A stretch of 64,000 nucleotides of DNA, taken from contig CP142452.1 of NCBI GenBank assembly GCA_038049695.1, positions 30,368,501 through 30,432,500 of the forward strand, read 5' to 3'. The position numbers were made by a program, and so were the translations under genes. This DNA comes from Cinnamomum chago (lineage: Eukaryota > Streptophyta > Magnoliopsida > Laurales > Lauraceae). Below the pieces are notes generated by a model. That model saw only the letters and a program-made list of their open reading frames with translations. It did not search any database and was not told the DNA's origin. This document shows positions 1 to 64,000 of the stretch, in pieces; within the stretch, counting starts at the first letter, position 1; every line of letters starts with the position of its first letter.

Positions 1-66
1 TTGGTCGATTTGATTAAAAATATGAAGGAACACCAATACTTAGTTTTACTAGTTTCCTGATTCAGC

Positions 67-600
67 TGGGTGGATTTTTCCACATACCAGTGAATCAATT
101 CGGGCACATGAAAAGGGCTGCCTATTGTTGGGGACCGTGAACGAAGTTACATAAGATTTGGGTATGCCCCCCAATATCTATGTAACCGAGTCTAGAAATG
201 AAAATTTCCGGCTTTTTGAAAAACAGTAGTGCGAAAGCCGTCGTGGTTGCCTTGAGTGGATACCTGCTTTTTTGCTAAGTCTCTAGGTGGACCAAATTAT
301 TTGATAGAGAATTGTATATATTTTCAAAAGTTTTAAATGCGAAGCTATTATTTGGGTGAATTTTTCCATAGACCAATGAATCAAATCAGGCACATGAAAA
401 TGGCTGCCTGTTGTTGGGGACCGTGAACAAAGTTACGTAAGATTTTGGTATGCTCTCCGATATCTATGTAACTGAGTCTAGAAATGAAAATTTCCGGCAT
501 TTTGAAAAACAGTAGTGTGAAAGCCGTCATGGTCGCCTTGAGTGGAAACCTTCTTTTTTGCTAAGTCTCTAGGTGGACCAGATTATTTGATAGAGAGTCG
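67..600. repeat. 286-bp tandem duplication
   Basis: Two direct copies lie about 286 bp apart: TGGGTGG at 67 matches TGGGTGA at 353, and TTGATAGAGA at 301 matches the same string at 587. The copies match along their length with scattered substitutions, so the duplication is old. Shared landmarks are GTTGGGGACCGTGAAC, GAGTCTAGAAATGAAAATTT and CTAAGTCTCTAGGTGGACCA. No open frame is conserved between them. The window edge hides whether more copies lie to the left. It may be part of a minor satellite or a retroelement UTR. Confidence 0.85.
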
Positions 601-799
601 TTTCCTCGAGAGTTTTAGCGGAGCATTTAAAACTTAGTTTTTTATGTATGCGTACTTTTTTCACCCTACACTATCATATTTGGCATGATTGTTGGATAAA
701 ATAGGTACATTGTTTAACTATTCCATGCGTTCTATCAAATTTTCCCTTTATTAATTTTTTATTTTCTTTTGCTAGAAAAGTTTATTATGTGGGTCTTAT

Positions 800-1092
800 T
801 TTTCGGCTCTATGAAACTGATTAGGAGGATTGCAGCATATTTAAGACCTCTAAGCTATTGTGGTGCAGATGTTTTTCTGTTGGCACTCTTTCTCATCGGC
901 AAGGCTTGCTATGAAAATGTTGAAATGATGGTAAGCAATATCTGGTTCATTTTGAAATACTAGAGTCTTCTACTTGCTTTCTTGACAGTTTATCTTTCGC
1001 TCATTGGTGACACATTTTTCTCTTTTCAAGTGGTTACGTGAACTAAAACATTGTGCATGGTGTTCCCATTGCCCTCATTGGGACAAAACTTG
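800..1092 (+). pseudogene. ROP/RAC small GTPase exon fragments, copy 1
   Basis: Remnant of two neighbouring exons of a plant ROP (Rho-of-plants) GTPase, a membrane-associated switch protein in polarity signalling. The first exon piece (about 800-930) reads LRPLSYCGADVFLLAL then YENVEMM, matching the ROP segment LRPLSYRGADVFLLAF...SYENVAKK, and ends at a GT splice donor (931). The next piece (1031-1092) starts after CAAG with the Trp codon of the family's WIPELRHY segment and runs through VPIALxGTKL to a donor at 1093. It carries a 2-bp deletion after the HY-equivalent position, and the first piece is frameshifted upstream of LRPL, so no ROP protein can be made. The intron is retained, so this is a genomic fragment, not a retrocopy. 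A second copy lies at 10,122-10,320. The nucleotide-binding P-loop, switch I and C-terminal lipid motif are not present. Confidence 0.8.
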
Positions 1093-1395
1093 GTTGGACT
1101 TTTTCTTGCCGAGTTCATTGTATCAACTCGTTATACTCTCTATTGTTATTGTTGTCATGAACTGAATATGATTTTTTTTTTTTTTGAAAATGAACTAAAT
1201 TCGTTATATCTTCAAATCTCCAAGATTATCATTCATAGGCTTTGCATCTTGTTTACAACATTTTGTTAAATTCATTTGGTTGCTCTGTTTCATCTTTTGC
1301 TAATTCCTAGTAGGATTTGTTTCCTTTTATGGTTTCGCCCTATTTTCATTATTTTGTGCTAAAATATGCTCTGGCTCTTATAAATACCACTAGTG

Positions 1396-1700
1396 TGTTG
1401 AGAAGTGGGCTCCACCTGAGGGGGAGTATTGTAAAGCATTTAGGTTGCCTATACTTTCGCCTCGAGGTTTTAATAGAATGGTTAGTAAAGGAAATTTAAT
1501 ATGGTATCAGAGCCAACCGGTCGCGAGTTCGAATCTCGGGAGGAACAATTCGGCACTAAAAGAAATGCATGTTGCCAAAAGTGCACCAACCGGGTTCCAC
1601 TGGAGTGGGAGTGTTGAGAAGTGGGCTCCACCCAATGGGAAGTATTGAAAAGTATTTATGCCGCATCTACTAACTCCTTTAGGTTTTGATAGGAATGGTG
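1396..1700 (+). mobile_element. TRIM (small non-coding LTR retrotransposon)
   Basis: Two direct terminal repeats start with TGTTGAGAAGTGGGCTCCAC at 1396 and 1612 and stay alignable for roughly 90-100 bp. Just after the first comes TGGTATCAGAGCC (1502-1514), the standard plant primer binding site complementary to the 3' end of initiator tRNA-Met. Only about 110 bp separate the repeats, with no coding capacity, and a G-rich tract (GGAGTGGGAG) sits directly before the second repeat as a likely polypurine tract. This is the layout of a terminal-repeat retrotransposon in miniature, which needs a helper element to move. The internal GAGTTCGAATCTC resembles a tRNA T-arm. The 3' LTR limit and target-site duplication are not clear. 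Confidence 0.75.
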
Positions 1701-2469
1701 GGCATGTGGTGTGACGAAGAAAGGGTGGATTGGAAGAGAAAAATGCAAGGTGGATGGGATTATTCTTTTATTGGTTTTGTAAATTTTTTATCCAAGAAAA
1801 GAGAAGAGTACAGATTTGATCATCAGGACAATGGATTCGATTCTATTTTAAGAATGGAATTAGGAATTATACTAATTTTGAATAAATTTTATTATTGAAT
1901 GTCACATCTTTATGGGTAGATTTTATGTCATGGTTTAATGTTCTGAGATAGGAAAGAAAACATAGAAATAGGGAATTTGAGAAATAGAATTCACTTTGAG
2001 GGGAACTGCCCTCCTTTCTTCACACAGAAGTGAGGTTGAATAGAATAATACTAGCTGCTCTTTTTCTCATTGCATTCAAATACATTTAAAGCATTACAGA
2101 AAACTACCTATTCCATCAATCTAATACATAAATGACATGTGCCCTTAACTTCCTAACCAGCTCAATAATTGGACAATGATTTAGTGACTGACACAATAAC
2201 TACAGTCAACCAGTAGCAATAACTGACCCATACTACAATGTAACTCCCCATACCAGCATGCATATTCAACATGTGTGCACCAGAGAAGAGCGTATGCATA
2301 ATTTTATTTCAAAATATCTCACTGATTTGGCTACACACTTGATATTTGAACTTTGGCTACCGAACTCTTTAGGAAATTCATTTGTATTTTTTCTGATTGT
2401 GTTATTCATTCCATTTTGTAAGACACTTATGAGGCACCAAGAAGAGCATTTCAGATACTTGCACAATGA
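1701..2469. other. AT-rich stretch, no gene recognised
   Basis: No conserved protein, splice-bordered exon or RNA gene seen on either strand. Short open frames here lack recognisable motifs. Confidence 0.5.
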
Positions 2470-2625
2470 GAAAAGTCACTTTTAGTGACACTTAAATAGC
2501 AGCTGTTTTAACTTTCCGCCGCTAAAAATTCTTATCAACGACGGATATTTTATTCCGTCACAATGTTGAAAAATTTTTAAAGTATCACTGGCGGATTATA
2601 TTTTCCGCTGTTAAAAGGTCCACAC
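2470..2625. mobile_element. CACTA-like transposon end fragment
   Basis: The stretch holds motifs typical of the subterminal regions of plant CACTA (En/Spm) elements: CCGCCGCTAAAA (about 2517) and CCGCTGTTAAAA (about 2607) as direct repeats, an inverted pair GACGGA / TCCGTC around TATTTTAT, and GCGGA / TCCGC around an AT-rich centre. A short palindrome TCACTTTTAGTGA sits at the left edge. No canonical CACTA terminus and no transposase are present, so this is a remnant or MITE derivative. The assignment rests on motif style only. Confidence 0.4.
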
Positions 2626-2902
2626 TTTTTATGTCTCTAAACTCTTGAAGCCCGAAAACCCTGACTCTGAGCGCATTTGAAGCTTGGAGGTAGATTTAGC
2701 AAAGGTTATCTCTTTTCCTCTTTTTCAACCTTCACTCTTCAAATTCACTTGATAGTCCCCCTCTCCCACAAATCACATGGAATATGTTAAAGTGCATTGG
2801 TGTGTAATTGTGTGAATTTTTTTACAGTTTGACTTGGCTAATATTACAACTCTGTTAAATGCAGCTTTAAGATGGCAAATATGAAGCAAAATAGACATTT
2901 AC

Positions 2903-3027
2903 CTCAAATCCTGCAGTGTCATACAGTCTTCGTTTCTCTGCATCAGCTAAAGTGCTGTATGAATATGCAGCCTCTTTGAAAAAGTTCCGAAGCTTCAGGA
3001 TTGTTGGAATTTTTGTCAGGGTGATAC
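2903..3027 (-). pseudogene. DnaJ (J-domain) exon fragment, ARG1/DnaJ15-like
   Basis: Read on the minus strand, the segment begins after an AG acceptor (3028-3029 on plus) and encodes YHPDKNSNNPEASELF, then after a frame change FKEAAYSYSTLADAEKRRLY and DTAGFE, ending at a GT donor (2901-2902). This is the second half of a J domain, including the invariant HPD motif that stimulates Hsp70 ATPase. The NNPEASELFKE...DTAGFE wording matches plant ARG1/ARL (DnaJ15/16/39 class) co-chaperones. One extra T in a T-run breaks the frame between ELF and KEAA. Only one exon is present and flanking exons were not found, so it is a dead fragment of a split gene. Family assignment is firm; the subclass is likely. 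Confidence 0.8.
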
Positions 3028-3881
3028 CTGTTCATGATTTGTGAGAGAGATTATATTCATATTCAACATGAATATACCGTTCATGTAAAGCAAAGAAAAT
3101 CACAATTCACAAGCAGGAAAAAGGAAACAAACAGATCCAACCACAAACTCTGTTTGTACTTGGAGCTCAAAAGCCACCACATGCAATCAAATACCAGCTT
3201 CAGTGCAATCAAATACCACTTCTAAGGTTAAAAATTAATTTTATTTGGATGTAATTCCCTTTAAAGTTTATACTAATATTACTTATTTCATCCTAATAGG
3301 TTTTCGGTGCTCCTCCCGATATCCAGCGTGATGTTTGACGTAGGTGGTTCAGAAAAAGAGTCTTTGCCCCACTTTTATAGTATGTATATATTTCTGTTTC
3401 CTAACATATTCATTGGAAACCTCAGCCATAATAACTGCAATTTAGTAACCAAGACCCAACCTCTACTAGTTAATAGACATAAGCAAGAAGAACCCTTCAA
3501 TAAGGGACCATGGTTTTATATGAACAATGAATTCCAACCCTTAATTGCTGTAAGGCTAATCTGGTACACGTCATGCGTCAGCAGCAGCTTTTAGCCCTAA
3601 TGCCATTGCAGGTGGACTTTCTATTGATGCAAAATGCAATGAACTATAGATAGGAAAATCATAGCCAAAATCTTGAATGGTTTAATGTCATGCATATTGG
3701 TTTTCATTTCGTGTGTACAGGTTATATATGGGTTTTGGATAAATGATATGAATGCGTTCTCAGCTTACCAAGCAATTGATTCACTAGTTCAAGGGTTAAA
3801 TGTAGTTATTTTAAAGTGGGCTTTTTGTTTGCTTATTGAAATCTGAATCCTAGGAACTGTAGTGTTCAATCTAGAATTCAT
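3028..3881. other. Unassigned intergenic stretch
   Basis: No recognisable gene or element. AT-rich single-copy-looking sequence; the short open frames match no family I know. Confidence 0.5.
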
Positions 3882-4069
3882 TGCACTTACAAATGAACTG
3901 TAGTGCTGCTGCTTGTACCTTACCGCCCAACTGTTTCTTGTAAACATGGTTAGTTGTTGTGACTTGTGATGCCCATGCACTTACAAATGAACTGTAGTGC
4001 TGCTGCTTGTACCTTACCGCCCAACTGTTTCTTGTAAACATGGTTAGTTGTTGTGACTTGTGATGCCCA
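3882..4069. repeat. 94-bp perfect tandem duplication
   Basis: A 94-bp block starting TGCACTTACAAATGAACTGT occurs at 3882 and again immediately at 3976, with no difference seen over nearly the whole unit. The identity implies a recent slippage or unequal-exchange event in otherwise old sequence. It makes overlapping minus-strand open frames that repeat the same peptide and should not be taken for genes. Confidence 0.95.
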
Positions 4070-4278
4070 CACAGCAACTACTGGTACAGGTTGTATGATC
4101 TGCATTGAAATTGTCAGCACGCATGCCATCTGTTGATGTTATTCTTTGCTATCAGTGTATAATCTAGCCAGATTTGGTCTTGGGAATTAATAAATTTTCT
4201 TTTTTTTAAAAAGATGCTTTCATGTTTCATGGTCTGCATATATTGTTCTGCATTGCTCATTAGTTCAACCACTGATCT

Positions 4279-5243
4279 TCCACACTCTTGAAACATGGTT
4301 TCTCAATCTATATAGCCTCTTAGATCTCATGAGATTTAGTAGTCTCTTTGATGCTCTTTTTTGTGTTGTTGAACCTTGGTTAAATAAGGATAGTTTCCAC
4401 ACTCTTGAAATATGGTTTTCAATTTTGAGGGATCAGCTATGAGAAGAAGAGGTAGCGCCCTCCACAAGCATTGCCTATGGTCTCCCAGGTGCAAGTTAGC
4501 AATGACCCACCTGCATTATGATATAATTGAGAGCTTAACGCAAGAGAATTATAAGTTTCTCAATCTCCCAATGCCTGTTTGATAGCAGGTAATTGATAGG
4601 ATAACTACATGTAGGTGTCTACTTCTATAATTTGGAGATACTTGTTTACTGTTTTTTTGCCATGTAATTCAGTTCTTCCTTGATGGGACATATGTTGAGA
4701 CCTGTGTGCACCTTTTTATCTCCATGTCCAGCTAGTAGTAGAAGCAGTAGTAGTAGCGGTAGTTAGCTTTTAAGCAATCATTGAGGAAGTGAGTACCCCT
4801 TTTAACAGGAAATAGACATGAATTCTCACATATGCCAAGCAATGAGTTTTCCCAACCTGGGCTACTCTCTTTCTATTCTAACGTGCAACAGGAGGAACTT
4901 TTCTTTGCTAAAGGATGAAGAATGCTATGTTCATGAGTTAGTCTAACTTCATCCTTCACATGTTAATTTGCAATGGTCAATTGTGTTTTTTTGTGTGTGA
5001 AAGAGGGAAATAAATTGGAGCCCTCTAATTTAGAGATATCAGATCTTCCTACTGTCAGTACAAAATTGCCCTCTTTATATTGGAAGCTCAATCTCTACAA
5101 GCCAAGTCAGTCTTTAAATTTCACTGTCTTTCATAGTAGATCTCATTACTGACCATACTACCTCCAATGATGCATTTTTTTTCCTTTTCCACCCTATCAA
5201 TTTCTGATAACAAGGATAGTTTCCACACTCTTGAAACATGGTT
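4279..5243. repeat. Dispersed short repeat, three copies
   Basis: TCCACACTCTTGAAACATGG or a one-base variant occurs at 4279, 4396 and 5222. The second and third copies share more flank (AAGGATAGTT before, and TTTTG after), so they derive from a duplication of about 50 bp. The sequence between the copies is unrelated. No known element name can be given. Confidence 0.7.
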
Positions 5244-5261
5244 TTTAATTTTGCTGGAGAT

Positions 5262-5437
5262 GCCAAATGTAACTTTGGTTACTGCAGGATTTTGGATGAT
5301 TATGGAGTGGCAGCTGCAAATTGCTTCAAGATAGTTTGGGTTATTGTGGGGCATCCAGTAGTTTGGTTAATGCGGGATTTTGGATGACTATGGAGTGGTA
5401 ACTTTGGTTATTCATCATTTTGTATAGCATATAGACA
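5262..5437. repeat. ~88-bp imperfect tandem duplication
   Basis: GGATTTTGGATGA..ATGGAGTGG occurs at about 5287 and 5375, 88 bp apart, flanked in both by a GTTTGGTTA-like string. It is an old local duplication without coding meaning. Confidence 0.65.
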
Positions 5438-5439
5438 TG

Positions 5440-6855
5440 TGATATACTGGACAAGTGAGGGATTTCATTGCTATCTTTGCACATCAGTTGAACTAAAGTT
5501 TGGTGGCAACAAGAAGATCAGGTTTCTTGTGACCATGAATTCATTCCTGTGTAGATTCATATATCAGGTAACAGAAGAGTGCTTGGAGAAAGCCATTTCT
5601 GTTTACAATAATGTTTAGGAAAATTGGAAAGAGCACAAGGTTTGAAGATTATAAATGACTGTAACAGCCATTGTATACATGGTGCTCTATTTTGCATACA
5701 GATTACGTAATGAAGATTTCCATATCTGGCCCCAGCATCTAGATTCAGCCTGAAATGCACACAGATTGGGAACTTACAATACAGGTAGGACTTATGTCAG
5801 ATCAGCGCACCCCCACAATGCATGGTGTTATTTTTTTTATTTAGGATCAGGAAAATCAGTTCATGATCTTATTTCTTCTGTGCAAGTCAAAAATTACATC
5901 GATCAACTTCCAGAGTAAGATGAAGGGAAATAAGAAAAACTTTCTTCTTTATGATGATCTACTTTCTCCAAATGATATTAGGTGCTGCACCCTAATTGAC
6001 CTTTTTGTCTGCATGTTAAAAAGGGTTTTGAATAGGAGTTGAGTTCTGAGGTCTCTCACCATCATCTGAAGTGAATTCTGCGAATTAAAGTCACTCACCT
6101 AAAATCTGTGATCAAAGATGTGTGTGAACTCTTGGGTGAAAATTTCTCTCAAACATGAATCAGAAAGAGGTGAAGGGTGAAGGATATAAGATGCAAATGT
6201 ATATGGGCATCTGGTTCCAAAGTACTGTGACCTGGCCCATTTGCAATCATGTAAGGCCAAGCCAAGTTCTCGTACTATGATTATTGTCCATTTATCCTCT
6301 ATGCTACTTTTGGGCCATTGCAAACTCAATCGAGAGCCCACCTGACAAATGGCCACCATGACACTAATTTAATGGTACCATTCCTTGTACTTACAGTGCA
6401 GCCTATTGAAAGATAGTTTGTTGACAGAGGGATAGATTTGCTTACTTCATTTCACTGCATTAAATTGGTGCGGGCCTGTGATTGTTTCTGAAGTCTGAAC
6501 ATAATACATGCAGAGAGTGTTGTCAACATTTTTAGGCCCAAATACCACTTCTGAAGTCTTCCTCACTTGTTGACATCAAGGGGGTGAAGAAATGAGGGAT
6601 GAATCAATTTAACTAGACTACCCTTCAATACACATCAAACAAGAGTACTGTTAAGAAACATTGAGAGTGGCTTCATGATATCCGGTAACACTACTACTAC
6701 AAATGCTAATCCTATTTGTAAGCACTCACAACCAAGCAAGTAGACTTTTAACATTGTTTGTCCCCCATGTTCTACCATAGACTCTTCCCAAAGAGGAAGC
6801 TTCATGTGGCAGTCAGTCTCAGTGCCTTGCACTGGTTGTCTCAGGTGCCATGAAA
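5440..6855. other. Unassigned intergenic stretch
   Basis: No conserved exon, RNA gene or transposon terminus recognised on either strand. Confidence 0.45.

Positions 6856-6889
<34 letters not shown>
6856..6889. repeat. CT microsatellite
   Basis: A (CT)n run with one TT interruption, followed by a short GT-rich tail. Confidence 0.95.
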
Positions 6890-7211
6890 TGTGTATGTGT
6901 GTGTTTTTGTGTTAATCCTATTAGGAAGTTTAGAAAGCAACAAACACTGGTATAAGTGAGATTTCTTCCAGGTTTTGTTTGTGGGGTTGGAAAGAGAGTT
7001 TGTGAAATACAATTTAGTTAGATGGGTTTCCATCAATTTTTCTTTGTTGGGTGGGAATGGAATAGGAACTTCAATAACAAAAAACCCAAACTGGGTCACT
7101 TTCTCACTCTAAATTACACCATGTTAGGTGGGTTCTTCTCTAGATTTTATTCGGCTGGGTTCTCTTCATTTTGAGTAATAAGCCAGAAAATTGGTAACAA
7201 ACACCGCACTT

Positions 7212-7251
<40 letters not shown>
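7212..7251. repeat. Compound CT/CA microsatellite
   Basis: An uninterrupted (CT)n block changes directly to a (CA)n block. Confidence 0.95.
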
Positions 7252-8036
7252 TATTAGATTATTGGATTCCAAGGGAGCAAGAGACATGAATTTTGTTTGG
7301 TACAGTATTTGATGAAAAGGCCCACCACATCTTCCGTCACCAATCTCACCATTGGTTAGAGCCTTGGAGAAATTCACCAGCAGTGCTCCACACTACCAAG
7401 AAGTAGTAGTCATGAACATTGAGCAGCGGTGAAGCCTAGAGAACCATGCCCGATGCACATGGAAATAGTATGGTGCAGAAGCCAGCAGGAATGGAGAAGA
7501 GGTAGACAAGCATCAACCTTCTTTATTTTTTTTCTTTTGATTCTTTTTGGTTGGGGGTGTCAATGACTCAATTGGATGGGACTCAGCTCAGTTTAGGATC
7601 ACAACTCTTTATTGGCAGTAGTCCTAATCCTGAGTTCAACTCTCCTGAGACTTGAGCCCAAAGATGGCTATTGAGTTATGATTGTCATGATCTGAGCTCA
7701 AATTGGTGGACTCAGGTTTAAGTTTCGGGTGTGGTGATCCTGGATCCGAAGTTTGGGTCGCTATCATAATTGCTAAATACCAATGAAAAAAAAAAAAAAA
7801 AAAAAACAAAACACGAAACTTTTGAGAGTTATATTAAAATGAGAACCAACTTAAAAAAAAAATGAAATACAGCGAGTCATAGAAGCTTATTCCCTCAGAG
7901 TTCTTATCTTGTAGATTCTTATTCCTTGTTTTCTTGTGACTTCCCACTTGTACTTTACTTTGTACTAACTTCTGCTTAGAGAGATATATGTTCTCATTTT
8001 ATTAAGTCCCCAAAACAGGGAAGTTATGCAATGGAA
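7252..8036. other. Unassigned stretch with poly(A) run
   Basis: No gene recognised. It holds a pure A run at about 7786-7806 and a second A-rich run near 7851, which could be a poly(A) tail of a lost non-LTR element; no reverse transcriptase or target-site duplication supports this. Confidence 0.4.
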
Positions 8037-10080
8037 ATTACTCCCTCTCCAAGTAATATTGGCATACTTTTTGTGGGGGTTATGAACCCCTAAGAGCTAC
8101 TTGTATGATGAGCCACATAACTGGTTTTGTGGAATTGGCTTGAACCTCCACTATGGGCTTGGTTTGGGTCATGATCATGCAACTCCAATCCAGTGCATCG
8201 TTATCCATTAAATTCTGCATCATTGGGCTCTTTTGATATAAATCGGGATTGTCCAATGGAATGAATCGTTCCACTAATTTTCTGATTTGGATCTCCACTT
8301 AGTGTAGAATATTTTGGATTTTATTTGGAATATAGTTTACATTCTTCTTGGCCCTTCATTCTATGTTTTGTTCCAAATTTATTGATATTTCCCTAATATG
8401 GATCTTGAATTTCTTTGATCGATCAAGTAGATCTAGATAATCAAAGTCTAGATCTATCATATATCCCTGTGGGTTTGAACTATAAGATCCTAAATCAGAC
8501 TCCACGACTTGAAAAGGCTTCGACATCTAGTAAACATCCCTTCACATTGTCTTCTCCTCTGTCATTTTCTCTTCTTTTGCTTCCATTGCAACTCTTTCAC
8601 ATGAATCACTTGTCTTTTGAGTTGCATTTGTCTTTGGATAGAGTACATGTAAGAGTTGTGTACCTTATCTACCCAATGTGGTCCAATGGGATGCAATCCA
8701 ATGTCATGCAAGCAAATTGCAAATCAATTGTAACTAACGTTGCCTTTGGTAATCTTGATAAAATGAATGTTCGAAGTTTTAAATCTCTCCATGTGGGATA
8801 CTGACATTCACAATTTATTTGAGAGCATGATACTCACACCTTTCACCGCCGTCGCCGTCGCCGTCGCAGCCGTTGCCACCACCATCAAGCTATGTTGGGA
8901 TTAGCTATATGAACAGATGTAAATCATAATTCCGATCTAAATCATACTTTTAGATTGATGCTTTATTGGGCCCCTTGGATAAAAAAATTGGGATTGATGG
9001 ATGCAATGGATTAGTCCACTATTTTTTTTTATTTTCCGGAAATCCAATATGCGGCGATGTTGATACTTCATACCATGTTTTGAGCAAAAGTTATTGATCT
9101 TGGCTTAACTTGGATGTTTAAATCTGTTGATCCATCAAGCCAATCCGAGTAATTTTAGGCCAAATCTGTCACATATCCCTATAGGTCTTGTCTATTAGCA
9201 GCTTGAAATACTTCCCCCATTGAATTGAGCAATGCCTGCCATTATAATGACAAATATGGTCCACATAATTAACTTCCTGAGAAACGAAAGAAACAAATTG
9301 ATCGAAAGTTCTTTACTTGTTGATTTTGGTCCATAGGTTCTTTGCCATGACTTGCCCCTTCTATTAAGTCTTCAATTAGGAGAGGTTTATAAGTACGATT
9401 TAAATTACTTTATCTCCAAATAGTATTGGGCATCCCATTAGCGGGGTTGTAGACCCCAGAATTGTTCGTCGTAAGACCAGCCACGTGGCTGATTTTGTGA
9501 AGGGACTTTGGACAACCAAAATGGGCGTAGTGTGGGTCATGTTGGGGTGGGCCACATACATGAAATTGCCTGCATTATTGGGCCCATTTGATAGGAAATG
9601 GGGATCGATGGATGGAATCAATTGATCCACTCATTTTCCGATTTAGAGGGTAATCCAATCTACAACGACCTTGGCACTTGATTCCATGTTTTGACCTAAA
9701 TTTATCTATCCTGCCTCAACATGGATGTTGAATTCTTTTAATATAATTCAAGTGGATCTAGGTAATTAATGACCATGTTTGTCACATATCCTTATAAGGC
9801 TGAACTAGTGGCTACTGCAAGGACTCCTCCGTTGAATTGAGCAGTGGCTGCTATTATCTTGTTGATTTCGGTCCCTTTATGACTTGCCCGTTCTATTAAG
9901 TCTCGAATTATGAGAGGTTCCTATACGATTGAAACTGCTTCCTTTTCAAATTGTATTGGGCATCACATGAGTATGTTTGTGGGCCCTCGAAAGGGGAAAA
10001 CATCCACATGGCTGATTTTGTGAGCGAAGTTTTAGCGTCCAGTATGAGCCTAGTTTGGGTTGTGTTCATGTAGGTCTATT
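8037..10080. repeat. Degenerate 0.5-0.7-kb repeat family, 3-4 copies
   Basis: Related blocks recur in the same orientation. TATTGGGCATC is at 9424 and 9954 (530 bp apart), and the diverged form ATATTGGCATAC is near 8060. A second landmark, TTGGGCCC..TTGATA followed by GGGAT.GATGGATG, recurs at about 8225, 8965 and 9580. A third, TTGAATTGAGCA, is at about 9220 and 9833, with TCACATATCC...A.AAGGC before it. The copies differ in length and by many substitutions. The last copy ends at the second ROP fragment (10,122). It may be an old non-autonomous transposon family or decayed satellite. No coding signal. Confidence 0.7.
8844..8880. repeat. CCG/CGT-rich trinucleotide repeat
   Basis: A run of GCCGTC units degenerating to GCCACC, strikingly GC-rich against the AT-rich surroundings. 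Such runs are common in plant exons encoding Ala/Val or Ser/Pro tracts, but no gene frame could be supported here. Confidence 0.7.
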
Positions 10081-10121
10081 ATGGGTTGTTTCATCAAATT
10101 ACTTCCTCTCTCCTTGTTTGT

Positions 10122-10320
10122 GCAAGGCTAGCGATGAAAATGTTGCAAAGATGGTAAGCAATTGCTGGTTCATTCTGGAATACTGTACTCTTCTACTTGT
10201 TTTTCTTGACAGTTTATCTTTCCCTCATTGGTGATACATTTTTTTCTCTTTCCAAGCGGATACCCGAACTGAAACATTATGTGCATGGTGTTCCCATTGC
10301 CCTCGTTGGGACAAAACTTG
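10122..10320 (+). pseudogene. ROP/RAC small GTPase exon fragments, copy 2
   Basis: Second copy of the ROP fragment found at 800-1092. The exon end 10,122-10,153 encodes KASDENVAKM (family KASYENVAKK) and stops at a GTAAGC donor. After a roughly 100-bp intron, 10,257-10,320 encodes RIPELKHYVHGVPIALVGTK plus Leu, then a GT donor (10,321). Here the frame through HYxxGVPI..GTKL is intact, unlike copy 1, but the family's leading Trp codon TGG is CGG (Arg). The upstream LRPLSY exon part is missing and is replaced by the degenerate repeat family that ends at about 10,080. Intron sequence is shared with copy 1, so both derive from one genomic segment, not from mRNA. Confidence 0.8.
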
Positions 10321-10354
10321 GTTGGACTTTTCTTGGTGAGTTCAGTTGTGTTGA

Positions 10355-10980
10355 CAAGTGCTCCATGTCTCAACCCAAAGGTCGCGGGTTCGAGTCATGT
10401 TACCATTAAGAAAAAATGGGTTTTCTTTTCTTTATTGATTTTATTTCTGTAATGTGGGTATTTTGTTGGATTGGATTTTTTTTTTATTACAATCATTTCA
10501 ATTTGATGTCTGTTTTTCAATCTTTTTATGGTCATTGATAGGAAGCTCTATTGGAGATTTTAGGAATATCTCCTTTTAATTGTGTACAATAATTATCTCT
10601 TTGTTTTGGTAGTAAAATTCGTTTACTTCTCTTTGGATTATGTAGGTGTAGATTTTTAATTTTTTTACTATCTTGTCATTTTTTAGCATGTTGTTGGTTT
10701 TAACAATGTTGTGGTGATGGTAAAATGTGTTTTCTTTGGATTTTGACTAGAGCTTGCTTCACAATTTGAAAGTGCTCGATGTTGCAACCAAAGGGTTGTT
10801 CGAATCATCTTTCCATTCAAAAGCGATTTCTTTTCTTTTTTTTTGGTTTTTTGTTGTTGTAATCTTTGAATTATTTTCAGGCTGGGATTTGCTTATTAGA
10901 ACCGTTTCAATATAAACTCATGCTTTTTTTCAAGTTAGTTATCACCATTAAAAAAGGATTTTTATTGGTTTTGTTTTTGT
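10355..10980. repeat. Degenerate tRNA-like repeat, two to three copies
   Basis: A block with GTGCTCCATGT, CAACCCAAAGG and CGGGTTCGAGTC (about 10,358-10,395) recurs in decayed form at about 10,772-10,800, and the following CCATTAA + T-rich part recurs again near 10,945. The GGTTCGAGTC string looks like an RNA polymerase III box B, and each copy is followed by a T-rich tail with GTAAT at its end. This suggests tRNA-derived SINE debris. No box A or complete cloverleaf was found, so the class is uncertain. Confidence 0.4.
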
Positions 10981-11006
10981 AATCTTGGTGTTTTTGTCAG
11001 ATCATG

Positions 11007-11360
11007 TTTTGCATGCACCAAGTCACTGTTTTGGTAGGGTTATTTTGCCTTAAACCCACTGCTCAGTGCTAGAACTTTGTTCATGTCACTTGATTCACTG
11101 CTGGGCGATGATTTGCATGCTGAATTTTATGCATGTCTGTTTGCTGCATTATTTAATTTGCGGCCTGCATGTAAATTTTAACTATGATAACATATTGTTT
11201 GAATGTCTTTCCATGCACAATAATTCATGGTTTAGGCATATATTTCATGCGGACTTGGTATGCATTTTACATTATTGTTGAACTTGTTGTGCACACATTG
11301 TTATATGTTTCCATGCACTGTCAAGCATGATTTCATACAGCTTTCCATGCATGAAATAAT
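11007..11360. other. Cluster of CATGCA/GCATG motifs
   Basis: CATGCA (or a one-base variant) recurs at about 11,013, 11,117, 11,141, 11,213, 11,313 and 11,348, with further GCATG strings between. CATGCA is the core of the plant RY element bound by B3-domain factors, but no gene start is visible next to it. It may simply be a decayed repeat rich in this word. Confidence 0.4.
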
Positions 11361-11532
11361 GATATTTGTGATTTAATTTGCTAACTTGGTATGAATTTCA
11401 TTGGCCCATCATGTTCATCAGTTTCCATGATTTGTATATTTTCCCATGATTTTATGCGCTTTATCATGAATTTGTATGCAAAAAATACTCATATATGCTT
11501 TTGTTGTTCAAAAACTGGTGCTCTTGTTCATG

Positions 11533-11662
11533 AAACAATCCAAACGGAACCTTTTTTTCTTCAAAACAGTCCCTTCTACTTGCTGTTTTTTCAAAGCAGT
11601 CCCATACATGTGCAGGATTTTCGAAACAGTCCACTGTTTGCTCCAAATTCTTAAAACAGTCC
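11533..11662. repeat. 30-bp minisatellite, five copies
   Basis: AAACAGTCC (once AAACAATCC, once AAAGCAGTCC) falls at exactly 30-bp spacing: 11,533, 11,563, 11,593, 11,623 and 11,653. Because 30 is a multiple of three, the minus strand reads a 10-residue repeat with a DCFE core, but no start context, homology or neighbouring exon supports a protein. Confidence 0.85.
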
Positions 11663-11669
11663 ATTACAC

Positions 11670-12217
11670 CAAGAATTCAAAACAGAATTCAAATATGAAA
11701 TTCCCACAAAAGTCTCCTAAATCTACCAAAAATCCTATCCTAACTTGGAGATTAAGATAAGAACCTTCCAAACCAAAAAGGGAAACCCAAGTCATATCAA
11801 ACAAAAAGGGTCGGACCACATATAAGGAAATCCCCACCCAATTTGAAAAAAAAACACATAAGGCCTGCATTTTGAGCCAGTAAGCGACTAAAAAACCTAA
11901 TAAAAATCCCAACCTGTCCTTTCTCCAAATCTGCCATAATCCTCAATTGTTTCCCTCTCTCCTTGATCTTCCTCTCCGACATCGACATTGGATCTCTCTT
12001 GATCCTCACCTCTCTCTCTCATTCTCTCTCACTATCTCTCATGTGCCGGATCATGCTTGGCTTTGTTTCTTAATTTTTAATTTTTAGTTTTTAAGTTTTG
12101 GCTGGTTAGGAGCAAGTGGTTTTTGTTTGGTCGGATTGTAGGTTAACGTCATTTTTACATTTTTTTTGGGAAGGTGGGCCCATATACTTGCGATTTGTTA
12201 CAGTAGGCCCATATCCT
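11670..12217. other. Unassigned stretch with CT-rich block
   Basis: No gene recognised. A CT-rich block lies at about 12,000-12,045 (CTCTCTCTCATTCTCTCTCA), of the kind often seen in plant 5' leaders, but no downstream coding exon could be tied to it. Confidence 0.4.
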
Positions 12218-12354
12218 ATTGACAATTAGGGCCAGGCCCAGCACAACCTGTGCAACGTCGGCACCCTGCTCTGCATGGCCCGTCCATTGGCCAGGCTGGT
12301 CCGGGCCACAACTTATAGACAGGTGTTCCAGGCCCGGCCCAATTTTCACCCTTA
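12218..12354. mobile_element. hAT-like MITE (GGGCC-rich ends)
   Basis: The right end GGCCCGGCCCAATTTTCACC (12,331-12,350) followed by CTTA is the reverse complement of the common plant hAT-MITE end (TAAGGGTGAAAATTGGGCC). The left end TTGACAATTAGGGCCAGGCC (12,219-12,238) is an imperfect inverted match to it. The interior is GC-rich against an AT-rich flank. Length about 140 bp, no coding capacity, target-site duplication not resolved. The family is named from motif style. Confidence 0.5.
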
Positions 12355-13347
12355 GTTCCCAAGACTCGATCCCATAGCTCACCTGCTGAAACTCTCACTT
12401 TGGAGTTTGCATATCTCCTCCCCGAAAATCAGAGGCGACTCGTATCCCCTGTTTTCTCCTTCCAGCACGATTTTCTTCTCTCTATCTCCCACAGTAGGTT
12501 CGACGCCCTACAACTTCTCATTGTTGGACGTTAAGGTAGGTTATCGATCGATGAAAATGACTGATTTTTTTAAGGGATTTTTTCAAGGGTTTCAGATCTC
12601 AATCTTTTGAAACCTTTGTGAAACTCAGATTGGAGTAAGGAATCTGATCTCAGAAGAAGAGGAAGATCGAGTTCAAGCTCTTTTAAGTGACTTTTAGGGT
12701 TGCTTTTGGTTTTTGAGCTTTGAAAATCAATGAGGAGAAAGAAAGGAAGATGGAACTCTATTTTTTGGTGATTTCAGTCTTTGTCTCTGTCTCTGTCTCC
12801 CGAAATACACAGCCGCTTCTTTTTGGGGATTTTGAAGGTATTCTTCTTCTAATTATTATAAGTTCTGATTTACGGTGGAGATTTTGTGGATTTTGAGGGT
12901 CTTCGATTAGAAATTGGTGTTAATGGTTAGGGTTTCTCGAATACTCAGATGGGCTCTTGGATTTCTCTTTTCTATTCAATTTTCAGAAAGAAACTCCCTT
13001 TCTCATCATGTTGCTACCCTTTCTTTGTGGATCATGAAAGTCCACTCTCTTCAAGGACCCAATCTCATCTCTCCCTATTTGGTTTTGGTTTTAGCTCATT
13101 CTCTTCATCGTCATTGCTTGATGTGATTTGAGAGTAGTATTGGACAAAGGGCGTATGGCATCTTCTTCTTCAACATGCCGACCTTTCAAATTTTCAGAGA
13201 AGTAGTATTGGATAGAGCAGCTTCTTTGAGGGCAAAGCTGTCATCAATGAAGGTTTTGGGGCCCTTTTGGCAATCATCTTCTCAGTCTTCACCTATTTTC
13301 TTGTAAGATCTTTTATTTTATTTTTCTTATGTAAATGATATTTCTAG
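12355..13347. other. Possible decayed gene 5' region, no product assigned
   Basis: The stretch has CT-rich leader-like sequence, a TTAGGGTTTCTCG string near 12,926 and several AG/GT borders, so it may be untranslated or intronic sequence upstream of the PUX7-like exon at 13,348. The open frames at 12,914-13,131 encode no recognisable domain. Confidence 0.35.
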
Positions 13348-13458
13348 GCATCTGGTTATGGGGCACAAGGCATCAACCACGAGAAACAAAACATTGTCTC
13401 TTTATTTCTTGAGATTGATGTAGGCCAATCTGTAGAAACTGCCGGACAGTTCCTACAG
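13348..13458 (+). pseudogene. UBA-like exon fragment of a PUX7/UBXD7-type protein
   Basis: A 111-bp segment bordered by TTTCTAG (acceptor, 13,347) and CAG|GT (donor, 13,459) is open for exactly 37 codons. It encodes NHEKQNIVSLFLEIDVGQSV then ETAGQFLQ. This matches the N-terminal UBA-like domain of plant UBX-domain protein 7 and animal UBXD7 (pattern K..LVSSFLEIAVGQTAETARQFLQ), where the domain binds ubiquitin and the protein recruits the Cdc48/p97 ATPase. The exon end falls right after FLQ; the expected continuation (ATSWKLEEAI) was not found as an intact exon downstream. No frame damage inside this exon, so it could be a live exon of a gene I cannot assemble, but the missing neighbours argue for a captured fragment. 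Identification is from memory of the family pattern and is moderate. Confidence 0.5.
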
Positions 13459-15145
13459 GTTGGGTTTTTATTGATTTCTTTCTGTGTTTTATGTGTCTTT
13501 TTTGTGTAAAAGGATGGATTTTAGATGGTTGGGTGATGTTGTTTTTGGATGGAAACCTAATTTGAAAATGGTGGGTTTCAGCAAATCAGGTTTTGGTTGG
13601 TTGCATCGGATGAAATGGGATGGTTGTATGGGGATATGAGGGTGCATTACTTCGGGAATGCTTGAGATGTTTCTACATTACTGAGGTGAGAGGTCTTGGC
13701 AGATTTTTTAGTATCTTTTTATTTTCTTCACATGGGTTATATCAAAACATTGATTTCAAGAGTGATGAATGATTGAATTGAGTTGGTTCGAGCCCCATCT
13801 CCCATTTCCATGATTAATGTAAAGTGAAAAAACATCTCAATTGACTCCAGATCATTTGTATTTGAAACACAAGAGAGGAGCAAGGCCTGTAAATGGCAGG
13901 AAAGATTCCAAGTTTTGGAAATACATTCTAATATTCAAATTACAAAAACTTATTTTGCAAGGTGAGTTTCTAATGTTACACCTCTGTTCTGACAGAGGAA
14001 GTTATAAGATTTGGAATATATCCATTTCTTTATCCAACAGTACAGATTTGGTTATTTTTTTTCTATTGGTTACTTAATTCCTTCCAGGGAAAATGTTTTC
14101 TATGAAGATAGAAAACTTCTTTTTTTGCATCTAGTGTTTCCTGAGTGAAGAATTCCTAAATAATATGTAAAAGATAGACAGAGTTTCCTGCACTTTTGAA
14201 AATTCAAAGAAGAATAATGCAGTAGGTTGGCTGATTCAATTTTTTGTTTTCTTTTTCAGTCAGAGTAATCCAAGGCAGCTTGGGTAAAATATCTTGCAAT
14301 TGACTAGAAAATTGTGTTGTTATATAAAAGACAGAACATATAACTACAAGGTGAGAATCAACAGGTTGGGTGTAGAATTAATCTAATTCTTGCAACTAGG
14401 GCACACCATTTTCCATAAGATTGCTATTTCTGACACATGTACATACTTTCATGACTTTTGAAGAGGAAAAAAACATAGCCTTACAGGTAACCTCTGTTGT
14501 TGATAAAAACTTTATTTATTGATTTGTCATCTGTTATAGTAATTTGCAGTATTAGCTATTGGGATATTTTTTGTGCATCCTTTTCCTGGAAATTTCTTGT
14601 TTTGGGAAACTATTGAGAAAATTCGTAAATTTTGGAGTTTGTTTGCACACGTGCATACATGAAAAACTTCACTAGAAAGAAAATAATTTTAAAAATTATA
14701 AAATTAGTAAAAATTCAGCAAACATAATGGGAGATTTATTAAATTTTGATAAAGAGATTGATGTAAAATTTCATGAAAATATTGAGAACTAACTTCCCAT
14801 GAATATGTTATAATCTTGTAGTATTCCTGCTTGGAAATATTTTAAATCTTGCAATTTTCTCATGATAATATTTCATATTATGACATTCTCATGGGAAAAT
14901 CGCAATATTTTTAGCCTACTGCTGATAAAGTTTGGAACAAATAAACGGCATATTGTCCAAACTCCAAGCTGCATATGGCATAGTTGTAAAACTTCATCGT
15001 GCCATACACCCTCTTGGCAGCTATCCACATGCATATGAGGCATAAGTGTGAATGGAGGCCAAGAAAAAAAAATTATTTTCTTTTTCGACTTTGGTTGGCT
15101 GCTTTATTAAATATCATGCTTAATACTATTTGTTTTACATAACAG
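13459..15145. other. AT-rich stretch between exon fragments
   Basis: No recognisable exon. A segment at 13,583-13,683 has an AG start and a GAG|GTGAG end but contains stops in the frame that would continue the PUX7-like exon. The part from 14,500 to 15,120 is strongly AT-rich and intron-like. Confidence 0.4.
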
Positions 15146-15315
15146 GTTCTCAATCTCCAGCTTAATCCTTTGACAGAGGATCAATCTTTTGATGTATGTA
15201 ACCTGCAACAATCATCTCAGCAAGCTAAAGATGCTACTTAGGCGTAGCTGAATATATGGGACAACTGGCTATAGCGATGGAGAAGTTGGAGGCTCTTGTA
15301 AGCTTTGTAAACCAG
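15146..15315 (+). pseudogene. TGA-type bZIP factor exon fragment (TGA9/10-like)
   Basis: Starts right after ACAG (acceptor) and ends at CAG|GT (15,316). The first part encodes VLNLQLNPLTEDQSFDVCNL then QQSSQQAKDAT, and the second, in another frame, VAEYMGQLAIAMEKLEALVS then FVNQ. Both belong to the DOG1/TGA dimerisation region of TGA bZIP factors (family pattern VLMPQLEPLT.QQ..DVCNLQQSSQQAEDA ... MEKLEALVSFVNQADHLRQ). The MEKLEALVSFVNQ wording points to the TGA9/TGA10/LG2-like group. About 25-30 residues between QQAEDA and YMGQ are deleted, with an in-frame TAG at 15,239 and a frame change. The exon borders match known TGA exon junctions. The bZIP domain itself is absent. Clearly non-functional. 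Confidence 0.82.
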
Positions 15316-15316
15316 G

Positions 15317-15936
15317 TAGCCCATTTCCCATGCATTGAGTAAATCCTTATACATGTTAGGATCTTTAATTCATTCACTCAAGGCTCTATATTACCTTCAC
15401 ATTCAGTTTCTTGGAGATTTTATTTTCTGAAGTGTATATGGGGTTTTGGAAATATAAAATGGTTGGATGCATTTTATTTTTATTTAAGTAATTTTGTAAT
15501 GATTATTTGCTTGTAATGGGTCTTTCATTAATAAATCAAGTTTATGGGGTCTTGGTCTTCACCAATGGGTCAACATCGAATTTTTGTGCATAGCGACAGT
15601 GCGCACTTGGTGAGGTGGTCTTGGTTTTTCTTGATGGCATTTAGCAAAGTAACCATTGCAAAGTTTTGGAATTAAAATCCATTTTTTTTCTCTGATTTAT
15701 TTTTATTTTTATTTTATTTTCATGCATCTTAATAATTGTTGCAATTGGTTGGACTAATAATTCTTATGGTGATGCAGTACTTAGATTAGGTTTTTAGATT
15801 AGGATTTTTTTTTCTTTGGTTGTAATTAATTTTTTTAGACTTGTAATTAATTTTTAATTAAAGTAGGACATTTGATTTGTATAGTTTTTTTTAGGCTAAA
15901 ACTAGTTTTCAATAGGACAGGTATTGCATGATTAAT
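15317..15936. other. Probable LTR interior of the downstream retroelement
   Basis: AT-rich sequence without coding signal, lying between the TGA fragment and the recognisable LTR 3' end. The left LTR border (TG, with target-site duplication) could not be fixed. Confidence 0.35.
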
Positions 15937-16010
15937 TACTCCCTGTGGATCAACCTCGGACTTCACTGAGTTATTACTACAATCGCGGCCTTGCACTTGA
16001 GGCTACGATC
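15937..16010 (+). mobile_element. 3' end of an Athila/Tat-type (Ty3/gypsy) LTR
   Basis: TTACTCCCTGTGGATCAACC, then a CGGACTT..GAGTTATTACTAC string and a GCACTTGAGG string, form the signature found at the 3' end of LTRs in the Athila/Tat (Ogre, Retand) branch of plant Ty3/gypsy elements. The likely LTR end is GATCA at about 16,010, a few bases before a tRNA-Asp primer site. No gag, protease, reverse transcriptase or integrase frame and no second LTR occur in the window. Confidence 0.7.
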
Positions 16011-16017
16011 AAGTTTT

Positions 16018-16035
16018 AAGCGCCGTTGCCAGGGA
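16018..16035 (+). other. Retrotransposon primer binding site, tRNA-Asp type
   Basis: AAGCGCCGTTGCCAGGGA matches the tRNA-Asp-complementary site TGGCGCCGTTGCCGGGGA at all but three positions (the first two bases and one internal G to A). Plant Athila/Tat elements prime minus-strand synthesis here. The substitutions suggest a decayed copy. Confidence 0.75.
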
Positions 16036-16102
16036 ATTTTTCATCACTTGAGGTAATTTTTCCAACCTATCTTTTTAATAGCTTTGTGGGTGTGCCTTTA
16101 CT

Positions 16103-17447
16103 ATTCCGCAATTATTCTAGATCTAAGGGTAGCATGCATGGAATGTTTGGACCAGCCCTATTACATTAAAAATTGGATTTTTAATCTCTGATTTTTTAAG
16201 TTCGGCTTTTTGGCCACCGAACTTGCCAAAATCTGAAAATTTCAGAACTTTAATTGGAAACTCAATTGTTTTAGTTGTTTTTAAATTTAGAAGGACTCTT
16301 AAAAACTTGCTGGAATTTCTCTCTAAGAAGATTAGTTATTTCTTTGGAAAGCCGAACAAACTACTTTTCTTGGTTAGTAAAGTGGTTTTTAAGCGGCACT
16401 CTTGCAACGCATCGTGACCCCACCACTGATCTTGGGGCTTACCTGGTCGGGCCAGTTTCATAGACTTGAGTTTGAGAACTTTTCTTAGAGATATCAAACT
16501 CTCTAAGATTAATACTTTGCAAGAATTTGAGAATTTTCTTTTAAATCTAAAAATGGTCCTTAGGTAGTTTTTCTTTTAAGGTTTCTTAAAAAAAAAAAAA
16601 TTCAAAGTTCGAAAAAAGAAGGAAAGACCCCCATCTTCTTGTCCGAGAGACTCCTCAAATCGGTTAGAAAGGAATCTTGAAAAAACTTTGAAAAAAAGAA
16701 ATCCTAGAATTAAGAAAACCTTTGAAAAAAAGAAAACCATTTAAAAAAAAAGAAAATCACTGAAAATAAGAAAACAATTGAAAAAAAAGAAAACTTTGAA
16801 AAAAAGAAAATCTTTGAAAAAAGGAAAACCTTGAAAAAAAGAAAACCATGAAAAAAATGAAAACCTTGAAAAAAAATGAAAAAACCTTGAAAAAAAGAAA
16901 ACCCAAGAAAAAAAAGAAAACTTTGAAAAAAAGAAAACTTTAGAAAAAAGAAAACCTCTGAAAAAAAAAACTTTGAAAAAAAGAAAACCTTGAAAAAAAG
17001 GAAACTTGAAAAAAGAAACAAAGAAAAACTTTGAAAACAAGAAAACCTTGAAAAAAAAACCTCTAAAAAAAAGAAATTTGCAAAAAAGAAAACCATGAAA
17101 AAAAAAAGAGAAAACCCTAAAAAATAGAAAGCCTGGAAAAAAAGAAAAGAAAACCTCGGCAAAAAAAAGAAAACCTAAGAAAAAAAAAGAAAAAAATGAA
17201 AAATAGAAACCTGGAAAAAAGAAAACCTGGAAAAAAAGAAAACCTTGAAAAAAAAGAAAACCTTGAAAAAAAAGAAAACCACCGAAAAAAAGATAACCTT
17301 GTACCAAAGAAAACCATTAAAAAAAAGAAAACCTCTGAAAAAAAGAAAACCCTGAAAAAAAAAAGAAAATCTTGAAAAAAAGAAAACCACGAAAAAAAGA
17401 AGACCTTTAAAAGAAAAAAAGAAAACCTTGAAAAAAACACCTCAAAT
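16103..17447 (+). repeat. 1.35-kb tandem unit, copy 1 (retroelement leader)
   Basis: Direct repeat unit starting ATTCCGCAATTATTCTAGAT. The first about 570 bp are ordinary AT-rich sequence, and from about 16,675 the unit becomes a minisatellite of 15-17-bp GAAAACCTTGAAAAAAA-like pieces. Copy 1 differs from copies 2 and 3 at many shared positions (GGGTAGCATG versus GGATAGCGTG, AAGGTTTC versus TGGGTTTC), so copies 2 and 3 separated later. Its place just after the primer site suggests it is an expanded 5' untranslated leader. Confidence 0.9.
16675..17439 (+). repeat. A-rich minisatellite array 1
   Basis: About 765 bp of imperfect GAAAACCTTGAAAAAAA-like repeats, strongly purine-biased on the plus strand. 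The minus strand therefore reads long spurious Phe-rich frames. Confidence 0.95.
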
Positions 17448-18794
17448 ATTCCGCAATTATTCTAGATCTAAGGATAGCGTGCATGGAATGTTTGGACCAG
17501 CCCTATTACCTTAAAAATTGGATTTTTAATCTCTGATTTTTTAAGTTCGGCTTTTTGGCCACCGAACTTGCCAAAATCTGAAAATTTCAGAACTTTAATT
17601 GGAAACTCAATTGTTTTAGTTTATTTTTAAATTTAGAAGGACTCTTAAAAACTTGCTGGAATTTCTCTCTAAGAAGATTAGTTATTTCTTTGGAAAGCCG
17701 AACAAACTACTTTTCTTGGTTAGTAAAGTGGTTTTTAAGCGGCACTCTTGCAACGCATCGTGACCCCACCACTGATCTTGGGGCTTACCTGGTCGGGCCA
17801 GTTTCATAGACTTGAGTTTGGGAACTTTTCTTAGAGATATCAAACTCTCTAAGATTAATACTTTGCAAGAATTTGATAATTTTCTTTTAAATCTAAAAAT
17901 GGTCCTTAGGTAGTTTTTCTTTTTGGGTTTCTTAAAAAAAAAAAAAACTCAAAGTTCGAAAAAAGAAGGAGAGACCCCCATCTTCTTGTCCGAGAGACTC
18001 CTCAAATCGGTTAGAAAGGAATCTTGAAAAAACTTTGAAAAAAAGAAATCCTAGAATTAAGAAAACCTTTGAAAAAAAGAAAACCATTTAAAAAAAAAGA
18101 AAATCACTGAAAATAAGAAAACCATTGAAAAAAAAGAAAACTTTGAAAAAAAGAAAATCTTTGAAAAAAGGAAAACCTTGAAAAAAAGAAAACCATGAAA
18201 AAAATGAAAACCTTGAAAAAAAATGAAAAAACCTTGAAAAAAAGAAAACCCAAGAAAAAAAAGAAAACTTTGAAAAAAAGAAAACTTTAGAAAAAAGAAA
18301 ACCTCTGAAAAAAAAAACTTTGAAAAAAAGAAAACCTTGAAAAAAAGGAAACTTGAAAAAAGAAACAAAGAAAAACTTTGAAAACAAGAAAACCTTGAAA
18401 AAAAAACCTCTAAAAAAAAGAAATTTGCAAAAAAGAAAACCATGAAAAAAAAAAGAGAAAACCCTAAAAAATAGAAAGCCTGGAAAAAAAGAAAAGAAAA
18501 CCTCGGCAAAAAAAAGAAAACCTAAGAAAAAAAAAGAAAAAAATGAAAAATAGAAACCTGGAAAAAAGAAAACCTGGAAAAAAAGAAAACCTTGAAAAAA
18601 AAGAAAACCTTGAAAAAAAAGAAAACCACCGAAAAAAAGATAACCTTGTACCAAAGAAAACCATTAAAAAAAAGAAAACCTCTGAAAAAAAGAAAACCCT
18701 GAAAAAAAAAAGAAAATCTTGAAAAAAAGAAAACCACGAAAAAAAGAAGACCTTTAAAAGAAAAAAAGAAAACCTTGAAAAAAACACCTCAAAT
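17448..18794 (+). repeat. 1.35-kb tandem unit, copy 2
   Basis: 1,347-bp direct repeat of the unit at 16,103, nearly identical down to the irregular spacing inside the A-rich block. This shows the whole unit, not the short minisatellite, was duplicated. The A-rich part runs from about 18,022 to 18,786. Confidence 0.95.
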
Positions 18795-19497
18795 ATTCCG
18801 CAATTATTCTAGATCTAAGGATAGCGTGCATGGAATGTTTGGACCAGCCCTATTACCTTAAAAATTGGATTTTTAATCTCTGATTTTTTAAGTTCGGCTT
18901 TTTGGCCACCGAACTTGCCAAAATCTGAAAATTTCAGAACTTTAATTGGAAACTCAATTGTTTTAGTTTATTTTTAAATTTAGAAGGACTCTTAAAAACT
19001 TGCTGGAATTTCTCTCTAAGAAGATTAGTTATTTCTTTGGAAAGCCGAACAAACTACTTTTCTTGGTTAGTAAAGTGGTTTTTAAGCGGCACTCTTGCAA
19101 CGCATCGTGACCCCACCACTGATCTTGGGGCTTACCTGGTCGGGCCAGTTTCATAGACTTGAGTTTGGGAACTTTTCTTAGAGATATCAAACTCTCTAAG
19201 ATTAATACTTTGCAAGAATTTGATAATTTTCTTTTAAATCTAAAAATGGTCCTTAGGTAGTTTTTCTTTTTGGGTTTCTTAAAAAAAAAAAAAACTCAAA
19301 GTTCGAAAAAAGAAGGAGAGACCCCCATCTTCTTGTCCGAGAGACTCCTCAAATCGGTTAGAAAGGAATCTTGAAAAAACTTTGAAAAAAAGAAATCCTA
19401 GAATTAAGAAAACCTTTGAAAAAAAGAAAACCATTTAAAAAAAAAAGAAAACCTAAGAAAAAAAGAAAACCTTGAAAAAAAAAAGAAAACCTTGAAA
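18795..19497 (+). repeat. 1.35-kb tandem unit, copy 3, truncated
   Basis: Nearly identical to copy 2 for about 640 bp, but the A-rich block is cut to about 130 bp (19,369-19,497) and ends in CCTTGAAAAAT, where the satellite starts without a gap. Either a deletion or the insertion/recombination event that joined the two repeats removed the rest. Confidence 0.9.
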
Positions 19498-22400
19498 AAT
19501 CCGGGATTCGAAATCTCGTTTCGTCAATTCCTGTAAGTCATTTATGACTAGGGGCCCGTGCCCGTCAAGTTTCGAGGGCAACGGACCACGTTTGCTGATT
19601 TTGTGCGCCCGGAGGCTCGTTTTTTAGGTTTTAAGCTAACCTTCTAACTTAATTCTACGTTCTAACTTTACGGGCAATCCGGGACTCGTAATCTCGTTCC
19701 GTCAGTTCCTGCAAGTCATGAATGACTAGAGGCCCGTTTCGTCAAGTTTCAGGGGCAACGGAACCCGTTTGCTCATTTTGGGTACATGGAGGCTTGTTTT
19801 CTAGGTTTTAAGTTAACGATCTAACTTAAACCTATGTTTCATATGTAAGGAAAATCCGGGATTCAGAACCTCGTTCCGTCAGTTCTTGCAAGTCATGAAT
19901 GACTAGGTGTCCGTGCCCGTAAAGTTTCACGGGCGACGAAGCCAATTAGCTCATTTTGGGCGCTTGGAGGCTTATTTTCTAGGTTTAAGCTAACGTTCTC
20001 ACTTTTATACCTACGTTTCAACTGTACGGACCATCCAGAATTTAGAATCTCGAACCGTCAGTTCCTACAAGTCATGAATGACTACGGACCCCGTTTGCTC
20101 ATTAAGGGGCCCTGGAGGCTCGTTTTCTAGATTTAAAGCTAACGTTCTAATTTAAACCTACGTTTCAACCGTACATGCAATCCGGTAATTGAATTTTTGT
20201 TCTGTCAATTCCTGCAAGTCGTGAATGAGTAGGAGCCCGTGCCCGTCAAGTCTCCCAGGCAACGGAGCCCGTTTGCTTATTTTGGGCGCTTGGAGGCTTA
20301 TTTTCTAGGTTTAAGCTAACGTTCTTACTTTTATACCTACGTTTCAAATGTACGGACCATCCAGAATTTAGAATCTCGAACCGTCAGTTCCTACAAGTCA
20401 TGAATGACTACGGACCCGTGCCCGTCAAATTTCACGGGCAACGGACCACGTTTGCTCATTAAGGGGCCCCGGAGGCTCGTTTTCTAGATTTAAAGCTAAT
20501 GTTCTAACTTAACCTACGTTTCAACCGTACGTGCAATCCGGTAATTGAATTCTTGTTCTGTCAGTTCCTGCAAGTCGTGAATGAGTAGGAGCCCGTGCTC
20601 GTCAAGTCTCCCAGGCAACGGAGCCCGTTTGCTTATTTTGGGCGCCCGGACATTCGTTTTCTATTTTTTAAGCTAACGTTCTAACTTAAACATACGTTTC
20701 TACTGTACGTGCAATCCGGGATTCGGGATCTCGTTCCGTCAATTCCTGTAAGCCATGAATGACTAGGGTCCCGTGCTCGTCAAGTTTCGAGGGCAACGGA
20801 GCCCGTTTTCTCATTTTGGGCGCTCGGAGGCTCGTTTTCTAAGTTTTAAGCTAATGTTCTAACCTAAACCTACGTTTCAACTGTACGGGCAATCCGTGAT
20901 TTAGAAACTCGTTCTGTCAGTTCTTACAAGTAATGAATTAGTAGGGGCCCGTGGCCGTCAAGTTTCACGGGCAACGGACCCCGTTTGCTGATTTTGTGCG
21001 CCTAGAGGCTCATTTTCTAGGTTTTAAGCTAACGTTCTAACCTAAATCTACGTTCTAACTGTACGGGCAATCCGGGACTCGTAATCTCGTTCCGTCAGAT
21101 ACTGCAAGTCATGAATGACTAGAGCCCCGATTCGTCGAGTTTCAGGGGCAACGGAACCCGTTTGCTCATTTTGGGTACATGGAGGCTTGTTTTCTAGGTT
21201 TTAAGTTAACGATCTAACTTAAACCTATGTTTCATATTTAAGGAAAATTCGGGATTCGGAACCTCGTTCCGTCAGTTCTTGCAAGTCATGAATGACTAGG
21301 TGTCCGTGCCCGTAAAGTTTCACGGGCGACGGAGCCAGTTAGCTCATTTTGGGCGCTTGGAGGCTTATTTTTTAGGTTTAAGCTAACGTTCTCACTTTTA
21401 TACCTACGTTTCAACTGTACGGACCATCTAGAATTTAGAATCTCGAACCGTCAGTTCCTACAAGTCATGAATGACTACGGACCCGTGCCCGTCAAATTTC
21501 ACGGGCAACGGACCCTGTTTTCTCATTAAGGGGCCCCGGAGGCTCGTTTTCTAGATTTAAAGCTAATGTTCTAACTTAACCTACGTTTCAACCGTACGTG
21601 CAATCCGGTAATTGAATTCTTGTTCTGTCAGTTTCTGCAAGTCGTGAATGAGTAGGAGCCCGTGCCCGTCAAGTCTCCCAGGCAACGGAGCCCGTTTGCT
21701 TATTTTGGGCGCCCGAACTTTCGTTTTTTATGTTTTAAGCTAACGTTCTAACTTAAATATACGTTTCGACTGTACGTGCAATCCGGGATTCGGGATCTCG
21801 TTCCATCAATTTCTGTAAGTCATGAATGACTAGGGGCCCGTGCCCGGCAAGTTTCTCATTTTTGGCGCTCGGAGGCTCGTTTTCTAGGTTTTAAGCTAAC
21901 GTTCTAACCTAAACCTAGCTTCCAACTGTGCGGGCAATTCGGGATTCGGAATCTCGTTCCGTCAATTCCTGTGGGCCATGAATGACTAGGGTCCCGTGCC
22001 CGTCAAGTTTCACGGTCAATAGATCCCGTTTGGTCATTTTGTGCCTCTAGAGGCTCGTTTTCTAGGTTTTAAGCTAACGTTTTAACTTCAACCAACGTTC
22101 CAACTGTACGGGCAATTCGGGATTCGGAATCTCGTTCCGTCAATTCTTGTAAGTCATTTATGACTAGGGGCCCGTCCCCGTCAAGTTTCGAGGGCAACGG
22201 AGCCCGTTTTCTCATTTTGGGCGCTCGGAGGCTCGTTTTCTAGGTTTTAAGCTAATGTTCTAACCTAAACCTACGTTTCAACTGTACGGGCAATCAGGGA
22301 TTTAGAATCTCGTTCTGTCAGTTCTTACAAGTCATGAATGAGTAGGGGCCCGTGGCCGTCAAGTTTCACGGGCAACGTTTGCTGATTTTGTGCGCCCAGA

Positions 22401-25400
22401 GGCTCGTTTTCTAGGTTTTAAGCTAACGTTCTAACTTAAATCTACGTTCTAACTGTACAGGCAATCCGGGACTCGTAATCTCGTTCCGTCAGATCCTGCA
22501 AGTCATGAATGACTAGAGGCCCGATTCGTCGAGTATCAGGGGCAATGGAGCCCGTTTGCTCATTTTGGGCACATGGAGGCTTGTTTTCTAGGTTTTAAGT
22601 TAACGATCTAACTCAAACCTACGTTTCATATGTACGGAAAATCCGGGATTCGTAACCTCGTTTCGTCAGTTCTTGTAAGTCATGAATGACTAGGTGTCCG
22701 TGCCCGTAAAGTTTCACGGGCGACGGAGCCAGTTAGCTCATTTTGGGCGCTTGGAGGCTTCTTTTCTTGGTTTAAGCTAACGTTCTAACTTTTAAACCTA
22801 CGTTACAACTGTACGGACCATCCGGAATATAGAATCTCGATTCGTCAGTTCCTACAAGTCATGAATGACTACGGACCCGTGCCCGTCAAATTTCACGGGC
22901 AACGGACCCCGTTTGCTCATTAACGGGCCCCGGAGGCTCGTTTTCTAGATTTAAAGCTAACGTTCTAACTTAAACCTACGTTTCAACCGTACGGGCAATC
23001 CGGTAATCGAATTCTTGTTCTGTCAGTTCCTGCAAGTCGTGAATGACTAGGAGCCCGTGCTGGTCAAGTCTCCTAGGCAACGGAGCCCGTTTGCTTAATT
23101 TGGGCGCCCGGACTTTCGTTTTCTATTTTTTAACCTAACGTTCTAACTTAAACATATGTTTCTACTGTACGTGCAATCCGGGATTCGGGATCTCGTTCCG
23201 TCAATTCCTGTAAGCCATGAATGACTAGGGTCCCGTGCTCGTCAAATTTCGAGGGCAACGGAGCCCGTTTTCTCATTTTTGGCGCTCGGAGGCTCGTTTT
23301 CTAAGTTTTAAGCTAATGTTCTAACCTAAACCTACGTTTCAACTGTACGGGCAATCTGCGATTTAGAATCTCGTTCTGTCAGTTCTTACAAGTCATGAAT
23401 GAGTAGGGGCCCGTGGCCGTCAAGTTTCACGGGCAACGGACCCCGTTTGCTGATTTTTTGAGCCCGGAGGCTCGTTTTATAGGTTTTAAGCTAACGTTCT
23501 AACTTAAGTTTACGTTCTAACTGTACGGGCAATCTGGGACTCGTAATCTCGTTCCGTCAGTTCCTGCAAGTCATGAATGACTAGAGGCCCGTTTCGTCGA
23601 GTTTCAGGGGCAACGGAACCCGTTTGCTCATTTTTGGTACATGGAGGTTTGTTTTCTAGGTTTTAAGTTAACGATCTAACTTAAACCTATATTTCATATG
23701 TAAGGAAAATCCGGGATTCGGAACCTCGTTCCGTCAGTTCTTGCAAGTCATGAATGACTAGGTGTCCGTGCCCGTAAAGTTTCACGGGCGACGTAGCCAG
23801 TTAGCTCATTTTGGGCGCTTGGAGGCTTATTTTCTAAGTTTAAGGGGCCCGTTTGCTCATTAAGGGGCCCCGGAGGCTCGTTTTCTAAATTTAAAGCTAA
23901 TGTTCTAACTTAAACTTACGTTTCAACCGTACGCGAAATCCGGTAATCGGATTCTCGTTCTGTCAGTTCCTGCAAGTCGTGAATGACTAGGAGCCCGTGC
24001 CCGTCAACAGGCAGCGGAGCCCGTTTGCTTATTTTGGGCGCCCGGACTTTCGTTTTCTATGTTTTAAGCTAACGTTCTAACTTAAACTTACGTTTCGACT
24101 GTACGTGCTATTCAGGATTCAGAATCTCGTTGCGTCAATTCCTGTAAGTCATGAATGACTAGGGGCCCGTGCCCAGCAAGTTTCTAGATTTAAAGCTAAC
24201 GTTCTAACTTAAACTATCGTTTCAACCGTACGGGCAATCCGGTAATCGAATTCTCGTTTTGTCAGTTCCTGCAAGTCGTGAATGACTAGGAGCCCGTGCC
24301 CGCCAAGTGTCCCAGGCAACGGAACCCGTTTGATTATTTTGGGCTCCCGGACTTTTGTTTTCTGTGTTTTAAGCTAACGTTCTAAGTTAAACTTACGTTT
24401 CGACTGTACGTGCAATCCGGGATTCGGAATCTCGTTTCGTCAATTCCTGTAAGTCATGAATGACTAGGGGCCCATGCCCGGCAAGTTTTCTAGGTTTTAA
24501 GCTAACGTTCTAAGCTAAACCTAGCTTCCAACTGTGCGGGCAATTCGGGATTCGAAATCACGTTCCGTCAGTTCCTGTGAGCCATGAAAGACAAGGTTCC
24601 CATGCCCGTCAAGTTTCACGGTCAACAGATCCCGTTTGGTCATTTTTTGCCCCCGGAGGCTCGTTTTCTAGGTTTTAAGCTAACGTTTTAACTTCAACCA
24701 ACGGTCCAACTATACGGGCAATTCGGGATTCGGAATTTCGTTCCGTCAATTCCTGTAAGTCATTTATTACTAGGGGCCCGTGCCCGTCAAGTTTCGAGGG
24801 CAACGGAGCCCGTTTTCTCATTTTGGGCGGTCGGAGGCTTGTTTTCTAGGTTTTAAGCTAATGTTTTCTAGAATCTCGTTCTTTCAGTTCTTACAAGTCA
24901 TTGATGAGTAGGAGCCCGTGGCCGTCAAGTTTCACGGGCAACGGACCCCGTTTACTGATTTTGTGCGCCCGGAGGCTCGTTTTCTAAGTTTTAAGCTAAC
25001 GTTATAACTTAAATCTACGTTCTAACTGTACGGTCAATCCGGGACTCGTAATCTCGTTCCGTCAGTTCCTGCAAGTCATGAATGACTAGAGGCCCGTTTC
25101 GTCAAGTTTCATGGGCAACGGAGTCCGTTTGCTCATTTTGGGCACATGGATTGTTTTCTAGGTTTTAAGTTAACAAAACTTAAACCTACGTTTCATATGT
25201 ACGGAAAGCCCGGGATTAGAAACCTCATTCCGTCATTTCTTGCAAGTCATTAATGACTAGGTGTCCGTGCCCGTAATGTTTCACGGGCGACGGAGCCAGT
25301 TAGCTCATTTTGGGCGCTTGGAGGCTTATTTTCTAGGTTTAAGCTAACGTTCTAACTGAAACCTACGTTTCAACTGTACGGACCATCCGGAATTTAGAAT

Positions 25401-28400
25401 ATCGTTCCGTCAGTTCCTAAAAGTCATCAATGACTACGGACCCGTGCCCGTCAAATTTCACGGGCAACGGACCCCGTTTGCTCATTAAGGGGCCCCGGAG
25501 GCTCGTTTTCTAAATTTAAAGCTAACGTTCAACCGTACGGGCAATCCGGCAATCGAATTCTCGTTCTGTCTGTTCCTGCAAGTCGTGAATGACTAGGAGC
25601 CCGTTCCCGTCAAGGCTCCCAGGCAACGGAGCCCGTTTGCTTATTTTGGGCGCCCGGACTTTCGTTTTCTATGCTTTAAGCTAACGTTCTAACTTAAACT
25701 TACGTTTCGACTATACGTGCAATCCGGGATTCGGAATCTCGTTGCGTCAATTCCTGTAAGTCATGAATGACTAGGGGCCCGTGCCCGGCAAGTTTCGAGG
25801 GAAATGGAGCCCGCTTTCTCATTTTGGGCGCTCGGAGGCTCGTTTTCTAGGTTTTAAGCTAACGTTCTAACCTAAACCTAGCTTCCAACTGTGCGGGCAA
25901 TCCGGGATTCGGATTCTCGTTCCGTCAGTTCCTGTGAGCCATGAATGACTAGGGTCCCGTTCACGTCAAGTTTCGAGGGCAACGGAGCCCGTTTTCTCAT
26001 TTTGGGCGCTCGGAGGCTTGTTTTCTAGGTTTTAAAATAATGTTCTTACCCTAACCTACGTTTCAACTGTACAGGCAATCCGGGACTTAGAATCTCGTTT
26101 TGTCAGTTCTTACAAGTCATGAATGAGTAGGGGCCCGTGACCGTCAATTTTCACGGGCAACGGACCCCGTTTGCTGATTTTGTGCGCCCGGAGGCTCGTT
26201 TTCTAGGTTTTAAGCTAACGTTCTAACTGTACGGTCAATCCGGGACTCGTAATCTCGTTCCGTCAGTTCCTGCAAGTCATGAATGACTAGAGGCCCGTTT
26301 CATCCAGTTTCATGGGCAACGGAGCCGTTTGCTCATTTTGGGCACATGGAGGCTTGTTTTCTAGGTTTTAAGTTAACGATCTAACTTAAACATACGTTTC
26401 ATATGTACGGAAAATCCGGGTTTCGGAACCTTGTTCCGTCAGTTCTTGCATGTCATGAATGACTAGGTGTCCGTGCCCGTAAAGTTTCACGGGCAACAGA
26501 GCGAGTTAGCTCATTTTGGGCGCTTGTAGGCTTATTTTCTAGGTTTAACCTAACGTTCTAACTTTTAAACCTACGTTTCAACTGTACAGACCATCCGGAA
26601 TTTAGAATCTCGATCCGTCATTTCCTACAAGTCATGAATGACTACGGACCCGTGCCCGTCAAATTTCACGGGGCAGCGGACCCCGTTTGCTCATTAAGGG
26701 ATCCCGGAAGCTCGTTTTCTAGATTTAAAGCTTACGTTCTAACTTAAACATATGTTTCAACCGTACGGGCAATCCGGTAATCGAATTCTCGTTCTGTCAG
26801 TTCCTGCAAGTCGTGAATGACTAGGAGCCCTTGCCCGTCAAGTCTCCCAAGCAACGGAGCCCGTTTGCTTATTTTGGGCGCCCGGACTTTCGTTTTCTAT
26901 GTTTTAAGCTAACGTTCTAACTTAAACTTACGTTTCGACTGTATGTGCAATCCGGGATTCGAAATCTCGTTCCTTCAATTCCAGTAAGTAATGAATGACT
27001 AGGGGCCCGGGCTCGGCAAGTTTCTAGGGCAATGGAGCCGGCTTTCTCATTTTGGGCGCTCGGAGGCTCGTTTTCTAGGTTTTAAGCTAACGTTCTAACC
27101 GAAACCTACGTTTCAACTGTACGGGCAATCCGGGATTCGGAATCTCGTTTTATCCGTTCTTACAAGTCATTGATGAGTAGGGGCCCGTGGCCGTCAAGTT
27201 TCACTGGCAACGGACCCCGTTTGCTGATTTTGTGCGCACGGATTCTCGTTTTTTAGGTTTTAAGCTAACGTTCTAACTTAAATCTACGTTCTAACTGTAC
27301 GGTCAATCTAGGACTCGTAATCTCGTTCCGTCAGTTCCTGCAAGTCATGAATGACTAGAGGCCCGTTTCGTCGAGTTTCAGGGGCAACCGAGCCCGTTTG
27401 CTCATTTTGGGCACATGGAGGCTTGTTTTCTAGGTTTTAAGTTAACGATCTAACTTAAACCTAAGTTTCATATGTACGGAAAACCTGGGATTCGAAACCT
27501 CATTCCGTCAGTTCTTGCAAGTCATGAATGACTAGGTGTCTGTGCCCGTAAAGTTTCACGGGCGACGGAGCCAGTTAGCTCATTTTGGGCGCTTGGAGGC
27601 TCATTTTCTACGTTTAAGCTAACGTTCTTACTTTTAAACCTACGTTTCAACTGTACGGACCATCCGGAATTTAGAATCTCGATCTGTCAGTTCCGACAAG
27701 TCATGAATGACTACGGACCCATGCCCGTCAAATTTCGCGGGCAACGGACCCCGTTTGCTCATTAAGGGGCCCCAGAGGCTCGTTTTCTGGAATTAAAGCT
27801 AACGTTCTAACTTAAACCTACGTTTCAACCGTACGGGCAATCCGTTAATCGAATTCTCGTTCTGTCAGTTCCTTCAGGTCGTGAATGACTAGGAGCTCGT
27901 GCCCATCAAGGCTCCCAGGCAACGGAGCCCGTTTGCTTATTTTGGGCGCCCGGACTTTCGTTTTCTATATTTTAAGCTAACGTTCTAACTTAAACTTACG
28001 TTTCGAATGTACGTACAATCCGGGATTCGGAATCTCGTTGCGTCAATTCCTATAAGTCATGAATGATTAGGGGCCCGTGCCCGGCAAGTTTCTAGGGAAA
28101 TGGAGCCCGCTTTCTCATTTTGGGCGCTCGGAGGCTCGTTTTCTAGGTTTTAAGCTAACGTTCTAACCGAAACCTAGCTTCCAACTGTGCGGGCAATCCG
28201 GGATTCGGAATCTCGTTCCGTCAGTTCCTGTGAGCCATGAATGACTAGGGTCCCATTCCTGTCAAGTTTCGAGGGCAACGGAGCCCGTTTTCTCATTTTG
28301 GGCGTTCGGAGGCTCGTTTTCTAGGTTTTAAGATAATGTTCTAACCTAAACCTACGTTTCAACTGTACGGGCAATCCGGGATTTAGAATTTCGTTCTGTC

Positions 28401-31400
28401 AGTTCTTACAAGTCATGAATGAGTAGGGGCCCGTTGCCATCAAGTTTCATGGGCAACGGACCCCGTTTAAAGATTTTGTGATCCCGGGGGCTCGTTTTCT
28501 AGGTTTAAGCTAACGTTCTAACTTAAATCTTCGTTTTAACTGTACGGGCAATCCGGGACTCGTAATATCTTTCCGTCAGTTCCTGCAAGTCAGGAATGAC
28601 TAGATGCCCGTTTCGTCGAGTTTCAGGGGCAACGGAGCCCGTTTGCTCATTTTGGGCACTTGGAGGCTTTTTTTCTAGGTTTTAAGTTAACGATCTAACT
28701 TAAACCTACGTTTCATATGTACGTAAAATCCGAGATTCGGAACCTCATTCCGTCAGTTCTTGCAAGTCATGAATCACTAGGTGTCCGTGCCCGTAAAGTT
28801 TCACGGGCAACAGAGCTAGTTAGCTCATTTTGGGCGCTTGTAAGGTTATTTTGTAGGTTTAAGCTAACGTTCTAACTTTTAAACGTACGTTTCAATTGTA
28901 CGGAGCATCCGGAATTTACAATATCGATCCGTCAGTTCCTACAAGTCATGAATGACTACGGACCCGTGCCCATCAAATTTCACGGGCAACGGACCCCGTT
29001 TGCTCATTAAGGGGCCCCGGAGGCTCGTTTTCTAGATTTAAAGCTAACGTTCTAACTTAAACCTACGTTTCAACCGTACGGGAAATCCGGTAATCGAATT
29101 CTCGTTCTGTCAGTTCCTACAAGTCGTGAATGACTAGGAGCCCGTGCCCGTTAAGTCTCCCAGGCAGCGGAGCCCGTTTTCTTATTTTGGGCGTCCGGAC
29201 TTTCGTTTTCTATGTTTTAAGATAACGTTTTAACTTAAACTTACGTTTCGACTGTACGTGCAATCCGGGATTCGGGATCTCGTGCCATGAATTCCTGTAC
29301 GTCATGAATGACTAGGGGCCCGTGCCGGGCAAATTTCTAGGGCAATGGAGCCCGCTTTCTCATTTTGGGCGCTCGGAGGCTCGTTTTCTAGGTTTTAAGC
29401 TAACGTTCTAACCGAAATCTAGCTTCCAACTGTGCGGGCAATCTGGGATTCGGAATCTCGTTCCGTCAGTTCCTGTGAGCCATGAATGACTAGGTTCCCG
29501 TGCCCGTCAAGTTTAACGGTCAACGGATCCCGTTTGGTCATTTTGTGCCTCTAGAGGCTCGTTTTTTAGGTTTTAAGCTAACGTTTTAACTTCAACCAAC
29601 GTTCCAACTGTACGGGCAATCCGGGATTCGGAATCTCGTTCCGTCAATTCCTATAAGTCATTTATGACTAGGGGCCCGTGCCCGTCAAGTTTCGAGGGCA
29701 ACGGAGCCCGTTTTCTCATTTTGGGCGCTCGGAGGCTTGTTTTCTAGGTTTTAAGCTAATGTTCTAACCTAAACCTACGTTTCAACTGTACGGGCAATCC
29801 GGGATTTAGAATCTCGTTTTATCCGTTCTTAAAAGTCATGGATGAGTAGGGGCCCGTGGCCGTCAAGTTTCACTGGCAACGGACCCCGTTTGCTTATTTT
29901 GTGCGCACGGATTCTCGTTTTTTAGGTTTTAAGCTAACGTTCTAACTTAAATCTACGTTCTAACTGTACGGTCAATCCAGGACTCGTAATCTCGTTCCGT
30001 CAGTTCCTGCAAGTCATGAATGACTAGAGGCCCGTTTCGTCGAGTTTCAGGGGCAACTGAGCCCGTTTGCTCATTTTGGGCACATGGAGGCTTGTTTTCT
30101 AGGTTTTAAGTTAACGATCTAACTTAAACCTACGTTTCATATGTACGGAAAACCTGGGATTCGAAACCTCATTCCGTCAGTTCTTGCAAGTCATGAATGA
30201 CTAGGTGTCCGTGCCCGTAAAGTTTCACGTTTGGTCATTTTGTTTGGTCATTTTGTGCCCCCGGAGGCTCGTTTTCTAGGTTTTAAGGTAACGTTTTAAC
30301 TTCAACCAATGTTCCAACTGTACGGGCAATCCGGGATTCGGAATCTCGTTCCGACAATTCTTGTAAGTCATTTATGACTAGGGGCCCGTGCCCGTCAAGT
30401 TTCGAGTGCAACGGAGCCCGTTTTCTCATTTTGGGCGCTCGTAGGCTCGTTTTCTAGGTTTTAAGCTAATGTTTTAACCTAAACCTACGTTTCAACTGTA
30501 CGGGCAATCCGGGATTTAGAATCTCGTTCTGTCAATTCTTACCTGTCATTAATGAGTAGGGGCCCGTGGCCGTCAAGTTTCACGGGCAACGGACCCCGTC
30601 TACTGATTTTGTGTGCCCGCAGGCTCGTTTTCTAGGTTTTAAGCTAATGTTCTAACTTAAATCTAGGTTCTAACTGTACGGGCAATCCGGGACTCGTAAT
30701 CTCGTTCCGTCAGTTCCTGCAAATCATGAATGACTAGAGGCCCGTCTCGTCAAGTTTCAGGGGCAACGGAGCCCGTTTGCTCATTTTGGGCACATGGAGG
30801 CTTGTTTTCTAGGTTTTAAGTTAACGATCTAACTCAAACCTACGTTTTATATGTTCGGAAAATCCGGGATTCGGAACCTCATTCCGTCAGTTTTTGCATG
30901 TCATGAATGACTAGGTGTCCGTGCCCGTAAAGTTTCACGGGCAACGGAGCCAGTTAGCTCATTTTGGGCGCTGGGGGGCTTATTTTCTAGATTTAAGCTA
31001 GCGTTCTAACTTAGACCTACGTTTCAATTGTACGGGCAATCTGGTAATCGAATTCTCGTTCTGTCAGTTCCTACAAGTCGTGAATGACTAGGAGCCCGTG
31101 CCCGTCAAGTTTCCCAGGCAACGGAGCTTATTTTGCTTATTTTGGGCGCCCGGACTTTCGTTTTCTATGTTTTAAGCTCACATTCTAACTTAAACTTACG
31201 TTTCGACTGTACGTGCAATCCGGGATTCGGAATCTCGTTCCGTCAATTCCTGTAAGTCATGAATGACTAGGGGCCCGTGCCCGGCACGTTTCTGGGGAAA
31301 TGAAGCCCGGTTTCTCATTTTGGGCGCTCGGAGGCTCGTTTTCTAGGTTTTAAGCTAACGTTCTAACCTAAACCTAGCTTCCAACTGTGCGGGCAATCCG

Positions 31401-32820
31401 GGATTCGGAATCCCGTTCCGTCAGTTCCAGTAAGCCATGAATGACAAGGGTCCTGTGCCCGTCAGGTTTCACGGTCAACAGATCCCGTTAGGTCATTTTT
31501 TGCCCCCGGAGGATCGTTTTTATAGGTTTTAAGCTAACGTTTTAACTTCAACCAACGAGTCAACTGTACGGGCAATCCGGGATTCAGAATCTCGTTCCGT
31601 CAATTCTTGTAAGTCATGAATGACTAGGGGCCCGTGCCCGGCAAGTTTCTAGGGCAAAGAAGCCCGTTTTCTCATTTTGGGCGCTCGGATGCTCGTTTTC
31701 TAGGTTTTAAAGCTAACGTTCTTACCTAAACCTACGTTTCAACTGTACGGGCGATCCGGGATTTAGAATCTCCTTCTGTCAGTTCTTACAAGTCCTGAAT
31801 GAGTATGGGCCCGTGGCCGTCACGTTTCACGGGCAACGGACCCCGTCTGCTGATTTTGTGCGCCCGCAGGCTCGTTTTCTATGTTTTAAGCTAACGTTCT
31901 AACTTAAATCTACGTTCTAACTGTACGGGCAATCCGGGACTCGTAATCTCGTTCCGTCAGTTCCAGCAAGTCATGAATGACTAGAGGCCCGTCTCGTCAA
32001 GTTTCAGGGGCAACGGAGCCCGTTTGCTTATTTTGGGCACATGGAGGCTTGTTTTCTAGGTTTTAAGTTAACGATTTAACTTAAACCTACGTTTCATATG
32101 TACGGAAAATCCGGGATTCGGAACCTCATTCCGTCAGTTTTTGCATGTCATGAATGACTAGGTGTCCGTGCCCGTAAAGTTTCACGGGCAACGGAGCCAG
32201 TTAGCTCATTTTGGGCGCTTGTAGGCTTATTTTTTAGGTTTAAGCTAACGTTCTAACTTTTAAACCTACGTTTCAATTGTACGGACCATCCGGAATTTAC
32301 AATCTCGATCCGTCATTTCCTACAAGTCATGAATGACTGCGGACCCGTGCCCGTCAAATTTCACGGGCAGCGGACCCCGTTTGCTCATTAAGGGATCCCG
32401 GAAGCTCGTTTTCTAGATTTAAAGCTTACGTTCTAACTTAAACCTATGTTTCAACCGTACGGGCAATCCGGTAATCGAATTCTCGTTCTGTCAGTTCCTG
32501 CAAGTCGTGAATGACTAGGAGCCCGTGCCCGTCAAGTCTCCCAAGAAACGGAGCCCGTTTGCTTATTTTGGGCGCCCGGACTTTCGTTTTCTATGTTTTA
32601 AGCTAACGTTCTAACTTAAACTTACGTTTCGACTGTACGTGCAATCCGGGATTCGAAATCTCGTTCCTTCAATTCCTGTAAGTAATGAATGACTAGGGGC
32701 CCGTGCCTGGCAGGTTTCTAGGGAAATGGAGCCCGTTTTCTCATTTTGGGCGCTCGGAGGCTCGTTTTTTAGGTTTTAAGCTAACGTTCTAACCTAAACA
32801 TAGCTTCCAGCTGTGCGGGC
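19498..32820 (+). repeat. Irregular left part of the satellite array
   Basis: About 75 monomers with the same eight types and cyclic order as the right part but without a fixed long period. Deleted or fused monomers occur at about 20,085 (C shortened), 23,840 (B joined to C tail), 24,185 (E joined to C/D tail), 24,485 and 24,865. A small local duplication of GTTTGGTCATTTT lies at about 30,228. Divergence and rearrangement are greatest near the junction at 19,498, as expected at the poorly homogenised edge of an array. Confidence 0.9.
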
Positions 32821-35800
32821 AATCCGGGATTCGGAATCTCGTTCCGTCAGTTCCTATGAGCCATGAAAGACTATGGTCCCATTCCCGTCAAGTTTCGAGG
32901 GCAACGGAGCCCGTTTTCTCATTTTGGGCGCTCGGAGGCTCATTTTTTAGGTTTTAAGATAATGTTCTAACCTAAAACTACGTTTCAACTGTACGGGCTA
33001 TCCGGGATTTAGAATCTCGTTCTGTCAGTTCTTACAAGTCCTGAATGAGTAGGGGCCCGTGGCCGTCAAGTTTCACCGGCAACGGACCCTGTCTGCTGAT
33101 TTTGTGCGCCCGGAGGCTCGTTTTCTAGGTTTTAAGCTAACGTTCTAACTTAAATCTACGTTCTAACTGTACGGCAATCCGGGACTCGTAATCTCGTTCC
33201 GTCAGTTCCTACAAGTCATGAATGACTAGAGGCCCGTTTCGTCAAGTTTCAGGGGCAACGGAGCCCATTTGCTCATTTTGGGCACATGGAGGCTTGTTTT
33301 CTAGGTTTTCAGTTAACGATCTAACTTAAACCTACGTTTCATATGTACGGAAAATCCTGGATTCGGAACCTCGTTCCGTCAGTTCTTGCAAGTCATGAAT
33401 GACTAGGTGTCCGTGCCCGTAAAGTTTCATGGGCAACGGAGCCAGTTAGCTCATTTTGGGCGCTTGGAGGCTTACTTTTTAGATTTAAGCTAACGTTCTA
33501 ACTTAGACCTACGTTTCAACTGTACGGACCATCCGGAATTCAGAATCTCGATCCGTCAGTTCCAGCAAGTAATGAATGACTACGGACCCGTGCCCGTCAA
33601 ATTTCACGGGCAACGGCCCCGTTTGCTCATTAAGGGGCCCCGGAGGCTCGTTTTCTAGATTTAAAGCAAACGTTCTAACTTAAACGTACGTTTCAACCGT
33701 ACGGGCAATCCGGCAATCGAATTCTCGTTCTGTCAGTTCCTACAAGTCGTGAATGACTAGGAGCCCGTGCCCGTCAAGTCTCCCAGGCAACGGAGCCCGT
33801 TTGCTTATTTTGGGCGCCCGGACTTTCGTTTTCTATGTTTTAAGCTAACATTCTAACTTAAACTTACGTTTCGACTGTACGTGCAATCCGGGATTCGGAA
33901 TCTCGTTCCGTCAATTCCAGTAAGTCATGAATGACTAGGGACCCGTGCCCGGCACGTTTCTAGGGCAATGAAGCCCGGTTTCTCATTTTGGGCGCCCGGA
34001 GGCTCGTTTTCTAGGTTTTAAGCTAACGTTCTAACCTAAACCTAGCTTCCAACTGTGCGGGCAATCCGGGATTCGGAATCTCGTTCCGTCAGTTCCTGTC
34101 AGCCATGAATGACAAGAGTCCTGTGCCCGTCAGGTTTCACGGTCAACAGATCCCGTTAGGTCATTTTGTGCCCCCGGAGGATCGTTTTCTAGGTTTTAAG
34201 CTAACGTTTTAACTTCAACCAACGAGTCAACTGTACGGGCAATCCGGGATTCGGAATCTCGTTCCGTCAATTCTTGTAAGTCATGAATGACTAGGGGCCC
34301 GTGCCCGGCAAGTTTCTAGGGCAAAGAAGCACGTTTTCTCATTTTGGGCGTTCGGAGGCTCGTTTTCTAGGTTTTAAAGCTAATGTTCTTACCTAAACCT
34401 ACGTTTCAACTGTATGGGCAATCCGGGATTTAGAATCTCCTTCTGTCAGTTCTTACAAGTCCTGAATGAGTAGGGGCCCGTGGCCGTCAAGTTTCACGGG
34501 CAACGGACCCCGTCTGCTGATTTTGTGCGCCCGGAGGCTCGTTTTCTAGGTTTTAAGCTAACGTTCTAACTTAAATCTACGTTCTAACTGTACGGGCAAT
34601 CCGGGACTCATAATCTCGTTCCGTCAGTTCCTGCAAGTCATGAATGACTAGAGGCCTGTCTCGTCAAGTTTCAGGGGCAACGGAGCTCGTTTGCTCATTT
34701 TGGGCACATGGAGGCTTGTTTTCTAGGTTTTAAGTTAACGATCTAACTTAAACCTACGTTTAATATGTACGGAAAATCCGGGATTCGGAACCTCATTCCG
34801 TCAGTTCTTGCAAGTCATGAATGACTAGGTGTCCGTGCCCGTAAAGTTTCACGGGCAACGGAGTCAGTTAGCTCATTTTGGGCGCTTGGGGGCTTATTTT
34901 CTAGATTTATGCTAGCGTTCTAACTTAGACCTACGTTTCAACTGTACGGACCAACCGGAATTCAGAAACTCGATCCGTCAGTTCCAACAAGTGATGAATG
35001 ACTACGGACCCGTGCCCGTCAAATTTCACGGGCAACGGACCCCGTTTGCTGATTAAGCGGTCTCGGAGGCTCGTTTTCTAGATTTAAAGCAAACGTTCTA
35101 ACTTAAACCTACGTTTCAACCGTGCGGGCAATCCGGTAATCGAATTCTCGTTCTGTCAGTTCCTACAAGTCGTGAATGACTAGGAGCCCGTGCCCGTCAA
35201 GTTTCCCAGGCAACGGATCCCGTTTGCTTATTTTGGGCGCCCGGACTTTCGTTTTTTATGTGTTAAGCTAACGTTCTAACTTAAACTTACGTTTCGACTG
35301 TACGTGCCATCCGGGATTCGGAATCTCGTTCCGTCAATTCCTGTAAGTCATGAATGATTAGGGGCCCGTGCCCGGCACGTTTCTAGGGCAATGAAGCTCG
35401 TTTTCTCATTTTAGGCGCTCGGAGGCTCGTTTTCTAGGTTTTAAGCTAACGTTCTAACCTAAACCTAGCTTCCAACTGTGCGGGCAATCCGGGATTCGGA
35501 ATCCCGTTCCGTCAGTTCCAGTAAGCCATGAATGACAAGGGTCCTGTGCCCGTCAGGTTTCACGGTCAACAGATCCCGTTAGGTCATTTTGTGCCCCCGG
35601 AGGATCGTTTTCTAGGTTTTAAGCTAACGTTTTAACTTCAACCAACGAGTCAACTGTACGGGCAATTCGGGATTCGGAATCTCGTTCCGTCAATTCCTGT
35701 AAGTCATGTAGGACTAGGGGCCCGTGCCCGTCAAGTTTCGAGCGCAACGGAGCCCGTTTTCCCAATTTGGGCGCTCGGAGTCTCGTTTTCTAGGTTTTAA

Positions 35801-38800
35801 GCTAATGTTCTTACCTAAACCTCCGTTACAACTGTACGGAAAATCCGAGAGTTAGAATCTCGTTCTGTCAGTTCTTGCAAGTCATGAATGACTAGAGGCC
35901 CGTTTCGTCAAGTTTCAGGGGCAACGGAGCCCGTTTGCTCATTTTGGGCACATGGAGGCTTGTTTTCTAGGTTTTGAGTTAACGATCTAACTTAAACCTA
36001 CGTTTCATATGTACGGAAAATCCTGGATTCGGAACCTCGTTCCGTCAGTTCTTGCAAGTCATGAATGACTAGGTGTCCGTGCCTGTAAAGTTTCACGAGC
36101 AACGGAGCCAGTTAGCTGATTTTGTGCGCCCGGATGCTCGTTTTTTAGGTTTTAAGCTAACGTTCTAACTTAAATCTACGTTCTAACTGTACGGGCAATC
36201 CGGGACTCGTAATCTCGTTCTGTCAGTTCCTACAAGTCATGAATGACTAGAGGCCCGTTTCGTCAAGTTTCAGGGGCAACGGAGCCCGTTTGCTCATTTT
36301 GGGCACATGGAGGCTTGTTTTCTAGGTTTTGAGTTAACGATCTAACTTAAACCTACGTTTCATATGTACGGAAAATCCTGGATTCGGAACCTCGTTCCGT
36401 CAGTTCTTGCAAGTCATGAATGACTAGGTGTCCGTGCCCGTAAAGTTTCACGAGCAACGGAGCCAGTTAGCTCATTTTGGGCGCTTGGAGGCTTACTTTC
36501 TAGATTTAAGCTAACGTTCTAACTTAGACCTACGTTTCAACTGTACGGACCATCCGGAATTCAGAATCTCGATCCGTCAGTTCCAGCAAGTCATGAATGA
36601 CTACGGACCCGTGCCCGTCAAGTTTCACGGGCAACGGACCCCGTTTGCTCATTAAGGGGTCCCGGAGGCTCGTTTTCTAGATTTAAAGCAAACGTTCTAA
36701 CTTAAACCTACGTTTCAACCGTACGGGCAATCCGGCAATCGAATTCTCGTTCTGTCAGTTCCTACAAGTCGTGAATGACTAGGAGCCCGTGCCCGTCAAG
36801 TCTCCCAGGCAACGGAGCCCGTTTGCTTAGTTTGGACGCCCCAACTTTCGTTTTCTATGTTTTAAGCTAACATTCTAACTTAAACTTACGTTTCGACTGT
36901 ACGTGTAATCCGGGATTCGGAATCTCGTTCCGTCAATTCCTGTAAGTCATGAATGACTAGGGGCCCGTGCCCGGCACGTTTCTAGGGCAATGAAGCCCGT
37001 TTTCTCATTTTGGGCGCTCGGAGGCTCGTTTTCTAGGTTTTAAGCTAACGTTCTAACCTAAACCTAGCATCCAACTGTGCGGGCAATCCGGGATTCGGAA
37101 TCCCGTTCCGTCAGTTCCAGTAAGCCATGAATGACAAGGGTCCTGTGCCCGTCAGGTTTCACGGTCAACAGATCCCGTTAGGTCATTTCGTGCCCCCGGA
37201 GGATCGTTTTCTAGGTTTTAAGCTAACGTTTTAACTTCAACCAACGAGTCAACTGTACGGGCAATCCGGGATTCGGAATCTCGATCCGTCAATTCTTGTA
37301 AGTCATGAATGACTAGGGGCCCGTGCCCGGCAAGTTTCTAGGGCAAAGAAGCCCGTTTTCTCATTTTGGGCGCTCGGAGGCTCGTTTTCTAGGTTTTAAA
37401 GCTAATGTTCTTACCTAAACCTACGTTTCAACTGTACGGGCAATCCGGGATTTAGAATCTCCTTCTGTCAGTTCTTACTAGTCCTGAATGAGTAGGGGCC
37501 CGTGGCCGTCAAGTTTCACGGGCAACGGACCCCGTCTGCTGATTTTGTGCGCCCGCAGGCTCGTTTTCTAGGTTTTAAGCTAACGTTCTAACTTAAATCT
37601 ACGTTCTAACTGTACGGGCAATCCGGGACTCATAATCTCGTTCCGTCAGTTCCTGCAAGTCATGAATGACTAGAGGCCCGTCTCGTCAAGTTTCAGGGGC
37701 AACGGAGCCCGTTTGCTCATTTTGTGCACATGGAGGCTTGTTTTCTAGGTTTTAAGTTAACGATCTAACTTAAACCTACGTTTCATATGTACGGAAAATC
37801 CGGGATTCGGAACCTCATTCCGTCAGTTTTTACATGTCATGAATGACTAACTGGCAACGGAGCCAGTTAGCTCATTTTGGGCGCTTGTAGGCTTATTTTC
37901 TAGGTTTAAGCTAACGTTCTAACTTTTAAACTTACGTTTCAATTGTACGGACCATCCGGAATTTACAATCTCGATCCGTCATTTCCTACAAGTCATGAAT
38001 GACTACGGACCCGTGCCCGTCAAATTTCACAGGCAGCGGACCCCGTTTGCTCATTAAGCGGCCCCGGAAGCTCGTTTTCTAGATTTAAAGCTTACGTTCT
38101 AACTTAAACCTATGTTTCAACCGTACGGGCAATCCGGTAATAGAATTTTCGTTCTGTCAGTTCCTGCAAGTCGTGAATGACTAGGAGCCCGTGCCCGTCA
38201 AGTCTCCCAAGAAACGGAGCCCGTTTGCTTATTTTGGGCGCTCGGACTTTCGTTTTCTATGTTTTAAGCTAACGTTCTAACTTAAACTTACGTTTCGACT
38301 GTACGTGCAATCCGGGATTCGAAATCTCGTTCCTTCAATTCCTGTAAGTCATGAATGACTAGGGGCCCGTGCCTGGCAAGTTTCTAGGGAAATGGAGCCC
38401 GTTTTCTCATTTTGGGCGCTCGGAGGCTCGTTTTCTAGGTTTTAAGCTAACGTTCTAACCTAAACATAGCTTCCAGCTGTGCGGGCAATCCGGGATTCGG
38501 AATCTCGTTCCGTCAATTCTTGTAAGCCACGAAAGACTATGGTCCCGTGCCCGGCAAGTTTCTAGGGCAAAGAAGCCCGTTTTCTCATTTTGGGCGCTCG
38601 GAGGCTCGTTTTCTAGGTTTGAAAGCTAATGTTCTTACCTAAACCTACGTTTCAACTGTACGGGCAATCCGGGATTTAGAATCTCCTTCTGTCAGTTCTT
38701 ACAAGTCCTAAATGAGTAGGGGCCCGTGGCCGTCAAGTTTCACGGACAACGGACCCCGTCTGCTGATTTTGTGCGCCCGCAGGCTCATTTTCTAGGTTTT

Positions 38801-39887
38801 AAGATAATGTTCTAACCTAAAACTACGTTTCAACTGTACGGGCAATCCGGGATTTAGAATCTCGTTCTGTCAGTTCTTACAAGTCCTAAATGAGTAGGGG
38901 CCCGTGGCCGTCAAGTTTCACGGGCAACGGACCCTGTCTGCTGATTTTGTGCGCCCGGAGGCTCGTTTTCTAGGTTTTAAGCTAACGTTCTAACTTAAAT
39001 CTACGTTCTAACTGTACGGCAATCCGGGACTCGTAATCTCGTTCCGTCAGTTCCTACAAGTCATGAATGACTAGAGGCCCGTTTCGTCAAGTTTCAGGGG
39101 CAACGGAGCCCGTTTGCTCATTTTGGGCACATGGAGGCTTGTTTTCTAGGTTTTAAGTTAACGATCTAACTTAAACCTACGTTTCATATGTACGGAAAAT
39201 CCGGGATTCGGAACCTCATTCCGTCAGTTTTTATATTTCATGAATGACTAACTGGCAACGGAGCCAGTTAGCTCATTTTGGGCGCTTGTAGGCTTATTTT
39301 TTAGGTTTAAGCTAACGTTCTAACTTTTAAACCTACGTTTCAATCGTACGGACCATCCGGAATTTACAATCTCGATCCGTCATTTCTTACAAGTCATGAA
39401 TGACTACGGACCCGTGCCCGTCAAATTTCACGGGCAGCGGACCCCGTTTGCTCATTAAGGGGCCCCGGAAGCTCGTTTTCTAGATTTAAAGCTTACGTTC
39501 TAACTTAAACCTATGTTTCAACCATACGGACAATCCGGTAATAGAATTCTCGTTCTGTCAGTTCCTGCAAGTCGTGAATGACTAGGAGCCCGTGCCCGTC
39601 AAGTCTCCCAAGAAACGGAGCCCGTTTGCTTATTTTGGGCGCCCGGACTTTCGTTTTCTATGTTTTAAGCTAACGTTCTAACTTAAACTTACGTTTCGAC
39701 TGTACGTGCAATCCGGGATTCGAAATCTCGTTTCTTCAATTCCTGTAAGTCATGAATGACTAGGGGCCCGTGCCTGGCAAGTTTCTAGGGAAATGGAGCC
39801 CGTTTTCTCATTTTGGGCGCTCGGAGGCTCGTTTTCTAGGTTTTAAGCTAACGTTCTAACCTAAACATAGCTTCCAGCTGTGCGGGC
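32821..39887 (+). repeat. 40-mer higher-order repeat, copy 1 (7,067 bp)
   Basis: First recognisable copy of the 40-monomer unit, aligned from monomer 1 (AATCCGGG at 32,821). It differs from later copies at scattered sites, for example TTCCTATGAG versus TTCCTGTGAG, GGGCTATCC versus GGGCAAGCC, a 1-bp deletion in GGCCCCG near 33,615, TTTAATATG versus TTTCATATG near 34,760 and GAGTCAG versus GAGCCAG near 34,861. Similarity extends weakly leftward to about 32.1 kb and then goes out of register. Confidence 0.93.
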
Positions 39888-42800
39888 AATCCGGGATTCG
39901 GAATCTCGTTCCGTCAGTTCCTGTGAGCCATGAAAGACTATGGTCCCATTCCCGTCAAGTTTCGAGGGCAACGGAGCCCGTTTTCTCATTTTGGGCGCTC
40001 GGAGGCTCATTTTTTAGGTTTTAAGATAATGTTCTAACCTAAAACTACGTTTCAACTGTACGGGCAAGCCGGGATTTAGAATCTCGTTCTGTCAGTTCTT
40101 ACAAGTCCTGAATGAGTAGGGGCCCGTGGCCGTCAAGTTTCACGGGCAACGGACCCTGTCTGCTGATTTTGTGCGCCCGGAGGCTCGTTTTCTAGGTTTT
40201 AAGCTAACGTTCTAACTTAAATCTACGTTCTAACTGTACGGCAATCCGGGACTCGTAATCTCGTTCCGTCAGTTCCTACAAGTCATGAATGACTAGAGGC
40301 CCGTTTCGTCAAGTTTCAGGGGCAACGGAGCCCGTTTGCTCATTTTGGGCACATGGAGGCTTGTTTTCTAGGTTTTGAGTTACCGATCTAACTTAAACCT
40401 ACGTTTCATATGTACGGAAAATCCTGGATTCGGAACCTCGTTCCGTCAGTTCTTGCAAGTCATGAATGACTAGGTGTCCGTGCCCGTAAAGTTTCATGGG
40501 CAACGGAGCCAGTTAGCTCATTTTGGGCGCTTGGAGGCTTACTTTTTAGATTTAAGCTAACGTTCTAACTTAGACCTACGTTTCAACTGTACGGACCATC
40601 CGGAATTCAGAATCTCGATCCGTCAGTTCCAGCAAGTAATGAATGACTACGGACCCGTGCCCGTCAAATTTCACGGGCAACGGACCCCGTTTGCTCATTA
40701 AGGGGCCCCGGAGGCTCGTTTTCTAGATTTAAAGCAAACGTTCTAACTTAAACGTACGTTTCAACCGTACGGGCAATCCGGCAATCGAATTCTCGTTCTG
40801 TCAGTTCCTACAAGTCGTGAATGACTAGGAGCCCGTGCCCGTCAAGTCTCCCAGGCAACGGAGCCCGTTTGCTTATTTTGGGCGCCCGGACTTTCGTTTT
40901 CTATGTTTTAAGCTAACATTCTAACTTAAACTTACGTTTCGACTGTACGTGCAATCCGGGATTCGGAATCTCGTTCCGTCAATTCCAGTAAGTCATGAAT
41001 GACTAGGGACCCGTGCCCGGCACGTTTCTAGGGCAATGAAGCCCGGTTTCTCATTTTGGGCGCCCGGAGGCTCGTTTTCTAGGTTTTAAGCTAACGTTCT
41101 AACCTAAACCTAGCTTCCAACTGTGCGGGCAATCCGGGATTCGGAATCTCGTTCCGTCAGTTCCTGTCAGCCATGAATGACAAGAGTCCTGTGCCCGTCA
41201 GGTTTCACGGTCAACAGATCCCGTTAGGTCATTTTGTGCCCCCGGAGGATCGTTTTCTAGGTTTTAAGCTAACGTTTTAACTTCAACCAACGAGTCAACT
41301 GTACGGGCAATCCGGGATTCGGAATCTCGTTCCGTCAATTCTTGTAAGTCATGAATGACTAGGGGCCCGTGCCCGGCAAGTTTCTAGGGCAAAGAAGCAC
41401 GTTTTCTCATTTTGGGCGTTCGGAGGCTCGTTTTCTAGGTTTTAAAGCTAATGTTCTTACCTAAACCTACGTTTCAACTGTATGGGCAATCCGGGATTTA
41501 GAATCTCCTTCTGTCAGTTCTTACAAGTCCTGAATGAGTAGGGGCCCGTGGCCGTCAAGTTTCACGGGCAACGGACCCCGTCTGCTGATTTTGTGCGCCC
41601 GGAGGCTCGTTTTCTAGGTTTTAAGCTAACGTTCTAACTTAAATCTACGTTCTAACTGTACGGGCAATCCGGGACTCATAATCTCGTTCCGTCAGTTCCT
41701 GCAAGTTATGAATGACTAGAGGCCTGTCTCGTCAAGTTTCAGGGGCAACGGAGCTCGTTTGCTCATTTTGGGCACATGGAGGCTTGTTTTCTAGGTTTTA
41801 AGTTAACGATCTAACTTAAACCTACGTTTCATATGTACGGAAAATCCGGGATTCGGAACCTCATTCCGTCAGTTCTTGCAAGTCATGAATGACTAGGTGT
41901 CCGTGCCCGTAAAGTTTCACGGGCAACGGAGCCAGTTAGCTCATTTTGGGCGCTTGGGGGCTTATTTTCTAGATTTATGCTAGCGTTCTAACTTAGACCT
42001 ACGTTTCAACTGTACGGACCAACCGGAATTCAGAAACTCGATCCGTCAGTTCCAACAAGTGATGAATGACTACGGACCCGTGCCCGTCAAATTTCACGGG
42101 CAACGGACCCCGTTTGCTGATTAAGCGGTCTCGGAGGCTCGTTTTCTAGATTTAAAGCAAACGTTCTAACTTAAACCTACGTTTCAACCGTGCGGGCAAT
42201 CCGGTAATCGAATTCTCGTTCTGTCAGTTCCTACAAGTCGTGAATGACTAGGAGCCCGTGCCCGTCAAGTTTCCCAGGCAACGGATCCCGTTTGCTTATT
42301 TTGGGCGCCCGGACTTTCGTTTTTTATGTGTTAAGCTAACGTTCTAACTTAAACTTACGTTTCGACTGTACGTGCCATCCGGGATTCGGAATCTCGTTCC
42401 GTCAATTCCTGTAAGTCATGAATGATTAGGGGCCCGTGCCCGGCACGTTTCTAGGGCAATGAAGCTCGTTTTCTCATTTTAGGCGCTCGGAGGCTCGTTT
42501 TCTAGGTTTTAAGCTAACGTTCTAACCTAAACCTAGCTTCCAACTGTGCGGGCAATCCGGGATTCGGAATCCCGTTCCGTCAGTTCCAGTAAGCCATGAA
42601 TGACAAGGGTCCTGTGCCCGTCAGGTTTCACGGTCAACAGATCCCGTTAGGTCATTTTGTGCCCCCGGAGGATCGTTTTCTAGGTTTTAAGCTAACGTTT
42701 TAACTTCAACCAACGAGTCAACTGTACGGGCAATTCGGGATTCGGAATCTCGTTCCGTCAATTCCTGTAAGTCATGTAGGACTAGGGGCCCGTGCCCGTC

Positions 42801-45800
42801 AAGTTTCGAGCGCAACGGAGCCCGTTTTCCCAATTTGGGCGCTCGGAGTCTCGTTTTCTAGGTTTTAAGCTAATGTTCTTACCTAAACCTCCGTTACAAC
42901 TGTACGGAAAATCCGAGAGTTAGAATCTCGTTCTGTCAGTTCTTGCAAGTCATGAATGACTAGAGGCCCGTTTCGTCAAGTTTCAGGGGCAACGGAGCCC
43001 GTTTGCTCATTTTGGGCACATGGAGGCTTGTTTTCTAGGTTTTGAGTTAACGATCTAACTTAAACCTACGTTTCATATGTACGGAAAATCCTGGATTCGG
43101 AACCTCGTTCCGTCAGTTCTTGCAAGTCATGAATGACTAGGTGTCCGTGCCCGTAAAGTTTCACGAGCAACGGAGCCAGTTAGCTGATTTTGTGCGCCCG
43201 GATGCTCGTTTTTTAGGTTTTAAGCTAACGTTCTAACTTAAATCTACGTTCTAACTGTACGGGCAATCCGGGACTCGTAATCTCGTTCTGTCAGTTCCTA
43301 CAAGTCATGAATGACTAGAGGCCCGTTTCGTCAAGTTTCAGGGGCAACGGAGCCCGTTTGCTCATTTTGGGCACATGGAGGCTTGTTTTCTAGGTTTTGA
43401 GTTAACGATCTAACTTAAACCTACGTTTCATATGTACGGAAAATCCTGGATTCGGAACCTCGTTCCGTCAGTTCTTGCAAGTCATGAATGACTAGGTGTC
43501 CGTGCCCGTAAAGTTTCACGAGCAACGGAGCCAGTTAGCTCATTTTGGGCGCTTGGAGGCTTACTTTCTAGATTTAAGCTAACGTTCTAACTTAGACCTA
43601 CGTTTCAACTGTACGGACCATCCGGAATTCAGAATCTCGATCCGTCAGTTCCAGCAAGTCATGAATGACTACGGACCCGTGCCCGTCAAGTTTCACGGGC
43701 AACGGACCCCGTTTGCTCATTAAGGGGTCCCGGAGGCTCGTTTTCTAGATTTAAAGCAAACGTTCTAACTTAAACCTACGTTTCAACCGTACGGGCAATC
43801 CGGCAATCGAATTCTCGTTCTGTCAGTTCCTACAAGTCGTGAATGACTAGGAGCCCGTGCCCGTCAAGTCTCCCAGGCAACGGAGCCCGTTTGCTTAGTT
43901 TGGACGCCCCAACTTTCGTTTTCTATGTTTTAAGCTAACATTCTAACTTAAACTTACGTTTCGACTGTACGTGTAATCCGGGATTCGGAATCTCGTTCCG
44001 TCAATTCCTGTAAGTCATGAATGACTAGGGGCCCGTGCCCGGCACGTTTCTAGGGCAATGAAGCCCGTTTTCTCATTTTGGGCGCTCGGAGGCTCGTTTT
44101 CTAGGTTTTAAGCTAACGTTCTAACCTAAACCTAGCATCCAACTGTGCGGGCAATCCGGGATTCGGAATCCCGTTCCGTCAGTTCCAGTAAGCCATGAAT
44201 GACAAGGGTCCTGTGCCCGTCAGGTTTCACGGTCAACAGATCCCGTTAGGTCATTTTGTGCCCCCGGAGGATCGTTTTCTAGGTTTTAAGCTAACGTTTT
44301 AACTTCAACCAACGAGTCAACTGTACGGGCAATCCGGGATTCGGAATCTCGTTCCGTCAGTTCCTGTGAGCCATGAAAGACTATGGTCCCCTTCCCGTCA
44401 AGTTTCGAGGGCAACGGAGCCCGTTTTCTCATTTTGGGTGCTCGGAGGCTCATTTTTTAGGTTTTAAGATAATGTTCTAACCTAAAACTACGTTTCAACT
44501 GTACGGGCAATCCGGGATTTAGAATCTCGTTCTGTCAGTTCTTACAAGTCCTGAATGAGTAGGGGCCCGTGGCCGTCAAGTTTCACGGGCAACGGACCCT
44601 GTCTGCTGATTTTGTGCGCCCGGAGGCTCGTTTTCTAGGTTTTAAGCTAACGTTCTAACTTAAATCTACGTTCTAACTGTACGGGCAATCCGGGACTCAT
44701 AATCTCGTTCCGTCAGTTCCTGCAAGTCATGAATGACTAGAGGCCCGTCTCGTCAAGTTTCAGGGGCAACGGAGCCCGTTTGCTCATTTTGTGCACATGG
44801 AGGCTTGTTTTCTAGGTTTTAAGTTAACGATCTAACTTAAACCTACGTTTCATATGTACGGAAAATCCGGGATTCGGAACCTCATTCCGTCAGTTTTTAC
44901 ATGTCATGAATGACTAACTGGCAACGGAGCCAGTTAGCTCATTTTGGGCGCTTGTAGGCTTATTTTCTAGGTTTAAGCTAACGTTCTAACTTTTAAACTT
45001 ACGTTTCAATTGTACGGACCATCCGGAATTTACAATCTCGATCCGTCATTTCCTACAAGTCATGAATGACTACGGACCCGTGCCCGTCAAATTTCACAGG
45101 CAGCGGACCCCGTTTGCTCATTAAGCGGCCCCGGAAGCTCGTTTTCTAGATTTAAAGCTTACGTTCTAACTTAAACCTATGTTTCAACCGTACGGGCAAT
45201 CCGGTAATAGAATTTTCGTTCTGTCAGTTCCTGCAAGTCGTGAATGACTAGGAGCCCGTGCCCGTCAAGTCTCCCAAGAAACGGAGCCCGTTTGCTTATT
45301 TTGGGCGCTCGGACTTTCGTTTTCTATGTTTTAAGCTAACGTTCTAACTTAAACTTACGTTTCGACTGTACGTGCAATCCGGGATTCGAAATCTCGTTCC
45401 TTCAATTCCTGTAAGTCATGAATGACTAGGGGCCCGTGCCTGGCAAGTTTCTAGGGAAATGGAGCCCGTTTTCTCATTTTGGGCGCTCGGAGGCTCGTTT
45501 TCTAGGTTTTAAGCTAACGTTCTAACCTAAACATAGCTTCCAGCTGTGCGGGCAATCCGGGATTCGGAATCTCGTTCCGTCAATTCTTGTAAGCCACGAA
45601 AGACTATGGTCCCGTGCCCGGCAAGTTTCTAGGGCAAAGAAGCCCGTTTTCTCATTTTGGGCGCTCGGAGGCTCGTTTTCTAGGTTTGAAAGCTAATGTT
45701 CTTACCTAAACCTACGTTTCAACTGTACGGGCAATCCGGGATTTAGAATCTCCTTCTGTCAGTTCTTACAAGTCCTAAATGAGTAGGGGCCCGTGGCCGT

Positions 45801-46954
45801 CAAGTTTCACGGACAACGGACCCCGTCTGCTGATTTTGTGCGCCCGCAGGCTCATTTTCTAGGTTTTAAGATAATGTTCTAACCTAAAACTACGTTTCAA
45901 CTGTACGGGCAATCCGGGATTTAGAATCTCGTTCTGTCAGTTCTTACAAGTCCTAAATGAGTAGGGGCCCGTGGCCGTCAAGTTTCACGGGCAACGGACC
46001 CTGTCTGCTGATTTTGTGCGCCCGGAGGCTCGTTTTCTAGGTTTTAAGCTAACGTTCTAACTTAAATCTACGTTCTAACTGTACGGCAATCCGGGACTCG
46101 TAATCTCGTTCCGTCAGTTCCTACAAGTCATGAATGACTAGAGGCCCGTTTCGTCAAGTTTCAGGGGCAACGGAGCCCGTTTGCTCATTTTGGGCACATG
46201 GAGGCTTGTTTTCTAGGTTTTAAGTTAACGATCTAACTTAAACCTACGTTTCATATGTACGGAAAATCCGGGATTCGGAACCTCATTCCGTCAGTTTTTA
46301 TATTTCATGAATGACTAACTGGCAACGGAGCCAGTTAGCTCATTTTGGGCGCTTGTAGGCTTATTTTTTAGGTTTAAGCTAACGTTCTAACTTTTAAACC
46401 TACGTTTCAATCGTACGGACCATCCGGAATTTACAATCTCGATCCGTCATTTCTTACAAGTCATGAATGACTACGGACCCGTGCCCGTCAAATTTCACGG
46501 GCAGCGGACCCCGTTTGCTCATTAAGGGGCCCCGGAAGCTCGTTTTCTAGATTTAAAGCTTACGTTCTAACTTAAACCTATGTTTCAACCATACGGACAA
46601 TCCGGTAATAGAATTCTCGTTCTGTCAGTTCCTGCAAGTCGTGAATGACTAGGAGCCCGTGCCCGTCAAGTCTCCCAAGAAACGGAGCCCGTTTGCTTAT
46701 TTTGGGCGCCCGGACTTTCGTTTTCTATGTTTTAAGCTAACGTTCTAACTTAAACTTACGTTTCGACTGTACGTGCAATCCGGGATTCGAAATCTCGTTT
46801 CTTCAATTCCTGTAAGTCATGAATGACTAGGGGCCCGTGCCTGGCAAGTTTCTAGGGAAATGGAGCCCGTTTTCTCATTTTGGGCGCTCGGAGGCTCGTT
46901 TTCTAGGTTTTAAGCTAACGTTCTAACCTAAACATAGCTTCCAGCTGTGCGGGC
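39888..46954 (+). repeat. 40-mer higher-order repeat, copy 2 (7,067 bp)
   Basis: Full copy, same monomer order and the same private deletions as copies 3 and 4. I saw no difference from copy 3 at the sites I compared. Confidence 0.95.
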
Positions 46955-49900
46955 AATCCGGGATTCGGAATCTCGTTCCGTCAGTTCCTGTGAGCCATGA
47001 AAGACTATGGTCCCATTCCCGTCAAGTTTCGAGGGCAACGGAGCCCGTTTTCTCATTTTGGGCGCTCGGAGGCTCATTTTTTAGGTTTTAAGATAATGTT
47101 CTAACCTAAAACTACGTTTCAACTGTACGGGCAAGCCGGGATTTAGAATCTCGTTCTGTCAGTTCTTACAAGTCCTGAATGAGTAGGGGCCCGTGGCCGT
47201 CAAGTTTCACGGGCAACGGACCCTGTCTGCTGATTTTGTGCGCCCGGAGGCTCGTTTTCTAGGTTTTAAGCTAACGTTCTAACTTAAATCTACGTTCTAA
47301 CTGTACGGCAATCCGGGACTCGTAATCTCGTTCCGTCAGTTCCTACAAGTCATGAATGACTAGAGGCCCGTTTCGTCAAGTTTCAGGGGCAACGGAGCCC
47401 GTTTGCTCATTTTGGGCACATGGAGGCTTGTTTTCTAGGTTTTGAGTTACCGATCTAACTTAAACCTACGTTTCATATGTACGGAAAATCCTGGATTCGG
47501 AACCTCGTTCCGTCAGTTCTTGCAAGTCATGAATGACTAGGTGTCCGTGCCCGTAAAGTTTCATGGGCAACGGAGCCAGTTAGCTCATTTTGGGCGCTTG
47601 GAGGCTTACTTTTTAGATTTAAGCTAACGTTCTAACTTAGACCTACGTTTCAACTGTACGGACCATCCGGAATTCAGAATCTCGATCCGTCAGTTCCAGC
47701 AAGTAATGAATGACTACGGACCCGTGCCCGTCAAATTTCACGGGCAACGGACCCCGTTTGCTCATTAAGGGGCCCCGGAGGCTCGTTTTCTAGATTTAAA
47801 GCAAACGTTCTAACTTAAACGTACGTTTCAACCGTACGGGCAATCCGGCAATCGAATTCTCGTTCTGTCAGTTCCTACAAGTCGTGAATGACTAGGAGCC
47901 CGTGCCCGTCAAGTCTCCCAGGCAACGGAGCCCGTTTGCTTATTTTGGGCGCCCGGACTTTCGTTTTCTATGTTTTAAGCTAACATTCTAACTTAAACTT
48001 ACGTTTCGACTGTACGTGCAATCCGGGATTCGGAATCTCGTTCCGTCAATTCCAGTAAGTCATGAATGACTAGGGACCCGTGCCCGGCACGTTTCTAGGG
48101 CAATGAAGCCCGGTTTCTCATTTTGGGCGCCCGGAGGCTCGTTTTCTAGGTTTTAAGCTAACGTTCTAACCTAAACCTAGCTTCCAACTGTGCGGGCAAT
48201 CCGGGATTCGGAATCTCGTTCCGTCAGTTCCTGTCAGCCATGAATGACAAGAGTCCTGTGCCCGTCAGGTTTCACGGTCAACAGATCCCGTTAGGTCATT
48301 TTGTGCCCCCGGAGGATCGTTTTCTAGGTTTTAAGCTAACGTTTTAACTTCAACCAACGAGTCAACTGTACGGGCAATCCGGGATTCGGAATCTCGTTCC
48401 GTCAATTCTTGTAAGTCATGAATGACTAGGGGCCCGTGCCCGGCAAGTTTCTAGGGCAAAGAAGCACGTTTTCTCATTTTGGGCGTTCGGAGGCTCGTTT
48501 TCTAGGTTTTAAAGCTAATGTTCTTACCTAAACCTACGTTTCAACTGTATGGGCAATCCGGGATTTAGAATCTCCTTCTGTCAGTTCTTACAAGTCCTGA
48601 ATGAGTAGGGGCCCGTGGCCGTCAAGTTTCACGGGCAACGGACCCCGTCTGCTGATTTTGTGCGCCCGGAGGCTCGTTTTCTAGGTTTTAAGCTAACGTT
48701 CTAACTTAAATCTACGTTCTAACTGTACGGGCAATCCGGGACTCATAATCTCGTTCCGTCAGTTCCTGCAAGTTATGAATGACTAGAGGCCTGTCTCGTC
48801 AAGTTTCAGGGGCAACGGAGCTCGTTTGCTCATTTTGGGCACATGGAGGCTTGTTTTCTAGGTTTTAAGTTAACGATCTAACTTAAACCTACGTTTCATA
48901 TGTACGGAAAATCCGGGATTCGGAACCTCATTCCGTCAGTTCTTGCAAGTCATGAATGACTAGGTGTCCGTGCCCGTAAAGTTTCACGGGCAACGGAGCC
49001 AGTTAGCTCATTTTGGGCGCTTGGGGGCTTATTTTCTAGATTTATGCTAGCGTTCTAACTTAGACCTACGTTTCAACTGTACGGACCAACCGGAATTCAG
49101 AAACTCGATCCGTCAGTTCCAACAAGTGATGAATGACTACGGACCCGTGCCCGTCAAATTTCACGGGCAACGGACCCCGTTTGCTGATTAAGCGGTCTCG
49201 GAGGCTCGTTTTCTAGATTTAAAGCAAACGTTCTAACTTAAACCTACGTTTCAACCGTGCGGGCAATCCGGTAATCGAATTCTCGTTCTGTCAGTTCCTA
49301 CAAGTCGTGAATGACTAGGAGCCCGTGCCCGTCAAGTTTCCCAGGCAACGGATCCCGTTTGCTTATTTTGGGCGCCCGGACTTTCGTTTTTTATGTGTTA
49401 AGCTAACGTTCTAACTTAAACTTACGTTTCGACTGTACGTGCCATCCGGGATTCGGAATCTCGTTCCGTCAATTCCTGTAAGTCATGAATGATTAGGGGC
49501 CCGTGCCCGGCACGTTTCTAGGGCAATGAAGCTCGTTTTCTCATTTTAGGCGCTCGGAGGCTCGTTTTCTAGGTTTTAAGCTAACGTTCTAACCTAAACC
49601 TAGCTTCCAACTGTGCGGGCAATCCGGGATTCGGAATCCCGTTCCGTCAGTTCCAGTAAGCCATGAATGACAAGGGTCCTGTGCCCGTCAGGTTTCACGG
49701 TCAACAGATCCCGTTAGGTCATTTTGTGCCCCCGGAGGATCGTTTTCTAGGTTTTAAGCTAACGTTTTAACTTCAACCAACGAGTCAACTGTACGGGCAA
49801 TTCGGGATTCGGAATCTCGTTCCGTCAATTCCTGTAAGTCATGTAGGACTAGGGGCCCGTGCCCGTCAAGTTTCGAGCGCAACGGAGCCCGTTTTCCCAA

Positions 49901-52900
49901 TTTGGGCGCTCGGAGTCTCGTTTTCTAGGTTTTAAGCTAATGTTCTTACCTAAACCTCCGTTACAACTGTACGGAAAATCCGAGAGTTAGAATCTCGTTC
50001 TGTCAGTTCTTGCAAGTCATGAATGACTAGAGGCCCGTTTCGTCAAGTTTCAGGGGCAACGGAGCCCGTTTGCTCATTTTGGGCACATGGAGGCTTGTTT
50101 TCTAGGTTTTGAGTTAACGATCTAACTTAAACCTACGTTTCATATGTACGGAAAATCCTGGATTCGGAACCTCGTTCCGTCAGTTCTTGCAAGTCATGAA
50201 TGACTAGGTGTCCGTGCCCGTAAAGTTTCACGAGCAACGGAGCCAGTTAGCTGATTTTGTGCGCCCGGATGCTCGTTTTTTAGGTTTTAAGCTAACGTTC
50301 TAACTTAAATCTACGTTCTAACTGTACGGGCAATCCGGGACTCGTAATCTCGTTCTGTCAGTTCCTACAAGTCATGAATGACTAGAGGCCCGTTTCGTCA
50401 AGTTTCAGGGGCAACGGAGCCCGTTTGCTCATTTTGGGCACATGGAGGCTTGTTTTCTAGGTTTTGAGTTAACGATCTAACTTAAACCTACGTTTCATAT
50501 GTACGGAAAATCCTGGATTCGGAACCTCGTTCCGTCAGTTCTTGCAAGTCATGAATGACTAGGTGTCCGTGCCCGTAAAGTTTCACGAGCAACGGAGCCA
50601 GTTAGCTCATTTTGGGCGCTTGGAGGCTTACTTTCTAGATTTAAGCTAACGTTCTAACTTAGACCTACGTTTCAACTGTACGGACCATCCGGAATTCAGA
50701 ATCTCGATCCGTCAGTTCCAGCAAGTCATGAATGACTACGGACCCGTGCCCGTCAAGTTTCACGGGCAACGGACCCCGTTTGCTCATTAAGGGGTCCCGG
50801 AGGCTCGTTTTCTAGATTTAAAGCAAACGTTCTAACTTAAACCTACGTTTCAACCGTACGGGCAATCCGGCAATCGAATTCTCGTTCTGTCAGTTCCTAC
50901 AAGTCGTGAATGACTAGGAGCCCGTGCCCGTCAAGTCTCCCAGGCAACGGAGCCCGTTTGCTTAGTTTGGACGCCCCAACTTTCGTTTTCTATGTTTTAA
51001 GCTAACATTCTAACTTAAACTTACGTTTCGACTGTACGTGTAATCCGGGATTCGGAATCTCGTTCCGTCAATTCCTGTAAGTCATGAATGACTAGGGGCC
51101 CGTGCCCGGCACGTTTCTAGGGCAATGAAGCCCGTTTTCTCATTTTGGGCGCTCGGAGGCTCGTTTTCTAGGTTTTAAGCTAACGTTCTAACCTAAACCT
51201 AGCATCCAACTGTGCGGGCAATCCGGGATTCGGAATCCCGTTCCGTCAGTTCCAGTAAGCCATGAATGACAAGGGTCCTGTGCCCGTCAGGTTTCACGGT
51301 CAACAGATCCCGTTAGGTCATTTTGTGCCCCCGGAGGATCGTTTTCTAGGTTTTAAGCTAACGTTTTAACTTCAACCAACGAGTCAACTGTACGGGCAAT
51401 CCGGGATTCGGAATCTCGTTCCGTCAGTTCCTGTGAGCCATGAAAGACTATGGTCCCCTTCCCGTCAAGTTTCGAGGGCAACGGAGCCCGTTTTCTCATT
51501 TTGGGTGCTCGGAGGCTCATTTTTTAGGTTTTAAGATAATGTTCTAACCTAAAACTACGTTTCAACTGTACGGGCAATCCGGGATTTAGAATCTCGTTCT
51601 GTCAGTTCTTACAAGTCCTGAATGAGTAGGGGCCCGTGGCCGTCAAGTTTCACGGGCAACGGACCCTGTCTGCTGATTTTGTGCGCCCGGAGGCTCGTTT
51701 TCTAGGTTTTAAGCTAACGTTCTAACTTAAATCTACGTTCTAACTGTACGGGCAATCCGGGACTCATAATCTCGTTCCGTCAGTTCCTGCAAGTCATGAA
51801 TGACTAGAGGCCCGTCTCGTCAAGTTTCAGGGGCAACGGAGCCCGTTTGCTCATTTTGTGCACATGGAGGCTTGTTTTCTAGGTTTTAAGTTAACGATCT
51901 AACTTAAACCTACGTTTCATATGTACGGAAAATCCGGGATTCGGAACCTCATTCCGTCAGTTTTTACATGTCATGAATGACTAACTGGCAACGGAGCCAG
52001 TTAGCTCATTTTGGGCGCTTGTAGGCTTATTTTCTAGGTTTAAGCTAACGTTCTAACTTTTAAACTTACGTTTCAATTGTACGGACCATCCGGAATTTAC
52101 AATCTCGATCCGTCATTTCCTACAAGTCATGAATGACTACGGACCCGTGCCCGTCAAATTTCACAGGCAGCGGACCCCGTTTGCTCATTAAGCGGCCCCG
52201 GAAGCTCGTTTTCTAGATTTAAAGCTTACGTTCTAACTTAAACCTATGTTTCAACCGTACGGGCAATCCGGTAATAGAATTTTCGTTCTGTCAGTTCCTG
52301 CAAGTCGTGAATGACTAGGAGCCCGTGCCCGTCAAGTCTCCCAAGAAACGGAGCCCGTTTGCTTATTTTGGGCGCTCGGACTTTCGTTTTCTATGTTTTA
52401 AGCTAACGTTCTAACTTAAACTTACGTTTCGACTGTACGTGCAATCCGGGATTCGAAATCTCGTTCCTTCAATTCCTGTAAGTCATGAATGACTAGGGGC
52501 CCGTGCCTGGCAAGTTTCTAGGGAAATGGAGCCCGTTTTCTCATTTTGGGCGCTCGGAGGCTCGTTTTCTAGGTTTTAAGCTAACGTTCTAACCTAAACA
52601 TAGCTTCCAGCTGTGCGGGCAATCCGGGATTCGGAATCTCGTTCCGTCAATTCTTGTAAGCCACGAAAGACTATGGTCCCGTGCCCGGCAAGTTTCTAGG
52701 GCAAAGAAGCCCGTTTTCTCATTTTGGGCGCTCGGAGGCTCGTTTTCTAGGTTTGAAAGCTAATGTTCTTACCTAAACCTACGTTTCAACTGTACGGGCA
52801 ATCCGGGATTTAGAATCTCCTTCTGTCAGTTCTTACAAGTCCTAAATGAGTAGGGGCCCGTGGCCGTCAAGTTTCACGGACAACGGACCCCGTCTGCTGA

Positions 52901-54021
52901 TTTTGTGCGCCCGCAGGCTCATTTTCTAGGTTTTAAGATAATGTTCTAACCTAAAACTACGTTTCAACTGTACGGGCAATCCGGGATTTAGAATCTCGTT
53001 CTGTCAGTTCTTACAAGTCCTAAATGAGTAGGGGCCCGTGGCCGTCAAGTTTCACGGGCAACGGACCCTGTCTGCTGATTTTGTGCGCCCGGAGGCTCGT
53101 TTTCTAGGTTTTAAGCTAACGTTCTAACTTAAATCTACGTTCTAACTGTACGGCAATCCGGGACTCGTAATCTCGTTCCGTCAGTTCCTACAAGTCATGA
53201 ATGACTAGAGGCCCGTTTCGTCAAGTTTCAGGGGCAACGGAGCCCGTTTGCTCATTTTGGGCACATGGAGGCTTGTTTTCTAGGTTTTAAGTTAACGATC
53301 TAACTTAAACCTACGTTTCATATGTACGGAAAATCCGGGATTCGGAACCTCATTCCGTCAGTTTTTATATTTCATGAATGACTAACTGGCAACGGAGCCA
53401 GTTAGCTCATTTTGGGCGCTTGTAGGCTTATTTTTTAGGTTTAAGCTAACGTTCTAACTTTTAAACCTACGTTTCAATCGTACGGACCATCCGGAATTTA
53501 CAATCTCGATCCGTCATTTCTTACAAGTCATGAATGACTACGGACCCGTGCCCGTCAAATTTCACGGGCAGCGGACCCCGTTTGCTCATTAAGGGGCCCC
53601 GGAAGCTCGTTTTCTAGATTTAAAGCTTACGTTCTAACTTAAACCTATGTTTCAACCATACGGACAATCCGGTAATAGAATTCTCGTTCTGTCAGTTCCT
53701 GCAAGTCGTGAATGACTAGGAGCCCGTGCCCGTCAAGTCTCCCAAGAAACGGAGCCCGTTTGCTTATTTTGGGCGCCCGGACTTTCGTTTTCTATGTTTT
53801 AAGCTAACGTTCTAACTTAAACTTACGTTTCGACTGTACGTGCAATCCGGGATTCGAAATCTCGTTTCTTCAATTCCTGTAAGTCATGAATGACTAGGGG
53901 CCCGTGCCTGGCAAGTTTCTAGGGAAATGGAGCCCGTTTTCTCATTTTGGGCGCTCGGAGGCTCGTTTTCTAGGTTTTAAGCTAACGTTCTAACCTAAAC
54001 ATAGCTTCCAGCTGTGCGGGC
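46955..54021 (+). repeat. 40-mer higher-order repeat, copy 3 (7,067 bp)
   Basis: Full copy. It is distinguished from copy 4 by CCTACAAGTC (47,342) where copy 4 has CCTAGAAGTC (54,409). Confidence 0.95.
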
Positions 54022-57000
54022 AATCCGGGATTCGGAATCTCGTTCCGTCAGTTCCTGTGAGCCATGAAAGACTATGGTCCCATTCCCGTCAAGTTTCGAG
54101 GGCAACGGAGCCCGTTTTCTCATTTTGGGCGCTCGGAGGCTCATTTTTTAGGTTTTAAGATAATGTTCTAACCTAAAACTACGTTTCAACTGTACGGGCA
54201 AGCCGGGATTTAGAATCTCGTTCTGTCAGTTCTTACAAGTCCTGAATGAGTAGGGGCCCGTGGCCGTCAAGTTTCACGGGCAACGGACCCTGTCTGCTGA
54301 TTTTGTGCGCCCGGAGGCTCGTTTTCTAGGTTTTAAGCTAACGTTCTAACTTAAATCTACGTTCTAACTGTACGGCAATCCGGGACTCGTAATCTCGTTC
54401 CGTCAGTTCCTAGAAGTCATGAATGACTAGAGGCCCGTTTCGTCAAGTTTCAGGGGCAACGGAGCCCGTTTGCTCATTTTGGGCACATGGAGGCTTGTTT
54501 TCTAGGTTTTGAGTTACCGATCTAACTTAAACCTACGTTTCATATGTACGGAAAATCCTGGATTCGGAACCTCGTTCCGTCAGTTCTTGCAAGTCATGAA
54601 TGACTAGGTGTCCGTGCCCGTAAAGTTTCATGGGCAACGGAGCCAGTTAGCTCATTTTGGGCGCTTGGAGGCTTACTTTTTAGATTTAAGCTAACGTTCT
54701 AACTTAGACCTACGTTTCAACTGTACGGACCATCCGGAATTCAGAATCTCGATCCGTCAGTTCCAGCAAGTAATGAATGACTACGGACCCGTGCCCGTCA
54801 AATTTCACGGGCAACGGACCCCGTTTGCTCATTAAGGGGCCCCGGAGGCTCGTTTTCTAGATTTAAAGCAAACGTTCTAACTTAAACGTACGTTTCAACC
54901 GTACGGGCAATCCGGCAATCGAATTCTCGTTCTGTCAGTTCCTACAAGTCGTGAATGACTAGGAGCCCGTGCCCGTCAAGTCTCCCAGGCAACGGAGCCC
55001 GTTTGCTTATTTTGGGCGCCCGGACTTTCGTTTTCTATGTTTTAAGCTAACATTCTAACTTAAACTTACGTTTCGACTGTACGTGCAATCCGGGATTCGG
55101 AATCTCGTTCCGTCAATTCCAGTAAGTCATGAATGACTAGGGACCCGTGCCCGGCACGTTTCTAGGGCAATGAAGCCCGGTTTCTCATTTTGGGCGCCCG
55201 GAGGCTCGTTTTCTAGGTTTTAAGCTAACGTTCTAACCTAAACCTAGCTTCCAACTGTGCGGGCAATCCGGGATTCGGAATCTCGTTCCGTCAGTTCCTG
55301 TCAGCCATGAATGACAAGAGTCCTGTGCCCGTCAGGTTTCACGGTCAACAGATCCCGTTAGGTCATTTTGTGCCCCCGGAGGATCGTTTTCTAGGTTTTA
55401 AGCTAACGTTTTAACTTCAACCAACGAGTCAACTGTACGGGCAATCCGGGATTCGGAATCTCGTTCCGTCAATTCTTGTAAGTCATGAATGACTAGGGGC
55501 CCGTGCCCGGCAAGTTTCTAGGGCAAAGAAGCACGTTTTCTCATTTTGGGCGTTCGGAGGCTCGTTTTCTAGGTTTTAAAGCTAATGTTCTTACCTAAAC
55601 CTACGTTTCAACTGTATGGGCAATCCGGGATTTAGAATCTCCTTCTGTCAGTTCTTACAAGTCCTGAATGAGTAGGGGCCCGTGGCCGTCAAGTTTCACG
55701 GGCAACGGACCCCGTCTGCTGATTTTGTGCGCCCGGAGGCTCGTTTTCTAGGTTTTAAGCTAACGTTCTAACTTAAATCTACGTTCTAACTGTACGGGCA
55801 ATCCGGGACTCATAATCTCGTTCCGTCAGTTCCTGCAAGTTATGAATGACTAGAGGCCTGTCTCGTCAAGTTTCAGGGGCAACGGAGCTCGTTTGCTCAT
55901 TTTGGGCACATGGAGGCTTGTTTTCTAGGTTTTAAGTTAACGATCTAACTTAAACCTACGTTTCATATGTACGGAAAATCCGGGATTCGGAACCTCATTC
56001 CGTCAGTTCTTGCAAGTCATGAATGACTAGGTGTCCGTGCCCGTAAAGTTTCACGGGCAACGGAGCCAGTTAGCTCATTTTGGGCGCTTGGGGGCTTATT
56101 TTCTAGATTTATGCTAGCGTTCTAACTTAGACCTACGTTTCAACTGTACGGACCAACCGGAATTCAGAAACTCGATCCGTCAGTTCCAACAAGTGATGAA
56201 TGACTACGGACCCGTGCCCGTCAAATTTCACGGGCAACGGACCCCGTTTGCTGATTAAGCGGTCTCGGAGGCTCGTTTTCTAGATTTAAAGCAAACGTTC
56301 TAACTTAAACCTACGTTTCAACCGTGCGGGCAATCCGGTAATCGAATTCTCGTTCTGTCAGTTCCTACAAGTCGTGAATGACTAGGAGCCCGTGCCCGTC
56401 AAGTTTCCCAGGCAACGGATCCCGTTTGCTTATTTTGGGCGCCCGGACTTTCGTTTTTTATGTGTTAAGCTAACGTTCTAACTTAAACTTACGTTTCGAC
56501 TGTACGTGCCATCCGGGATTCGGAATCTCGTTCCGTCAATTCCTGTAAGTCATGAATGATTAGGGGCCCGTGCCCGGCACGTTTCTAGGGCAATGAAGCT
56601 CGTTTTCTCATTTTAGGCGCTCGGAGGCTCGTTTTCTAGGTTTTAAGCTAACGTTCTAACCTAAACCTAGCTTCCAACTGTGCGGGCAATCCGGGATTCG
56701 GAATCCCGTTCCGTCAGTTCCAGTAAGCCATGAATGACAAGGGTCCTGTGCCCGTCAGGTTTCACGGTCAACAGATCCCGTTAGGTCATTTTGTGCCCCC
56801 GGAGGATCGTTTTCTAGGTTTTAAGCTAACGTTTTAACTTCAACCAACGAGTCAACTGTACGGGCAATTCGGGATTCGGAATCTCGTTCCGTCAATTCCT
56901 GTAAGTCATGTAGGACTAGGGGCCCGTGCCCGTCAAGTTTCGAGCGCAACGGAGCCCGTTTTCCCAATTTGGGCGCTCGGAGTCTCGTTTTCTAGGTTTT

Positions 57001-60000
57001 AAGCTAATGTTCTTACCTAAACCTCCGTTACAACTGTACGGAAAATCCGAGAGTTAGAATCTCGTTCTGTCAGTTCTTGCAAGTCATGAATGACTAGAGG
57101 CCCGTTTCGTCAAGTTTCAGGGGCAACGGAGCCCGTTTGCTCATTTTGGGCACATGGAGGCTTGTTTTCTAGGTTTTGAGTTAACGATCTAACTTAAACC
57201 TACGTTTCATATGTACGGAAAATCCTGGATTCGGAACCTCGTTCCGTCAGTTCTTGCAAGTCATGAATGACTAGGTGTCCGTGCCCGTAAAGTTTCACGA
57301 GCAACGGAGCCAGTTAGCTGATTTTGTGCGCCCGGATGCTCGTTTTTTAGGTTTTAAGCTAACGTTCTAACTTAAATCTACGTTCTAACTGTACGGGCAA
57401 TCCGGGACTCGTAATCTCGTTCTGTCAGTTCCTACAAGTCATGAATGACTAGAGGCCCGTTTCGTCAAGTTTCAGGGGCAACGGAGCCCGTTTGCTCATT
57501 TTGGGCACATGGAGGCTTGTTTTCTAGGTTTTGAGTTAACGATCTAACTTAAACCTACGTTTCATATGTACGGAAAATCCTGGATTCGGAACCTCGTTCC
57601 GTCAGTTCTTGCAAGTCATGAATGACTAGGTGTCCGTGCCCGTAAAGTTTCACGAGCAACGGAGCCAGTTAGCTCATTTTGGGCGCTTGGAGGCTTACTT
57701 TCTAGATTTAAGCTAACGTTCTAACTTAGACCTACGTTTCAACTGTACGGACCATCCGGAATTCAGAATCTCGATCCGTCAGTTCCAGCAAGTCATGAAT
57801 GACTACGGACCCGTGCCCGTCAAGTTTCACGGGCAACGGACCCCGTTTGCTCATTAAGGGGTCCCGGAGGCTCGTTTTCTAGATTTAAAGCAAACGTTCT
57901 AACTTAAACCTACGTTTCAACCGTACGGGCAATCCGGCAATCGAATTCTCGTTCTGTCAGTTCCTACAAGTCGTGAATGACTAGGAGCCCGTGCCCGTCA
58001 AGTCTCCCAGGCAACGGAGCCCGTTTGCTTAGTTTGGACGCCCCAACTTTCGTTTTCTATGTTTTAAGCTAACATTCTAACTTAAACTTACGTTTCGACT
58101 GTACGTGTAATCCGGGATTCGGAATCTCGTTCCGTCAATTCCTGTAAGTCATGAATGACTAGGGGCCCGTGCCCGGCACGTTTCTAGGGCAATGAAGCCC
58201 GTTTTCTCATTTTGGGCGCTCGGAGGCTCGTTTTCTAGGTTTTAAGCTAACGTTCTAACCTAAACCTAGCATCCAACTGTGCGGGCAATCCGGGATTCGG
58301 AATCCCGTTCCGTCAGTTCCAGTAAGCCATGAATGACAAGGGTCCTGTGCCCGTCAGGTTTCACGGTCAACAGATCCCGTTAGGTCATTTTGTGCCCCCG
58401 GAGGATCGTTTTCTAGGTTTTAAGCTAACGTTTTAACTTCAACCAACGAGTCAACTGTACGGGCAATCCGGGATTCGGAATCTCGTTCCGTCAGTTCCTG
58501 TGAGCCATGAAAGACTATGGTCCCCTTCCCGTCAAGTTTCGAGGGCAACGGAGCCCGTTTTCTCATTTTGGGTGCTCGGAGGCTCATTTTTTAGGTTTTA
58601 AGATAATGTTCTAACCTAAAACTACGTTTCAACTGTACGGGCAATCCGGGATTTAGAATCTCGTTCTGTCAGTTCTTACAAGTCCTGAATGAGTAGGGGC
58701 CCGTGGCCGTCAAGTTTCACGGGCAACGGACCCTGTCTGCTGATTTTGTGCGCCCGGAGGCTCGTTTTCTAGGTTTTAAGCTAACGTTCTAACTTAAATC
58801 TACGTTCTAACTGTACGGGCAATCCGGGACTCATAATCTCGTTCCGTCAGTTCCTGCAAGTCATGAATGACTAGAGGCCCGTCTCGTCAAGTTTCAGGGG
58901 CAACGGAGCCCGTTTGCTCATTTTGTGCACATGGAGGCTTGTTTTCTAGGTTTTAAGTTAACGATCTAACTTAAACCTACGTTTCATATGTACGGAAAAT
59001 CCGGGATTCGGAACCTCATTCCGTCAGTTTTTACATGTCATGAATGACTAACTGGCAACGGAGCCAGTTAGCTCATTTTGGGCGCTTGTAGGCTTATTTT
59101 CTAGGTTTAAGCTAACGTTCTAACTTTTAAACTTACGTTTCAATTGTACGGACCATCCGGAATTTACAATCTCGATCCGTCATTTCCTACAAGTCATGAA
59201 TGACTACGGACCCGTGCCCGTCAAATTTCACAGGCAGCGGACCCCGTTTGCTCATTAAGCGGCCCCGGAAGCTCGTTTTCTAGATTTAAAGCTTACGTTC
59301 TAACTTAAACCTATGTTTCAACCGTACGGGCAATCCGGTAATAGAATTTTCGTTCTGTCAGTTCCTGCAAGTCGTGAATGACTAGGAGCCCGTGCCCGTC
59401 AAGTCTCCCAAGAAACGGAGCCCGTTTGCTTATTTTGGGCGCTCGGACTTTCGTTTTCTATGTTTTAAGCTAACGTTCTAACTTAAACTTACGTTTCGAC
59501 TGTACGTGCAATCCGGGATTCGAAATCTCGTTCCTTCAATTCCTGTAAGTCATGAATGACTAGGGGCCCGTGCCTGGCAAGTTTCTAGGGAAATGGAGCC
59601 CGTTTTCTCATTTTGGGCGCTCGGAGGCTCGTTTTCTAGGTTTTAAGCTAACGTTCTAACCTAAACATAGCTTCCAGCTGTGCGGGCAATCCGGGATTCG
59701 GAATCTCGTTCCGTCAATTCTTGTAAGCCACGAAAGACTATGGTCCCGTGCCCGGCAAGTTTCTAGGGCAAAGAAGCCCGTTTTCTCATTTTGGGCGCTC
59801 GGAGGCTCGTTTTCTAGGTTTGAAAGCTAATGTTCTTACCTAAACCTACGTTTCAACTGTACGGGCAATCCGGGATTTAGAATCTCCTTCTGTCAGTTCT
59901 TACAAGTCCTAAATGAGTAGGGGCCCGTGGCCGTCAAGTTTCACGGACAACGGACCCCGTCTGCTGATTTTGTGCGCCCGCAGGCTCATTTTCTAGGTTT

Positions 60001-61088
60001 TAAGATAATGTTCTAACCTAAAACTACGTTTCAACTGTACGGGCAATCCGGGATTTAGAATCTCGTTCTGTCAGTTCTTACAAGTCCTAAATGAGTAGGG
60101 GCCCGTGGCCGTCAAGTTTCACGGGCAACGGACCCTGTCTGCTGATTTTGTGCGCCCGGAGGCTCGTTTTCTAGGTTTTAAGCTAACGTTCTAACTTAAA
60201 TCTACGTTCTAACTGTACGGCAATCCGGGACTCGTAATCTCGTTCCGTCAGTTCCTACAAGTCATGAATGACTAGAGGCCCGTTTCGTCAAGTTTCAGGG
60301 GCAACGGAGCCCGTTTGCTCATTTTGGGCACATGGAGGCTTGTTTTCTAGGTTTTAAGTTAACGATCTAACTTAAACCTACGTTTCATATGTACGGAAAA
60401 TCCGGGATTCGGAACCTCATTCCGTCAGTTTTTATATTTCATGAATGACTAACTGGCAACGGAGCCAGTTAGCTCATTTTGGGCGCTTGTAGGCTTATTT
60501 TTTAGGTTTAAGCTAACGTTCTAACTTTTAAACCTACGTTTCAATCGTACGGACCATCCGGAATTTACAATCTCGATCCGTCATTTCTTACAAGTCATGA
60601 ATGACTACGGACCCGTGCCCGTCAAATTTCACGGGCAGCGGACCCCGTTTGCTCATTAAGGGGCCCCGGAAGCTCGTTTTCTAGATTTAAAGCTTACGTT
60701 CTAACTTAAACCTATGTTTCAACCATACGGACAATCCGGTAATAGAATTCTCGTTCTGTCAGTTCCTGCAAGTCGTGAATGACTAGGAGCCCGTGCCCGT
60801 CAAGTCTCCCAAGAAACGGAGCCCGTTTGCTTATTTTGGGCGCCCGGACTTTCGTTTTCTATGTTTTAAGCTAACGTTCTAACTTAAACTTACGTTTCGA
60901 CTGTACGTGCAATCCGGGATTCGAAATCTCGTTTCTTCAATTCCTGTAAGTCATGAATGACTAGGGGCCCGTGCCTGGCAAGTTTCTAGGGAAATGGAGC
61001 CCGTTTTCTCATTTTGGGCGCTCGGAGGCTCGTTTTCTAGGTTTTAAGCTAACGTTCTAACCTAAACATAGCTTCCAGCTGTGCGGGC
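54022..61088 (+). repeat. 40-mer higher-order repeat, copy 4 (7,067 bp)
   Basis: Full copy used to count monomers. Starts fall at 54,022, 54,200, 54,377 ... 60,911, giving 40 monomers, 38 of them 177-179 bp and two (58,998 and 60,399) of 156 bp. Type order in five rounds: (F/G)HABCDE, FGHABCDE, FG(H/A)BABCDE, F(F/G)HABCDE, (F/G)HHABCDE, that is 7+8+9+8+8 monomers. Confidence 0.96.
59048..59071. other. Perfect 9-bp inverted repeat at a monomer deletion
   Basis: CTAACTGGC and GCCAGTTAG flank a 6-base loop in the shortened type B monomer 29. Complete, non-deleted B monomers read ACGGGCAACGGAGCCAGTTAG here and cannot pair this way. The same hairpin is at 37,847, 44,914 and 51,981 (monomer 29 of the other copies) and at 39,248, 46,315, 53,382 and 60,449 (monomer 37). 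Confidence 0.9.
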
Positions 61089-62993
61089 AATCCGGGATTC
61101 GGAATCTCGTTCCGTCAGTTCCTGTGAGCCATGAAAGACTATGGTCCCATTCCCGTCAAGTTTCGAGGGCAACGGAGCCCGTTTTCTCATTTTGGGCGCT
61201 CGGAGGCTCATTTTTTAGGTTTTAAGATAATGTTCTAACCTAAAACTACGTTTCAACTGTACGGGCAAGCCGGGATTTAGAATCTCGTTCTGTCAGTTCT
61301 TACAAGTCCTGAATGAGTAGGGGCCCGTGGCCGTCAAGTTTCACGGGCAACGGACCCTGTCTGCTGATTTTGTGCGCCCGGAGGCTCGTTTTCTAGGTTT
61401 TAAGCTAACGTTCTAACTTAAATCTACGTTCTAACTGTACGGCAATCCGGGACTCGTAATCTCGTTCCGTCAGTTCCTACAAGTCATGAATGACTAGAGG
61501 CCCGTTTCGTCAAGTTTCAGGGGCAACGGAGCCCGTTTGCTCATTTTGGGCACATGGAGGCTTGTTTTCTAGGTTTTGAGTTACCGATCTAACTTAAACC
61601 TACGTTTCATATGTACGGAAAATCCTGGATTCGGAACCTCGTTCCGTCAGTTCTTGCAAGTCATGAATGACTAGGTGTCCGTGCCCGTAAAGTTTCATGG
61701 GCAACGGAGCCAGTTAGCTCATTTTGGGCGCTTGGAGGCTTACTTTTTAGATTTAAGCTAACGTTCTAACTTAGACCTACGTTTCAACTGTACGGACCAT
61801 CCGGAATTCAGAATCTCGATCCGTCAGTTCCAGCAAGTAATGAATGACTACGGACCCGTGCCCGTCAAATTTCACGGGCAACGGACCCCGTTTGCTCATT
61901 AAGGGGCCCCGGAGGCTCGTTTTCTAGATTTAAAGCAAACGTTCTAACTTAAACGTACGTTTCAACCGTACGGGCAATCCGGCAATCGAATTCTCGTTCT
62001 GTCAGTTCCTACAAGTCGTGAATGACTAGGAGCCCGTGCCCGTCAAGTCTCCCAGGCAACGGAGCCCGTTTGCTTATTTTGGGCGCCCGGACTTTCGTTT
62101 TCTATGTTTTAAGCTAACATTCTAACTTAAACTTACGTTTCGACTGTACGTGCAATCCGGGATTCGGAATCTCGTTCCGTCAATTCCAGTAAGTCATGAA
62201 TGACTAGGGACCCGTGCCCGGCACGTTTCTAGGGCAATGAAGCCCGGTTTCTCATTTTGGGCGCCCGGAGGCTCGTTTTCTAGGTTTTAAGCTAACGTTC
62301 TAACCTAAACCTAGCTTCCAACTGTGCGGGCAATCCGGGATTCGGAATCTCGTTCCGTCAGTTCCTGTCAGCCATGAATGACAAGAGTCCTGTGCCCGTC
62401 AGGTTTCACGGTCAACAGATCCCGTTAGGTCATTTTGTGCCCCCGGAGGATCGTTTTCTAGGTTTTAAGCTAACGTTTTAACTTCAACCAACGAGTCAAC
62501 TGTACGGGCAATCCGGGATTCGGAATCTCGTTCCGTCAATTCTTGTAAGTCATGAATGACTAGGGGCCCGTGCCCGGCAAGTTTCTAGGGCAAAGAAGCA
62601 CGTTTTCTCATTTTGGGCGTTCGGAGGCTCGTTTTCTAGGTTTTAAAGCTAATGTTCTTACCTAAACCTACGTTTCAACTGTATGGGCAATCCGGGATTT
62701 AGAATCTCCTTCTGTCAGTTCTTACAAGTCCTGAATGAGTAGGGGCCCGTGGCCGTCAAGTTTCACGGGCAACGGACCCCGTCTGCTGATTTTGTGCGCC
62801 CGGAGGCTCGTTTTCTAGGTTTTAAGCTAACGTTCTAACTTAAATCTACGTTCTAACTGTACGGGCAATCCGGGACTCATAATCTCGTTCCGTCAGTTCC
62901 TGCAAGTTATGAATGACTAGAGGCCTGTCTCGTCAAGTTTCAGGGGCAACGGAGCTCGTTTGCTCATTTTGGGCACATGGAGGCTTGTTTTCT

Positions 62994-63024
62994 AGGTTTT
63001 AAGTTAACGATCTAACTTAAACCT
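62994..63024. other. Strong dyad in type A monomer tail
   Basis: AGGTTTTAAGTTA and TAACTTAAACCT pair over 12 bp with one bulged T around a 6-base loop. The same dyad, in weaker form around a 12-base loop containing AACGTT, is at the equivalent place of most other monomer types. Confidence 0.85.
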
Positions 63025-63281
63025 ACGTTTCATATGTACGGAAAATCCGGGATTCGGAACCTCATTCCGTCAGTTCTTGCAAGTCATGAATGACTAGGTG
63101 TCCGTGCCCGTAAAGTTTCACGGGCAACGGAGCCAGTTAGCTCATTTTGGGCGCTTGGGGGCTTATTTTCTAGATTTATGCTAGCGTTCTAACTTAGACC
63201 TACGTTTCAACTGTACGGACCAACCGGAATTCAGAAACTCGATCCGTCAGTTCCAACAAGTGATGAATGACTACGGACCCG

Positions 63282-63303
63282 TGCCCGTCAAATTTCACGG
63301 GCA
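63282..63303. other. Dyad TGCCCGT / ACGGGCA in type C monomer
   Basis: Seven-base arms around an 8-base loop. The dyad is kept in B and C types and lost to different degrees in A, D, E, F, G and H. Confidence 0.8.
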
Positions 63304-64000
63304 ACGGACCCCGTTTGCTGATTAAGCGGTCTCGGAGGCTCGTTTTCTAGATTTAAAGCAAACGTTCTAACTTAAACCTACGTTTCAACCGTGCGGGCAA
63401 TCCGGTAATCGAATTCTCGTTCTGTCAGTTCCTACAAGTCGTGAATGACTAGGAGCCCGTGCCCGTCAAGTTTCCCAGGCAACGGATCCCGTTTGCTTAT
63501 TTTGGGCGCCCGGACTTTCGTTTTTTATGTGTTAAGCTAACGTTCTAACTTAAACTTACGTTTCGACTGTACGTGCCATCCGGGATTCGGAATCTCGTTC
63601 CGTCAATTCCTGTAAGTCATGAATGATTAGGGGCCCGTGCCCGGCACGTTTCTAGGGCAATGAAGCTCGTTTTCTCATTTTGGGCGCTCGGAGGCTCGTT
63701 TTCTAGGTTTTAAGCTAACGTTCTAACCTAAACCTAGCTTCCAACTGTGCGGGCAATCCGGGATTCGGAATCCCGTTCCGTCAGTTCCAGTAAGCCATGA
63801 ATGACAAGGGTCCTGTGCCCGTCAGGTTTCACGGTCAACAGATCCCGTTAGGTCATTTTGTGCCCCCGGAGGATCGTTTTCTAGGTTTTAAGCTAACGTT
63901 TTAACTTCAACCAACGAGTCAACTGTACGGGCAATTCGGGATTCGGAATCTCGTTCCGTCAATTCCTGTAAGTCATGTAGGACTAGGGGCCCGTGCCCGT

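Follow-up and report, generated by a model that had tools for sequence, protein, structure and literature searches.

Satellite arrays with a 178-bp monomer repeat at near nucleosome length. Such arrays commonly underlie centromeres, where they usually supply the centromeric nucleosomes with near-identical DNA at regular spacing. A higher-order repeat (HOR) is cascading when a monomer type recurs inside one unit. For Arabidopsis, a 2021 paper in Science reportedly describes paired blocks of up to 60 monomers, under a looser definition in which tandem repetition is not required.

In the excerpts of the plant literature compared here, the largest HOR block of Pennisetum purpureum CentP-156 comprises 24 monomers in 3,744 bp (PMC12933667). 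HORs of Arabidopsis thaliana CEN178 mostly span two to three monomers (PMC12321929), with an 8-mer array, R18L8, described as well (PMC10053651). Soybean CentGm-4 reaches pentamers (PMC11447526), the switchgrass unit measures 1,131 bp (PMC4053949) and the satellite units of avocado mostly exceed 1 kb. No unit of 40 monomers or more is stated in the excerpts on Papaver, Brachypodium, Salicaceae, Populus ussuriensis and Forsythia, those on Papaver and Brachypodium giving no maximum. Among primates, the excerpts name the 34-mer DYZ3 of the human Y chromosome as the longest human HOR (PMC8122249, PMC8997354). Larger units of ape alpha-satellite are also reported: 52 monomers for human chromosome 21, in a later claim, and 58 and 59 for orangutan.

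The window analysed here, a stretch of 64,000 nucleotides of Cinnamomum chago (contig CP142452.1, positions 30,368,501 to 30,432,500 of the forward strand), contains a tandem HOR of 40 monomers with a period of 7,067 bp, whose existence in the window is confirmed. It appears to be a large, recently amplified and nested HOR, and few plant units seem to be as large and as homogeneous. As far as the excerpts go, the array shares multi-monomer blocks, a homogeneous core and divergent flanks with CentP-156 (PMC12933667), and differs from it in having 40 monomers against a maximum of 24; CENH3 was mapped in Pennisetum, whereas the present account is drawn from sequence alone. With CEN178 it has in common a 178-bp monomer, local homogenisation and gene-conversion signatures (PMC12321929), a likeness of length and behaviour; the Arabidopsis HORs differ in their size, mostly 2–3 monomers with one 8-mer array.

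The excerpts on DYZ3 describe, as here, a single long unit in near-identical copies, but in an animal, with CENP-A mapped and 34 monomers instead of 40. The cascading HORs of ape alpha-satellite likewise hold tens of near-nucleosome-length monomers per unit. Their monomer is the primate one of 171 bp, the likeness noted is one of organisation, and 3.4 near-identical copies are visible here. The sequence-only reading had considered such a unit notable for a plant. Beside 24 monomers in Pennisetum, mostly 2–3 and in one array 8 in Arabidopsis and at most 5 in soybean, it is indeed unusual in the excerpts compared; units of like or greater size are reported for apes, and the size is thus not unprecedented in eukaryotes. 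No plant unit of this size was found among the literature matches listed, which is weak evidence, as subscription journals lie mostly outside their coverage.

Organization and period of the array

The satellite has a consensus of 178 bp with a G+C content of 52%. Wraparound alignment to this consensus delimits 252 complete monomers from position 19,498 on: 76 before 32,821, 40 in each of copies 1–4 and 16 in copy 5. TRF reports a 178-bp repeat from 20,084 to the end of the window and a 177-bp repeat from 19,498. The weakest identity of any monomer in the array to the consensus is 0.62. The features of the array, all on the + strand, are as follows.

19,498–64,000 (+): 178-bp satellite array in a single orientation, running past the end of the window; from TRF, wraparound segmentation and consensus G+C
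19,498–32,820 (+): disordered flank of the array; 76 monomers with a mean pairwise identity of 0.770, some truncated or fused
32,187–32,820 (+): leftmost stretch that matches the unit at an ungapped lag of 7,067; 12 mismatches in 634 bp
32,821–39,887 (+): HOR copy 1, the edge copy; 40 monomers, 99.46% identity to copy 2
37,284–37,556 (+): patch in copy 1 that resembles a conversion tract; covers monomer 26 and the start of 27, with 26 of the 39 differences between copies 1 and 2
39,888–46,954 (+): HOR copy 2; 40 monomers, 7,067 bp, identical to copy 3
40,066–41,308 (+): nested block, copy 2 monomers 2–8, pairing with monomers 10–16 (41,488–42,731), each at 94% or more
43,265–44,330 (+): second pairing of copy 2 monomers 3–8, with monomers 20–25
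44,509–45,553 (+): nested block, copy 2 monomers 27–32, pairing with monomers 35–40 (45,911–46,954); one 156-bp monomer per block
46,955–54,021 (+): HOR copy 3; 40 monomers, identical to copy 2
54,022–61,088 (+): HOR copy 4; 40 monomers, one private SNV at 54,413 (G; C in the other copies)
61,089–64,000 (+): HOR copy 5; 2,912 bp to the end of the window, 16 complete monomers, private SNV at 63,682 (G; A in copies 2–4)

The view therefore covers three full near-identical copies and part of a fourth (3.4 in total), plus one edge copy. Copies 1–4 hold a constant 40 monomers, head-to-tail and on the same strand, and copy 5 is incomplete. The sequence-only reading had counted the 40 monomers by hand; segmentation reproduces the count in copies 1–4, and independently recovers the starts of monomer 1 at 32,821, 39,888, 46,955, 54,022 and 61,089. 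The anchor TGGTCCCATT, reported at 32,874, 39,941, 47,008, 54,075 and 61,142, lies exactly there, with zero further sites on either strand. The position 32,821 is nevertheless a choice of phase, because ungapped similarity at lag 7,067 begins already near 32,187.

Ungapped autocorrelation over 32,821–64,000 is dominated by 7,067 bp (0.892), followed by 14,134 bp (0.847) and 178 bp (0.613); the peaks at 7,067 and 178 bp are those that the sequence-only reading expected. Its additional weak peak near 1.42 kb was recovered in part: an offset of eight monomers gives the best mean identity at the monomer level, but at the ungapped base level 1,423 bp falls outside the 25 highest lags. A lag of 1,599 bp, or nine monomers, is stronger (0.457) and stands within these 25. 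Within one circular unit, no shorter near-identical period was found. As the highest ungapped lag there reaches 0.617 (178 bp), and the best listed gapped shift over the whole unit, of about eight monomers (against 31,395–38,486), reaches 87.7% identity, no near-identical period other than 7,067 bp emerged.

The satellite shows no depletion of CpG: the observed/expected ratio is 1.21–1.27 in three segments, and flank-side and unit monomers are alike in this respect. The non-satellite flank, at 0.37, is strongly depleted.

Similarity between copies

Copies of the unit are far more alike than the monomers within it: two SNVs separate copies 2–5, against a mean monomer identity of 0.804. Copies 2 and 3 show zero differences over 7,067 bp. 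The private SNV of copy 4 sits at unit position 392 (window position 54,413) and that of copy 5 at unit position 2,594 (window position 63,682). Two SNVs in 24,113 bp amount to 8.3e-5 per base, or about 99.99% identity at the 7,067-bp step. The plant mutation rate is near 7e-9 per site per generation; the divergence of copies 2–5 would then correspond, to an order of magnitude, to ten thousand generations, a rough figure from two events.

The near-identity claimed for all copies holds for copies 2–5 and less so for copy 1. Its BLAST alignment to copy 2 contains 36 mismatches and 2 gap openings (99.46% identity). Aligned by MAFFT, the two copies differ at 39 places: 26 fall in the 273 bp of unit positions 4,464–4,736 and 13 in the remaining ~6.8 kb.

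This patch coincides with a change of monomer type. Monomer 26 of copy 2 lies two changes away from monomer 1; every other monomer of the same copy is 19 or more changes away. Monomer 26 is near monomer 1 in each of copies 2–4, copy 3 being identical and copy 4 having its SNV elsewhere; copy 5 ends earlier. In copy 1, monomer 26 is instead four changes from monomer 9 and four from the upstream monomer at 31,574. The order of types around this position is H-I-B-C in copy 1 and H-A-B-C in copies 2–4. H-I-B-C also occurs at monomers 8–11 and just upstream of the unit, and H-A-B-C is absent from the type strings upstream of the unit.

The patch thus resembles a gene-conversion tract. An I-type monomer may originally have stood at position 26, onto which monomer 1 would have been copied by gene conversion. 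The overwriting would have taken place in the inner lineage after the unit first doubled, and the converted version would then have spread. We infer this order, I-type first, then conversion, then spread, as the simplest one. The direction of the change is not certain, because A-type monomers are present upstream too, in other contexts.

Nested order within the unit

The monomers of one unit are between 0.639 and 1.000 identical to one another. By monomer offset, mean identity peaks at 8 (0.879); none of 2,000 permuted orders exceeds 0.852. Runs of seven (2–8 with 10–16), six (27–32 with 35–40) and six (3–8 with 20–25) successive monomers reach at least 94% in every pair, and the longest such run in 500 permuted orders has four.

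Clustering at distances of 6, 10 and 13% sorts the 40 monomers into 15, 12 and 9 types, respectively. With 9–15 types shared by 40 monomers, the unit is cascading, or nested, by the definition given above. Its type string divides into blocks of 8, 8, 9, 7 and 8 monomers; the types at 17, 19 and 34 are odd ones. Monomers 29 and 37, which start in copy 2 at 44,864 and 46,265, are both 156 bp long, each 22 bp short, 0.968 identical and eight apart; this pair marks a block duplication. Altogether, the 40-monomer HOR of the sequence-only reading was right in kind, and did not capture the nesting, the divergence of the edge copy and the conversion-like patch.

Edge of the array

Between 19,498 and 32,820, the monomers keep the type order of the unit in broken form. 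The ungapped 7,067-bp period is absent before about 32,000, where lag identity is at chance level (0.21–0.29). Gapped alignment to the unit recovers pieces back to ~31,070, at mostly 92–98% between breaks, and 31,002–32,820 is 91.9% identical to the unit's end.

The best identity to the unit averages 0.970 in the last eight upstream monomers and 0.971 in the last four. The eight earlier blocks of eight give, from the outermost, 0.902, 0.920, 0.937, 0.804, 0.921, 0.937, 0.937 and 0.916. The 12 nearest upstream monomers thus stand at ~0.97, against 0.80–0.94 in the 64 beyond; a steady gradient is absent from the outer blocks, and the block at 0.804 contains the three worst monomers. Full-length upstream monomers are 0.879 identical to the overall consensus and those of the unit 0.883, the consensus being weighted to the unit.

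Human arrays are layered likewise in the excerpts compared, a young homogeneous zone lying beside older disordered monomers (PMC12321929, PMC8997354).

Sequence left of the satellite

The motifs TGGTATCAGAGC, at 1,502 in the window, and GCGCCGTTGCC, at 16,020, look like plant LTR-retrotransposon primer sites; within the sequence itself, these two motifs are what points to a plant, and neither coincides with an Rfam or tRNA match. About 70–80 bp after GCGCCGTTGCC begins a direct tandem repeat of ~1,346 bp (16,102–19,497, 98.9% over 2,052 bp), with an A-rich minisatellite of the AAAACCTTTGAAAAAAAG type, that reaches the start of the satellite at 19,498. Presumably this is an LTR retroelement's 5' untranslated region, truncated where the satellite begins. 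An origin of the satellite from this adjoining A-rich repeat is not supported, blastn giving it no match to the flank (E 1e-3, low-complexity filter on).

The flank yielded no usable coding evidence in 4 of its 13 stop-to-stop ORFs of at least 90 aa (positions 1–20,000), scanned with Pfam; their sole match, to PF16870, is sub-threshold (E 0.013; 15.7 bits, where the cut-off is 27). Rfam at the gathering threshold gave zero matches in the window, and ARAGORN no tRNA. Other repeats of the non-satellite flank are a 286-bp direct repeat at 67–596 (1.9 copies, ~91% identical), a dispersed pair at 899–1,121 and 10,122–10,349 (~87% identity over 229 bp), and a 94-bp tandem duplication at 3,882–4,069 (100% match, 2.0 copies), whose perfection suggests a recent event.

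Origin of the 40-monomer unit

Very probably, the window holds the edge of a satellite array, itself probably centromeric or pericentromeric, in which out-of-register homologous recombination, accompanied by gene conversion between monomers, recently amplified a block of 40 monomers head-to-tail. A type order of roughly eight monomers would have given rise to partial repeats, these to a 40-monomer mosaic, and the mosaic would then have been repeated as one unit. The ~8-monomer type order occurs outside as well as inside the edge of the unit, and parts of it recur several times inside the 40-mer; copying by recombination is what we infer.

Amplification may have proceeded by unequal sister exchange or by break-induced replication, and the evidence in the window fits either. 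Both are named as makers of HORs in the excerpt of PMC8997354, according to which unequal exchange or gene conversion by itself accounts less readily for complex HOR structures. Gene conversion between monomers would have acted alongside amplification, and an active homogenisation zone may lie to the right of the window. A centromere function of the array may be supposed by analogy with other such arrays.

The near-identity of the copies could partly stem from the assembly. Taken to its end, this would mean that one 7,067-bp unit was walked repeatedly round the assembly graph and that the tandem copies are unreal; copies that are letter-identical over 7,067 bp, as 2 and 3 are, and two SNVs among copies 2–5 make a hard case for assemblers. 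We regard such a loop as unlikely, given that the private SNVs differ in copies 4 and 5 and that copy 1 carries its 39 differences with a local patch. Besides, every 400-mer within one unit is unique, and exact repeats inside it reach 266 bp at most, so that long accurate reads can order the unit. The same uniqueness lets reads place copy 1 relative to copy 2, while the number of identical inner copies calls for reads longer than the unit. An ordinary short HOR of about eight monomers (1.42 kb), of which 7,067 bp would merely be the multiple, 5 x 8, appears most improbable. The best mean identity at offset 8, the one-to-one pairing of monomers 27–32 with 35–40 and the gapped shift by eight monomers along the unit all speak for it; they are set against a 7,067-bp step of ~99.99% in copies 2–5, compared with 87.7% gapped and 0.617 ungapped for shorter shifts, and against the irregular block lengths and odd types at 17, 19 and 34.

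Homogeneity might also be kept by selection for a bound protein, through a CENP-B-like box at the monomer junction, and not mainly by neutral recombination. The consensus junction (for example around 39,888) does share 8 of 9 core bases with the box, with at most one core mismatch at 137 of 253 junctions. Yet 87 of 2,000 shuffled consensuses match equally well, the third base is A, and not T, in 89% of 125 distinct monomers, and the 17-bp stretch comes 46th of 178 when ranked by conservation. The exact 9-base core of the 17-bp box occurs at one site in the array. Arabidopsis, in the excerpt of PMC12321929, is without a CENPB homologue. Altogether, selection on such a box is very unlikely to be the main cause, and head-to-tail amplification by recombination and conversion stays the preferred reading.

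Significance

Should the array continue at 7,067 bp, it would have a very long tandem HOR unit, above the plant units in the excerpts of the literature compared. An edge copy, a conversion-like patch and a disordered flank lie on one stretch, and together they make the order of events testable. The proposed order runs from 8-mer blocks to the 40-mer mosaic, then conversion and expansion, and this readable history of assembly is, beside the size of the unit, its main interest.

More tentatively, and with less than even confidence, we suggest that plants can build cascading super-HORs in the manner of apes, from an order of ~8 monomers to a 7-kb unit of 40, homogenised to ~99.99% over a long array and independent of CENP-B. 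If true, very long nested HORs would be a general outcome of satellite recombination, and not a primate trait.
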